Positions 1-64,000 of a DNA stretch of 64,000 bases are shown one piece after another; position 1 is the first letter of the stretch; every line of letters begins with the position of its first letter. The position numbers and the translations under genes were made by a program. Location: the NCBI RefSeq assembly GCF_964355755.1, contig NC_092678.1:15722922-15786921 (forward strand). The letters run 5' to 3'. Source of the DNA: Antedon mediterranea. Lineage: Eukaryota > Echinodermata > Crinoidea > Comatulida > Antedonidae. The notes below the pieces were generated by a model. It worked only from the letters and a program-made list of their open reading frames with translations, was not told where the DNA came from and did not search any database.

Positions 1-226
1 AACTTTTTTCGCACTGCTGTTGATATTACCGCTGTTGTCATCCTTTTCATAACATCTTGAAATTATTACTATTACATTTCCGATGACGGATGATATCCCA
101 ATAAGGAACATCAACACTCGTAATACTTCTCGTTTTAGTAAGTCTTTGCATGAAGCAAAGGTATCGGTCGGCTTGCAGATTTCAATGTCACCAACAAGGC
201 AGCATATGCGAGGAAAATCCGATTCC
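1..226 (-). CDS. Relaxin-receptor-like LGR: start of the 7TM exon (partial)
   Basis: Read on the minus strand from a splice acceptor (AATAG before base 226), the frame is open to the window edge. It encodes a cysteine-containing hinge (RICCLVGDIEICKP), a second cysteine stretch (TDTFASCKDLLK), then a hydrophobic segment, RVLMFLIGISSVIGNVIVI, followed by SRCYEK. The C-x-KP hinge, the LL...RV lead-in and the GN dipeptide of TM1 (Asn 1.50) are the layout of glycoprotein-hormone/relaxin LGRs, and the KP-TD hinge is closest to RXFP types. The acceptor leaves one base (G) to complete a codon, so it is in phase with the CT-ending LRR exon at 1840-1914 (CT+G = Leu). Such receptors sit in the plasma membrane and bind relaxin-like peptides through the LRR ectodomain. 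TM2-TM7 lie before base 1. The acceptor's pyrimidine tract is weak, so the exact exon start is slightly uncertain. Another LGR subtype is possible. Confidence 0.82.
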
Positions 227-593
227 CTATTTTGGTGATGTATAAATAAAAACAGTATTAATTGTAATGTAAACGTGTATATATTGCATTATTAGGAAAT
301 CTTATTCGTCCTCCTGAAAAGGGATTTTTGAATAGTTTTGTTTAATGTGCCATCACATGATAGTTATTTACTTTGACCATGGATCGAAAAAAAAAATTGC
401 ATGAAAAAACTGTAATTTAAAGAAAAGGAAAAAAAATGAAATCAGATTGGCGCTTATTTTGTCTGTTTTTATTACGGCAATGATAAACATTATTAAAACT
501 AAAAAATAGAATATCAAAAGTCTCGTTTTATTATTTGTTATTGTTTATGTTTGTTGGGTACAATACATTTAATTTAAGTTTAATACAATAATT

Positions 594-652
594 ATTATTA
601 TCGAATTCACTATGTCGAAATGTCTTACTATGTCGACATAGTAATTCGATAA
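594..652. repeat. Inverted repeat with an 18-bp perfect palindrome
   Basis: The arms at 594-618 and 632-652 are near-perfect reverse complements. Inside the right half, TACTATGTCGACATAGTA (626-643) is a perfect palindrome. It could be a decayed MITE or simply a hairpin. No other copy was noticed in the window. Confidence 0.6.
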
Positions 653-1161
653 TACTTTCTTACCAGACTATACGTTGATATTAAGTTAGTTATAGATTTA
701 AGTTACCTTATATTGTATGTGAAATTCATTTTCTTAAAGTTAATTTGATGGAAGTATAGAACCATCGGACCAATAAAAATATCAATGTAAACTTCACACC
801 GACTTGTAGGTTCATGTTTTTTCTATCTTTGTTCATGGATTGTATATTATATTAATATATTGCACACTTTTGACGATGATGTTACCTTTCAAAACTATGT
901 GAATACTTACAATTCGTTTAAGTTGATCAAGATTTCAAAAGTACTATCTTTGTAATTTTTTAATCCGTTGCCTTCTATCCTCCTGCAAAAATATTTGAGA
1001 ATAAAAATAAGTAGAGATTCAGTGATGTTAGGTCATGAAGAAGGCAAAAGTTGAGTTGGGGTCACTGTGGACATTTCTCATTCTTGGTTAAACCCTGTAC
1101 GTTAATAACCGTAAGAGTTATCGTAGATCCCACTTAACGTAAGGACGTAAAAGGAAGTAAT

Positions 1162-1214
1162 TTGACCAATCACAACATAACATATTGGTCATCCGAACTG
1201 TTGTGATTGGTCAA
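1162..1214. repeat. Inverted repeat, 16-bp arms
   Basis: TTGACCAATCACAACA (1162-1177) and its exact reverse complement (1199-1214) enclose a 21-bp loop. Flanking sequence on both sides is weakly complementary for some tens of bases more (about 1110-1260), which suggests the core of a palindromic MITE. Confidence 0.5.
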
Positions 1215-1839
1215 CTCATTTGCGTTTTGCCTACGTCGTTACATTGCGTCCAGGTAGTGAGAACCTAAATCTGGTGTAGTATATTTTATTCAGCACTTGC
1301 TACTCGGCAAGGTAAGCATATACATCTTGTTTTCATTTTTTTAAATTAATTTTAGATGATGTTCATTTGGACAATATCAACCAGACTAACCAAACAAAAA
1401 CTTATGTTACTATTTGTTATAGGTTCACCCTAATTTTGACTTATTTTTACTGGATTAAATTGAATGACCTCATAAGAATGTTTTAGAAACGTCGTTTTTG
1501 TGACACTGTGTTTAATACAACCGAATGTCATTTTAAACTTGGCTGGTCCCACTTATTTGAAATGAATGCAGTGTGTAGAGGTAGGAGGAGAAAATGTTGG
1601 CGTTGTTTATTTCCTATAAACGTCCAACCGTACGAGAATCGGGTGTCCAATGCCAGTGGCCTGAAGTATACGTGTATTTGGAGCTAATAAAATGTTTACA
1701 GATTTTACAGACTATGTCGATACGGTAGACCTACATAGTGTGTTGTATATAAAAATGTATTTGGTATTCCGATGAATTGTTCAGAGCATATAAACAATTG
1801 CATGTAGATTAACAGTTACTCAGTTAAGTATTAACTTAC

Positions 1840-1914
1840 AGTTTTAACAGTGACGAAGCAAACGCAGAAAATGCACCTTGCTCTATGGTAGTTATAGCGT
1901 TATCATATAAATAT
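1840..1914 (-). CDS. LGR LRR exon type B (last LRR before the 7TM exon), intact
   Basis: This 75-bp exon is bounded on the minus strand by acceptor TGCAG and the perfect donor GTAAGT. It begins with the third base of a codon and ends with the first two (phase 2 at both ends). It encodes one 25-residue LRR beginning YLYDNAITTIEQGAF and ending in SSLLKL, so the L-x-x-N-x-I-x-x-I-x-x-x-A/F signature is present. It is joined in frame to the 7TM exon at 1-226 downstream and to any type A exon upstream. Among five B copies in the window this is the only one with a working donor, and it is also the one adjacent to the receptor core. That supports its being the functional terminal LRR. Confidence 0.8.
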
Positions 1915-1990
1915 CTGCAAATAAATCAATATACACACATTTCCAAGAAGTATTGTAAAACTACTATATAACAATACAATAACTAGAATA

Positions 1991-2812
1991 ATATTAGTTA
2001 CACCCTGCTTGTTCAGGAAATACGGGAAATATCAGAACCATATTGCAAATAAAATTTATAAAACAATTGGGATTATAAATAATCTTAAGCACACTTTTCC
2101 CCGGCGTATCCTTCTTTCATTATATAATTCTTTAATTTTACCTCATTTTCATTATTGTAACATTATTTGGGCTGCTGACTATCCATCTCATCTCGATAAA
2201 CTTAATAAGCTGATTAAGCGTGCTATAAGAAATATTACTTTTACGTCTCACATTACTCCATCTTAACCTTTATTTTATGAACTTAAGTTACTGAAGTTAG
2301 GAGATATACATAAATTGCAAATTGCCTCTTTTGTCTTTCAATATTTTTCTAACAATCTTCTTTCTCCCATGATGAATTTATTTAAAACTGCTGATTTCAA
2401 CCATGGTCATAATTTAAGAAGTACTGTTCATAAGTTTCAGTTAACTATTCCTTTTGTAAGATTAACTAGTTCTTCCCACTTTATTTATGTTTATGGCCCT
2501 TTAATTTGGAATCAATTAGATACTAGTATTGTTAACTCTTCCTCTCTCCCAACTTTTCGTAAAAAACTTAAAAGTAATTTATTATCATTGTACTCAAACT
2601 AGACCTTCAAACTCTTTTTGTCATGACTTTTTTATTTTATTTAATAATTATATACAAAGGTATTTTTTTTTCTTTTGTTTATGGGTCTTGCGTGACAAGT
2701 AATCTCTTCTTGCAAGATCCTCTATTAATGGTATTTTTGTATTGTCTCATTATAAATTATCATTCTTTTTTATTGTATTGTTTTACCATTGATAGAAACT
2801 AATAAATTTTGA

Positions 2813-2844
<32 letters not shown>

Positions 2845-2845
2845 C
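1991..2845 (+). mobile_element. 5'-truncated LINE with (TTA)n tail
   Basis: Cassette sequence stops after CTAGAATAA, where the parallel copies at 14450, 35690 and 58200 continue. It is replaced by the C-terminal end of a non-LTR reverse-transcriptase ORF, a short 3' UTR and a run of TTA/ATT trinucleotides (about 2815-2843). The 5' truncation and simple 3' tail are typical of target-primed LINE insertion. The insertion lies in the intron between LRR exons A1 and B. Confidence 0.8.
2009..2602 (+). pseudogene. LINE ORF2 C-terminal fragment
   Basis: One reading frame covers the end of a jockey/CR1-like ORF2, with the characteristic SLILPHFHYCNIIW segment, the K...AIRNI stretch and the YGPLIWNQL motif near the C-terminus. 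An in-frame TAA at 2264-2266 splits it into two open pieces (2009-2266 and about 2315-2602). No reverse-transcriptase core or endonuclease is present, so it cannot be active. Confidence 0.8.
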
Positions 2846-3752
2846 TACGTTCATGAGGCCAAATGAATACATAAACAACGCGCGCGTAGAAACATCAAGG
2901 AGGTAATACGGGATATATCACCATTCTGATCCGCTTGACAGAGTAAATGGGCGTAATACGGAATTATATCTCGTACATATTGACCAAACGGATTATTGTA
3001 CAGAATTCACGTACACAAAGAGATAACAATCAATATTTTAAAATTGTTTTCATCATTTTTTGGCCGATTTAGACTTTCTCTGACACACGAATAATTGACA
3101 AAGGCTGGCTAATTATGAGGTGCAAATCTGAGAGAGGGGAAACTATAAAGTATAGAAACAGATATCACCTCACAAGCAAGCTATTACTGAACCATACAAT
3201 GTGAGGGAAGAAATCAAGATTATTTGACTGTGGTCCCTTTATTTATAAAACTTGAAAATCAGATAAATGGATAAACTCTGGAAAATGGTATGTTCACATT
3301 TTAACTTAAGTTAATATTAAGGACGGATAACGTGAATAATGTACGTAGGCTTACAATCCAAATTAGGTCTGATTTGTTCCACGTGCGAATAAAGAACCAG
3401 TGCTAATCCACCGTCTATCTCGTCGTTCTACTCCTATCTGAGTACTTGTGACCATACTATTTCACCGTACGGAGGGATAAATAACCAACTCCTCTCATTA
3501 TTACATTATTTTTAATTTAATAATTTTTAAGTTATAATAATAATTTACTGTAAAACTAACGAATCAAAACATTAACATACACACAATACAACTACAGGAG
3601 CCTATGTTAGAATAAGGGATATATCAATCATAATAAAAAAAATCCAGTATTGCAAAGGATTAGCCTACATATGAATGAATATAACAATAAATGTATAATT
3701 ACAACGAAAATATACTATTTTCAAACGTATGATAAATAATAAAAGCACTTAC
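2846..3752. other. Intergap: unknown insertion, then cassette intron
   Basis: About 2846-3040 matches none of the parallel cassette copies and has no coding frame. It may be a further small insertion beside the LINE tail. From about 3045 (TGGCCGATTTAGAC) the sequence returns to the B-A1 intron that also occurs at 14510, 35750, 45780 and 58265. Confidence 0.5.
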
Positions 3753-3824
3753 AGTTCTGTCAATGATGTCAAACCATCAAACACATTTGCTGGTATTATA
3801 GTTATTTGGTTACGGGATAAACTC
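3753..3824 (-). CDS. LGR LRR exon type A1, intact
   Basis: This 72-bp exon has acceptor GGTTTTCAG and donor GTAAGTGC on the minus strand and phase 2 at both ends. The encoded 24-residue LRR reads SLSRNQITIIPANVFDGL then TSLTEL, a full match to the LRR consensus L-x-x-N-x-I-x-x-I/L-x-x-x-x-F-x-x-L-x-x-L. The last two bases (CT) plus the first base of the next exon give Leu, so it splices in frame to exon B at 1840-1914. It is the intact member of the A1 subtype in cassette 1; paralogues at 41201 and 58875 have lost the donor. Confidence 0.82.
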
Positions 3825-4641
3825 CTGAAAACCGTAAAAAATAAGATAAATAAGTATACACAGTACCAAAGGATAGTACCTGAAACCGTGAAAAATGCGC
3901 TAAATAATAATTATTACAGTTCCCAGGTACATTACGATCAAGAATTATTTTTTGTATTATTCTTGAAAAAACAGATAGCTGTATTGTGCTAAAAGAAACC
4001 AAAGAGCTTCTGTAGCCGATTAAGAATGCCATTCCAACAGTACAGTCATTAAAATGTATACACAAGGATATAATAATACTTGTTGATGTTACTTTGGTCC
4101 TTATTACCATATTATTAAATGACGATGATGCATGCATTCTGCTAATTTATTTTTCATTGTGCGATTATTTCATCAAAGAAGAACAAATTGAAAGATATTA
4201 CGCTTGAACGTATTGCACATGAAACAGATACTTTAGAAGTATTAGTGTATAAATACAATAATTATTATTAGGATAAGGGTAAAAAATGTGCCAAAAAATA
4301 AACAAGATTCAAAGCACTACACAGCTGAGCCCCATGGTTGAATGACAACACATTGTTCACCCGATACAATTTTATGCGAAACAAAACGACAAATAGGCTA
4401 TAGGCTACAAAAAGAAATTAAATGTTTTACTTATAGACAACAGATTTATGCATAATGGCATATTACATTTTTGAAAATTATAATGATGATGATTCTCACA
4501 TTTGTACCGATGCAATTAATACGTCCTAAGTTCACCTAAATACGGAGGGCCCGGATAACGATATACGTGTAGGGCCTACGTAACAGATGCATCTCATGAT
4601 CGATGACGATTTCATAAGAGATATATAACATTTGTTCCGCG
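3825..4641 (-). other. Intron upstream of exon A1
   Basis: This is non-coding cassette sequence conserved with 41273-42140 and 58947-59750, including the block around CCAAAGAGCTTCTGTAGCCG. Open frames here are not conserved between copies. It ends abruptly at TTCCGCG (4641), where the LTR element begins. In the copy at 42140 the same sequence continues without interruption. Confidence 0.6.
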
Positions 4642-7493
4642 TTAAAGCTTCTCTTTTCTGATTTCCTATCAAACAATCTCTTCATTTTACCCTGAGCCTT
4701 CACAAGATTCTTTCTAGCCATCTCACGAGCATGATTTAATCGATCACGAAATTCAGACACATAATCTAATATCGATACAGACTCTTCTGCATTCCCTAAC
4801 AGCCTTTCTTTGACTATTTTAAGAGGGCCTCGGACCGAATGACCATACACCAACTCAAATGGGCTAAACCCTAAGGACTCTTGCACTGTTTTACGAACAG
4901 CGAATAACAATAAGGGAACTCCCTCATCCCATTCCTTTTCACATTGAAAACAATAGGTTTTAATCATATTCTTAAGTGTTTGATGAAATCTCTCAAGTGC
5001 CCCTTGAGACTGTGGATGGTAAGCACTTGAACTTATATGGGCAACACCTAACTGCTCTAAGACTTGTTTAAATATCTTTGACATGAAGTTTGATCCTTGA
5101 TCGGACTGAACAGCTTTAGGCAATCCTACCCATGTAAAGAATTTCACCAATGCTTTAATAACATTCTTAGCTGTAATACGCCTAAGAGGAATCGCTTCTG
5201 GAAACCTACTTGATACACACATTATTGTTAATAGATACTCATTTCCATTTTTAGTACGTGGTAATGGTCCCACACAATCAACAATAACTCTTGAAAATGG
5301 TTCACCAAATGCAGGAATAGGCTTAAGTGGGGCTACTGGAACCTTTTGATTAGGCTTCCCCACTACCTGACACGCATGACAGGATTTACAATAGTTAGAC
5401 ACATCTTTTCTAAGACCTGGCCAAAAGAAATGCTTCAGAATTTTGTCTACCGTTTTATTGACACCTAAATGACCTGAAAGAGGATCATCATGCGCAATAC
5501 CAATAATATCCTGACGGTATCCACTAGGAATAACTATCTGGTGAATCTCATTCCAAACATCACTACTTGGAATATCTGGTGGCCTCCACTTACGCATAAG
5601 TATGCCATCCTTTATATAATAACAAACAGGAACAATAGACATTTTCTCTACAGAAAGAGCTTGCTGACCAAATGACACCAAAGCAGGATCATTACTCTGT
5701 TCTTCCACTAACCTAGACCGATAAAGAACTGTCGGACCGAAATCACACACTTTTGGGTGCTGTTGTTCAGCCTGGGTAGTGTGTGACTCGGGACCTGAGC
5801 AGACAGCCTCTTGGGAAACGCGATCTGTAATTTCTCCGTAAAAACTATCACATAAGTCAATACTCTCATCCTCATCTATGGTTTTATTTGCCATAGATCG
5901 CGTCACCGCACATGATGGAAACACATGTGATAATTCTTTCTCTAAACACACCGTGCTTTCGTCTTCAACAGGACTTTTGCACACAACCGGTTCTACTGTC
6001 ACTCTGTCTCCGGCCAAATCATTCCCCAAAAGGAGTGTGACACCCCATACTGGAAGACTCGGAACGACACCGACAACAAAATCTCCGCTAACAATATCTG
6101 TTTCAATCCGAATTACATGAAGTGGGACTTCCTTATAACCCCCTTCAACACCTTGAATGAGCACACTTGCTCCAGCAGAAGACTCGTTTGAAAATGACAA
6201 TGCCGATTCTATTATCAGGGATTGTGACGCCCCTGTGTCTCTTAAGACACGCACTTTACTCAGATTCACATCGTTGATCAATGCTACAGAACCAGTAGAG
6301 AGGAAAGGCTTAAATAGCTTTCGCACTTTTTCCGGACCTGAAGATTGGATCAACTTCTCACTTTCATCAACGTCATGACTCTCTGTCACTTTCAACGGGA
6401 CTGTATTTACTAACGTGTTTGGAAGTGATTGGGGTTTCTTATTATCCCCTTTAGCTATGCTTTGAAACAGCCAGCAATCTGCCTTTATATGACCCTTTTT
6501 CTTGCAGTAAAAACAAGTTCTGACAAATTTACTACTACTATTAACTGTAGTTTTCTGACTTTGGACCTTAGAATCATCAACAGATTTGGAAACCGATTTG
6601 GTATTCACCACCTTGTGCGTGAGCACATAATTATCGGCAACAGAAGCCGCTTTCATTAAATTATCCACTTTCTGCTCCTCTAGATGTGTACGAACTTCAG
6701 TAGGGGAACAAGATTTAAACTCCTCAACTAACATAAGCTCGCGAAGCTTTCCAAATTCACCGTTTACTCCTTCCGAACTACACCATCTATCAAAAAGAAT
6801 CTGCTTCTTACGTGCAAATTCTGTAAACGTTTGATCATAAGGTTTACCTAAGTTCCGAAATTTCTGACGATACGCCTCTGGAAATAACTCATAAGCTGAC
6901 AAAACAGCAGTTTTGACCGCATCATAGCTTTCACATTGATCAACAGCCAATGCAGAAAATACCTCTTGGGCTTTACCCACAAGAGCAGTTTGTAACAACA
7001 CAGTCCAGTGTCTAGCAGGCCACTTTAATCTATTAGCAATTTTCTCAAAAGCTAAAAAATATGTCTCTACCTCGTCCTCATTAAACTTGGGAACCCATTT
7101 AATATTCTGAGTAATCTCTGAATCATTAGGTGTAGAAACCTGTGTGGTGTGACCCATTTGGTTAGCTAATTCTAATTTTCTTAACTCAAATTCATGTTTT
7201 TCTTTTTCCATTTCCCTTTGCATCTCTATTTTTCTTCTTTCAAAAAAAAAATTTTCACGTTCCAACTCAAATCTAGCCAACTCGACCTCATTCCCCGCAG
7301 TTTTTACGGATTCATGAGTAATTAAACCAACATGATTTCCAATCACATTTATCAAGTCATATTTATTCATGGAATCATTTATAGATGCTCCAACCCTAGT
7401 ACCTAGAAGTCGCAAACGCTCCTCTGATAGCTGAGCTACCACCTCAATGGACATGCTATCCAAAAATTCCTCGTCAAAATCACTTTCTGACAT
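4536..7493 (-). CDS. gag-protease-integrase polyprotein (truncated)
   Basis: The most likely start is the ATG at 7491-7493 (MSESDFDEEF). The frame is open a further 43 codons upstream, but that part is a hydrophobic non-gag stretch in leader sequence. Order: a charged coiled coil (FFFERRKIEMQREMEKEK); a SCAN-like gag domain (WPARHWTVLLQTALVGKAQ); one CCHC knuckle (CFYCKKKGHIKADC, about 6475-6520); an aspartic protease motif (RDTGASQSLI, about 6213-6255); an integrase HHCC zinc domain (GHLGVNK...CKSCHACQ, about 5350-5500); and a DDE core with IVDCVGP, QSDQGSNF and GALERFHQ. After FDRKSEKRSF the frame runs about 100 bp into host intron and ends at 4536, so the last ~35 codons are not part of the element. 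The frame is uninterrupted, but the protein lacks RT. Confidence 0.8.
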   Translation of the reverse strand: MSESDFDEEFLDSMSIEVVAQLSEERLRLLGTRVGASINDSMNKYDLINVIGNHVGLITHESVKTAGNEVELARFELERENFFFERRKIEMQREMEKEKHEFELRKLELANQMGHTTQVSTPNDSEITQNIKWVPKFNEDEVETYFLAFEKIANRLKWPARHWTVLLQTALVGKAQEVFSALAVDQCESYDAVKTAVLSAYELFPEAYRQKFRNLGKPYDQTFTEFARKKQILFDRWCSSEGVNGEFGKLRELMLVEEFKSCSPTEVRTHLEEQKVDNLMKAASVADNYVLTHKVVNTKSVSKSVDDSKVQSQKTTVNSSSKFVRTCFYCKKKGHIKADCWLFQSIAKGDNKKPQSLPNTLVNTVPLKVTESHDVDESEKLIQSSGPEKVRKLFKPFLSTGSVALINDVNLSKVRVLRDTGASQSLIIESALSFSNESSAGASVLIQGVEGGYKEVPLHVIRIETDIVSGDFVVGVVPSLPVWGVTLLLGNDLAGDRVTVEPVVCKSPVEDESTVCLEKELSHVFPSCAVTRSMANKTIDEDESIDLCDSFYGEITDRVSQEAVCSGPESHTTQAEQQHPKVCDFGPTVLYRSRLVEEQSNDPALVSFGQQALSVEKMSIVPVCYYIKDGILMRKWRPPDIPSSDVWNEIHQIVIPSGYRQDIIGIAHDDPLSGHLGVNKTVDKILKHFFWPGLRKDVSNYCKSCHACQVVGKPNQKVPVAPLKPIPAFGEPFSRVIVDCVGPLPRTKNGNEYLLTIMCVSSRFPEAIPLRRITAKNVIKALVKFFTWVGLPKAVQSDQGSNFMSKIFKQVLEQLGVAHISSSAYHPQSQGALERFHQTLKNMIKTYCFQCEKEWDEGVPLLLFAVRKTVQESLGFSPFELVYGHSVRGPLKIVKERLLGNAEESVSILDYVSEFRDRLNHAREMARKNLVKAQGKMKRLFDRKSEKRSFNAEQMLYISYEIVIDHEMHLLRRPYTYIVIRALRI

Positions 7494-7832
7494 AGTTTCT
7501 ATTTGAAACAAACAAACAAAAACACAGGTTAAAATAACCAATATGACGATAATTAAGGCACCAGTAATGAAATACCTGCCAAGCCCACACAGTATTAAAC
7601 CTACCGTGCGCCGTGGTCTCATAAACTAGACCCCTAAAATCAAGGCCAAACAGACTTCTGGTATCACAGACAGGCAAGCCTACACAAGCAAAAACAACAA
7701 CACAGTGTACTGGCTCGACGACCGCCAAATCTTGTTCGTTATAAAACGCCTCTAAACCTAAAACCAGCTTAGAATAAGTAACTAAAATTACCATCAGTTC
7801 GATCTACAAACTACAATTCCGCACTTTGTTCA

Positions 7833-7849
7833 CGGATGACCCCCCAATT
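7833..7849 (-). other. Putative tRNA primer-binding site
   Basis: Read on the minus strand, the LTR ends in ...CCGTAACA and is followed by AATTGGGGGGTCATCCG. That is the usual position, and a TGGGGG-type sequence, for the primer-binding site of LTR elements. Which tRNA it matches cannot be decided without a comparison. Confidence 0.45.
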
Positions 7850-7982
7850 TGTTACGGGCTCGCTCGTTAGGCTGAAACCAACGATAATAACATAACAAAA
7901 CACGTTGTAGTTGTCGTCCATCTTTATTCATCTCCTCTCTTTTATTCTAGAGGGCTCACTTCCGTGTGACAAACCCATCACA
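7850..7982 (-). repeat. 5' LTR of the Gmr1-like element (short or truncated)
   Basis: The segment runs TGTGATGGG...CCGTAACA on the minus strand, that is TG...CA with an inverted TGT/ACA end. It contains two AATAAA signals, as expected for a U3-R junction. At about 133 bp it is short, so its outer end may be eroded; a shorter start at TGTCACACGG (7971) is equally possible. No second copy exists in the window to confirm the limits. Confidence 0.5.
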
Positions 7983-8416
7983 AAGTGAATAAATTTAATA
8001 TTACTTTGATATGGCCACTTTAAATTTAGAATATTTTGACCTTCATTTTTTTGTGTTTCAAGGGAAAATACATCTTTAAGAATGATGAATTAATAGGCCT
8101 ATCTATTTTATAATAATTATGTAATTTCACAATTAATAAAACATACCAGTTATAATAACAAATTACTGTAAAAAAAACAGACGAATCCAAGCAAACTACA
8201 TTATGGTAAAGTATTACAGTCTTCTTTTATCATTATTATGATAATAATAATAAAAAGAAAACAACAAAAAGCATCGGGTATTATTATTTTAGATTTGGAT
8301 GAATATTCTGTAATTGTAAAGCATAACAAGTAAAACGATGACTATAATAATTGTGGTTATCTTACAACGAAAATATACTATTTTCAAAAGTATGATAAAC
8401 AAGAGAAAGTACTCAC
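7983..8416 (-). other. Intron downstream of exon A2
   Basis: The first ~90 bases match no other cassette. From about 8080 it is collinear with 24140-24460 and 61625-61890, including TAATTATGTAATTTC, ACAGACGAATCC and the conserved ACGAAAATATACTATTTTCAAAAGTATGAT-type block just 3' of the exon. Nothing coding is seen. Confidence 0.55.
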
Positions 8417-8488
8417 AGTTCTGTCAATGATGTCAAACCATTGAAAACATTTGCTGATAATGTTGTTATTTGATTACTGCCCAAATGC
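8417..8488 (-). CDS. LGR LRR exon type A2, intact
   Basis: This 72-bp phase-2/phase-2 exon has minus-strand acceptor GGTTTTCAG and donor GTGAGTAC. The LRR reads HLGSNQITTLSANVFNGL then TSLTEL. It differs from the consensus copy at 24461 at three positions (Y>H, P>S, D>N), all tolerated in LRRs. It lies between exons A3 (10588) and A1 (3753), and both junctions keep the frame. Confidence 0.82.
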
Positions 8489-10587
8489 CTGAAAACCGTG
8501 AAAAAGCAATAATAATTATATGTATAGTTTCAAGGTACAGTAAACAACCATATTATTATTTTACATCAATGTAATTAAAATATAAATAATATGATTCGTG
8601 GATATGGATCAACATCTACAATACAATATAACCGACAATAGCCCTATTACAAACACACATTTTATTAAATGATGATGATCTATGTATTCTGCTATTTAAT
8701 TTTTCATTATGGCATAATTTCACACGTCTGCCGGTGGTTATACAGTAACTGAATTAAAGAGTAAAAGTTTACAGCCAGTGTTAGTAGTAACATCTGGTTA
8801 AATGAATACACAGTAAACCCTAATACAATTTTATGCGGAACAAAATAAAATCTGACGAATAGTAACAAAATGACAAATAAAAAGCAATTAATATACCTCA
8901 GATTTAAGAATAAGAACCTCAATTTTCGATAATTATAATTGAATAACTAAATGTCAATGTTATAGAAATCAAAAAAGTTGAAATAAAAATTAAAGTGTAT
9001 AGCATGGTATAAATGTGGATCTCGATGATCAGTGACGTAAACGGATAATATGTATTCGTCATTGGTGGACATTTATCTGTAGAAGAAGACGGTTACAATA
9101 ACAGTAAGGATGAGTTCTCATACAATTCTCTCATTCGTGCCGATGAAAGTGATACGTCCTAAGCCCTCCTTACCACTACTGTAGTAACGGAGGGATAACG
9201 CTATATTATAGAGGAAGAAAATAGCAGTATTTGATTTGTGACAATGAAACTATTACGTCATAAGTTTTCCTAACTACGAATGGATAAGGAATTATACGTG
9301 TAGGGCCTACGTACCAAACTACTGTAGATTTATTTATTTATTTTATGTTCAATCTTCCTACATAACAAAAAAAAACATAGGCCTATAGTATAACAGGATA
9401 GTAGCGGAAAAGCAAAAGTAATAAAACTGTCATCTTGTGATGCGCTTGACCAGCCCCTGTCAACTAGAACGATAATATAAAACTGAAATTTTAACAATAA
9501 ATATAAAAAAATACATAGAAAAATATGCTATTTATAAAATACTAATTAAAGTGTTAGAATATAAAAATGAAATTGCTATAAGAACATTTTTATTTCAGGC
9601 CTATAAAAGTTAAAAATTCAAATGTATATTTGCATAACTTTTATTTTATAAAATATGAAAAGTTACAAATCTATAAAATGTTACTTTAAACTGTGTTTAA
9701 ACTTAAAAAATCGACTCTCCAATAAGATCATTTATGATCGTAACAGAGTTTGGAAAACCGTACTATACCTGAGTATTTAAAAGCATCAGTACGGGCTCTA
9801 CCATAATGAAAGGTAAGTATATATTAATGTCGGTTATTAACTAAAAAAAGAACCAACAGAATCAACATAGATAACAGATGCCTCTCGTAGTCTCATTTTC
9901 CTTGATTGGCGAACGAAAAAGCATTCGTAATGTTTATGACGTATGCTGTCATATACTGTAATTTAATTATGATAATATTAGTTTCCTTTTGGTTAACTTT
10001 AGATGATGTTCATTTGAACAATATCAACAGACAAACTAAACAAACACTTAAGTTGCAATTTGTTCTAGGTTCATTCTAATTTTGACTTATTTTTTACTGG
10101 TGTTTTGGTGTGAAAGGTAAAATCAAGCAACTCCGGAGTTCAAAACAGAGGAGTTGAACAGCTGAACAGTCTCCGGATGTGTAGTTACCATGATAGTAGT
10201 GGTGTAGTTACTTAAAGAATGGCATGATTTCTAAATTCAACATTGTCTGCTATACAGTATCTTCTGAATACAATTTTGTAATAATTATATAACTTCTCAT
10301 TTAATAAAATCAGTTATAATAACAAAAATTACTGTAATAAAAGTGACGAATCCAAACAAACTACACACAGGAGCTTGTGTTAAATTAGTACATGTTTTAT
10401 TTTATCATTATTAAGATACATTAATCATAATTTTAAAATAAACATCGGGTTCGATTATTTTAGATTTAAATGAAAATTCTGCAATTGCAAAGGATCAACA
10501 ACTAAAACGATGACAATAATAATTGTGGTTATCTTACAAAGAAAATATACTATTTCAAAAGTATGATAAACAATAGCAAGCACTCAC
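8489..10587 (-). other. Intron between LRR exons A3 and A2
   Basis: Non-coding cassette sequence, collinear with 24533-25840. It contains a block (about 9658-9815, with CTGTGTTTAAACTTAAA and GATCGTAACA) that recurs at 12596, 43803 and 56728. At 10100-10182 there is a truncated piece of the Harbinger-like MITE seen in full at 44297-44804, beginning TGTTTTGGTGTGAAAGG. No host exon was found. Confidence 0.6.
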
Positions 10588-10659
10588 AGTTTTGTCAATG
10601 ATGTCAAACCATCAAACACATTTGCTGTTAATGTAGTTATTTGGTTACCGTACAGCCAC
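10588..10659 (-). CDS. LGR LRR exon type A3, intact
   Basis: This 72-bp phase-2 exon has minus-strand acceptor GGTTTTCAG and donor GTGAGTGC. The LRR reads WLYGNQITTLTANVFDGL then TSLTKL. The Trp-Leu-Tyr-Gly start distinguishes subtype A3. The paralogue at 43365 has a one-base deletion, so this is the only readable A3 copy in the window. It is the first exon of the intact cassette 1 in transcript order. Confidence 0.82.
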
Positions 10660-10703
10660 CTGAAAACCGTTAAAAACGAAACAAATATTTATATGTATAG
10701 TAT

Positions 10704-11337
10704 TACCTCTTTTACACCGTCAGTAAAAATGCAGAGTTGATCCGGAATTGTATAACCCGAGTCGTAACCGGGACGCAAAAATGCGGAAATGTAGGACAGT
10801 GTAAACGACGTAAAAAGTTACCCGGGTCGCTGAATTACCCAGGTAAGTGATGCGGAATGTATTCAGCGTCAAGAAGTCAACCCGGGACGCACCCAGGATG
10901 AACCTGTGTTTGCGGTGTAAAACGCTCAGTGTATCTTTACCCGTTTGTTTACTATCCTCGCTCACTATAGTATTTAATTTACATACAATTAGGATAAGAT
11001 TGATTTTGTTTATTCGCTTATTCAATAAATTAAACTTATGGTTATTTGTTATTCATTTTTATTTCAAGATATTATTCTTCCCGAGTAGACTTATTTTGTG
11101 TGAGTATTGCCATAAAACAAACTTGTGGGAGTTATAATGAGCAGACCGTTACTATGGTGTCTCTTCATGCGTGAGAGGGCGATATTTCGATTGATCTAGA
11201 ACATTTACACGGGTTGGAATTTTTCAGTGTAAATATACGCAACCCATGTCATTCCCGTGTTAAGAATCGTGTGTGAAAAGGAAATTTATCCGGACACGAC
11301 ACGGGTTTGTTATAAGCTCGGCGGTGTAAAAGGGGTA
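10704..11337. mobile_element. Harbinger-like MITE, 634 bp
   Basis: It begins TACCTCTTTTACACCG and ends CGGTGTAAAAGGGGTA, an imperfect terminal inverted repeat, and is flanked on both sides by TAT. The paralogous empty site at about 43480 (TATAGTATGTCTACC) has one TAT, which proves an insertion with a 3-bp duplication. Three-base W-rich duplications and this TACCYCTTT-ACACC end suggest a PIF/Harbinger-type non-autonomous element. Interior frames are short and not transposase-like. Confidence 0.75.
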
Positions 11338-13113
11338 TATGTCTACCAAGGGACAGTACGATCAAGGATTATTTATTTGTATTCATTTCGAAACAACAAT
11401 GATGACATAAAAACATTAATTTTGTGACAAAAAAGGCATACAAGTATAAAGCCAGTGTTAGTAGTAAAATCTGGTTGAATGACAACATAGTTAACCCTAA
11501 TACACATTTCTGCGGAACAAACGACTTTGACCTAAAATAAAATCTGACGAATAGTAACAAAATGACAAATGAAAAGCAATTAATATACCACAGATTTATG
11601 AATAACAACATCTTTCGATAATTATAATTAAATAATTAAATATCAATGTTATAGAAATCGAAAAAGTTGAAATAAAAAAAAAGTGTATAGCATTGTATAA
11701 ATGAGGATCTCGACTATCGGTGAAGTAAACGGATAATATGTATTCGTCAATGATGGACATGTATCTGTAGAAGAAGACGGATACAAGAACAGTAACGATT
11801 CTTTCCTTCGTGCCGATGAAAGTGATACGTCCTAAGCCCACCTTACCACTGTACTAACGAAGGGATAACGTTATATTATAGAGGAAGGTAATAGCAGTAT
11901 TTGATTTTTACCAATGAAATTAATATATCATAAGTTTGCCTAACTACGAATGGATAAGGCTATATACGTGTAGGGCCTATGTACCACACTATTGTAGATT
12001 TATTTATTTTATTTTCAACCATTCTACATAACAAAAAAAACATAGGCCTATAGTATAACAGGAGAGTAGCGGAAAAGCAAAGTAATAAAACTGTCATCTT
12101 GTGATGTTCTTGAATAGCCCCTGAAAACTAAAACGATAAAATAAAACCAAAATTATAACAATAAATATAGAAAAAAAAAACATAGAAAAATATTCTATTT
12201 ATAAAATGCTAATAAAAGTGTTATAATATAAAAATACAATTGCTCTCAGAATATTCTATAAAAGTTAAAAATTCAGAGTAAGGTATAATATAAAAAACCA
12301 TGTACATTTGCATAACCTTTGGTTTATAAAATATGAAAATTTACAAATCTTTAAAGTGGAGCTACACTCAGACTTTCTCAGCTTATATTATGTTTAAGTA
12401 TGTTTAATTGAAAGTAATTACATAAAAAAAACCAGGAAAAATACGGAAATATTTTCCAAAAACTAGTTTACAATACGTCGCGAAACGCGTTACACTTAGC
12501 GTTTAGTCGATGGTCAACGCATTGTGGAAATTTCTTCCCTTTGGTAAATTATGTGTCGAAAAATGGGGAATAAATTTTATACATGATACATGTTATGTTA
12601 CTTTAAACTGTGTTTAAACTTAAATAAAACGACTCTCCAATAAGATTATTTCTGATCGTAACACAGTTTGAGAAACCGTACTATCCCAGAGTAAAAGCAT
12701 CAGTACGGGCTCTACCATAATAAAAGGTAAATATACATTGGTGTCGGTTATTAACTAAAAAAAGAACCAACAGAATCAACATAGATAACAGATGCCTCTC
12801 ATAACGACGTTTTCGTAGTCTACAGCCTGTTTTCCCTTCGACGTTATTCGACGCTATCGTTAACAATAATCGGCGATCTTCTACGTAAACATTGAAATGT
12901 TAACGATTTACAGGAAAAGGTACTCGCTATGGTTATCATTTCAACTTGATCGTTTTCAAACGATCGTTGTTGAACTGTTAACGATCAACAAGAAACAGGC
13001 TTTATGTTGTTTGATTGGCGATCGTAAAAGCATTCGTAATGTTTATGACGTATGACGTCATATACTGTATTTTTTATTGGATTAAGATTGAATGAACTCA
13101 TAATAATGTTTTA
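11338..13113 (-). other. Intron upstream of exon A3
   Basis: Cassette sequence is collinear with 43470-44296. Two private insertions without coding frames break it: about 12356-12590 (between AATCTTTAAA and TTATGTTACT) and about 12818-13000 (rich in GATCGTTAACGATC-like repeats). A palindromic TGACGTCA lies at 13053-13060 and is shared with the copies at 44104 and 57011. Confidence 0.5.
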
Positions 13114-13524
13114 TACCCCTTTCACACCAAATAAGCAAAACTCCGTAAACACTCCGGAGTTGACGCCCCGGTGTTTTGGTGTGAAAGGGAAATTACATTT
13201 TCAATGCATTGCTGTTTTTCCGATCATCCACAAATGATGTACATTCATTAAAAAAAATGTCATCTACCTCCGTTACGCTTCACCAATAATAACTTTACAC
13301 ATAAAATAATTGTCACCATTTAATTGCAGAAATAAATATTGACTAGCTATAATAATGAACTAATCAATCAATTCAATAGCTGACATTTAATTGTATTAAA
13401 ACGATATGCAATTTTGATATCGTATGGTTTAGTTCATTCGGTCACATACACGGCACATAGGCCGTATACTTATTTATCGTAGGATTTTGTTATTGTGTTG
13501 TTGTGTTTTGGCGTGAAAGGGGTA
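13114..13524. mobile_element. Harbinger-like MITE (TACCCCTTTCACACC family), 411 bp
   Basis: It has terminal inverted repeats TACCCCTTTCACACCAAA and the matching GCGTGAAAGGGGTA end, flanked by TTA on both sides. The paralogous site at 1483-1485 carries a single TTA and no element. Two other cassettes carry the same family at the same position (44297-44804 and 57207-57285) with very different interiors. That implies one ancestral insertion followed by internal deletion or replacement. Confidence 0.78.
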
Positions 13525-14310
13525 TTAGAAACGTCGTTTTTGTGACACTGTGTTTCATACGGTGGAATGTCATTTTAAACTAAGCTGGTCTAACGTATTT
13601 TAAATGAATACAGTGTGTAGAGGTAGGAGGAGAAACTGTTGACGTTGTTTATCTCACAACTTGGAAATACAGAACATCATTACATCACATGCCTGTATCA
13701 TTAGCTTATGAGTTAGGTTATGGTATATGATAGTAGGTGATATATGTGAAACATGTGATGTTGTATTACCGAATGTTCCTATGATACTATAGAAATCGAG
13801 ATACAATTCCAAAAATCAGGTGTATGTTAGACGTTACTCCGGCTTGGAATAGAGGTCTTAGCTTTAACCAACTTAATTCTGTAATGTGCCTGTACACTTT
13901 TTTGAGGCAAACATTATACCGTGTATACATGGAAAGGGTGCCGTATAGACATTATAATTGCTTAATCCTTTCTGAAACAATGTACAGTTTTAGAATGTTA
14001 ATTTTAACTTGGCTGGTCCAACAATTTGAGATGAATGCAGTGTGTAGAGGTAGGAGGAGAAACTGTCGGCGTTGTTTATTTCCTATAAAAGTACAATCGT
14101 ACGATAATGGGGTGTCCAACGCCAGTGGCCTTACGAAGACGTGTATTTCGAGCTATTAAAACGTTTTAACATTTTATAGAATATGTCTACAAAAGGCCTG
14201 CGTAGTGTGTTGTATGTAAACTAGAATTTGGTAGTCCGATAAATTGTTCAGAGCATACAAACAACTGCATGTAGATAATTAAATTGTTACATATGTTAAG
14301 TATTATCTCA
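13525..14310 (-). other. Intron 3' of the degenerate B exon at 14311
   Basis: Cassette sequence repeated at 44805-45588 and 57286-58068 (AGGTAGGAGGAGAAACTG, and the CGTGTATACATGG block). It contains an internal duplication of the AGGTAGGAGGAGAAACTG block (13620 and 14045). Open frames are not conserved between copies, so I call no gene. Confidence 0.5.
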
Positions 14311-14369
14311 GAAGCAAACGCAGAAATGCACCTTGCTCTATGGTAGTTATAGCGTTATCATCTAAATAC
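14311..14369 (-). pseudogene. Degenerate LRR exon type B
   Basis: The acceptor side (TGCAG, then YLDDNAITTIEQGAF) is preserved. One A is missing in the AAAA run at about 14324, which shifts the frame, and the 3' end with the donor is gone: after GCTTC the sequence reads TGAG instead of GTCACTG...GTAAG. It cannot be spliced like the copy at 1840-1914. The loss of the 3' end is shared with the copies at 45589 and 58069. Confidence 0.75.
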
Positions 14370-14949
14370 CTGCAAATAAATCAATATACACACACTTCCA
14401 AGGAAGATGTATTGTAAAACTACTATATAACAATACAATAACTAGAATAACAAACAAGTTTTCTGCTATATTTCATAGTACCGTTATGTAATTTTTTTCT
14501 TCATTTCAGTGGCCGATTAGACTTTCTCTGACACACGAATAATTGTCAAAGGCAGGCTAATTTTGCCATTATGAGGTGCAAATCTGAGAGAGAGGAAATT
14601 ATAAAGTGTAGAAACAGATATCACCTAACAAGCAAGCTATTACTGAACCATACAATGTGAAAATCATAAAAATGGCTAAACTCTGGAAAATGCTATTTTT
14701 CACATTTTAACTTAAGTTATTCTTACGGACGGATAACGTGAATAATGTACGTAGGCCTACAATCCGAATTAGGTCCGATTTGTTGCACGTGCGAATAAAG
14801 AACCAGTGCTAATCCACCGTACGGAGGAAAAATAACGGATTCATCTCATAATTACATTATTTTTAATTTAATAATATTTAAGTGATAATAATAATTTAAT
14901 GTAAAACTAACGAATCGAAGCATCAATACACACAATACAACTACAGTAG
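14370..14949 (-). other. Cassette-2 intron up to the X1 breakpoint
   Basis: Matches the B-A1 introns at 3045, 45780 and 58265. It stops after GTAGCCTATGTG, the point where other cassettes lead to exon A1. Here composite element X1 begins and A1 is missing, so cassette 2 has lost its A1 exon. Confidence 0.55.
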
Positions 14950-16789
14950 CCTATGTGAAAAATAGTGTTTATTTTTCAATTATACCACATAGTTACGTTC
15001 AGTACTGAAATATTTTAGGATTTAAAAGAATAAAATATCTATGTGACGAAGACGGATATGACGATCAACCTCAAAAATCATGTGACAGAAATGATTTTAA
15101 GACTTGATTTGAATATGGTTATATTGACCATAGTAACATAGATATACAATGTAATAACATGATAAAGATATACAAAACAAAATTACAATAAAAAAGCCCC
15201 TGGCAATAGCAAACAGTCAAATCCGTCACTGGCCGTCATCTCCGTCACATCTCCGTCACAAAGAATCATTGGGAAATTTGATGGAGTTGAGCGTGACGGA
15301 GATGATGTATTTAGCATAGGACAGGACAGGATCACCCCGTAGGCATATTTGACAGCGGAGACGGAGTGCATACTGCTAGATCCATGAATAAATTGTACTT
15401 CCAGTTGAAAAAAAACCCAACAATTTTAATTATTTAATGAGTACTATACCGTTCGGATATGACGTCCAATAAAGGTACGCAACTTTAATTTTTATAAAAC
15501 CTTGTCTATTAGGCCTAATTTAGTCTCTAAACCCATGTCTATTCTAGTAGTAGCTGTGTGGGTGTGTGTGACGTGTGTGTGTTAGGTATGACCAAAGATA
15601 GTTACACTATCTTTGGTAAGACACAATCCGAGTAATAAGTCAGCAAAATTAAACAATAAACATTACACAAAAATATATTTTTTATTCTCGTGGGTCAAAT
15701 CTTCCCATCTCATGTGTTCATATACGCGCATTTTTAAAGTTCCTTTGAGTACATGCATATTGTTTGATAATAAAATAGCAGAATTAAAAATATACAGTAC
15801 ACAAATTATACACATTCTTTATTCTTGTGGGTCTAAGTTTTCTTTGGGCTATGTCCAATGAATTACTACTTTAGTTTAATGTCTTGCCTAGCTGTCGATT
15901 AGCCTCGACTCGACACATTTTGTGTGAAGAAGAGTGCGCGAAGGCAATCACGTGAATTGATTTAGAATCCTAGGCCTACTGTAGAAAGTATCGTATCGCA
16001 GTTGTGTAATCACTTCTTGTTGCTATACGCTTGGGTGCACACGGAACAACAAATTTAACTGATGAATTATTCATGTTTATTTTGTGACGTTTCATGAGGG
16101 GTCCCCAACTTATGTACGAAAAAAAAAATCGCGATCGGGACATGGGGTTTTATGGGGTTGCCTGAAATTTATATATTTTTAAAATAACAATATCAATGTT
16201 ATTATCTTTGGTTGATGTAATTAATTCATCTTACAATAATGTTGATTATGATATAGGCCTAAGTCAAGAATTTGTATTTTTTAATAAGGAATTTTCAGTC
16301 TCTTTCACACCAAAGTACCGGAACACGATTTTAGACACTTACTGAAGAAAAGTTCCTAATAAAAGTCCTCTAATTGGAAATGTACAAGATACAATGCACT
16401 GTGTCCATTAGATTTTCTACATTTTATGTAACACTTGTTTGTGTTATGCGAGGTTTGAACAATTTATGCAATTGAAAATTGGGTGGAATTCCTTGCGCAA
16501 ATTGAATCCAACTACTCGATTAAAATTGATCAGATTAAAAAATAGTGCAATGTATTTTAGTATGTGATAAAACCAAAATTAAAATAAACCTGTGACGTAT
16601 AAATATAAAAATAATGCAAGTCAATTCAACTCAATTCAATTCAAAGTAACATTTATTTTCTTCAAATTAAAACAGTATACACAATGATGTAAAGAAAGGT
16701 AATTAAATTGAAGAAGGCATGTTAACAAAAAAGCAAAAAGCTTGTGACAGACATGCCTAAACAAAGGTGAAATTTAATTGAAGCATCCC

Positions 16790-19700
16790 CGGATAACCCA
16801 CTTCCTGGAGGGCTTTTAATCACACCCTTAATAGTCAAGTTAGAACATATGGGCCCAGTTAAATTTAGAGTTCCTTTGTCAAATTCTAGTAAAGAAATTA
16901 GGCTAAATAGAAACTTTAAAATTGCCACTGCTTTCATCCGCCAGTCTATAACGCATCACAGTCCGGAAGTTCACTGTAACTCAAGTACGGCCTCAAACAA
17001 TTTTAATTTTGATAGCTCGCCAATTTCACATATAGGTAAGGCGAAATTTATTAATTTACTTAATAATCATCCGAATGTTTTTTCAAAGAATGATTTAGAT
17101 ATAGTGAGAACTTCGTCTGTAAAACATAAAATACACATAACTAATGACACCCCATTCAGTCAACCTTGTAGGAGGATACCTGATCTGATTTCAATGATGC
17201 TAGGGACCTCATTCAAGATTTATTAAGGAAGAATATCATTAGAGTCCGAAAGCCAGTATATCTCTCCTATAGTATTAGTCAGGAAAAAGAAGACTAACGA
17301 AATTCGATTATGTATAGATTACAGACTTCTAAATTCTAGGTCGGTTAGGGACCAATACAACGTCCCCAAAATTGAAGATGCCCTTACAACCTTACGTGGT
17401 GCCAAATGGTTCTCATGTCTTGACCTCAAATCAGGCTATTACCAAATTGAAATGGCTGAGGAGGATAAAGCAAAAACTGCATTTTGGTGTCCATTGGGAT
17501 TCTATGAATTTAACCGAATGCCCCTAGGGATTACTAATGCCCCGCCACCTTCCAACGACTGATGGAAAAGTGCATGGGGGAGTTAACATTTTCCAACGTT
17601 CTAGTTTATTTAGATGACTTACTAGTTTTTTCAACCACATTAGACGAACACCTTGCTAAGTTAGACAAAGTATTATCTAGGCTTGAAGAGTATGGCTTGA
17701 AACTATATCCAGACAAGTGCAATTTTGCCCAAACGTCCATTAAGTGCTTGGGCCATGTCATATCGGAGGATGGGATAAGCACTGACCCAGATAAGGTAGA
17801 GGCTGTCAAATCTTGGCCTCGCCCCTCAAATGTAAAAGAATTGAAATCATTTCTAGGTTTTGCTGGTTATTATCGACGATTTATACAGCATTATAGCCAT
17901 ATTGCCAAACCATTAAACCAACTTATGACTAAGTATGACCCAATACGTAAACGAGGTAAAACTTTCAAAAAACCGAAATCAAATACTCCCTCAGACAGGC
18001 GCCCTAGTCCTAATACTCCATTTGGTACTAATTGGTCCGAATCATGTCAGGTGGCATTTGATGTACTAATAGATAAATTGTCTTCAGCCTCTATATTAGG
18101 ATTCGCAGACTACAATTCACCATTTATTCTACATACCGACGCTAGCACAAGCGGGTTAGGTGCAGCCCTATATCAAGAGATAAATGGGATAAAGAGGGTA
18201 ATTGCCTATGCTAGTCGTGGGTTATCCAAAAGTGAAGCCAATTATCCTGCTCATAAATTAGAGTTTCTTGCCCTAAAATGGGCTGTGACTGAGAAATTTA
18301 CTGACTATCTTTATGTTCAACTATTTGTAATTTACACGGATAATAACCCCTTAACGTACGTGTTGACGACAGCTAAGCTTGACGCTACAGGCCAAAGGTG
18401 GCTTGCCGCCCTGGTCAATTACAACTTTGATATTAGATACAAAGCAGGTAGAAACAATCAAGATGCAGACGGTCTTAGTCGTCGCCCACGTGACCCCCCT
18501 TCCAATGACTTTGAATACGAACAATATCAAGAGAAAGCTAAAGCTGACGAAGTGTTAGGTAGAGTAAAATGTTCATCCTGTTCGTTCACAGCAGTCTGTA
18601 ATGCTAAAATAGTTAATACGTCTACTATACCTAATGATACAACACCCTTAGTTGAGTCAGTTAGTGATTCTCCTGATGCAATCCCCGCCATCTATGATAA
18701 CCCTATTAGGCCTATAGATGGGCAGTCAACCTTGCCTAATGTTACTGCAGCGGAGTGGGTAGAGCATCAACAACAAGACCCTAATATTAAACCTATTTTT
18801 AAATTTGTATATAACAAACGGAAACCTACACAAGATGAACTCACAAAATTACCCGAGGAAACTAGGCTACTCCTGAGACAGTTTGATACATTATTGGTAA
18901 AAGATAATATTCTATACCGCCAATTTGTAAATATTATCGGAGCTATGCAATTGCAATTAGTACTTCCAACCGCTTATAGAAATAAAGCATTTACTGGCTT
19001 ACATAATGACATTGGTCACCCTGGGATGGAACGGACCTTGGATCTTGCCCGATCCAGATTTTATTGGCCTCGTATGTCCTCCCAAATTGAAGATAAATGT
19101 AGGTGTTGTGAACGTTGTGTCCGAAGAAAGGCCCGTGCTACCAAAGCAGCCCCCCTAGTTAGTGTCAGAACCACCATGCCTATGGAATTAATGTGTATTT
19201 ACTTTCTGTCTATAGAACCTGATTCTAAGGATACTAGAATGTGTTAGTTGTGACTGACCATTTCACTAGATATGCTATTGCTATCCCAACCAAGGACCAA
19301 AAAGCCCCCACAGTAGCAAAAGCTCTGTGGAATAACGTCTTTCAACATTATGGCTTTCCAAAACAATTACATTCAGATCAAGGCAGAGATTTCGAATCAA
19401 AAGTTATCCAAGATTTATGTAAATATTTAGGAGTAAGAAAATCTCGTACAACCCCATACCATCCCCAGGGTAATGGTCAGGTAGAACGGTTTAACCAAAC
19501 CCTGCTTAAAATGCTAGGCACTCTAGAAAACCAAAAGAAAGAACATTGGCGAGACCATGTTGCACCCTTAGTGCATACATACAATTGTACTAAGAATGAT
19601 GCTACGGGAATGTCCCCATATTATTTAATGTTTGGTAGAGAAGCCCGCCTCCCAATTGACATCCAACTAGGTATTGACCCAAACCAAAATGGTTCACTTT

Positions 19701-20048
19701 CTCCAAGGGGATATGCCGATAAATTAAGACATCGCCTAGAAACAGCACACCAATTAGCCCAGGAAATGGCAACCTAGAAAGCTAATGCCAATAAAGCCCG
19801 ATATGATAGTATAGTGCGTGAATGCACTATTTACAAGGGTGATAGGGTACTAGTAAAAAATGTGCGCTTAAGGGGTAAACATAAACTTGCTGATATGTAG
19901 GAAGAAACTATTTATGTGGTTTTGGAACAAATAGGGGACAACCCTGTGTACAAGATAGAGCCTGAAGATAGTGATGCAATACTAGAACATTGCATAGAAA
20001 TATGCTACTCCCATGTAGGTTTGCTACAGCAAAGGAAACTCCCCTAAA
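16790..20048 (+). pseudogene. gypsy pol remnant (RT-RNase H-integrase)
   Basis: The domains are in standard Ty3/gypsy order, spread over several frames. They are: pre-RT sequence (16849-17226); RT fingers and palm (SPIVLVRKKK, LDLKSGYYQI, about 17255-17550) in another frame; RT catalytic LVYLDDLLVF plus RNase H (LHTDASTSGLG, DADGLSRR) and the integrase zinc domain (GHPGMERT...CERC) in 17562-19247; the integrase DDE core (HSDQGRDF, QVERFNQ) in 19241-19777; then a GPY/F-like tail after a stop. At least three frame changes (near 17230, 17550 and 19240) and in-frame stops at 19777 and about 19898 make it non-functional. Confidence 0.82.
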
Positions 20049-20824
20049 AGTGGTACTAAAGAAAAACAAAGACAGAGAAAGCCTGTCACTCGACAAGGGC
20101 ACAAAACGCCTAAGTCAACTGTCCCACAGCCAGAACTATCTGGACATGAAACAAGTGATAGTGATTTAGATTATTACATTCCAAATTCAGTTCACACACT
20201 TCAACAACCAACAGATCCATCTATACCTCCTAATCTGGGTAATGACCAAAACGTGGGTCAAACTATTATTGACACCCCAATTGTTAACGAAATAGAACCT
20301 CAGATCAATGAGGAAGATGTAATAGTTAACCATGATATTAATGATATCGAAGATGCTGTTATTCCTAATTTAGACAACATAATATTGATAATGCTAATAA
20401 TGAGCCTGATATTCAACATGATGTCCACAAACCACAGGCTAATACAGATGATACCTTACGTCCTAAACGGCTAAGAACATAGCCAGAAAGGTTAGGTTAT
20501 TTTGCTCCCGGCCAACAAGTTACATCAACTTCTAATATGGTGGTCCAAGTCATTGGGATGCAAAACCAAATGTTTGCTGATATGATGCAATCTCAATTAT
20601 CACTTTTAAGAGGCTCTAAGCCGAATTAGTTTTATAATGTTATTTTTACTATATGTTTATATATACACGCCAATTTTGATTCCTTTTCAATGTAATATTT
20701 TTTTTCACTGTCTATTTTTATGTATTAAGACAGGTGAATTACGATCAAAAACTAAATGGTGACGTTTTTAATGTTAATGTTGGTTACCATTGAGTTGTTG
20801 AGCGTCGTCCGGGGACGGACGAAT

Positions 20825-21720
20825 ATGTTGGCAGGGTGAGTGTAACCCAGGCTACACAAGTGTGCCAGTCTAAGAAGATGAAGGGTAACCCAGGCCACAA
20901 AAGTGTGCCAGTCCAAGGAAATTGCAACATTTACACATTCCTACTTCCTTACAAACAAAGAAAATACTGACCAACATACTTTAAGTATGAGCTAATTATT
21001 TTAAGGATAAACTATTAGCTGATCAAACTCCAAATAAGGAAATAGGGCCACCATCATCTACCATTAGATAATGGTCAAGGAATGTATTTCGGAACAACAG
21101 GGTGGGGCCAAGACATATAAAAAAGACTGCAGAGTTGGGAAAAATCACAACTCAACTCTAAATCTATTGAGAGCAGTCAGGTCCTCCCTGATACTTTTTG
21201 TACGTTCTGAAAGAAGTTGTATTTACACTTATTCCTTGCATGCTCAACAAGTTTAGGTAAGATAACCAACGTAAACTTATTATTTTGTAGCGTAAGTAAC
21301 ATAGCTAAGTCCTTTAGTTGTACTTGTTAACTACATATAGGTTACTACTTTTATGTTTATCATTGTCTGTTGTTAAATCCAGCAATGAATTTATTATCTT
21401 AGATACAACTTGGTAAATATGTACTATATGTTTGACCACCTTATATCCTATTGATTGTATCTTTATATGTAAGTTAGAGTGTAGTAATAAGACCCTGTCA
21501 TTATATACTCACTAGGCTATGATTTATTAGCTAATCCTAAATTATCCTTGAATGAAGCCTGTATAGAGAATTCTGTAGTTATAGGAATTAAATACAAAAA
21601 GGCTACCGTAGTACACAACTCAACTCTAAATCTATTGAGAGCAGTCAGGTCCTCCCTGATACTTTTTGTACGTTCTGAAAGAAGTTGTATTTACACTTAT
21701 TCCTTGCTCAACAAATTCAG
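20825..21720 (+). repeat. Putative 3' LTR region with an exact 94-bp direct repeat
   Basis: The segment begins TGTTGGCAGGG just after a purine-rich tract. It contains a TATA-like ACATATAAAAAAG at about 21113-21125 and then a 94-bp block (21146-21239). The same block recurs without a difference at 21614-21707. The first copy runs into CTCAACAAGTTTAG followed by GTAAGA, a strong splice-donor context; the second runs into CTCAACAAATTCAG followed by GTTGAG. The LTR's true 3' end cannot be fixed because no partner LTR is present. Confidence 0.45.
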
Positions 21721-21909
21721 GTTGAGGGAAGATTGCCCAAGTTGGATTCTGTGTGTAAAGTCCACAGCCAAACGAGAGAATCGGTGGAGTGTAAATCATC
21801 AAACTTTGAACGGGTTTACCACACCAAAAAGGGGACAAGCTCGACCACTGCCAGTTGTCAACAAACTTAAGTTTGACTTGTTATCTAAATCTTTAAGCAT
21901 ACTTTAGTC

Positions 21910-22775
21910 GCACAAACATTATAGAAAAAACACATACTAAATTTTGTAGATATTTATTGCAAGTTGGAAAAAATGCACCAAATGCCGCTGTTACTTCTGA
22001 GTTAGGTAGATTACCACTTTCTTTGGATTGTTTAGTTACAGTTATAAGATTTTGGTTACATATTATTACTTTAGATCATGACAGATTCATTTTTAAGTGT
22101 TATGAGTTTCAACTTAGAAAAGTTAACCGTAATGAGAATTGTTGGGCACAATAGGTCAAACACTTACTCTTTTCTACTGGTTTTGGTTATATATGGTTAC
22201 AACAATATGTTAATAGTAAAGGTTTATTTTTGAGAGAATTTAAGTTGCGCTTATGTGATATTGAAAAACAAAAATGCATTCAAAAATTTAGTTTACATAA
22301 TAAGTTAAGGCTCTTTTCTCTTTATAAAAAAGAAATATGTTGAAGTTATCACTTGACCAACATCATTGATTTTAAACAAAGAAGATTATTAACTAAGTTA
22401 CGTTTAGGGATATTAGAGCTAGAAACTGAAAAGGGCAGATGGGAGGGTGTAGAAAGATATAAGAGAACGTGTAAATTATGTAAAAAGAACATTGTTGAGG
22501 ATGAATATCATTTTATTTTGCAATGCACATTTTATAATGATTTAAGAAAAAGTTTTATTCCAAGATTTATTCGTGTTTTTCCTTCTATTAATAAGCTTTG
22601 TTTATTACTTTCCAACACAAATTTTACTTATAATTTAGGAAAATACGTCTACTTTGCTTTTGAAAGAAGAAACCATTATCTTAAGTTATAGTTAATTTTT
22701 ATGTGTTTGTATTAGGGCCAAAGGCCAATATACTTTGAACCAATAAATTCCCTGAAAAGGGAAAGAAGAAGTATA
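21910..22775 (+). pseudogene. LINE 3' fragment (C-terminal ORF2 plus 3' UTR)
   Basis: Three broken frames together read as the C-terminus of a non-LTR retrotransposon: KFCRYLLQVGKNAPNAAV and TSELGRLPLS first, then a C-x2-C...H-x4-C cluster (CKLCKKNIVEDEYHFILQC, about 22467-22530), ending at a stop at 22689-22691. The 3' UTR has GGGCCAAAGGCC and CAATAAA, common in invertebrate LINE tails. There is no RT core. It belongs to a different family from the LINE at 26137. Confidence 0.7.
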
Positions 22776-23079
22776 ATTTGTATTACGATTTAGAATAATA
22801 ACACATCTACTATAAGCCAACTATTTTGTACTCTTTTATTTATTAACTATGTGTCTAGTGTCGCTGCCCCAATTAACTCGAACCCCGCTAACCTCAACCC
22901 TAAGTCGATAATCTTTTGTGTTGTGTGTAGAGCGGTTACAAAAATATAAATGTACATAACATGGATTAAACTAAATAAGAAAATAAATTAAAAAAATAAT
23001 GTTGGTATAAATTAAGAACTGTTCGTCTTCTTGTTACTCATCATTATAATTATTATCATAAAATGTAATATAATAAAAA

Positions 23080-23236
23080 TTAATACTTGGATGTAATATA
23101 TTTTTAAAGTTTAAATGAAAGGCTTTTCTTAGATACAGCATCTTTAATATTTGAAGGTAGTTTATTCCATAGTTTAGGGCACTAAATATTTTTGAAAACA
23201 TATTGAAATGATGTTTTTTTTATGAAGAGGGTAACG
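23080..23236 (-). pseudogene. LINE ORF2 C-terminal remnant inside X1
   Basis: The minus strand matches the better-preserved copy at 34712-34864 (IGPKLWNKLP then KKSFSFKLKK before the stop), but with small indels (157 instead of 153 bp) and a disrupted PKLWN part. Its 3' tail lies at about 16621-16645 as (TTGAA)n on the minus strand. That tail was separated from the ORF end when the gypsy element inserted. Confidence 0.6.
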
Positions 23237-23757
23237 CATTAAAAGATTAAAATGTTATTAAAATTGCCCAATTTCAAAATAAACAAGCTTGTGCAGATTC
23301 AAATTGCGAAATCGTTGCGCTATTTTGAATTGTGCATATAACATTCACATTCATACTAATATTCATCCCTATAACATGCGTACTTCGTTTTTATTATTTT
23401 TCTTCTGTTCATTAGTATGATTTTTGTCCCATTTATTTGCACTTTTTCCGTTTCATACTTTAACATGGCCTACTGTAGTTGACGTGAGGCCGAGTTGACT
23501 TGAAGCCGAGTTGATTAGAGGGCGAGTTGAATTTAGCCTGGGTGGTTTAGGGCCTTTGATTATAATAAAATACAACAGTATAATTAGTTTTTATAATATT
23601 GAACATTTTAAATTTATTATACTCTTTTTCCTCTTGTTATTTCTACTCTGAAAGACCTACGAACCAAAAATATAAAATGTAATAGGAATTTTAAAAGGAA
23701 AGGAAAGTTAAAACTGATCGTTTTTACTTTTTGCACATTTCACGGCTCCACAAGGTC

Positions 23758-24460
23758 TTAACCAACTTCTGAAATGTGACTGTACACTTTTTTTTGTACA
23801 CATGGATAAGGTGTCGTAGAGACATATGTATTGTCTATTGCTAAATCTTTTCTGAAACTTGTTTTTTTTAAGAATGCTGTCCATAGATATAACACCAAAC
23901 TACTGATTTGATACGAATTGTATAATTGTAACAAAATGTGATATGTTCCTTACCAATGATCAGCAAATGCTGAATGGATCACCCTTATTAAATATGGTTA
24001 AAATAAATAAATAAATAAAATAAATTAAACCATGCTAGTAGAGGTGCAGTAATTAAATAATTACATGATTTGTAAATAGTTTTTATTATCACAGCGTACA
24101 ACACAGTGTGACGTATTGTCTCCAAACTCTTATGAATGATGAATTGATATGTATTTTATAATAATTATGTAATTTCTCAATTAATAAAACATACCAGTTA
24201 AAATAACAAATTACTGTAATAAAACAGACGGATCCAAGTAAACTCCATTATGGTAAAATATTACAGTCTTCTTTTATCATTATTAAGATAATAATGATAA
24301 CAAAACAACAAAAAACACCGGGTATTATTATTTTAGATTTGGATGAATATTCTGTAATTGTACAGCATAACAAGTAAAACGATGACAATAATAATTGTGG
24401 TTATCTTACAACGAAAATATACTATTTTCAAAAGTATGATAAACAACAGAAAGCACTCAC
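23758..24460 (-). other. Cassette-2 intron 3' of exon A2
   Basis: From CTCCACAAGGTCTTAACC the sequence follows the order seen at 60120-60500: the CATAGATATAACACC block, then GTGTGACGTATTGTC, then the exon-proximal block. It contains an (AATA)n run at about 24000-24030. No coding sequence is seen. Confidence 0.55.
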
Positions 24461-24532
24461 AGTTCTGTCAATGATGTCAAACCATCAAACACATTTGCTG
24501 GTAATGTTGTTATTTCATTACTGCCCAAATAC
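24461..24532 (-). CDS. LGR LRR exon type A2 (cassette 2), intact
   Basis: This 72-bp phase-2/phase-2 exon has minus-strand acceptor GGTTTTCAG and donor GTGAGTGC. The LRR reads YLGSNEITTLPANVFDGL then TSLTEL, the closest of all copies to the family consensus. It is the only surviving exon of cassette 2; A1 is lost at X1, B is dead at 14311 and no A3 is present. Splicing directly to 10588-10659 would keep the frame. Whether it is used needs transcript data. Confidence 0.75.
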
Positions 24533-25840
24533 CTGAAAACCGTGAAAAAGCAATAATAATGATATGTATATTTTCAAGGTACAGTAAACAACCATATTAT
24601 GTTATTAAAATGTTATTACATTCTAAAAACAACAACAAATAGGTACTGCATTGTGCCAAAAGAAGTAAAAATACTTTTGTCGCCGATTAGGAGTGCCAGT
24701 GCAATAGTAAATGTATAAAAGTAGTTAGAAAATACTAGTACTTGTTGATATTACTTCGGCTTTTATATTATCATTATTTACATTTTACAACTATTTTTCA
24801 TTAACTTCTTTTACATCAATGTAATTACAATATCAATATTATGATTCGTGGATATTGATCAACATCTACAATACAATATAACCGACAATAGCCCTATTAC
24901 AAACACAAATTTTATTAAATGATGTATTCTGCTATTTAATTTTTCATTATGGCATAATTTAACACGTCTGCCGGTGGTTCTACAGTAACTGAATTAAAGA
25001 GTAAAAGTATACAGCCAGTGTTAGTAGTAACAACTGGTTGAATGACAACATAGTTACCCTAATACAATTTTCTGTGGAACAAACGACTTTGACCTAAAAT
25101 AAAATCTGACGATTAGTAACAAAATGACAAATGACAAGCAATTAATATACCTCAGATTTATGAATAAGAACATCAATTTTCGATAATTATAATTGAATTA
25201 TTAAATCGCAATGTTATAGAAATCAAAAAAGTTGAAATAAAAATTAAAGTGTATAGCATGGTATAAATGTGGATCTCGACCATCAGTGAAGTAATCGGAT
25301 AATATGTATTCGTCAATGGTGGACATGTATCTGTAGAAGAAGACGGTTACAGTAACAGTAAGGATGAGTTCTCATACAATTCTCTCATTCGTGCCGATGA
25401 AAGTGATACGTCTTAAGCCAACCTTACCACTACTGTAGTAACGGAGGGATAACGCTATCTTATAGAGAAAGAAAATAGCAGTATTTGATTTGTGACAATG
25501 AAATTATTACGTCATAAGTTTTCCTAACTACGAATGGATAAGGCTATATACGTGTAGGGCCTACGTACCACACTACTGTAGATTTATTTATTTATTTTAT
25601 TTTCAATCTTCCTACATAACAAAAAAAAACTAAATGCTTTAGTCTAGTCTATTCTAGCCTATAGTATAACAGAGGAGTAGCGGAAAAGCAAAAGTAATAC
25701 AACTGTCATCTTGTGATGCGCTTGACCAGCCCCTGTCAACTAGAACGATAAAATAAAACCGAAATTATAACAATAAATATAAAAAAATACATAGAAAAAT
25801 ATTCTATTTATAAAATGCTAATTAAAGTGTTACAATATAA
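24533..25840 (-). other. Cassette-2 intron upstream of exon A2
   Basis: Collinear with 8489-9560 of cassette 1, including GGATAATATGTATTCGTC and CGTGTAGGGCCTACGTACC. It is cut at about 25840 by the truncated left arm of X2. No exon is seen. Confidence 0.55.
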
Positions 25841-26269
25841 AATATTATAAAAACTAATTATATTGTTGTATTTTATTATAATCAAAGGCTCGTAAACCGC
25901 CTCGGCTAAATTCAAGTCGCCCCCCCCCCTCCCCCCAAATCAACTCGCCCTCAAGTCAACTCGGCCTCAAGTCAACTCGGCCTCACGTCAACATAGTTTC
26001 GTCAACTCGGCCACATTAAAGTATTGAACGCCAAAAACAGTGTTTATATTTCAATTATACCACATAGTTACGTTCAGTACTGAAATATTTTAGGATTTAA
26101 AAGAATAAAATATCTAAGTGACGAAGACGGATATGAGCATGCGCGAGTAGAGACAACACCTAACTTTTACACGCAGGGAAAAAGATCTTAAATTCAGACT
26201 AAAGGTAATATATAGCCAACGAACTCTACTATTTTTAAAAGTTGTATACACTAACTAAAAGAAGACTGC

Positions 26270-27091
26270 ATGATGGCGACTAATAGGCCTACTAGGGCAA
26301 ATACTAAATCAATTGACTTAACAAGAAAAGCTAGACCCTCCGAAAGTCTAGAAGCAGATGATCCAATCGAAGCCTCCGGCGACCGACAGGGGGAAACTCA
26401 AACGCTCGCCGATCAACTAGGTAGGCTATCAGAACAACTTAATGGTAAACTAGATAAAGTCCTAGAAAATCAAAAAAACTACAACAAAAGGCTTACCAAA
26501 CTGGAAACAACTGTCAAAGATCTAGAAAAAAGTGTGGAATATGCGCATGATTCAACTAACAAAACGAAGGAAGAAATAAAAAAAATTGGAAATGAAATCA
26601 AGAAAATGGAGGAGTATGAAAACAAAATGGCGGCTTATCAGGATAAAATGGCGGACATGGAAAATTCAATCCTAAAACAAGAAAGATACAGTAGGAGTTT
26701 TAATCTAAGGTTTGGAGGAGTTATAGAAAATGCTACAGAAAACACCCAGGACTTATTGCAAAAAGTACTACGCGAAGAACTCGGACTCGAGGACATCGAA
26801 ATTGAAAATTGCCATCGCACCGGGAAACGCCGTTTAGATAACAAACCGAGGCATATAATAGCTAAATTTCTGTACCGTCCACAAAGAAACCAAGTCCTAA
26901 AACTAGGAAAAGTAAAATTAAAAAGTAAATCACAAAACGTATTTATTACTGAAGATTTACCTGACGCGGACATGAAGAAAAAGAGAGAATTATCTACAAT
27001 TATGGCGCAGGCATATGCCGAAAAACGTAAGCCCGTATTCAGAAATGGACAACTGTTTATCGACGGTAAGCCATACAAGCCACTAAAATAA
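26270..27091 (+). CDS. LINE ORF1 nucleic-acid-binding protein
   Basis: An intact 273-residue frame with two possible initiator Met codons at its start. Residues 1-45 are basic and polar. About 50-140 form a coiled coil rich in K/E/N heptads, as expected for trimerisation. About 145-215 resemble the RRM-like domain of L1/transposase-22 ORF1 proteins (SFNLRFGGV, ENCHRTGKRR, IIAKFL). The last ~55 residues, with FITEDLPDADMKKKR and the KPVFRNGQLFIDG strand pair, match the C-terminal domain. The protein would coat LINE RNA. No frameshift or stop is seen. Confidence 0.8.
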   Translation: MMATNRPTRANTKSIDLTRKARPSESLEADDPIEASGDRQGETQTLADQLGRLSEQLNGKLDKVLENQKNYNKRLTKLETTVKDLEKSVEYAHDSTNKTKEEIKKIGNEIKKMEEYENKMAAYQDKMADMENSILKQERYSRSFNLRFGGVIENATENTQDLLQKVLREELGLEDIEIENCHRTGKRRLDNKPRHIIAKFLYRPQRNQVLKLGKVKLKSKSQNVFITEDLPDADMKKKRELSTIMAQAYAEKRKPVFRNGQLFIDGKPYKPLK

Positions 27092-27988
27092 CTATAATTA
27101 AGTCATTAAGCCAAATTAATTAATGTTCAATTGAACACAATTAATTAATGTTTATGAATTATATTTCATACAGTTACCTACATTACCGCAGAGTCTATCA
27201 TTGTCTTGTAGAACGTAGACTAATTATGTGATTGTAGTAGTATTTCTACCGTTATAAATTGTAAATAAACGAAGTTTGTTTGTTTATGTCGCGCACCTGG
27301 CTGTTAGTGTTATGTTCTGGATATCTCTGTCCATTCAAACTTTAATTCATGTGACCCACGGCAGGTGTGCGACGATAGTGTTACATAATGAAAAATACCA
27401 ACAACAATTAAGTGGCTGTTGACGATGTAAGTTTCAACGTAGTTGTTTACCGGTTATTCATCGATGAGTTACTGGGTTGATCAAACTCGTAAACGTTAAA
27501 CACATCGTTTTAATGAAACACAACACAACTAAATGTATTTAAGTTATACTATCCGTACTTTACTAGTGATATATAATGACAAATTATAACAACATTAAGT
27601 GGCTGATGTGATTAATAAGTGAGCGCCGTTATTGAGACATCATGTTCTAGACCGTTTCAACGTAGCTGTTTACCGGCGATGTTTGACTTACCAGTGAGTA
27701 ACGATAACTTGCCATAATAATACATTCTGGACATCGGTGAGTTAGATTGATCAAAATCTTTTAAGTTAACCAAATACTTAATTGGCGTCCATGATCATCA
27801 TTATTGTTTCACTGCCTGTCGTTTAGTTGTTGTTGGTATGTCATGATAAAACAATTCATATTACATTGTATATATTGTAATTTATTGTACATACTTGTTA
27901 ACTTAGGCTATTATGTGTTAACTATTCTCTGCTGTAAGCAGCTTGCTCAATTTTATTCATTTGTCATTTCCTTTTCTGTCTAATTTAA
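27092..27988 (+). other. LINE inter-ORF spacer
   Basis: About 900 bp with no coding frame, long for an animal LINE. It contains a partial direct repeat (TTTCAACGTAG-TGTTTACCGG at about 27430 and 27655, each followed within about 100 bp by a TTGATCAAA motif). This may act as an internal promoter or an alternative start region for ORF2, but nothing in it proves that. Confidence 0.45.
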
Positions 27989-30962
27989 ATGTTTGAATGT
28001 GACCTTTTTGATAATGTAAATGTGAGCACAGAATATTTTAACGAAGATAACTTAATTTCTTCACTTGAACATTCTAATTTATCATCAAACTTTTCTATAT
28101 TTGGACTAAACTGTCGTAGTGTTGTTAATAAGTTTGACTTAATCTCAAACTATTTAGACTCACTCGTACATGCCTTCTCCGTTATTGCCTTCAGTGAAAC
28201 CTGGTTAACCGAAAAAGATAAAAGATAATATTAATCTATACCAGTTACCAGGCTACAGTTTGATTCACAATGATAGGAAAGATAAGAGAGGTGGTGGGGT
28301 AGCGTTCTATGTTACCAACAAACTAACATATATTATTAGAAATGATCTGTCATCTTGTATGACTGAAGCAGAGACTATTTTTATTGAGATTGAGTTAGAA
28401 TCAGGAAATAATGTTATTTGTGGTATAGTTTATAGACCACCCTCACGTTCCTTGCAAAAGTTTGATGATGAATTAACATGTGTAATGCAAATGATTAATC
28501 TAGAAAAAAGGAAAGCTTACCTTGTGGGAGACTATAACATAAACTTACTCCAACAATCTACCGACAACACTATCCAATCACACTTAGACACAATATTTTC
28601 TCAGTCATTTCAGCCAATCATAAAAAGTCCTACTAGAATATCCGATAATTGTGCTTCAATAATTGATAACATTTATTGCAACATCGATTCTTTTACTACG
28701 TCCCTTAAAAGTGGAATACTTATTACTGATATTTCTGATCACTTCCCAATATTCTGTGTAGATACTTTGGAAAAACATAATAAGCAATATCCTCGATTTG
28801 TATATAAACGACAATACTCTCCTCAACAAACGGAGTATTTTTTGCAAGAATTACAAAGTAATCAGTGGAATGATGTGCTATTCTCAAATAATGCGAATGT
28901 TGCTTATCAAAATTTTACAAACACTTTAAATAAAACAATTGATAATTGTTTCCCTTTAAAACGAATTAGAAATAAGGCGAACAAGTTAAAATCTCCTTGG
29001 ATCACAGCTGAAATTGCCAGAGCTATCTCTCAAAAACATAAATTATATAAAAAGTACAAACAAAATAACACCACTACTAATAAAAGTACGTACATACATT
29101 TTAGAAACAAGTTAACCACTACTATTAGAAATCGGAAAAAAGAATATTATATGGTCCAGTTTGAACGAAATAAACAAGATATTAAAAAAACGTGGACAAT
29201 CCTAAATGATATAATGGGTAGGAAAAAGACTACCAATTTGCCTACAAAAATAAAATTGGGTACTGAGACTTTCTCTGATAATGATGAGAAAGCTGATGCA
29301 TTCAACTCTTTTTTTATTAATATTGGAGAAAAACTAAATAATAAATTTAGGCATGAATCTCAAAATGAAGAAATCACCCACAGAACTTTCTTAAAGGGAA
29401 ATTTTACCTCTTCAATGTTTTTTAAGCCTGTTACTGAACATGAACTTAACCACTATATTAAAAACACAAAGAATACTTCTCCTGGCCATGATGGTATAAG
29501 TGCCCAACTCATAAAATCTGCTTCCCCGTTTATTTTAAAACCTTTATTGCATATTATTAATACGTCATTATCATCGGGCTGTGTCCCGGCTGATATAAAA
29601 ATTGCTAAAGTTATCCCGGTATTTAAGAATGGTGACATCTCCGATATAAATAATTATCGGCCTATTTCCATTTTACCCTTTTTTTCCAAAATATTTGAGA
29701 GGATTGTGTATGATCAAACGATTTGTTACCTCTCAAAATATAACGTACTGAGTAAAACACAGTATGGATTTAGACAACACCATTCAACTAGTCATGCTTT
29801 AATACAATCGATTGAAAAAATCACAAACGCTATTGAGAATAAAGAGTTCACACTAGGAGTTTTCCTTGATTTATCAAAAGCGTTTGATACAATCGATCAT
29901 GATATATTATTAGATAAGTTAAGATTTTATGGTATAAGAGGAGTTCCGCTAAACTGGTTCTCAAACTATCTTAAAAAAAGACTACAATACACATTTATTG
30001 TTAATACTGCATCTAGTAAAATGAGAGTAAACACTGGAGTTCCTCAGGGATCCATATTGGGTCCATTATTATTTCTTATATTCATTAATGATATTAGTCT
30101 AGCATGTAACCATGTAGACATGATTATGTATGCAGATGACACAAATGTGTTTTATAGTCACAATGATATTACTCAAGCTTTTGATACAATGAACCAGGAG
30201 TTATCTATACTTTCGGACTGGTTTATTGCTAACAAATTAACGCTAAATGTAAACAAATCAAAATATGTTATATTTAAGGCTAGAAATAAGTCAGCTGACA
30301 CTACCTCACTAGAATTGAGGATGGGAAATGAATGTATAGTAAAAGCTACTGAAGTTAAATTTCTAGGCTTATTTCTGGATGAAACTTTATCGTTTAATTT
30401 TCATGTAAATGAGGTAGCAAACAGTATTTCTAGAATAATTGGTGTCTTAAACAAAGTGAAGTCTATGTTATCAAGTAAAATCTTGTTAACGGTATACAAT
30501 GCACTTATATTACCTAGAATAACGTATGCTATCACAGTATGGGGTGCTACTTCTGCTACAAACTTAAACCGTATACATATTCTCCAGAAAAAAGCACTTA
30601 GAAATATTTGTCATGTTCATTTTATGCATCCTTCTCATCCACTTTTTATTTCAACCCAAACATTAAATATTTTTGACCTTTATACGAAACACACTGCTAT
30701 ATTTATGTATCAATATAAACATAATCTATTACCTGAATCATTTAATAACTTATTTAGTACATCTGCCTCATTCCATAATTACTCAACTAGAAACAGGTCA
30801 AACTACTGTCCACAACTAAAACGCACCAAAGTCGGACAGCAATGTATTTCCTACCAAGGAACACATATTTGGAACAATTTAACAGACTATATAAAACAAT
30901 CCCCCACTTTAAGTTTGTTTAAACAGAGATTAAAGCAATATTATAACAATAGAAATATTTAA
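27989..30962 (+). pseudogene. LINE ORF2 (endonuclease-reverse transcriptase), one frameshift
   Basis: The first piece (27989-28228) starts at an ATG and carries the start of an APE endonuclease (LNCRSVVNKFD, SETWL). A one-base shift near 28220-28228 ends it. The second piece (28260-30962, 900 codons) continues the endonuclease (GGGVAFYV, GIVYRPPS, VGDYNINLL, ISDHFPIF) and the full RT: NNYRPISILP, DLSKAFDTIDH, GVPQGSILGPLLF and the catalytic YADD (MIMYADDTNVF). It ends in the usual C-terminal region (NALILPRITYAITVWG, HIWNNL). Apart from the single shift every landmark is intact, so the insertion is probably recent. A sequencing error at the shift cannot be excluded. Confidence 0.85.
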
Positions 30963-31414
30963 GTTAAGTAAATCACATTATGTTATTTTGGTTTGTTCTT
31001 TTTGTGTGTACTAATTGTTTGATCTTTTTGTTAGGGTTACATGCTTAAAGCACTTGTGCTTATTTTGTATCCCATTCCATTATCTTATTATTTGTATTGT
31101 ATTTGTATATGTTTTTATTTTGATTATGGAATAAAAATGTCGATGAATTGAATTGAATTGACGAACCTCAAAAATCATGTGACAGAAATGATTTTAAGAC
31201 TTGATTTGAATATGGTTATTGACCATATTCACATAGATATACAATGTAATAACATGATAAAGATATACAAAACAAAATTTACAACAAAAAAGCCCCTGGC
31301 AATAGCAAAAAGTCAAATCCGTCACTGACCGTCACCTCCGTCACATCTCCGTCACAAAGAAACATTGGGAAATTTGACGGAGATGAGCATGACGGAGATG
31401 ATGTATTTAGCATA

Positions 31415-33966
31415 TAGTGGGGAACCTAATGTAATTCCGTGAGATTTTAATGCTCAATTTGAGTTCTTGGCAGTTTTGGAATCCTTGGGACCAGCAGAAT
31501 TCATTGCAACAGGGGGCCAATTTTTCCCGACCCTATTTTGGCCGCCATCTTGGATTTCAAAATGGCCCCCATAACAGCCATATTGAAATCCAAGATGGCC
31601 GCCATTAAAAACGTATATAATGTATGCATTTTATAGTCAGGGTCCTCATGTATTTCCGTAGGATTTTAATGCCCAAAGTGAGATTTCACTTCTTTAATAT
31701 GGTGGTAGGATACCAAAAATGCTAGGTAACCAATTTTCACGATCCTGTAACCATGGTAACAGCCCCAAGATCAAAATGGCTCCCAATTGGCCCTATCTCC
31801 GTATCCGTTTGGTCTATCAACAAGATATTGGTATCAAAATACTCGGAGCCTATATATTTATATTCATTGTAATGGAACATTTTGACGAAATGTAATAGGA
31901 AATGCTATTTTTCTGCACTATTGACCTTTGACCTTGACTTGCATTGTATCTAAAAAACGGCTGGTCATTGAAATTTAAAAATGGTCTCAAATTGCTGAGA
32001 CCATACATATTCATATTTATTTTAATGCAACATTTTGTTAGAAAAAGACCGGAAGTAAAGTTATTGACCTTTGACCTTATAAACATAAACTTGATGTATA
32101 CAATAAGCATTTATCTATTTCAGAATGCATCGGTAATTATTTGTGGTAGGTATTAAACAATGGGTTTATACATATTATTATCATTTGAATATCTAATTTC
32201 TAATTCACATACTTAGTTTTTATATATTTTATAAATATTAATCAATACCATGCATTTATTGTGTCAGCATCCTCGTCCCATTCTTTCCATTAAGACAGTC
32301 AAAGGAGTGAGAGTGGTTGATTCTTAAACTTTGTACCGTTCCATTTTATTTCCTAATGCTTTTTTGTTTTTTTTTAAACAATTTCATATAGGTTTCTCAT
32401 ACATTGAACTGCTATACACTATTACGTGGTCGTAGATGATAATTTGATTGCTTCGTTCAGTTGCTTGATTAGACGTTCCTTGGGGTTGCTTCTTTGATGT
32501 TTCGATATAAGAAGTAATCGTCCAATGCTAACATTGACTGCCATTTTGTAGTTATATCGCCAAGCCAAGGAATCATTTTAGATTAGATAGAGTGAGATTG
32601 TTAGAAGTGACCAAGAGGTTTTGGATGTTTACAGCATTTTATGTTCCCTTCAAGCTACTAAATGTGTTTAGTTTTATTTTTTTCAAGGAGTCCACAACCA
32701 GACTTTGCTCACAAACTTCAAAAAGCTTTAACTCTTTTTTTATCATCTCTGTTTAAGATATATTTCTTGACTTCATTTGAAATTATTACTAAGACAATGT
32801 TTAAAAAAAGTGTTGATTTTGTTATGAATGTATTTTGATAAAATCTTGAAGGATTTGTGTGTTTTGCGTTAAAGAGTGAGTTCGATGGGAAATCCAGTTC
32901 GATTTCCTCATTTTGAGTAATGCCGCCAACAAGACCACCAACCCATTTCAACTATGTTCCTTCTGTTCTTCTAGAGCCTGGTCCGGGAAAAGAGAACTAT
33001 TTAAATACAGATTTTTTTTCTTTACATTCAAATTAATTACACTTTTTTTATTCTCTGTTACTTAGTAATCTACATCAAGCCAAGCTGGTTCATTATGTGA
33101 ATTAGAAATTAGCTATTCAAATGATAATAATATGTATAAATCCATTGTTTAATACCTACCACAAATAATTGCTGATTATTGTATACATCAAGTTCATGTT
33201 TATTAGGTCAAAGGTCAATAACTTTACTTCCGGTCATTTTCTAACAAAATGTTGCATTACAATAAATATAAATATGTATGGTCTCAGAAATTTGAGACCA
33301 TTTTAAAATTTCAATGACCAGCCGTTTTTAGATACAATGCAAGTCAAGGTCAAAAGTCAATAGTGCAGAAAATTACCATTTCCTATTACATTTCGTCAAA
33401 ATTTTCCATTACAATGAATATAAATATATTCGCTCCGAGTATTTCGATAACAATATCTTGTTCATAGACCAAAGGGATACGGAGATAGGGCCAATTGGGC
33501 GCCATTTTGATCTTGGGGCTGTTACCATGGTTACGAGATCGTGAAAATTGGTTACTTAGCATTTTTGGTATCCTACCACCATATTAAAGAAGTGAAATCT
33601 CACTTTGGGCATTAAAATCCTACGGAAATACACGAGGACCCTGACTATAAAATGCATAGTGGCCATCTTGGAATTCAATATGGCTGCCATATGCTATTAT
33701 TATAAATTGTACCATTGGACTGATTTATCATACTATTGTAAGATTTATCACACAAATTACGTTCGTACGTGGTTTAAAATAGGAGTTTTGAGTAAAAAAT
33801 GGGGGCCATTTTGAAATCCAAGATGGCGGCAAAAATAGGGTCGGGAAAAATTGGCCCCCAGTTGCAATGAATTCTGCTGGTCCCTATGATTCCAAAACTG
33901 CCAAGAACTCAACTTGAGCATTAAAATCTCACGGAACTGATTTTTGGAACATTAGGTTCCCCACTA
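31415..33966. mobile_element. Long-arm foldback DNA transposon, 2552 bp
   Basis: It starts TAGTGGGGAACC and ends GGTTCCCCACTA, flanked by ATA on both sides. X1 at about 15319 has the uninterrupted site (TTTAGCATAGGACAGG) with a single ATA. The left arm (31415-about 32208) and right arm (about 33098-33966) are reverse complements over roughly 0.8 kb, with ~100 bp extra in the right arm near 33670-33790. The middle 0.9 kb has no transposase frame, so it is non-autonomous. The arms carry three perfect direct repeats TGACCT-T-TGACCT or their complement. Confidence 0.82.
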
Positions 33967-34381
33967 ATAGGACAGGACAGGATAACCCTGTCAGACATCA
34001 CGCATGTCTGACAGCGGAGACGGAGTGCATACTGCTAGATCCATGAATAAATTTTACTTCCAGTTGAAAAAAAACCCAGAAATTATAATTATTTAATGAG
34101 TTCTATACCGTTCGGATATGACGTTCAAAAGGTACGCAACTGTAATTTTTATAAAACCTTGTTTTATTAGCTTTTTCTACATTTTATGTAACATTTGTTT
34201 GTGGTATGCGAGGTTTGAACAATTTATGCAATTGAAAATTTGGTGGAATTCCTTGCGCAAATTGAATACAAATACTCGATTAAAATTGATCAGATTAAAA
34301 AATAGTGCAATGTATTTTAGTATTTGATAAAACCAAAGTTAAAATAAACCTGTGACGCATAAATATAAACATAATGCAAGT

Positions 34382-34864
34382 CAATTCAATTCAATTCAAA
34401 GTAACATTTGTTTTCTTCAAATTAAAACAGTATACACAATATTGTAAAGAAAGGTAATTAAATTGAACAAGGCATGTTAAAAAAAAAGCAAAAAGCTTGT
34501 GACAGACATAGCTAAACAAAGATGAGATTTAAGCTACACAGAAAAAAAAAAAAAAGAAAATAAAGAAATAACAAAATATAAATTTACATAACATGGGTAA
34601 ACTAAATAAGAAAATAACTTTAAAAAAATAGTTTTGGTATAAATTAAGAATTGTTCGTATTCTTGTTACTCATCATTATAATTATTATCATAAAATGTAA
34701 TATAATAAAAATTAATACTTGGATGTGATATATTTTTTAAGTTTAAATGAAAAGCTTTTCTTAGTTACAGCATCTTTAATATTTGAAGGTAGTTTATTCC
34801 ATAGTTTAGGTCCAATAAATCTTATGTTATATTGAAATGATGTTTTTTTATGAAGAGGGTAACG
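34382..34864 (-). pseudogene. 5'-truncated LINE tail inside X2
   Basis: The minus strand carries the end of a LINE ORF2 (RYPLHKKTSFQYN..., IGPKLWNKLP, KKSFSFKLKK, stop at 34712-34714). A 3' UTR and a (TTGAA)n tail at about 34380-34400 follow. The tail repeat resembles that of the LINE at 26137 but the sequence differs. A second copy in the same place in X1 shows that this insertion predates the X1/X2 duplication. Confidence 0.7.
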
Positions 34865-35582
34865 CATTAAAAGAATAAAATGTTATTAAAATTGCGCAAT
34901 TTCAAAATAAACAAGCTTGTGCAGATTCAAATTGCGAAATCTTTGCGCTATTTTGAATCGTACATATAACATTCACATTCATACTAATATTCATCCCTAT
35001 ACATGCGTACTTCGTTTTTATTATTTTTCTTCTGTTCATTAGAATGATTTTGTCCCATTTTTTTGCACTTTTTCCGTGTCATACTTTAACATGGCCTACT
35101 GTAGTTGACGTGAGGCCGAGTTGACTTGAGGCCGAGTTGATTTGAGGGCGAGTTGAATTTATCCGAGGCAATTTAGAGCCTTTGATTATAATAAAATACA
35201 ACAGTATAATTAATTTTTATAATATTGAACATTTTAAATTTATTATACTCTTTTCCTATTGTTATTTCTACTCTGAAAGACCTACGAACCCAAAATATAA
35301 AATGTAATAGGAATTTGACTGAAGAAATGATTTGCACATTTGTAGAATACCTTTTGCACATTTAACGTCAAAACTGATCGTTTTTATTTTTGCACATTTC
35401 ACGCCTCCACAAGGTCTTAACCAACTTCTGAAATGTGACTGTACAATTTTGTTTTGTACACATGGGTAAGGTGCCGTAGAGACATATGTATTCTGAAACT
35501 TTTTTTTAAAAGAATGTTGTCCTTAGATGTAACACCGTACTAATGATTTGATACGAATTGTATAATAGTAACATAATGCGAA

Positions 35583-35615
35583 TGTATGGTAGTTATAGCG
35601 TTATAATCTAAATAC
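35583..35615 (-). pseudogene. Fragment of LRR exon type B at a recombinant junction
   Basis: Only the first 33 bases of exon B remain (acceptor TGCAG, then YLDYNAITT). Beyond them the sequence switches without a gap to GATTTGATACGAATTGTATAA, which elsewhere (23910, 60300) lies in the A2 intron. The junction looks like an unequal exchange between non-equivalent cassette positions. Confidence 0.65.
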
Positions 35616-36477
35616 CTGCAAATAAATCAATATACACACATTTCCAAGAGGTGTTGTAGTACTACTATATAACAATACAATAACTAGAATAACAATCAAG
35701 TTTTTCTGCTATATTTCATAGTACAGTTATTTAATTGTTTTCCTCATTTCAGTGGCCGATTTAGACTTTCTCTGATGCAATGCAAATATGAGAGAAGGGA
35801 AAATATAAAGTATATAAACAGATATCACCTCACAAGCAAGCCATTACTGAACCATACAATGTGAGGGAAGAAATCAAGATCATTTGACTGTGGTTCCTTT
35901 ATTTATAAAACTTGAAAATCAGAAAAATGGATAAACTCTGGAAAACACAGCTGTTCCAGAAATATGAATTAAGTGCAGCGCCCCCAACGTTTCATAGCGT
36001 TTTATGGAGTAGCGATTCCGAAAACATATTGTATACAAACCACATGAGGAACCCGGAAGCAATCAAGCATAAAACGACTGTTTTTTAATAGCCAATAAAA
36101 ACAAAATAAAGACCGTGAAAGTCAGAAAAATAATGAATATTCATTAGAACAACCCTGGATGAAGGTGAAAAACATGTTGTCGTCGTTTTATCACGTGGAT
36201 TTTAAGAGGTAATGTAATTGAAAATTGTACACCCAACGCCAGTATTTTTCTCAAGTGATACATTTAAAAAGTAGGTATAAATGTTGTTTTCCATATCAGT
36301 TTAAAAATAATTTTTTCTGTTGAATTCTTTGATTTAGTTGGATACTTTAGTTATCCTTGAATGTTTTAACAAGGATCGTATTCATATTGCCTGGCTGGAT
36401 TTTTTCCTATGCTAGCTTATAATAGGCTATGCCCAGGCCACCTTGCGTGGTTAAAACCAGCTGTGTAAGACTAATGG

Positions 36478-37398
36478 CTGTTTATTTTTAACACGTAAAC
36501 ATGTATATTCGGGGGGGCCTGAGTGACAGTTGACCTGTTATAAAGCTGATTAATTACTTGTTCCTGGTCCTAATTAAAAATTAGGCCTAGGCCTAGTCTA
36601 GGCCTAAGCTTTTTTAATAATCATTCATATTGGAAAAGGAGTACAGATTAGGCCAGGCTACAGGCCTAGCTAGGCCTATATTATATATAGGCTAGGCTAC
36701 CTCATCAGCAGGTTAAAGGCTAGCAGCCTACCTAGCATGTCTTAGTCAAAGATCTGTAATATATTAATAGAAAGAAGCTATAGAGTACTGTGACATTAGA
36801 TATTTAATCATAAATGCATATTTCTTTTATATTTGTATTGTATATTTATTATTTTGATATGCAATGAATCACAATCTAAATCAGTAAATAAAATCAATTT
36901 CCGTTATCAATAAATAATTATTAATATATAAACCAAATTAAAATAAAATAACTGTTTATTTTTAACACGTAAACATGTCTATTCGGGGGCCTAAGTGACA
37001 GTTGACCTGTTATAAAGCTGATTAATTACTTGTTCCTGGTCCTAACTAAAAATTAGGCCTAGCCTAGGCCTAAGCTTTTTTAATAATCATTCATATTGGG
37101 AGAGAGGAGTACAGAGTAGGCCAGGTTACATGCCTAGCTAGGCCTATACTATATATAGGCTAGGCTACATCATCAGCAGGTTAAAGGCTAGCAGCCTACC
37201 TAGCATGTCTTAGTCAAAGATCTGTAATATATTAATAGAAATAAGCTATAGAGTACTGTGACATTAGATATTTAATTATAAATGCATATTTCTTTCATAT
37301 TTGTATTGTATATGCAATCACAATCTAAATCAGTAAATAATATCAATTTCCGTTATCAATCAATAATATATATAAACCAAATTAAAATAAAATAACTT
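36478..37398. repeat. Two-copy tandem duplication, 474-bp period
   Basis: The block from CTGTTTATTTTTAACACG to the AAATAAAATAACT end occurs at 36478-36951 and again at 36952-37398 with few differences. Both copies are rich in AGGCCTA motifs and contain the partly palindromic CTAGCTAGGCCTATA...TATATAGGCTAG. It is non-coding. Confidence 0.8.
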
Positions 37399-37744
37399 CC
37401 AACAAATTAAATTCAATTACAATTCATATACCATTTGTTAAATATTTACAAAATCATTGTTCTAGCAATAACACAAAACAATACTACCATTCATACAGTA
37501 TACTGTATAAAATAATATGCAATACTGTAACAATTAACTGAGAAATAGCAAACTATTCCTCAACTTTTCTGCACTTAGTTACCGGCCTAGTTACTTCATG
37601 TTGGATCTCAGGTGAAATAAACGTCAGATGTATCTTCATGATTTCCCACAAAACTCTTTCCATGGTACTGCTGTCGAGGAATTTATTTTTTCAAAATACC
37701 TCGTCCATTTTTGTACATAGAGGTCCAGTTTCAAATCTCTTGGT

Positions 37745-38044
37745 TCATAGTAGTTCGCTATATAAAATATATAAAAGAAATATGGCATTAATTTTTATAG
37801 TATTGCATGTTTTAGACATAATTTTAAAGGTATATAATGTAGGACTGACCAAGTCTTTGACCTCTTGTTCTTTTAGATTTATTCTGTGGCCAGTCTCTGC
37901 AATCTTACTATGCTGTTTTGTCACAAGTGACACTGAGAGTTCATTTCTTAAATGCTCAAGATTCTCTTCTAAAGACTGGATTTTAATCATTGTACTTTGT
38001 AGCTTTTGTAACTTTGTAATATTGGTCAACCAAATAAATGTCAA
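37745..38044 (-). CDS. Possible exon of unknown protein inside the 35946 transposon
   Basis: Not recognised. A minus-strand frame follows an acceptor-like TTTTTTATGCAG and encodes a strongly helical, coiled-coil-like stretch (LQSTMIKIQSLEENLEHLR), then KQHSKIAETGHRINLKEQEV. It ends in a hydrophobic run and a stop. The residue composition is more protein-like than the overlapping plus-strand frame at 37638-38060. It could be a remnant of the element's own transposase, or chance. Confidence 0.25.
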   Translation of the reverse strand: MTFIWLTNITKLQKLQSTMIKIQSLEENLEHLRNELSVSLVTKQHSKIAETGHRINLKEQEVKDLVSPTLYTFKIMSKTCNTIKINAIFLLYILYSELL

Positions 38045-38456
38045 TCTGCATAAAAAATGAGCATCAAAATTATTATATTTTCAAAATGTTAACAACTACT
38101 TCTTGTAGCAGATAATGATAATATATGGATAATTCATAGGAAAATAAGTTCCAGCCAAAGGTTTGCTTTATTATGCATAAAAATAGGATAAACAATTTTG
38201 AAATTCTATGCTCAAAGGGACAATGTATATTTAAAGAGCAACTTGACCAATTGAGTTATTATGTAATGTCAATGTAAAGTTGAAACAACATTTGAATTTA
38301 CCAGTCAAGATGTCAGCATCCTGTCGCATGTTGAATATTATAACATATTGACACCTGGAAAAATAGTTGATTGAGGAAATATTTAATAAAGAAAAGATTT
38401 ATATTTATAAATTACTTTAACAATTGTTTGTTTCGACAGTTATTTTATACTAACAT

Positions 38457-39570
38457 TGTAGGATTATTGCGATAATCTTATATACGATCGAGTAATATTT
38501 GCTGCCACCTACGGTTGTGTGGTACAGTTCAGCTATAGTCGAGTTACTGTAGACATGTGTATTTGAGCTGTCCGGAAATTCCGTCTATATTTCCGTGATC
38601 TGTTCCGTACGATTGCTTGTGTAAATTACAATGATAAATGTAAGTTTATTATATTTATGTGATACTATTTGTTTAGTCATAGTTACGATATTTTGCCTTT
38701 AATTATGAGATTTATCTTGAACATGTGCTGCATCGTGGTAGCCGCCATTTTGAGTGATACGGTAGACTATATAAGACAAGGTTGTTATGATGATAGACCG
38801 AAACATTTTGTAATATTCCTAAAATATATTTAGGCTAAATTTAGTATCCGATATATTGGTTCACATGATAATGTTGATTCTTTAGAATCTATGTATGTAA
38901 CTTAGAATTTCTAGGTATAGACCGGTTGCATAAGAATGTTCACTCTGAATTTGATCCGTCACGCATGAGTGATTCGTATCTGACCTCGCGTCGACTTAAC
39001 TTTGCTGTAGGTTAACATTATTATAGATCAGAGTTGCTTTTTGTTCTGAATGGAGGTTTGTTTATACGTATGAGTTAAGCAGGGATATTGATACATAATG
39101 AATATAATTATATTGTTTTAGGCTATGGAGTTATTCATGTGCTTTTGCTAACCTGAGAACGTAACTGTAGAAACTGTACGCTGTATAATCTGGAAGTATT
39201 TATGCCCGGCAAAGTTGTGAGTCATGTTAAAATCTATGTAAAATGTGGTATTTTGATGAAAGTTACCAAGAAAATTAATGACAAGTGTATGAGAAACATT
39301 ATTGTATCTGTATTTTAATACTCAGTATTGTTTATATTTGATTATGCTTTTAACAGTTTATTTTATGATTGAATGTTGGTATGAAGATTTGTAAATGATT
39401 ATTGAGGTTATATGCTATGGTATAAGGTTAAAGGTTGTTTATGATTCTTTTCTGTATTTATTTGTAGAATTGAATGAGACGTTTAATAAACAGATTCATC
39501 TCAAACTTATTCCCGTGGTATATCTACTCATTTGCTAACCTGTGTGTAGTCGTCCGACCTTTTCTGTACA
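38457..39570. repeat. Solo LTR, 1114 bp
   Basis: It begins TGTAGGATTATTGCG and ends TTTTCTGTACA, with TG...CA termini, and is flanked by AACAT at 38452-38456 and 39571-39575, a 5-bp target duplication. It contains AATAAA at about 39486 near the 3' end, as in an LTR R region on the plus strand. There is no internal gag/pol, so this is most likely the product of LTR-LTR recombination. No second copy is in the window. Confidence 0.65.
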
Positions 39571-40788
39571 AACATTGTTCTTTAATATGAAGTACAAACA
39601 CACATTTCATTGTTTGGAGTGTGTATTAAACTTTCTAAAGAGGTGGTTATGATTATTTACCTACCCTGTTTAATTCAATGTCTACCAGGTATGGCCTAAC
39701 AAAACTGTGCGATATAGTTTTGCTTATTTTTTTTTTCACTACCATGGTCTACAAAAAACTTGTAGTCATGATTGTAGGCCTTGAGATATCTACAGGCTTG
39801 AGGAACATTGTTGGTTCTGATGTCATCTTGATTACAAAAACAATAGATGCAACTGTACTTTCCTTTAAAAATAAATCAATTTTTAAATCTACAGTACTTC
39901 AGTTTTGTGTCCAAACAAATCCAAACAAGAGAGCTAATAGTCAAAATATTAAAACATTATTATACAATAAATACAAATGTTTTACTATTAATGCCTAGCC
40001 TAGGCTGTGACTGTCACTCAGTCACACCAGCTAGCCTAAAAATGCACCAGGAAAGCAATAATTATTATTATAAACACATGCCATTAATTATTTGGTAACA
40101 GTTATAATGATTAAATGTAGGATTAGGGTAATTAAAGGTTTAACTATTACGAATTTTCTATGTTTCGGCCTAGCTTTATTCTAGGCCCACATTACTGTCA
40201 CGGTCATCGCGGGCGTCAGCGCACTTTCTAAGCCTATCGCCAAACCGTTTTCTTGCCGACAACAATAACAATGTATAAAGGGGTTGCAAAATATGCGAGT
40301 TTTACTAAAAAACTGAACCAGGCTATATTAACAAAACTAGTATTATTTTGTTTATATAATAATGATGGACTATATTCTAGTTCGTTCTTTTTAAAAAAAA
40401 ATTAATTATATCCAAAAAAAAAGTAAAGAATACAATGATATTTTCTACTTACGATTGTTTACCATTTCTTTACACAGTTTATCTTGACTTCCTGGTTTAT
40501 GTGCTGGAGAGTATTTCAGTAAAATGGACAATATCGTCGTTTATTTATTAATTCATAGTAAAGAAACAATAAAATATTTATTTTATAATTGAACATACAC
40601 TTTTTTTAATCATTTAGTTTTGTATAAAATGTTTTACTACAAAAAAACTCACGATAGCGAAATTTAATTTGGCGTTCGCGAAATAATGGTTTGTAAACAA
40701 AAATTTATGTCCGCGCGACTCGGGAGAGCCTCGTCTGCTAACACTGAGGGCGCTTGACTTTTTTTGATATCTAGTTGAAACAGCTGTG

Positions 40789-41200
40789 AAAATGGTATGT
40801 TCACATTTTAACTTAAGTTAATATTACGGACGGATAACGTGAATAATGTACGTAGGCCTACAATCCAAAGTAGGTCCGATTTGTTGCACGTCCGAATAAA
40901 GAATCAGTGCTATTTCACCGTACGGGGGATAAATAACCGAGTCCTCTCATAATTACATTATTTTTCATTTAATAACATTTAAGTTATAATAATTTACTGT
41001 AAAAATAACGAATTAAAAACATTAATACACACACTACAACTACAGGAGCCTATGTTAGAATAACGGATACATCATTCATAATAAAAATATCCAGTATTGC
41101 AAAGGATTAGCCTAAAAATGAAATAATATAAAAATAAATGTTGTATTTCAACGAAAATATACTATTTTCAAAAGTATGATAAACAATAGAAAGCACTCAA
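40789..41200 (-). other. Cassette-3 intron 3' of exon A1
   Basis: Resumes at AAAATGGTATGTTCAC and is collinear with 3290-3752 and 58460-58874 (GGACGGATAACGTGAATAATG). Nothing coding is seen. Confidence 0.55.
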
Positions 41201-41272
41201 AGTATTGTCAATGATGTCAAACCATCAAACACATTTTCTGATATTGTAGTTATTTGATTACTGTATAAACTC
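41201..41272 (-). pseudogene. LRR exon type A1 with destroyed splice donor
   Basis: The 72-bp LRR frame is intact (SLYSNQITTISENVFDGL then TSLTIL) and the acceptor GGTTTTCAG is kept. The donor is TTGAGTGC instead of GTGAGTGC. Read-through gives an immediate in-frame TGA two codons later. The same GT-to-TT change is present in the copy at 58875, so both derive from one already damaged ancestor. It might serve as a truncating terminal exon, but the simplest reading is a dead exon. Confidence 0.75.
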
Positions 41273-43364
41273 CTGAAAACCGTAAAAAATACAATAAATA
41301 AGTGTACGCAGTAGGACTACCAAAGGATAGTACCTGAAACCGTGAACAATGCGTTAAATAATAATTATTACAGTTCCCAGGTACATTACAATCAAGAATT
41401 ATTTTTTGTATTATTCTTGAAAAAAACAGATAGCTGTATTGTGCTAAAAGAAACCAAAGAGCTTCTGTAGCTGATATATTTTCTGTACCACTGTTGATTT
41501 TTATATGAGCAAAAAATAAAAAAACAAACAAACAAAATAGGCGTGCCATTCCAACAGTACAGTCATTATAATGTATACACAAGGATATAATAATACTTGT
41601 TGATGTTACTTTGGTCCTTATTACCATATTATTAAATGACGATGATGCATGAATTCTGCTAATTTATTTTTCATTGTGGGATTATTTCTTCATAGAAGAG
41701 CAAAATGAAAGATATTACGCTTGAATATATTACACATGAAACATATACTTTAGAAGTATTAATGTTAAAATAATTATTATTAGGCTAAGGTTCATACTGT
41801 GCCTAAAAATATACAAGATTCAAAGTACTACACAGCTGAGCCCCCTGGTTGAATGACAACACATTGTTCACCCGATACAATTGTATGTGGAAAAAAACGA
41901 AGAATATACAAAAAGAAATTAAATGTAATTAATTTTAGACAAACAATTTATGAATAATGGCATATTAAATTATCGATAATTAAAATGATGATGATTCTCA
42001 CATTTGTGCCGATGCAATTGATACGTCCGAAGTTCACCTAAATACGGAGGGCCCGGATAACGATATACGTGTAGGGCCTATACATAACAGATGCATCTCA
42101 TGACCGATGACGATTTCATAAAAGAAATATAACATTTGTTCCGCGTGCTCAATAAGCTTATTACTGTAAACACTATTGCTACAGATTTTATGTGAATCGA
42201 ACAATTTCGAGCATTCCTTCTAGTGTAGACAATATAGAGAAACTTGAACATGTGAACGCACACTTAACGTCATGCATCTGAAATGCCTCTTATATTACCC
42301 GGTTCTCAGTTTCTACATGACCATAATTCCCCAGTATATAGGAGAATTTGGAAAAACAGAGCCTCATGTGTATCACATGTGGTGGTGCCTGTATCATTAG
42401 CTTATGAATTAGGTTATGGTCTATGAAAACAGGTGATACATGTGATGCTGTATTTACCGAATGTTCCTATGATACTAGAGAAATTGAGATACAATACCAA
42501 GAATCAGGTGTATGTTAGACGTTACTTCGGCGTGGAATGGAGGTCTTAGCTTTAACCTTCTTCTGTGATTGTACACTTTTGTGAGGAAAAAATTATACCT
42601 TGTACACATGGAAAGGGTGCCGTAGAGACATATGTATTGTCTATTGCTAAATTATTTCTAAAATTTGTTTTTTTCTGAAGAACGTTATCCAATAATAAAC
42701 AAATAATGATGCTGTATTGCCGAATTTTCCTATGTTACTTGTAAAAATCGAGATACCGTACCGATAATCGGGTGTGTTAGACCAGAATACGTAATCCGTC
42801 TTGGAATGGAGGTCTTCGCTTCAACAACGTTCTGAAATGTGCCTGTAAGATTGTGTTAAGCAAAAACTATAACTTGTACACCTCAGTAGCCTGGTGAAGA
42901 GACTTATGCATTGCCTTCGCTAAGTCCTTTCTTAAACTTATTCCAACTTATACCCTCTTGAAGAATGGTATTCATAGATATAACACTTGTACTACTATTT
43001 TCAACACAATCTTATAGTGTGGTGCAGTTAATTAAAGAACGGCATGATTTCTAAATTCAACATTGTCTGCTATACAGCATCTTCTGAATACAATTTTATA
43101 ATAATTATATAATTTCTAAGTGACGAATCCAAACAAACTACATACAGGAGCTTGTGTTAAATTAGTACATGTTTTTTTTATCATTATTAAGATACATTAA
43201 TCATAATTTAAAAATAAACATCGGGTTCAATTATTTTAGATTTAAATGAAAATTCTGCAATTGCAAAGGATCAACAACTAAAACGATGACAATAATAATT
43301 GTGGTTATCTTACAACGAAAATATACAATTTTTAAAAGTATGATAAACCATAGAAAGCACTCAC
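41273..43364 (-). other. Cassette-3 intron between the A3 and A1 remnants
   Basis: First half collinear with 3825-4641 and continuing across the site where the Gmr1-like element inserted in cassette 1 (TTCCGCGTGCTCAATAAGC at about 42138). A locally duplicated piece lies at about 42410-42880 (TTACCGAATGTTCC and TTGCCGAATTTTCC). It then joins A3-type sequence at about 43010, with no A2 module between, so A2 has been deleted here. Confidence 0.5.
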
Positions 43365-43435
43365 AGTATTGTCAATGATGTCAACCATTAAACACATTTG
43401 CTGGTATTGTAGTTATTTGGTTATGGTACAGCCAC
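43365..43435 (-). pseudogene. LRR exon type A3 with 1-bp deletion
   Basis: Splice sites are intact (TTTTCAG, GTGAGTGC) but the exon is 71 bp: one A is missing in GTCAAACCAT (near 43384), so the TSLT... end is out of frame. The rest reads WLYHNQITTIPANVF, clearly the A3 subtype. Inclusion would shift all downstream exons. Confidence 0.78.
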
Positions 43436-44296
43436 CTGAAAATCGTTAAAAAAAGAAACAAATATTTATATGTATAGTATGTCTACCAAGGGACAGTACG
43501 ATCAAGAATTATTTATTTTTATTAATTTCGGAGCAACAATGACAGCAGCAAATAGCTATATGATGCGCTTGACCAGCCCCTGTCAACTAGACCGATAAAA
43601 TAAAACCGAAATTATAACAATAAATATAGAAAAATACATAGAAAAATATGCTATTTATAAAATGCTAATAAAAGTGTTATAATATAAAAATACAATTGCT
43701 ATTACAACACTATGAATGTAGGCCTATAAAAGTTAAAAATTCAGAGTAAAGTACAATCTAAAAAATCATGTACATTTGCATAACCTTTGGTTTATAAAAT
43801 ATGAAAAGTTACAAATCTATAAAATGTTACTTTAAACTGTGTTTAAACTTAAAAAAACGACTCTCCAATAAGATTATTTCTGATCGTAACACAGTTTGGG
43901 AAACCGTACTATACATGAGTATTTAAAAGTATCAGTACGGGATCTACCATAATAAAAGGTAAGTATATATTGGTGTCGGTTATTAACTATCAAAAGAACC
44001 AATAGAATCAACATAGATAACAGATGTCTCTCATAACGACGTTTTCGTATTCTTATTTTGCTTGATTGGCGATCGAAAAAGCATTCGTAATGTTTATGAC
44101 GTATGACGTCATATATAATGTAATTTAATTATGCTAATATTAGTTTTCTTTTTTTTAACTTCAGTTGATGTTCATTTGGAAAATGTCAGCCAGACAAACT
44201 AAACAAACACTTACGTTGCAATTTGTTCTAGGTTCACTCTGATTTTGACTTATTTTTTACTGTATTAAGATTGAATGACCTCATAACTATGTTTTA
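43436..44296 (-). other. Cassette-3 intron upstream of the A3 remnant
   Basis: Collinear with 10660-13110 minus the insertions there. It holds the empty site of the MITE at 10704 (about 43480) and the shared CTGTGTTTAAACTTAAA block (about 43820). A palindromic TGACGTCA lies at 44104-44111. No coding sequence is seen. Confidence 0.5.
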
Positions 44297-44804
44297 TACC
44301 CCTTTCACACCAAATAAGCAAAACTCCAGAGACACTCCAGAGTTGACGTCACGGTGTTTTGGTGTGAAAGGTAAAATCAAGCAACTCGCAACAGCGGAGT
44401 TGAACAGCTGAACAGTCTCCGGAGGGCGAACTGCGGGTACACACCAGTGTCTTGGTGTGAAAGGTATCAACATCAAACTCCGGAGTTTTAGGTCAAAATG
44501 TCATCCTCACACGATCTCTCCTTGCTTTAGTTTTATTTTAAAATACTTTAAATATTTGTAAAAAAATATATAGCGGGTCTAAAAAATAATAAGTAGTATC
44601 AATAAAACATGATATGACTTCTGAGACTTTTGAAAATAATTAATAATTAAATAAAAAATATTATCAATTAAAATGATTCTAATGATTGTCGCTATGTAAA
44701 CAAACAAAATAGAAGGCGACAACAATTTTATTTTATAAACCCCGGTGGTCATAAAACTAGGAGTGTCTCCGGAGATCACTCCGGAGTTTGGTGTGAAAGG
44801 GGTA
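44297..44804. mobile_element. Harbinger-like MITE (TACCCCTTTCACACC family), 508 bp
   Basis: The ends are TACCCCTTTCACACC and GGTGTGAAAGGGGTA, flanked by TTA. The interior contains two extra internal copies of the end motif (TTGGTGTGAAAGGTA at about 44358 and 44454) and several ACTCCGGAGT palindromes, so it looks like nested or concatenated MITE units. It is in the same target position as 13114 and 57207. Confidence 0.78.
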
Positions 44805-45588
44805 TTAGAAACGTCGTTTTTGTAACACTGTCTGTGTTTCATACGGCAGAATGTCATTTTAAACTAAGCTGGTCAATTACAATTGTGTAGAGGTAGGAGC
44901 AGAAACTGTTGACGTTGTTTATCTGACAATTTGGTAATACAGAACACCATGACATCACATGCCTGTATCATTAGCTTATGAATTACGTTATGGTATATGA
45001 TAGTAGGTGATACATGTGAAACAAGTGATGTTGTATTACCGAATGTTCCTATGATACTATATAAATACAATACAATACCAAGAATCAGGTGTATGTTAGA
45101 CGTTACTTCGGTTTGGAATGTAGGTCTTAGCTTTAACCATCTTAATTCTGTAATGTGCCTGTACAATTTTTTTAGGCAAACATTTTTAACGTGTATACAT
45201 AGATAGGGTGCCGTATAGACATATGTATTGTCTAATTGCTTAATCTTTTCTGAAAAAATGTAGTTTCAGAGTGTCAGTTTTAACTTGGCTGGTTCAACAT
45301 AATATTTGAGATGAATGCAGTGTGTAGAGGTAGGAGGAGAAACTGTTGGGGTTGTTTATTTTCTATAAACGTCAAACCGTATGAGAATCGGGTGTACAAC
45401 GCCAGTGGCCTTAAGAATACGTGTATTTCTATTAAAACGTTTTAACATTTTACAGACTATGTCTACAAAAGGCCTACGTAGTGTGTTGTATGTAAAATAG
45501 AATTTGGTATTCCGATGAATATTGTTCAGACCATACAAACAACTGCATGCAGATTATTAAATTGTCACACAGTTAAGTATTAACTCAT
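44805..45588 (-). other. Cassette intron 3' of the B remnant at 45589
   Basis: Collinear with 13525-14310 and 57286-58068, including AGGTAGGAGGAGAAACTG. No conserved open frame is seen. Confidence 0.5.
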
Positions 45589-45647
45589 AAGCAAACGCAG
45601 AAAATGCACCTTGCTGTATGGTAGTTATAGCGTTATCATCTAAATAC
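45589..45647 (-). pseudogene. Degenerate LRR exon type B
   Basis: Acceptor and first part are preserved (YLDDNAITTIQQGAF). The 3' end carries the same deletion as the other dead B copies: after GCTTA comes TGAGTTAATAC, so the SSLLKL end and the donor are missing. The only nearby GT (CT|GTGTGA) would leave a different phase from all other LRR exons. Confidence 0.72.
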
Positions 45648-46250
45648 CTGCAAATAAATCAATATACACACATTTCCATAAAGTATTGTAAAACTACTAT
45701 ATAACAATACAATAACTAGAATAACAATCATGTTTTACTACTATTTTTTATAGTACAGTTATGTAATTGTTTTCATCATTTCAGTGGCCGATTTAGACTT
45801 TTTCTGACACACGCATAATTGTCAAAGGCAGGCTAATTTTGCCATTATGAGGTGCAAATCTGAGAGATGGGAAACTATAAAGTGTAGAAACAGATCACCT
45901 CACAAGCAAGCTATTACTGAACCATACAATGTGAGGAAAAAATTATTATTAAAAAGATTATTTGACTGTGGAAAATGGTATGTTCACATTTTAACTTAAG
46001 TTAATATTACGGACGGATAACGTGAATAATGTACGTAGGCCTACAATCTAAATTAGGCCCGATTGGTTGCGCGTGCGAATATAGAACCAGTGCTATACCA
46101 CCGTGCGGAAGGATCAATAACCAACTCCTCTCATAATTGCATTATTTTTCATTTTCATCAAATGAAATATTATAAAAATAAATGTTATATTACTGTGACA
46201 ACAAAAATATACAATTTTCAAAAGTATGATCAATAAGAGAAAACACTCAC
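45648..46250 (-). other. Short intron between A1 and B of cassette 4
   Basis: Collinear with 14370-14900 and 58129-58874 but with a deletion near 46150. No coding sequence and no large insertion are seen. Confidence 0.5.
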
Positions 46251-46322
46251 AGTTCTGTCAATGTTGTCAAACCATCAAACACATTTGCTGGTAATGTTGT
46301 TATTTGATTACTAGATAAAACC
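46251..46322 (-). CDS. LGR LRR exon type A1 (cassette 4), intact
   Basis: This 72-bp phase-2/phase-2 exon has minus-strand acceptor GGTTTTCAG and donor GTGAGTGT. The LRR reads VLSSNQITTLPANVFDGL then TTLTEL, with no defect. It is the farthest-upstream intact LRR exon in the window. The neighbouring B (45589), A3 (43365) and A1 (41201) are broken, so in-frame use would mean splicing over them to 24461 or 10588. Confidence 0.72.
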
Positions 46323-46663
46323 CTGAAAACCGTAAAAAATACGATAAATAAGTATACACAGTACCAAGGGATAGTTACCTGAAATCGTGAACAATGCGGT
46401 AAATAATAATATATAATAATAATTTGTTGTACTATTCTAGAAAAAACAGATAGCTTCTGTAGCCGATTAAGAATTCCATTCCAACAGTACAGTCATTAAA
46501 ATGTATACCAAGGATATAATAATACTTGTTGATGTTACTTTGGTCCTTATTACCATATTATTAAATGACAATGATGCATGTATTCTGCTATTTTATTTTT
46601 CATTGTGGGATTATTTCATCATAGAAGAACAAATTGAAAGATATTACGCTTGAACGTATTGTA
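46323..46663 (-). other. Intron upstream of exon A1 (cassette 4)
   Basis: Collinear with 3825-4200 and 41273-41700. Non-coding. Confidence 0.5.
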
Positions 46664-47397
46664 GATGAAACAGATATAAGTATTAATATATAAATACAAT
46701 AATTATTATTAGGCTTAGTGTCAAACTGTGCCTGAAAATAAACAAGATTCAAAGCACTACACAGCTGAGACCCCCGGTTGAATGACAACGCATTGTTCAC
46801 CCTATACACTTTTATGCGGAACAAAACGATGAATGTACAAAAAGAAATGAAATGTAATTAATTTTATATAAAAAAAATTATGAATTATGGCATATTCAAT
46901 TTTTGATAACTATAAGGATGTTGATTCTCACATTTGTACCGATGCAATTGATACGTCCTAAGTTCACCTAAATACGGATAAAGATTTACGTGTAGGGCCT
47001 ACGTAACAGATGTATCTCATGATCGATGACGATGAAACAGATAAAAGTATTAATGTATAAATACAATAATTATTATTAGGCTTTGGGTCAAACTGTGCAT
47101 GAAAATAAACAAGATTCAAATCACTAGACAGCTGAGCCCCATGGTTGGATGGCAACGCATTGCTCACCCTATACAATGTTATGCGGAACAAAACGACGAA
47201 TGTAAAAAAAGAAATGAAATGTAATTAATTTTATATAAAAAAAATTATGAATTATGGCATATTCAATTTTTTGATAATTAGGCTATAAGGATGTTGATTC
47301 TCACATTTGTACCGATGCAATTGATACGTCCTAAGTTCACCTAAATACGGAAGGCCCGGATAACGATTCACGTGTAGAACCTACGTAACAAATGCAT
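46664..47397. repeat. Two-copy tandem duplication, 367-bp period
   Basis: The block starting GATGAAACAGATA occurs at 46664 and again at 47031, each running through AGGATGTTGATTCTCACATTTG to the CACGTGTAG/TACGTGTAG motif. Other cassettes (4200-4620, 41700-42110, 59340-59700) have it once, so this is a local duplication within cassette 4. Confidence 0.75.
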
Positions 47398-47855
47398 CTC
47401 ATGATCGATGACGATTTCATAAGAGATATATAACATTTGTTCCGCGTGCTCAATAAGCTTATTACTGTAAACACTATTGCCGAATATTTCAGGTAATCGT
47501 AAAAATGTCGAACATTCCTTCTCTTGTGGACAACCGCATAGAGAAACTTGAACATATGAACGCAAACGTAACGTCATGCATCTGAAAAGCCTGTTATGTT
47601 ACCCGGTTCTCAGTCTTCACCTATGACAATTATTTCCCCAGTATATAAGACAATTTGGTAATGCAGAGCATCATGTATATCACATGTGGTGCCTGTAACA
47701 TTAGCTTATGAATTAGATTATGGTATACGATAGTAGGTAATAAATGTGAAATATGTGATGCTGTATTACCGAATTTCCGTATGATATTAGAGAAATCGAG
47801 ATACAATACCAAGAATCAGGTGTATGTTAGACGTTACGCGGCATGGAATGGAAGT
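47398..47855 (-). other. Cassette-4 intron up to the X3 insertion
   Basis: Collinear with 42100-42540 and 59700-60110. It contains a short plus-strand frame starting MSNIPSLVDN at 47506 that is not intact in the sister copies, so it is not called a gene. Confidence 0.45.
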
Positions 47856-48317
47856 CTGTGGAGTCGTGAAATGTGCAAAAAGTCACATTTGTGAAACAAC
47901 AACATTTGTGCAAACACTTTACCTTAAAATGTGCAAACAACCACAAATGTGCAAATCTGTAAAATTGCATAACCCGCAAATGTTTGCACATCTGCGGGTT
48001 AAATGTCATGTTAAATGTAAAAACGATCAGTTTTGACGTTAAATGTGCAAAAGGTATTCTACAAATATTGAAAGCATTTTTTCAACTAAACTCCTATTCC
48101 ATTTTATATTTTTGGTTCGTAGGTCTTTCAGAGTAGAAATAACAATAGGAAAAAGAGTATAATAAATTTATAGTCAACTCGGCCTCACGTCAACTGAGCT
48201 GCGTCAACTCGGCCACATTAAAGTATGGGACGCCAAAAATAGTGTTTATATTTCAATTATACCACATAGTTACGTTCAGTACTGAAATATTTTAGGATTT
48301 AAAAGAATAAAATATCT
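47856..48317. mobile_element. X-family fragment (X3), left end
   Basis: It starts CTGTGGAGTCGTGAAATGTGCAAAA, the reverse complement of the right end of X1 and X2. It includes several ACATTTGTG/CACAAATGT repeats and the GTCAACTCGGCC minisatellite, then joins the X body start (GTGTTTATATTTCAATTATACC) and is cut at about 48317. This copy shows what the intact left terminus of the X family looks like, which is missing in X1 and X2. Confidence 0.6.
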
Positions 48318-48416
48318 TAAGTAAATTTTCTTTTGGATGATCCAAAGTCGAATAAAATTCGTAAACTTACGTTTTCGCGCCGCGGCTCTAGCCAGCTATA
48401 TATATAAATATATAGC
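48318..48416. other. Junction between X3 and the retroelement region
   Basis: Unassigned sequence containing TATATATATAAATATATAG. It begins where X body homology stops. Confidence 0.35.
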
Positions 48417-48682
48417 ATGCATTTTTTTTACACAAACCAAAAGAAATTAGAAAGGTTTTCGTTCTAGACCTATAGGATAATCATTTGTGCTGTCTTTGAT
48501 AAAAATAATGTTTTTCAAATTCCAATCAAATGACGTCATGATAAATAAAAACAATAACATCGCTGTATTGTCACGATATTTTTGGTCTTACTAGTCATGA
48601 CGTCATTTGATTGGACGTGTGAAAATATAATTTTCATCAAAGGAATTGTTTATATTTCTTTTGGTTTATGTATTGAAAATGC
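48417..48682. mobile_element. Palindromic MITE with CRE-like sites
   Basis: The ends are inverted repeats (GCATTTT...TACACAAACCAAAAGAAAT and its complement with a few changes). Further in, AATCAAATGACGTCATGA (about 48525) pairs with TCATGACGTCATTTGATT (about 48597). The whole ~266 bp folds on itself. Each arm holds a perfect TGACGTCA. It lies within or beside the 3' region of the LTR element. Confidence 0.6.
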
Positions 48683-49709
48683 ACATTTGTCTCTTTATCG
48701 TCGATCGTCATCGTCCTAGTGTATTGGGCCTTATGCTGTAAATGTTCAATTAATTGATCATTCCGATTTTATTAGTTGGACTCTTGCACAGTTGCTGTCT
48801 AATCGTTGTTGTGTAATATCATTTCGAATCATATTAAAATCATAAAGAGATTCATATTCCTTAACATTGTGGCTGTGCATGGAAGTCCGGTCTGCAAAAA
48901 CTCAGGCCCGGGATCATTGTTATTGGGCCTGAAAGTGTTGGTGAATTCATAATTATACTTAATATTATATTTATATATATATAATATAATTATATTATTA
49001 TACAATTGAAAGCAAAACCCGTTGAATCTCAAATCATTAGGACTAGAAGTTTGGCTTTGGCAAATAAATACTTCCGTTCAAAATGAAACTCCAACCTCTC
49101 TAATCAAAAGATTGAACTCGAAAACGGACCGTTTTTTGAATTGGGTATGTTGAAACATAACAATATTCATTTAAAAAAGTACATTAATTATGGTATTGAT
49201 CAGTGGCTATAGAGGCGTAAAAACCCTCGGTCAATATCATGTAAAATGCACTGTGGAAGGGTCATTATTAAGACTGCAAAATTGGGCTTATCAACAAATA
49301 AATACTTTCGTTCAAAATTTAAAATCAAGGCTGAAAAATTGGGCTTACCAACAACAAAATATTGTATTATTAGACGCGATAACATCAAGGATAATAAGTA
49401 CTAAGAAAATCTCCTGTTATTGTATATCAATTAATTAATGCTTGAGATTAACGACTCAAAGGTTAAACAAAATATTTGTTACAAAATGCTTGTCGTTCTT
49501 TTCAATATCTCAATATATCGATCATCAAAATTCAAAATTAATCTTTATCAAAAAACTCGTTACAAAATCAATACTTAATTATAATTTTAATTCTCTTTTA
49601 ATACTGAAATCACATTATTATTAAACAAATCTCATCAAATACGTAGACTATGCTATCATTAAATTAGCAAATGTCGTAATTTAAAAATAATCTTGCAAAA
49701 AAAATTAAA
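48683..49709. other. 3' flank of the pol gene, with a short repeated motif
   Basis: No coding frame. A ~45-bp motif around GCAAAATTGGGCTTATCAACAAATAAATACTTTCGTTCAAAAT recurs three times with changes (about 49045, 49275 and 49330). The expected 3' LTR copy of the sequence at 56126-56400 was not found here, so the 3' LTR is missing, replaced or outside recognition. Confidence 0.45.
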
Positions 49710-52700
49710 TCAGTAACTTGTTGCATTATACAAACGTTTTATGAATCGTTTTGGCGATCCACTTATCGGTATCTGTTTATCATTAATGATCTCTTTAATC
49801 AATTTCTCTGTATCGTTATATCTGTCAATATTCCACCAAAATGTGCGATCATTAGATTCTTGTTTTGCTTTATCAGTGTTGTGTTTGACTAAAGTCGGTT
49901 TAGAATACGAAACTAAAACTTGGAAATGTCCTGCTTTAAATCTACCTCGGTTTAATGTAATATTTGAATCATTAGGTGCTGTCATAATTAGATTAGTTTG
50001 TTCCTTGATTTGTTCTTCTTTCATTTGGAATGGGGCTGCTAATCTCATGTTATTCTCTACACAGTCAATGTAAGGTTGCAAGTTAAGGGGTTCTACTTTA
50101 GTTGGATGTGTAAGGGTATCTGATTGCAATTTGGCGGGTGTCCTATCATGTTCGTCTACAAATTCAACATTGGTTTCGTCATTTACTACATTAATGGTGT
50201 TTTGGATTTTATCGTTATTATCATCAGTGGGTTCATTCGACAATTGTTTAAGTTTTTGTAGATGTGTAAAATGTTTGCGTTCTTTAGGCGTTCTCATAAA
50301 ACAAGGTTTCAGTCTCTTATAATTGAATACGTCGCGAAGTATTTCTCCTTTAATCGTCGCTAGGATGTAGTGTGTTCTGTCTAGTACTTCATGAATTACT
50401 AATGGTCCGACCCATTCTGCGGCGATTTTCTTTGAATTTGCCGTTAGTGATGATGATGTTGGCTTATATAAATATACGAGTTGTCCTACTGAGTAAATTG
50501 GACTTTTTTCTAAGCGTTGGGAAATCTTTGAGTTTTGGACGTTTTGTTGTGTTCGCTGTAATTGTAGCATTGTCTGTGAAATGTTTTGAAATTTCTTCTT
50601 GAGATGATGAAAGTATTCTTCATAGGAATGAGACAATCCTGAAATAGGGTTAAATGCTAATGAGGTCAAACTTGGAGGTTGGCGGCCAAAAACTAATTCG
50701 TAAGGGAAGTGGTTTCCTAGATGTGGGGATGAAAACGAGTTATAAGCATAACATGTTGTTGATACAAATCTAACCCAATCTGTTCCGAATTGGTTAAGGT
50801 TGACCTTTAACAGGTCCGATATGGTGCGGATATGACGTTCAACTTGTAAACTACCGTGATTGTGGACGCTAATGATTTTCCTATCAATATTAAGGGTGTT
50901 ACATAATAGTGTTAATAATTTTCCTGTAAGGGAGGTTGCTGCATCTGAAATAAGACGAGATGGGGGTCCAAAAATACTGATTACCTTTTGAATTAGTGCT
51001 TCACAAATTGTTTCGGCATCAATGGATTTCAAAGGTACACAAATCAAAAATCTAGTTATCTCATCACATACTACCACAATATGTTTAAAACCTGAAGGTG
51101 ATGTTGGCATACTCTTAAAATCTAGACTGAGTGTATGAAAGGGACGGTAAGTTGCTGGTACTCGATCGTGTAAAGGACGTAATTTATCGGTTTTGGGACG
51201 AAATTGTTGACATCTAAGACACGCTTGGGTATAATTGTTGACTTTCTCGAACATAAGAGGCATGTAAAATAATTTCCTAATAGTAAGGTAAGTACGCATC
51301 GTACCTTGGTGGCTACTTAACAAATTGTCGTGATACTGAGAAATAACAGTCTCGGCTAAGTTTTCAGGAACAGCTAATTGCAATACAAATTCTCCACCTT
51401 TATCTTGGAAAAATAAACGGAATAGTAAACCGTTGCACAATATGTACTGCTCTGACTTATTCTGAACTGCACGAGCTGCTTTCTTATCAGCTGGAAGGAT
51501 ATCATGAGCTAAATAATCGTAAACTGGCTTAAAAAATGGTGAAGTTTCTTGTTCAACACGTAATTGTTTAACATCTACTGGGAGGTTATAATCTCTAATT
51601 ATCTTTCTTTGAATAACATCCATTAATCTATCTAAGTCTCGTTGTTTTGGGATGTGTGCTGATTTAAATTCAGTTATGTTGGGTACTAGTGGTTTGAGCG
51701 ATGTATACAATTCAACTGGTACATTTCGATGTGTAGTATCTTTGCTTTGCTTACTTTTGTCTACTAGTCGTTCCTCTGGAGGTTGTCGAATGTTTACATT
51801 ACGTATTGGGGGTGGTGTTACGATAGGTGGCGTTATGATAGGCGGTGATCGATGTGCGTTTGTTTGTTGTCTCGTGATTATTTGTGGTGTAGCGGTAGGT
51901 TGAGGTGTAGGTCGCGTGTTTGTTGTCACTGGGTTTTGATTAATGACGGGCGTTTGTACTGGTTTGGGTTGATGTAGGTCAGGTATATTTATTCCCATTT
52001 TCTTGGCGTATGACCTTGTTACTGGTCTGCAAGTAGATGTGTTTGTAATCGGGTTAAGAGATTCAGTCTCTATAATATTAAATGCAATGGGTACAACTTG
52101 ATCAATTTCGGAATCGTCGTCACGAGGGGCTCGGGAGAGAAAATCTGCTAAAACTAATTCAGTTCCTTTCTTATAACCAATTTGGAAAATGTATCCGGAC
52201 AATCGTAATATTAGTTTTTGTAAACGGGGTGTACATGGCTGATCTTTTGAATTCCAAATTTGTACAATTGCTGAGTGGTCTACGAATGCATCAAATTCGC
52301 AACCCTTTAGTAAATGTCGAAATGCTGAAACGTTAATGTAAAGTCCAAATAACTCTAATTCTGTGACGCTATATCGTTGACTGGCTTGTGGTAAGATTTT
52401 GGAATAATAACCTATTATGTGTTCTTTACCGTTTACTGTTTGTGTTAAATATGAACCTGTTGCGGTTCTTGAAGTGTCGCTATATAGCGTAAATCTACCT
52501 TCTTTTCTAGGCATTTGAAGAGTTGGTGGTTTAACCATTAATTGTTTAATTTCGTCAAATGCTTTCTGGTGGTCAGTAGACCAAACAAATTTTCGGCGTT
52601 TACTTGCGAGTGTATGTAACGGACGTAAAATTGATTGTATTTGAGGGAAAAAATGGGATACATAATTTACTGCACCAATAAATCGTTTAGTTTCTTTATG

Positions 52701-54425
52701 GGTTTGTGGGGCTGGCAAATTTCGGATAGCTGCACACCTGTCGCCTAATGGTCTGATACATGCGTGTCTTGAAGAATTAATCAGGATGTTGTGTCCCATA
52801 TATTGCCCTTTATTCTTGAATAACTTACATTTCTTTAGACAAATTCTAAAACCATTTAATTGTAGGGCTTGTAAAACGGAAACGAGGTGCTGCTTATGAG
52901 CAAATTTGTCTTGGCTAAATAAAATAATATCATCGTGATGGGCGATACAGAATTCTCTAGAATTTGGGATTTCATTTAAAATTTCGTCAATCTTTGCTTG
53001 AAATATACCTGGCGAAACGTTTAATCCTTGTGCTAATCTCTTATAATAATAATGTTTTCCACCATGATATGAAGCTATACCTGTATATTGTTGGGCATGT
53101 TCGGCTAATGGTACACAGTGGAACGCTGATTTCAAATCAATTACGCTAAGAATCTGTGAATTAGCGTTACCTATTGTTTTCAAAGTTTCAGCTAATAATG
53201 GGAATGGGTGATTAATACGTTTTATCCTGGAATTTAGATAGCGAAAGTCTGTGACAACTCTTTCATCTTTTGAATTTTTCTTTGAAACAAGAAGGACAGG
53301 GGAAGTATACGATAGGTGTCCTACTGATAAGATTCCTAGTTTGACTAATTTGTTCAATTCGGCCTCAATAACATGTTTGTCTTTGTCTGTCGCGAAGTAT
53401 GGTCGAATAAAAAATGGTTCATCGTTAGAGAGGTGTATGTCAGCTTTGAAGTTTGGGCAGCTAGATAGTTCAACATAAAGTGAAAATCCGTTTCTGTTTT
53501 GTTGTAATGTTTTATACAAATCCTCTTTTTCTCTATGTGTTAAAACGCTGTCTGTTAAATCAACTTGTTTTCTAATTATTTCTTCCTCGGTTAAAGATAG
53601 CAATGGGTCTGTACGTTCTAAATGTGGGTACTTGTTTGCGTTGTCATTGGTCAACTTTATTCTATCTATTGGTAGGTTATTAGTAACTGTTACAAGGTTG
53701 GTTAAGTGAAGGCTCGCGATAGGTTGATGTGTATTTAGAGATACGTTTCTGTTTGTGTTGTTAGTGATATCAATGTTGGTTTCTTCTCTATGTAATTTCA
53801 CTAACATATCTGATGGACAAAGTTTTGAAATATGGGTAGTTGCATGTAGAACAACATCAGAATTGCGTACAAAGGCGGGAACCCTTCCTTTTAATTTAAC
53901 TGTTTTAGTATCACCGGGTTTAAGAAAAATCTTGTGTACTGGACGAAAGCTAAAAATCTTTGGTCTAATGCGAAAGGTGTTTTCCTTAAAATTTAAAGTA
54001 CCGTCGAGTTCAGACAATATTTCGGTTCCAAGTATCAGGTCAATACCTGTTAAATTGTTAACGATTAATGCTGAAATTTTAAATTTGTGTCCTTGGATAA
54101 ATAATTCGAATTGCACTAAGTGGTTGGCATATAAGAAGTCACCGTTACCTAATCGAAATTTAGTTGTGTTCACTTTAATTGGCTTTAGACGCGATAAATA
54201 AAGTGAGGAATTAACGTACGATTGTGAGATTATAGTTCTAGTTGAACCACTGTCAAATAAAGTTAAAACATTTCTACCATCTGGTAAATTTCCTTTAACG
54301 TAATTTCTGTCGTTAAGTAACAAATCGATCTTATCTGAATTCCCTAAGTATTTTGCCTTAAAATTGTCGTATTTAGTATGGGGGGCCAGATTATAGGCGG
54401 CATCTAGTCCCCTTTTTAAAAATCC
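49710..54425 (-). CDS. Ty3/gypsy-type pol polyprotein (PR-RT-RH-IN), intact frame
   Basis: One uninterrupted frame of over 1,530 codons on the minus strand. It is open from the gag stop region (about 54425) and ends at 49710. Order: aspartic protease (TLFDSGSTRTI); RT (VIDLKSAFHCVPL, AQGLNVSPGIFQ, catalytic AHHDDIILFS at about 52927-52955); RNase H (LYSDTSRTATGSYL, ELELFGL, FVDHSAIV, LADFLSRAP); a proline/threonine-rich linker; integrase zinc and core (C-x2-C in CLRCQQ, LDFKSM, SDAATSLTG, SLQVERH); and a GPY/F-like module (AEWVGPLVIHEVLD). The RT active site has His-His in place of the usual Tyr-x before the two aspartates. All other catalytic residues are present. The intact frame suggests a young insertion. 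Confidence 0.88.
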   Translation of the reverse strand, partial: GFLKRGLDAAYNLAPHTKYDNFKAKYLGNSDKIDLLLNDRNYVKGNLPDGRNVLTLFDSGSTRTIISQSYVNSSLYLSRLKPIKVNTTKFRLGNGDFLYANHLVQFELFIQGHKFKISALIVNNLTGIDLILGTEILSELDGTLNFKENTFRIRPKIFSFRPVHKIFLKPGDTKTVKLKGRVPAFVRNSDVVLHATTHISKLCPSDMLVKLHREETNIDITNNTNRNVSLNTHQPIASLHLTNLVTVTNNLPIDRIKLTNDNANKYPHLERTDPLLSLTEEEIIRKQVDLTDSVLTHREKEDLYKTLQQNRNGFSLYVELSSCPNFKADIHLSNDEPFFIRPYFATDKDKHVIEAELNKLVKLGILSVGHLSYTSPVLLVSKKNSKDERVVTDFRYLNSRIKRINHPFPLLAETLKTIGNANSQILSVIDLKSAFHCVPLAEHAQQYTGIASYHGGKHYYYKRLAQGLNVSPGIFQAKIDEILNEIPNSREFCIAHHDDIILFSQDKFAHKQHLVSVLQALQLNGFRICLKKCKLFKNKGQYMGHNILINSSRHACIRPLGDRCAAIRNLPAPQTHKETKRFIGAVNYVSHFFPQIQSILRPLHTLASKRRKFVWSTDHQKAFDEIKQLMVKPPTLQMPRKEGRFTLYSDTSRTATGSYLTQTVNGKEHIIGYYSKILPQASQRYSVTELELFGLYINVSAFRHLLKGCEFDAFVDHSAIVQIWNSKDQPCTPRLQKLILRLSGYIFQIGYKKGTELVLADFLSRAPRDDDSEIDQVVPIAFNIIETESLNPITNTSTCRPVTRSYAKKMGINIPDLHQPKPVQTPVINQNPVTTNTRPTPQPTATPQIITRQQTNAHRSPPIITPPIVTPPPIRNVNIRQPPEERLVDKSKQSKDTTHRNVPVELYTSLKPLVPNITEFKSAHIPKQRDLDRLMDVIQRKIIRDYNLPVDVKQLRVEQETSPFFKPVYDYLAHDILPADKKAARAVQNKSEQYILCNGLLFRLFFQDKGGEFVLQLAVPENLAETVISQYHDNLLSSHQGTMRTYLTIRKLFYMPLMFEKVNNYTQACLRCQQFRPKTDKLRPLHDRVPATYRPFHTLSLDFKSMPTSPSGFKHIVVVCDEITRFLICVPLKSIDAETICEALIQKVISIFGPPSRLISDAATSLTGKLLTLLCNTLNIDRKIISVHNHGSLQVERHIRTISDLLKVNLNQFGTDWVRFVSTTCYAYNSFSSPHLGNHFPYELVFGRQPPSLTSLAFNPISGLSHSYEEYFHHLKKKFQNISQTMLQLQRTQQNVQNSKISQRLEKSPIYSVGQLVYLYKPTSSSLTANSKKIAAEWVGPLVIHEVLDRTHYILATIKGEILRDVFNYKRLKPCFMRTPKERKHFTHLQKLKQLSNEPTDDNNDKIQNTINVVNDETNVEFVDEHDRTPAKLQSDTLTHPTKVEPLNLQPYIDCVENNMRLAAPFQMKEEQIKEQTNLIMTAPNDSNITLNRGRFKAGHFQVLVSYSKPTLVKHNTDKAKQESNDRTFWWNIDRYNDTEKLIKEIINDKQIPISGSPKRFIKRLYNATSY

Positions 54426-54426
54426 T
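54408..54426 (-). promoter_or_regulatory. Putative -1 frameshift site at the gag-pol junction
   Basis: On the minus strand the gag frame ends GAT TTT TAA within GATTTTTAAAAAGGGG. The pol frame, shifted by -1, is open across this point (TTA AAA AGG GGA CTA). The T5A5 run directly at the gag stop is a plausible slip site. It does not fit the strict X-XXY-YYZ heptamer in the gag frame, so the mechanism is inferred. Confidence 0.4.
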
Positions 54427-55372
54427 GCTGGTGGCTAGGGTAGTAATTGTTTGACTGTTGGTATGGGTATGGCGGGGGATAGTTTCCGTAAGAACGGTTT
54501 TGTTGTCGGCAGTACCTTGCTATGTGGCCTGGTTTCCCGCAGTAATAACAGGTTGGGGGAGGTTGTCTATATCTTGGGGTCGGTGGGGTCTGGAATCGGG
54601 GTTTGTATGGGCTTGGGCTTCGGTTTCGTCTTGGGATATAATTTCGGGTGGGGGAACGTGAGCGTCGAGTATCATCATTAAGGGATCGTTTTGTTGTGGC
54701 CATGTCTAACTTGATAGAATTTATCTCATGTTGGAGCGATTCGAGACTATCTGTTTCCTTATTGATATTGAATGAAACTTCCCGTGTGGCATCATCTACG
54801 GAAAGGTCAAGGTAATTTTGTGTGCTATTTACGATATTGTCAATAGTGGCATCGATTGGGGTGGACATGGCTACAGCTGCTCTACATTTTGGTGGAAGGG
54901 TCGAAATAAATTTATTCTTTATCTGCTGGTCAGCGTATCCAATTCTGTCTGCGGCTTGTTTGATTTTGGTTAAGTGTTTTTCGGCATTGTCGCCAGTGGT
55001 GTAAGTAATTGAATCGTATTCTCTTATGTGCGCATAGATTGATTTGTTTTTACTAAACCTGTTGATGAATTGGGTTTTTAAGGATTCCAGTGAATCGAAC
55101 TGCTTTCCCTCAATCCAGAGTCTAGCTTGGCCCTGGAGGCTACGTTTAAAAATACTTATTACATTAATTAATTGGGCATTGTTTACAGGGTTTTCTAAAG
55201 TGTGGGCCTCAAGGTAGTCGGTAAACGATAAGTAATGTGCACTACATTGGTCGTGATCGGTTATGGAACCGTCATATCTTTTGGGAAGGAAATCGGTTTG
55301 TCTTAGGTGGGGCACGGGATGAGGATTGACGGGCTCATTTAAAATTACTTCGTTATCAACAACGTCGACCAT
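54416..55372 (-). CDS. gag protein of the same LTR element
   Basis: An intact 318-residue frame from the ATG at 55370-55372. Residues about 20-190 look like a retrotransposon gag capsid region (QTDFLPKRYDGS, FKRSLQGQARLWIEG, a following helical set). A basic, proline/arginine-rich stretch (RRSRSPTRN, YIPRRNRSPSP) follows. One CCHC nucleocapsid knuckle (CYYCGKPGHIARYC) lies near the C-terminus. It ends where pol begins in the -1 frame. It would form the particle that packages the element RNA. Confidence 0.85.
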   Translation of the reverse strand: MVDVVDNEVILNEPVNPHPVPHLRQTDFLPKRYDGSITDHDQCSAHYLSFTDYLEAHTLENPVNNAQLINVISIFKRSLQGQARLWIEGKQFDSLESLKTQFINRFSKNKSIYAHIREYDSITYTTGDNAEKHLTKIKQAADRIGYADQQIKNKFISTLPPKCRAAVAMSTPIDATIDNIVNSTQNYLDLSVDDATREVSFNINKETDSLESLQHEINSIKLDMATTKRSLNDDTRRSRSPTRNYIPRRNRSPSPYKPRFQTPPTPRYRQPPPTCYYCGKPGHIARYCRQQNRSYGNYPPPYPYQQSNNYYPSHQQDF

Positions 55373-56125
55373 ACTTTATAATAATAATTATTAATCAAAT
55401 ATCAAAAACAATTTAGTGTATATATATGTAAACTCTCACTTTTTCAATCAAGGTTACAAATCAAAAATCAAAATGGTTTTGACTTACCCCAAAGGCTTTG
55501 GATCCAATTAAAAATGAATTAAAGGAATGCAAAAAGTGTTCAAAAATGTTTAAATGTTCAAACAACGAATTAAAGAAATGTTAAAGTGCTCATCAATGTT
55601 CAACTTTTCAAACAACGAATTCAAAAAAAATGCGAAAGGTGTTCATCAATGTTCAAAAAAAGTAAATGTTAAAAAAAAACGATCGAAAGAAAAAAAAACG
55701 GCGTGAAGTTGAAAGTGTCCAAACGAAACAGTTCTTGTCCGCTTGCTTCTGTTTTGATTCTTCTTGGGTCTTCCTCGATTATCTTCTTTGTCTTTATCCA
55801 ATGGTTATAATTTGATAAAGTTTCTGCTTGTCTCGATCTCATTCAAAAATAATTTCAGCTTGTCTTTTGTGTCTTCCTCGATTATCTTCTTTGTCTTCAT
55901 CCAATGGTAATAATTTGATAAAATTTCTGCTTGTCTCGATCTCATTCAAATATAATTTCAGCTTGTCTTTTGAGTCAAAGTAAATTTCTGGTTTTCTCCT
56001 TTCAAACAAATATGGTTATTTTTGTCTTCGTCTTCGTCTTCGTGTCTTGTTAAGTGTTTATTTCTTGTTTTCTCACTCTGTTCCTTATGAAATTCGGGTC
56101 TTCCACCATGTAATATAATGTTGCG
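55373..56125 (-). other. Leader (5' UTR) of the LTR element
   Basis: About 750 bp between the LTR and gag. It contains a two-copy tandem repeat of 103 bp (55768-55870 and 55871-55973; CTTCCTCGATTATCTTCTTTG) and, nearer gag, a repeated AATGTTCAA/AAAAATGTT motif. No frame is maintained. Confidence 0.55.
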
Positions 56126-56400
56126 TTGTTGAGGTACTAATGAAGGCTCTTACTCGCTTGACTGTCGTAACACATATATTGTTTATTCAGTATAATACTT
56201 CAGTACAATATACAACTATAAGTATATATAAGGAACGGAGGATCAATGATGCTGTCGGTGAGGTGTGAAGAAGTGGCTGTGAGGTGTGTGCTCCGTGAGG
56301 TGGCTGTAAGGTGTGTGCTCCGTGAAGTGGCTGTAAGGTGTGTCTGGGCCCTTCTGAAACTTGGGAGTATATTGGCCCTCGGTTCATTTACATATGTCAC
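56126..56400 (-). repeat. Putative 5' LTR (at least its R-U5 part)
   Basis: On the minus strand it contains TATATATACTTATAG, then GAATAAACAATATATG (polyadenylation signal) and ends ...CAACAACGCAACA before a leader with TGGTGGAAGACCC, a possible primer-binding site. It includes a 3-unit, ~32-bp minisatellite (56255-56345; GTGGCTGTAAGGTGTGTGCTC type). The outer start is not defined, and no matching 3' LTR is present in the window. Confidence 0.45.
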
Positions 56401-57206
56401 TACGTAATCTTAGAGGTTACTGATTGGTCCTAAGTTGGTCCAGGGGTGTTTAAGTGGGAATGATTGATCTTATCTGGGGAGGTTACAATGATGAATTGGC
56501 CCTGTCGAATCTCTGCTTAAAACTGTCAATATCTAATTGTTTTACGATGGGAACAGTCGCAAAGTTAAGCTAAGTGTTTTCTTTAGGGACTCTATTATAA
56601 ACTAAATGGTCATTAAAACATCTGGACAAACTCTCCTCTGGACTTTCTGGGTCAAGTTTGTGAAGCTATTTAAATTCCGATACAAAGGTCAATTTCTTAA
56701 ATATAAAGGTATATCGTTATATTACAAAAGTTACAAATCTATAAAATGTTACTTTAAACTGTGTTTAAACTTAAAAAATCGACTCTCCATTAAGATTATT
56801 TCTGATCGTAACACAGTTTGGGAAACCGTACTATACCTGAGTATTTAAAAGTATCAGTACGGGCTCTACCATATGAAAGGTAAATATATGGTGTAAAAAA
56901 AAAAACCCAGCAGAATCAACATAGATAACAGATGCCTCTCATAACGACGTTTTCGTATTCTTATTTTGCTATATTGGCGATCGAAAACCATTCGTAATAT
57001 TTATAACGTATGACGTCATATACTGTAATTTAATTTAATTATGCTAATATTAGTTTCCTTTTGGTTAACTTTAGTTGATGTTCATTAGGACAATTTCAGC
57101 CAGACAATCTAAACAAACACTTAAGTTGCAATTTGTTCTAGGTTCACCCTAATTTTGACTTATTTTTTACTGGATTAAGATTGAATGACATCATAACTAT
57201 GTTTTA
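56401..57206 (-). other. LTR element flank, then cassette-5 intron
   Basis: About 56401-56720 is unassigned, possibly U3 of the LTR. From about 56725 (GTTACAAATCTATAAAATG) it is cassette sequence shared with 9658, 12596 and 43803. TGACGTCA lies at 57011-57018. No coding sequence is seen. Confidence 0.45.
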
Positions 57207-57285
57207 TACTCCTTTCACACCAAATAAGCAAAACTCCCGAGACACTCCGGAGTTGACGCCCCGGTGTTTTGGTGTGAAAGGGGTA
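57207..57285. mobile_element. Minimal Harbinger-like MITE, 79 bp
   Basis: It is little more than the two ends: TACTCCTTTCACACCAAA and TTTGGTGTGAAAGGGGTA around ACTCCGGAGT-containing sequence, flanked by TTA. Same position as 13114 and 44297; the empty site is at 1483. Confidence 0.78.
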
Positions 57286-58068
57286 TTAGAAACGTCGTTT
57301 TTGTGACACTGTCTGTGTTTCATACGGCAGAATGTCATTTTAAACTAAACTGGTCTAACGTATTTTAAATGAATACAGTGTGTACAGGTAGGAGGAGAAA
57401 CTGTTGACGTTGTTTATCTGACAACTTGGTAATACAGAACATCATGACATCACATGCCTCTATCATTAGCTTATGAATTACACGTTATGGTATATGATAG
57501 TAGGTGATACATGTGAAACATGTGATGTTGTATTATCGAATGTTCATATGATTCTATAGAAATCGAGATACAATACCAAGAATCAGGTGTATGTTAGATG
57601 TTACTTCGGCTTGGAATGGAGGTCTTATCTTTAACCTCCTTAATTCTGTAATGTGCCTGTACAATTTTTTGATGAGGCAAACATTATACCGTGTATACAT
57701 GGATAGAGTGCCGTATAGACATTGTATTGTCTAATTGCTTAATCCTTTCTGAAAAAGTGTACAGTTTCAGAATGTCAGTTTAAACTTGGCTGGTCCAACA
57801 TATTTGAGATGAATGCAGTGTGTAGAGGTAGGAGGAGAAACTGTTGGGATTGTTTTTTTTCTATAAACGTCCAACCGTACGAGAATCGGGTGTCCTTACA
57901 AAAACGTGTATTTCTATTAAAACGTTTTAACATTTTACATACTATGTCCACAGGCCTACGTAGTGTGTTGAATGCAAAATAGAATTTGGTAGCCCGATAA
58001 ATTGTTCAGAGCATAATAAACAACTGCATGTAGATTATTTCATTGTTACTCAGTTAAGTTTTAACTCA
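57286..58068 (-). other. Cassette-5 intron 3' of the B remnant
   Basis: Collinear with 13525-14310 and 44805-45588. Non-coding. Confidence 0.5.
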
Positions 58069-58128
58069 GAAGCAAACGCAGAAAATGCACCATGCTCTAT
58101 GGTAGTTATAGCGTTATCATCTAAATAC
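58069..58128 (-). pseudogene. Degenerate LRR exon type B
   Basis: Acceptor (here CCAG) and first part are preserved (YLDDNAITTIEHGAF, SAFASELKLN). An in-frame TGA follows and the donor region is deleted in the same way as at 14311 and 45589. Apart from the missing donor the LRR frame is clean, so the splice-end deletion was probably the first damage. Confidence 0.72.
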
Positions 58129-58874
58129 CTGGAAATAAATCAATATACACACATTTCCAAGAGGTATTGTAAAACTACTATATAACAATACAATAACTAG
58201 AATAACAATCAAGTTTTCTGCTATATTTCATAGTACAGTTATGTAATTGTTTTCTTTATTTCAGTGGCCGATTTAGACTTTCTCTGACTCACGAATAATT
58301 GTCAAAGGCAGACTAATTTTGTGTGTAGTGTTTAGAAACAGATATCACATCACAAGCAAGCCATTACTGAACCATACAATGTGAGTGAAGAAATCAAGAT
58401 TATTGACTGTGGTCCCTTTATTTATAAAACTTGAAAATCAGATAAATGGATAAACTCTGGAAAATGGTATGTTCACATTTCAACTTAAGTTAATCTTACG
58501 GACGGATGACGTGAATAATGTACGTAGGCCTACAATCCAATTTAGGTCCGATTTGTTGCACGTGCGAATAAAGAACCAGTGCTATTCCACCTCACGGGGG
58601 ATAAATAACCGAGTCCTCTCATAATTACATTATTTTTCATTTAATAAAATTTAAGTTATAATAATAATTTACTGTAAAACTAACGAATCAAAACATTAAT
58701 ACACACACTACAACTACATGAGCCTATGTTAGAATAACGGATACATCATTCATAAAAAAAAAATCCAGTATTGCAAAGGATTAGCCTACAAATGAAATAA
58801 TATAAAAATAAATGTTATATTACAACGAAAATATACTTTTTTCAAAAGTATGATAAACAATAGAAAGCACTCAA
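58129..58874 (-). other. Cassette-5 intron between A1 and B
   Basis: Collinear with 3045-3752 and 45648-46250. It shows the uninterrupted site (CTCTGGAAAATGG, about 58455) for the 4.8-kb transposon of cassette 3. Non-coding. Confidence 0.5.
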
Positions 58875-58946
58875 AGTATTATCAATGATGTCAAACCATC
58901 AAACACATTTGCTGATATTGTAGTTATTTGATTACTGTATAAACTC
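58875..58946 (-). pseudogene. LRR exon type A1 with destroyed splice donor
   Basis: A 72-bp clean LRR frame (SLYSNQITTISANVFDGL then TSLIIL) and acceptor GGTTTTCAG, but the donor reads TTGAGTGC, exactly as at 41201. Read-through meets an in-frame TGA. Probably dead. Confidence 0.75.
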
Positions 58947-60507
58947 CTGAAAACCGTAAAAAATACGATAAATAAATATACACAGTACCAAAGGATAGTA
59001 CCTGAAACCATGAACAATGCGTTAAATAATAATTATTACAGTTCCCATGTACATTACGATCAAGAAGTATTTATTTATAATTCTTGAAAAAACAGATAGC
59101 TGTATTATACTAACAGAAACCAAAGAGCTTCTGTAGCCGATTAGGAGTGCCTTTCCAACAGTACAGTCATTAAAATGTATACACAAGGATATAATAATAC
59201 TTGTTGATGTTACTTTGGTCCTTATTACCATATTATTAAATGACGATGATGCAACATGAATTCTGCTATTTTATTTTTCATTGTGGGATTATTTTATCAT
59301 AGAAGAACAAATTTAAAGATATTACGCTTGAACGTATTGTACATGAAACAGATACTTTAGAAGTATTAATGTATAAATATAATAATTATTATTAGGCTTA
59401 GGGTCAAACTGTGCCTGCAAATAAAAAAGATCCAAAGCACTACACAGCTGAGCCCCCTGGTTGAATGACAACACATTGTTCACCCGATACAATTTTCTGC
59501 AGAACCAAACAAAGAATATACAAAAAGAAATTAAATTTAATTAATTTTAGATAAACAATTTAGAATAATGGCATATTAAATTATCGATAATTATAATGAT
59601 GATGATTCTCTCATTTGTGTCGATGCAATTGATAAGTCATAAAGTTCACCGAACTTATTATAACGATATATGTGTAGGGTCTACGTAACAGATGCATCCC
59701 AGTATGACGATTTCATAAGAGATATATTATAACGTTTTGTTCTGCGTGCTGCTCAACTTATTACTGTCAACACTATTGCAGTATATTTTACATAATCGAA
59801 ACAATGTCGAGCATTCCTTCTCGTGTGGACAACCACATAGAGAAACTTGAACATGTGAACGCTGTTATGTTACCCGGTTCTCAGTCTTCACATACGACAA
59901 TTATTTACCCTGAGGACAATTTGGTAATACAGAGCCTCATATCATAATAGTGCTATCTGTATCATTAGCTTATGAATTAGGTTATGGCCTATCATAGTTT
60001 GTGATACATATGAAACATGTAAATGATGCTGTATTACCGAATGTTGCTATGATGCTACAGAAATCGAGATACAATACCAAGAATCAGGTTATGTTAGACG
60101 TTACTTCGGCTTGAAATGGAGGTCTTAGCTTTAACCACCTTCTGAAATGTGACTGTACAATTTTGTGAGGCCAAAATTATACCTTGTACACATGGATAAG
60201 GTGCCGTAGAGACATATACTATTGTCTAATTGCTAAATCCTTTCTGAAATTGTTATTTTCTGAAGAATGTTGTCCATAGATATAACACCGTACTACTGAT
60301 TTGATACGAATTGTATAATTGTAACATAATGTGAAATGTTCCTTACCATGCTAGTAATGGTGCAGTAATTAAATAATTACATGATTTGTAAATTAGTTTT
60401 TATTATCACAGAGTGTAACACAGTGTGACGTATTGTCTGCAAACTCTTATGAATGGTGAATTAATATGTATTTTATAATAATTATGTAATTTCTCATTTA
60501 ATAAAAC
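58947..60507 (-). other. Cassette-5 intron between the A2 and A1 remnants
   Basis: The most complete insertion-free copy of this interval. It continues through the points where cassette 1 has the Gmr1-like element (about 59745) and where cassettes 2/3 have X (about 60120). Useful as the reference for empty sites. A plus-strand MSSIPSRVDN frame at 59803 is short and not intact in sister copies. Confidence 0.55.
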
Positions 60508-61624
60508 TCGTGTCTATTTTCAGTCACTATTGACTTCAGTGGAAATTTCTTCTATGAATGGATTAGTAAATGGAAGCATGAACACCAGTTGATAAAACAG
60601 TTCCATTTTGAGTTTGCAATCATTCGTGAAAGGCCAAGTGAAGTCACAAGTCCAAGGAATAAAGGTTTTCATCCTATAAAAAAAATTGTACGCAATCAAT
60701 TGAAACTAATAAATATTTTACACACGCTATAATAATAATTCGCAAACAGTGATGGTGCTGGAATATGCATACAAGGGGTCAACATGCGTGATGCAAAAAT
60801 AAAAAAAATATTGATTTTGCCCTGCCTTTGTCGACTATAAATCATGACATAAATAGGCCAAGTCTTGAGTCGATGTCTATATATGGCGCTACTCTATAGT
60901 ATGTGCCTATATAGGCCTCGTATCGTACCATATAGGCTCAATAAATGTATTAATTATTGTTAAGTTAAGTACGCTTCTAGGCCTGTATATTATTATAAAT
61001 AGAAATCTAGGCCTATTATTTTTCTTGAACACCAAAAGCCTGAACTTATTTAATTAACATATCCTGGCCATAGTAACTAAATACAACAGTCCTCTGAGTC
61101 TGAGTATAGGCTCTAGTGTGTTTAAAGCCCACCCACCTACGTAAAACACGTGGGTATAGCCATAAAACTTTGAATGAGTGGTAAACTGGGCCTAGATCTG
61201 CCGTTAAAACAATTTTAATTCTAGAGGTTCAACAACTATTTAAGTACCAAAAAATGTTTATTTTGGTTCTTTAAAAAATTCAACAGACACGTGGTGCAAT
61301 TTTTGCCGTAATCATAACAAAAAGCAACAAAAAAACTATTAAAATATCTCATTATTTCAACTACTCACCACGACCAAAGTATTCAAGCTACGTATCTCAA
61401 AATCGATTCCCACAACAACCAGGACATTCCTAATGAATATTCATGAGAAATCTCACCGATTTCAACAATCAAAGGCTTCTGATTCGTTGATTAAATATGA
61501 TGTAATTATTTTCCCTAAATAAAAACAAATCATTTCCGCGTTTGTATAGCGCCCTCAATATCGAAAATATTTAACTTTTACCGATAGAAGGCTCACTACT
61601 TTATGTCGCTATGAAACAGCCGTG
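60508..61624. mobile_element. Left-truncated copy of the CACRGCTGTT TIR transposon
   Basis: Other cassettes read AATAAAACATACCAG without a break; here 1.1 kb is inserted. The right end (GAAACAGCCGTG), the subterminal GCGCCC and ATGAATATTCATGA match the 4.8-kb element at 35946-40788. The left end does not match the TIR and is presumed lost. The interior holds many AGGCCTA motifs and one open frame (60524). Confidence 0.6.
60524..60732 (+). CDS. Possible exon of unknown protein in the TIR transposon
   Basis: Not recognised. After an acceptor-like CTATTTTCAG the plus strand is open for about 69 codons to TAA at 60730-60732. It has protein-like composition: TIDFSGNFFYEWISKW, then HQLIKQFHFEFAIIRERP. 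It may be a transposase remnant or captured host exon. There is no start codon, so if real it is an internal or last exon. Confidence 0.3.
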
Positions 61625-61890
61625 ACATACCAGTTATAATAACACATCACTGTAATAAAACAGACGAATCCAAGCAAACTGCATTGTGTTAAAATATTAC
61701 AGTTTTCTTTTATCATTATTAAGATAATAATAATATTAAAAAAAAAAACACCGGGTAGGCCTATATTATTTTAGATTTGGATAAATATTCTGTAATTGTA
61801 AAGGATAAGTAAAACGATGACAATGACAATTGTGGTTATCTTACAACGAAATATTATTTTCAAAAGTACGATAAATAAGAGACAGTACTC

Positions 61891-61936
61891 AAACACATTT
61901 GCTGGTAATGTTGTTTTTTGATTACTGTCCAAATCC
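61891..61936 (-). pseudogene. Partial LRR exon type A2 (3' end deleted)
   Basis: The acceptor GGATTT...TTTTCAG side and 46 bp of exon remain (DLDSNQKTTLPANVF; the conserved Ile is now Lys). The TSLTEL end and donor are removed by a ~30-bp deletion that joins AGTACTC to AAACACATTTGC. The frame runs on into intron. Confidence 0.75.
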
Positions 61937-62758
61937 CTGAAAACCGTGAAAAAGCAATAACAATGATATATATATATAGTTTCAAGGTACAGTATGATCA
62001 ACAATCATATGTTCATACTTTCTAAAAGCAACAAATAGCTACAGTATTGTGCCAAAAGAAGCCAAATGCTCCTGTCGCCGATTAGGCGTGCCACTGCAAT
62101 AGTAAAATGTATAATACTATTTAAAATAATAGTACTTGTTGATATTACTTCGGCCCTTATATTATCATTGTTTACATACATAACATTAATAACTATTTGT
62201 CATTAACTGCTTTTACATTATTATAATGACAATATCAATAATATGATTCGTGGATATGGATCAACATCTACAATACAATACAATCGACAATAGCCATATT
62301 ACAAACACACATATTATTAAACGATGTGATGATCCATGTATTCTGCTAATTTTTGTTCGCATACACACTGCTAAATTAGAAAAACTCAAACAAGAAAGAT
62401 GTTACGCTTTCACGTTTTACATATGAAACATACAGGTACCATACAAGTGTTCAATTATAAAAAAAAAGTATTTCTCCCGAGGCGTAGGTTCAAAATGTGC
62501 CAGAAAATAAACATGATTACTGAATCATGACAACATATTGTCCACCCGGTACAATTATCTGCGAAACAAACGATATTAATCTAAAAAAAAAAATCTAAAA
62601 TCCAAATATAAACCTGAAATAATGAAAAGTAATTCATATACATCAGAATATGAATAACGTCATACATTTCCGATAATAATAATTAAATAATTAATTAATT
62701 AAATCTCAATTTTAAAGAAATACACAAGTTAAAATAGAAATAAAGTGTATATAGCATG
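61937..62758 (-). other. Cassette-5 intron upstream of the A2 remnant
   Basis: Collinear with 8489-9010 and 24533-25265 (GTCGCCGATTAGG). It stops within AGTGTATATAGCATG, where an LTR element is inserted; the uninterrupted form is at 9000 and 25255. Non-coding. Confidence 0.5.
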
Positions 62759-63275
62759 TGTAGTGAATTTATCTTTAGTTGGTTCCGAGCTTTCTCTGGC
62801 ATATATCCACTCGACGTACACAGCTGTCGTTCCAAGCTTTCTCAGGCGTATATATTTCCACGCGACGTACACAGCTGTCACTAAATGATAACTCATACAA
62901 AAAGTATATTTAACTCAACTAGAACTTTTATTCCTCGTAATTCGATTAATACATCTTTCTACCACTACCAGTCAAGCCTTAATATTCTCTTTATCATCTT
63001 TCCGTTTATCTACTCTGATCTTATTCTCTCTTCTCCTTTATCTACTCTGACCTTATTCTCTCTTCTCCTTTATCTACCCTGACCTTATTCTCTCTTCTCC
63101 CCTAATATCCATTACATTCCACTTTTATACTGGACATGCAAATTTTAGGCTTCAGAGGAGGATAACATTTTCCCTCCAAAAATTATACGACTTTGATTGG
63201 CTAATAATATAAGGCGGACCTGGTCTAAAGCATCCTTCTCTAAACACAGAGAATCACAACATCAATAATATGACA
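62759..63275 (-). repeat. 3' LTR of an LTR retrotransposon, 517 bp
   Basis: On the minus strand it runs TGTCATATTATTG...AATTCACTACA (TG...CA). It is directly preceded by a polypurine tract (AAAAAGGGGAA, 63276-63289 region). It contains a two-copy ~50-bp repeat (GACGTACACAGCTGTC, about 62780-62880) and three copies of a 34-bp CTCTGACCTTATTCTCTCTTCTC unit (about 63010-63100). The host intron resumes at 62758. Confidence 0.75.
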
Positions 63276-63374
63276 TTCCCCTTTTTGGGAAAAAGATTGT
63301 CAATCTTTCCAAAAATTTAACATTTAAAACCATTTTACTATAAACTATCTACAAATATAACACCTCTATAATAT

Positions 63375-64000
63375 TTATGCACGGCTTAATCCATCTGCAT
63401 TTCCATTTAATGACCCTTTCTTGTAAATAACTTTAAATTTATATCCTTTTAAAAACAGAGCCCATCTCATAAGTCTAACATTGGCACCCTTCATTGAGTC
63501 CATCCATCTCAATGCCTGGTGGTCAGTATGAACTTGAAATTCACAACCATACAGATAATACTTAAGTTTATTGATAGCCCAAACAATAGAGAGGCACTCT
63601 TTTTCTGGCACAGAATATCTCTGCTCATGTACAGATAACTTTCTACTTAAGTACACAATGGGATAATCTTTACCCTCACCATCTATTTGGCTCAGCACTG
63701 CACCTATGCCATAATTTGAGGCATCGGTTTGCAATATAAACATCTTATCAAAATTTGGGGCTTTTAATACATTATCATCAGTAAGTCGTTTCTTTAAAGT
63801 TACAAAGGCATTTTCACATTGTTCATTCCACTTAACGGTATTACTTTTACTCTTTAAAGTTAAATCAATCAATGGCTTAGCAATATCGGCATAGTTCTGT
63901 ACAAATTTTCTGTAATAGCCCGTTAATCCGAGAAATGATCGGACTTGTTTCTTAGACAAAGGTCTGGGGAACTTTTCCACAGCCTCAACCTTATCAATCA
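63375..64000 (-). CDS. RT-RNase H C-terminus of an LTR element (runs off the window)
   Basis: The minus-strand frame is open from the right window edge and ends at 63375. It carries the end of the RT thumb/connection (RSFLGLTGYYRKFVQNYADI) and RNase H (LQTDASNYGIGAVL, EKECLSIVWAI, HTDHQALRW, NADGLSRA). The stop follows RNase H immediately, with the polypurine tract and LTR only ~90 bp later. No integrase follows, so integrase must lie upstream, as in Gmr1-like elements. This element may belong to the same group as the one at 4642-7982, but no shared region is in view to test this. Confidence 0.82.
   Translation of the reverse strand, partial: IDKVEAVEKFPRPLSKKQVRSFLGLTGYYRKFVQNYADIAKPLIDLTLKSKSNTVKWNEQCENAFVTLKKRLTDDNVLKAPNFDKMFILQTDASNYGIGAVLSQIDGEGKDYPIVYLSRKLSVHEQRYSVPEKECLSIVWAINKLKYYLYGCEFQVHTDHQALRWMDSMKGANVRLMRWALFLKGYKFKVIYKKGSLNGNADGLSRA

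Follow-up and report, generated by a model that had tools for sequence, protein, structure and literature searches.

An LRR-exon cassette array upstream of an LGR-type 7TM exon in the crinoid Antedon mediterranea, in a probable family of recognition receptors

Type C LGRs (RXFP1/2, LGR3, LGR4 and GRL101) combine an LRR ectodomain, a cysteine hinge and a rhodopsin-type 7TM domain. Type C1 (RXFP1/2 and LGR3) is marked by an N-terminal LDLa module, and GRL101 (type C2) by several LDLa modules. In the portions of PMC8286064 available to us, each of their LRRs corresponds to one exon, single-LRR exons are reportedly skipped at times, and the ambulacrarians studied have one ortholog of each LGR type; phase-1 introns in TM2 and TM5 are given as a trait of some type C1 genes in the accessible part of PMC11863921. 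The Antedon family described here shares with type C LGRs the LRR ectodomain, the hinge, the 7TM domain of LGR kind and the coding of one LRR by one exon, and on these features it is placed among the LGRs, the joining of its A exons being deduced from order and phase. Unlike type C LGRs, it has about 70 paralogs in the genome, LRR exons repeated as cassettes and an excess of ligand-face change; an LDLa has so far not been found in it, and some relatives are without a 7TM. The TM2/TM5 introns of type C1 are absent, as the 7TM of the locus is one open exon. Its closest solved relative is relaxin receptor 1 (RXFP1, E 5.6e-43), its Antedon relatives are named GRL101-like by NCBI, and the best 34 Foldseek matches of one of them, the NCBI model P0085, are all LGRs; in the AlphaFold model of this protein, the LRR part is good (block means 81-97 for residues 71-250), the 7TM is poor, and the mean across all residues is 61. 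In a tree of 30 rows, the 14 crinoid rows form a clade (100/100) that has Amphiura P0091 as its sister (96/90) and lies outside the clade of most arthropod and two mollusc rows; the deeper forks are weak.

The window, that is, the whole stretch of 64,000 nucleotides analysed, had been described in a preliminary way as carrying fourteen single-LRR exons or remnants, all minus-strand and arranged in repeated cassettes whose introns are homologous. All fourteen were found at their places (Table 1), and self-BLAST of the window yields many same-strand repeats that connect these places; a fifteenth LRR exon, Z, had been missed, and the exon at 46251, correctly located, resembles A1 but has diverged from it strongly, with 78-79% identity in slices and about 82% across 0.9 kb. 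Among the alignments of at least 1 kb listed by self-BLAST, identity is 73-89%, and some contain no LRR exon. Slice comparison gives 90-93% identity within class A1 (A1_1, A1_3 and A1_5), 91% between A2_1 and A2_2 (80% for A2_5), 93% between A3_1 and A3_3, and 79-94% among class B copies; the peptide is weakest for B3 (tblastn E 0.9), the DNA of which matches other copies of B at 79-94%. An exon scanner (AG, a phase-2 LRR of 66-78 nt, GT; score cut 7), run on both strands of a 224-kb region, detected 11 distinct LRR exons (12 rows), all of them on the minus strand; the best score of the plus strand was 6.9, below the cut. The array continues beyond the window with four more exons, whose peptide core is identical, at 66.0, 72.6, 77.4 and 136.3 kb.

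Table 1. Exons and exon remnants of the window
Feature	Position	Strand	Remarks
7TM domain, 5' part (one exon, hinge ESDFPRICC...)	1..226	-	acceptor AATAG|G common to paralogs L029 and L030
LRR exon Z, intact, 72 nt phase 2	911..982	-	scanner; conserved in L029 and L030
LRR exon B1, intact, 75 nt phase 2	1840..1914	-	includes scanner match
LRR exon A1_1, intact, 72 nt	3753..3824	-	includes scanner match
LRR exon A2_1, intact	8417..8488	-	includes scanner match
LRR exon A3_1, intact	10588..10659	-	includes scanner match
B2 remnant, 1-nt deletion and splice donor gone	14311..14369	-	
LRR exon A2_2, intact	24461..24532	-	includes scanner match
B3 remnant, truncated	35584..35615	-	
A1_3, open frame, donor GT to TT	41201..41272	-	
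A3_3, frame broken by 1-nt deletion	43365..43435	-	
B4 remnant, donor removed by 16-nt deletion	45588..45647	-	
LRR exon A1_4, intact, diverged A1-like copy	46251..46322	-	self-BLAST, scanner, slices
B5 remnant, 16-nt deletion as in B4	58069..58128	-	
A1_5, donor GT to TT like A1_3	58875..58946	-	
A2_5 remnant, truncated past F of repeat	61888..61936	-	

Seven of the 15 LRR exons are intact, among them the five closest to the 7TM, and the other eight are dead through loss of the donor, frameshift or truncation. Every intact LRR exon that was found is symmetric, with phase 2 and a length of 72 or 75 nt, so that the frame survives when a block of such exons, introns included, is duplicated, lost or skipped. 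Since B2, B4 and B5 have one 16-nt deletion in common, and A1_3 and A1_5 the same dead donor, dead exons have been copied along in the duplications. B2-B5 can be discarded as usable exons, the donor being gone or the exon truncated. The cassettes are not copies of transposable elements either, as their units hold an intron and an LRR exon, and the four large retroelement frames that sit among them fall between units. The duplication proposed earlier is real; the accompanying claim that it changed LRR number, and hence ligand binding, stands only in part, because most extra exons of the window are dead and much of the amplification no longer alters LRR number. Among the extra cassettes, A2_2 and the exon at 46251 could still do so, and the number of repeats may in turn alter binding.

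The 7TM exon lies at the cassette-1 end, as previously noted: it is a single exon that begins at 226 on the minus strand and exits the window, with 226 nt inside it and a frame continuing to about -776. This open frame comprises 355 aa, including intron-derived leader codons. A Pfam scan of positions 1-1500 of the window, with stops read as X, returned no family, presumably because only about 75 7TM codons lie there; the 7TM was found in the flank. The cassettes were rightly placed upstream of an LGR-type 7TM domain, and their assignment to a single gene is supported by the order A-B-Z-7TM and by splice sites, both of which recur in paralogs, so that the window exons are probably spliced into one mRNA. 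The next 7TM match of the minus strand lies 243 kb upstream. When B, Z and the 7TM of L029 are joined at these splice sites, the product agrees with the NCBI protein P0001 at every one of the 69 residues checked; the 334-residue 7TM tail of P0001 is identical to L029; P0001, a model of the neighbour gene, contains B-Z-7TM and omits the A exon of that gene. In the slice L047 (C7), A and Z are present and B was not seen. The N-terminal pieces of P0006 and P0007 had no credible match in the 224-kb region, which ends 154 kb past the window start, and LDLa was detected neither in a pattern search of that region's minus strand nor by Pfam in five related proteins.

The genome contains about 70 related 7TM exons, many of them tandemly clustered: of the 93 matches to a 140-residue 7TM probe, 70 extend over 120 or more of these residues with no less than 43% identity, and 59 of the 70 reach at least 55%. 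Of the four genes that were read over some 10 kb or more, three have multi-exon LRR cassettes. The C8 gene has a four-exon unit of 2315 bp twice, with a third copy begun, the gene at 18.04 Mb of C7 has a three-exon unit of about 2482 bp, and the P0085 model contains a three-LRR unit twice; no cassette was seen in the 9.9 kb read of the gene at 4.08 Mb of C7. Nine copies on C9 and one on C8 retain the hinge and have no 7TM at their end. A gene model of this TM-less form was also sought among proteins; the 7990 candidates with most words in common were scored, and three of them matched at E <= 1e-40, none recognised as such a model. For A exons, 40 of 116 candidates were scored, and their genome count is a lower bound.

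Apparent selection differs along the gene. Across 24 A exons, the exposed positions {1,3,4,6,23} have accumulated 64 nonsynonymous changes, or 5.14 per site, compared with 1.87 per site for synonymous (2.8-fold, P 2e-6) and 1.55 per site for intron changes (3.3-fold, P 2.6e-12). The counts come from Fitch parsimony on FastTree trees, without a gene-conversion model, and the P values are approximate; the excess persists with a tree built from intron flanks only and without two broken exons. The five positions follow the LRR consensus LxxLxLxxN, as given in the available part of PMC3138743. They were picked after the C9 exons had been viewed and fixed before the L075 array was fetched, and there the values were 2.32 nonsynonymous, 0.47 synonymous (P 7e-5) and 0.46 intron, in an array that is new, although not wholly foreign, as two LRRs were already known from P0009, a related NCBI model. 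The C8 exons were also viewed ahead of their own test. The exposed set ranks 13th-14th among 33,649 five-position sets; within it position 6 is the weakest, and framework positions 11 and 10 are fast as well. Concave positions of A exons are thus under apparent diversifying selection, and this excess would reflect positive selection for ligand change. B and Z exons have no such excess (w about 0.9), and the 7TM is mostly under purifying selection, with w 0.28 against the neighbour gene and 0.15 against a second close paralog; the pair L053-L054 differs by six nonsynonymous and one synonymous change.

In the variable lymphocyte receptors (VLRs) of agnathans, which are put together somatically from LRR cassettes, concave LRR positions are variable and the framework is kept. 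The Antedon A exons resemble them in the concentration of change at concave positions, a likeness of working and not of membership. Unlike in VLRs, the diversity seen in Antedon is germline and most members bear a 7TM. The echinoderm immune family Sp185/333 (SpTransformer), as far as the accessible account goes, is also clustered, repeat-rich and quick to duplicate; its proteins are unrelated to those of Antedon and are not known to contain an LRR or 7TM.

At a probability of about 0.7, we favour a reading in which the gene whose 3' part lies in the window belongs to an LRR-GPCR recognition family that is specific to crinoids, has expanded in tandem and owes its diversity to duplicated cassettes and ligand-face selection. 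According to this model, the 3' module B-Z-hinge-7TM would stay fixed and carry signalling, while the upstream A-type LRR exons would be copied as multi-exon cassettes, the copies of which decay or persist; in persisting A exons, selection would push the concave ligand-binding face to new residues. The receptors would likely recognise numerous different ligands, probably of protein nature and of chemosensory, self/gamete or microbial kind, and the family looks more like recognition receptors than a classical hormone receptor. A broader version can be put forward only tentatively, namely a germline-diversified LRR recognition repertoire derived from a hormone-type GPCR, with 7TM and TM-less, possibly secreted, forms drawing on common hypervariable cassettes in an immune, self-nonself or gamete role, and with extra diversity from exon skipping or from copy number differing between individuals.

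It could be argued that the window copy is a dying gene, in which cassettes spread by unequal crossing over now decay without functional consequence, the family being alive only elsewhere. The dead exons and their copying along, the retroelement frames among the exons and the omission of the A exon from the neighbour's NCBI model agree with this, and the window 7TM reads SGEF in place of SGEC, at a position that is C in 13 and S in 1 of 14 other Antedon proteins; because of this residue and the eight dead exons, the copy could be declining. However, the gene retains five intact exons next to the 7TM and an open 355-aa frame with its low w, and the A exons of the window differ from their closest paralogs mostly at exposed positions, which makes this explanation unlikely. 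Still less probable is a Dscam-like scheme in which the cassettes act as alternative exons, either mutually exclusive or skipped freely, and each gene gives many isoforms: the symmetric phase of the intact exons and the reported skipping in LGRs would permit it, but NCBI models such as P0085 join successive LRRs and the dead exons could not serve. As for an ordinary relaxin- or insulin-type hormone receptor with an LRR number changed by chance, the RXFP1 and Foldseek matches speak for it, yet the number of paralogs, the nonsynonymous excess on the concave face, the LDLa not seen so far and the one-exon 7TM make it very improbable. For the same reasons (one of some 70 paralogs, concave A positions apparently diversifying, no LDLa so far), the designation as a hormone receptor in the preliminary description is doubtful.

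If the recognition-family reading is true, a GPCR of relaxin-receptor kind has turned into a large, fast-evolving crinoid recognition family in which the repeat-exon array is the unit of innovation. One family would tie intragenic cassette duplication to ligand-face selection and would provide a system for the direct testing of LRR number and ligand specificity. It would also extend the picture of one ortholog per LGR type in the ambulacrarian species studied, as drawn in the available portions of PMC8286064.

Each of the 14 places to which the preliminary description had assigned single-LRR exons holds an LRR exon or a remnant of one on the minus strand, B3 (class B, cassette 3) being weak by peptide and clear by DNA. 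In self-BLAST of the window, same-strand repeats join these places, with 73-89% identity in the listed alignments of at least 1 kb, and comparison of 601-nt slices bears out the proposed classes A1, A2, A3 and B. The exon at 46251 in cassette 4, taken for an A1 exon, is indeed A1-like in both comparisons, but as a diverged copy. Over shorter stretches of the slices the A types also resemble one another, at 67-82%, which suggests that single-exon duplication probably came before cassette duplication. A scanner for phase-2 LRR exons of 66-78 nt bounded by AG and GT, run at the same cut on both strands of 224 kb around the window, finds 11 distinct LRR exons (12 rows) on the minus strand, exon Z among them, and none on the plus strand. 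When the contig is followed past the window, as had been proposed, the array goes on with four further LRR exons. Large open frames of LTR-type retroelements, all three with integrase and two with reverse transcriptase and RNase H, lie between the cassettes.

Features in and around the window, with positions counted from the window start (negative, beyond it)
Feature	Position	Strand	Remarks
7TM exon	starts at 226; frame to about -776		355 aa open, intron-derived leader codons included
LRR exon Z	911-982	minus	found by scanner; absent from the preliminary description
LTR-type frame	4539-7625	minus	
LTR-type frame	17538-19244	plus	
LINE-like reverse-transcriptase frame	26255-30959	plus	917 aa; a 278-aa frame with no Pfam match precedes it
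LTR-type frame	49713-54434	minus	
Further LRR exons	66.0, 72.6, 77.4, 136.3 kb		common peptide core, good splice sites; 92-98% alike in slices
Many tandem repeats (L017-L022)	+82,000 to +133,000		units of ~1.5 kb, 75-99% alike; flanked by the 77- and 136-kb LRR exons

Seven of the 15 LRR exons in the window are intact (Z, B1, A1_1, A2_1, A3_1, A2_2 and the exon at 46251; suffixes give the cassette) and eight are dead (B2, B3, B4, B5, A1_3, A1_5, A3_3 and A2_5). B2, B4 and B5 have all lost their splice donor through a common 16-nt deletion; B1 and the B exons of two paralogs retain this donor, and B3 is truncated ahead of the deletion point. From the common deletion we infer that cassettes 2, 4 and 5 at least derive from a copy that had already lost a working B exon, so that new cassettes could bring A repeats, never a second B. 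A1_3 and A1_5, 93% alike, share a donor change from GT to TT.

Among solved structures, the window 7TM is best matched by relaxin receptor 1 (E 5.6e-43). The next same-strand 7TM match lies 243 kb upstream in gene direction, so that the LRR exons seen are part of the window gene, if of any. The order A1-B-Z-7TM recurs with the same splice sites in two paralogs, and also in a gene on contig C8 and two on C7. In 10 further 2.3-kb slices the scanner finds Z in nine (all except L045) and B in five, the slices without a scanner-positive B being L047, L048, L050, L051 and L052, some of which may be too short; in L047, A and Z are both present and the interval separating them holds no B. Spliced B-Z-7TM of the neighbouring paralog L029 gives the sequence of its NCBI model, the Antedon mediterranea protein P0001, whose 334-residue tail is identical to L029; the A1 exon of L029 is not in that model.

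The 354-Mb assembly (18 contigs), in which the window occupies C9:15722922-15786921, was searched with a 140-residue 7TM probe, and all 115 candidates were scored. There are 93 matches, 70 of which cover at least 120 residues at an identity of at least 43% (59 of them at least 55%); two of the 70 have an internal stop and at least two more lie in frames below 200 aa. Many are clustered, on C1, C3, C5, C7, C8, C9 and C10. C9:16.724-16.739 Mb (L030, L033) is a recent tandem array of four plus-strand 7TM exons at ~5.13 kb spacing, one with a stop, and the one spacer read there has no scanner-positive LRR exon. At C7:4.08-4.48 Mb, four 7TM exons of equal match score, ~120-140 kb apart, suggest that very large gene units were duplicated recently. 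Cassette repetition is habitual in the family: of the four genes read over at least ~10 kb, three have it, among them the window gene. The C8 gene holds 11 A exons, B, Z and 7TM inside ~8.2 kb, with a 4-exon unit of 2315 bp present twice and begun a third time, and five of its exon slices exactly duplicate others. A 3-exon unit of ~2482 bp recurs in the C7:18.04 Mb gene, which has 10 A exons, and the NCBI model P0085 has a 3-LRR unit twice, with one residue different; the 9.9 kb read of the C7:4.08 Mb gene contain three A exons without any repeat unit.

The crinoid sequences in a tree of 30 rows (10 from Antedon, counting the window, and four from Anneissia) form a clade with support 100/100, to which an Amphiura protein is sister (96/90); the clade's deeper position within the type-C LGRs is uncertain. 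Veenstra reports a single ortholog for each of the LGR3, LGR4 and GRL101 types in every ambulacrarian examined, even though attempts were made to find more (PMC8286064). No published account of the crinoid family was found among titles and opening lines of abstracts in a body of literature with few subscription journals, nor in passages of PMC8286064, PMC11863921, PMC6267866, PMC11521371, PMC9793003 and PMC3138743.

The window gene and its neighbour are separated by 11 nonsynonymous and 11 synonymous changes in the 7TM (per-site ratio w 0.28), and by 12 and 0 in exons A1, B and Z together. Positions 1, 3, 4, 6 and 23 were taken as exposed, following the concave LRR consensus. In the predicted model of P0085, whose LRR part is confident (residues 71-250, block means 81-97) and whose 7TM part is poor, strands every 24 residues carry positions 23 and 1, directly followed by the remaining exposed positions; LGRs are its top 34 PDB matches. 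In 24 A exons, the set of 25 less one identical copy and still with the broken A1_3 and A1_5, the exposed positions have 64 nonsynonymous changes, 5.14 per site, vs 1.87 per synonymous exon site (P 2e-6), 1.55 per intron-flank site (P 2.6e-12) and 0.77 per nonsynonymous framework site (P 1.6e-19). The excess over synonymous holds with an intron-flank-only tree (P 6e-7) and without the broken exons (P 5e-6), and in 12 disjoint nearest pairs nonsynonymous to synonymous changes are 53:5 at exposed and 25:18 at framework positions. The C7:18.04 Mb array (nine of 10 exons distinct) was fetched once the five positions were fixed, two LRRs of the related NCBI model P0009 being already known; it gives 2.32 exposed nonsynonymous vs 0.47 synonymous and 0.46 flank changes per site (P 7e-5 and 4e-10). 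The C8 array (eight of 13 slices distinct), known ahead of the test, gives 1.66 vs 0.14 and 0.47 (P 1.4e-5 and 1e-5). Across five non-overlapping gene pairs, two of them compared in both exons and three in a single exon, B and Z have w ~0.9 vs 0.27 for 7TM (Fisher P 0.016), and the excess is therefore observed in A exons only. Contrary to the general trend, one of these 7TM pairs, L053-L054, has 6 nonsynonymous changes to 1 synonymous.

Some relatives lack the 7TM. Nine copies at C9:16.97-17.85 Mb and one at C8:18.21 Mb keep the hinge residues, and variants of FRELMCPMDSTRSTEDF followed by a stop replace the 7TM, the C8 tail being different after its variant. Ten of the 11 hinge loci read without 7TM are open, the exception being C4:23.12 Mb. 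For one copy a longer stretch was read: B and Z are intact upstream of it, and ~2 kb downstream contain no 7TM. The C9:16.97-17.85 Mb region holds 28 of 43 A-exon matches among those listed (40 of 116 candidates scored); intact exons are present in 16 of the 20 A-exon slices read, and in 11 of the 15 from this region. The hinge-tails of a C9 and the C8 copy differ by 14 nonsynonymous changes over 126.7 sites and six synonymous over 32.3, which points to weak constraint; these copies may encode a secreted protein.

Exon anatomy, duplication, decay, family size and rate excess at concave positions are matters of observation. The mechanism proposed is that unequal crossing-over between intron-homologous units would copy blocks of symmetric phase-2 LRR exons, so that the reading frame would be preserved at any LRR number; dead exons would be skipped, and selection would favour new residues on the ligand face of the surviving repeats and conserve the signalling part, the 7TM. 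The use of the family may be immune, gametic or chemosensory. Given its size, its clustering and the rapid change on its ligand face, the role of this GPCR family would be best explained as the recognition of varied external or non-self ligands.
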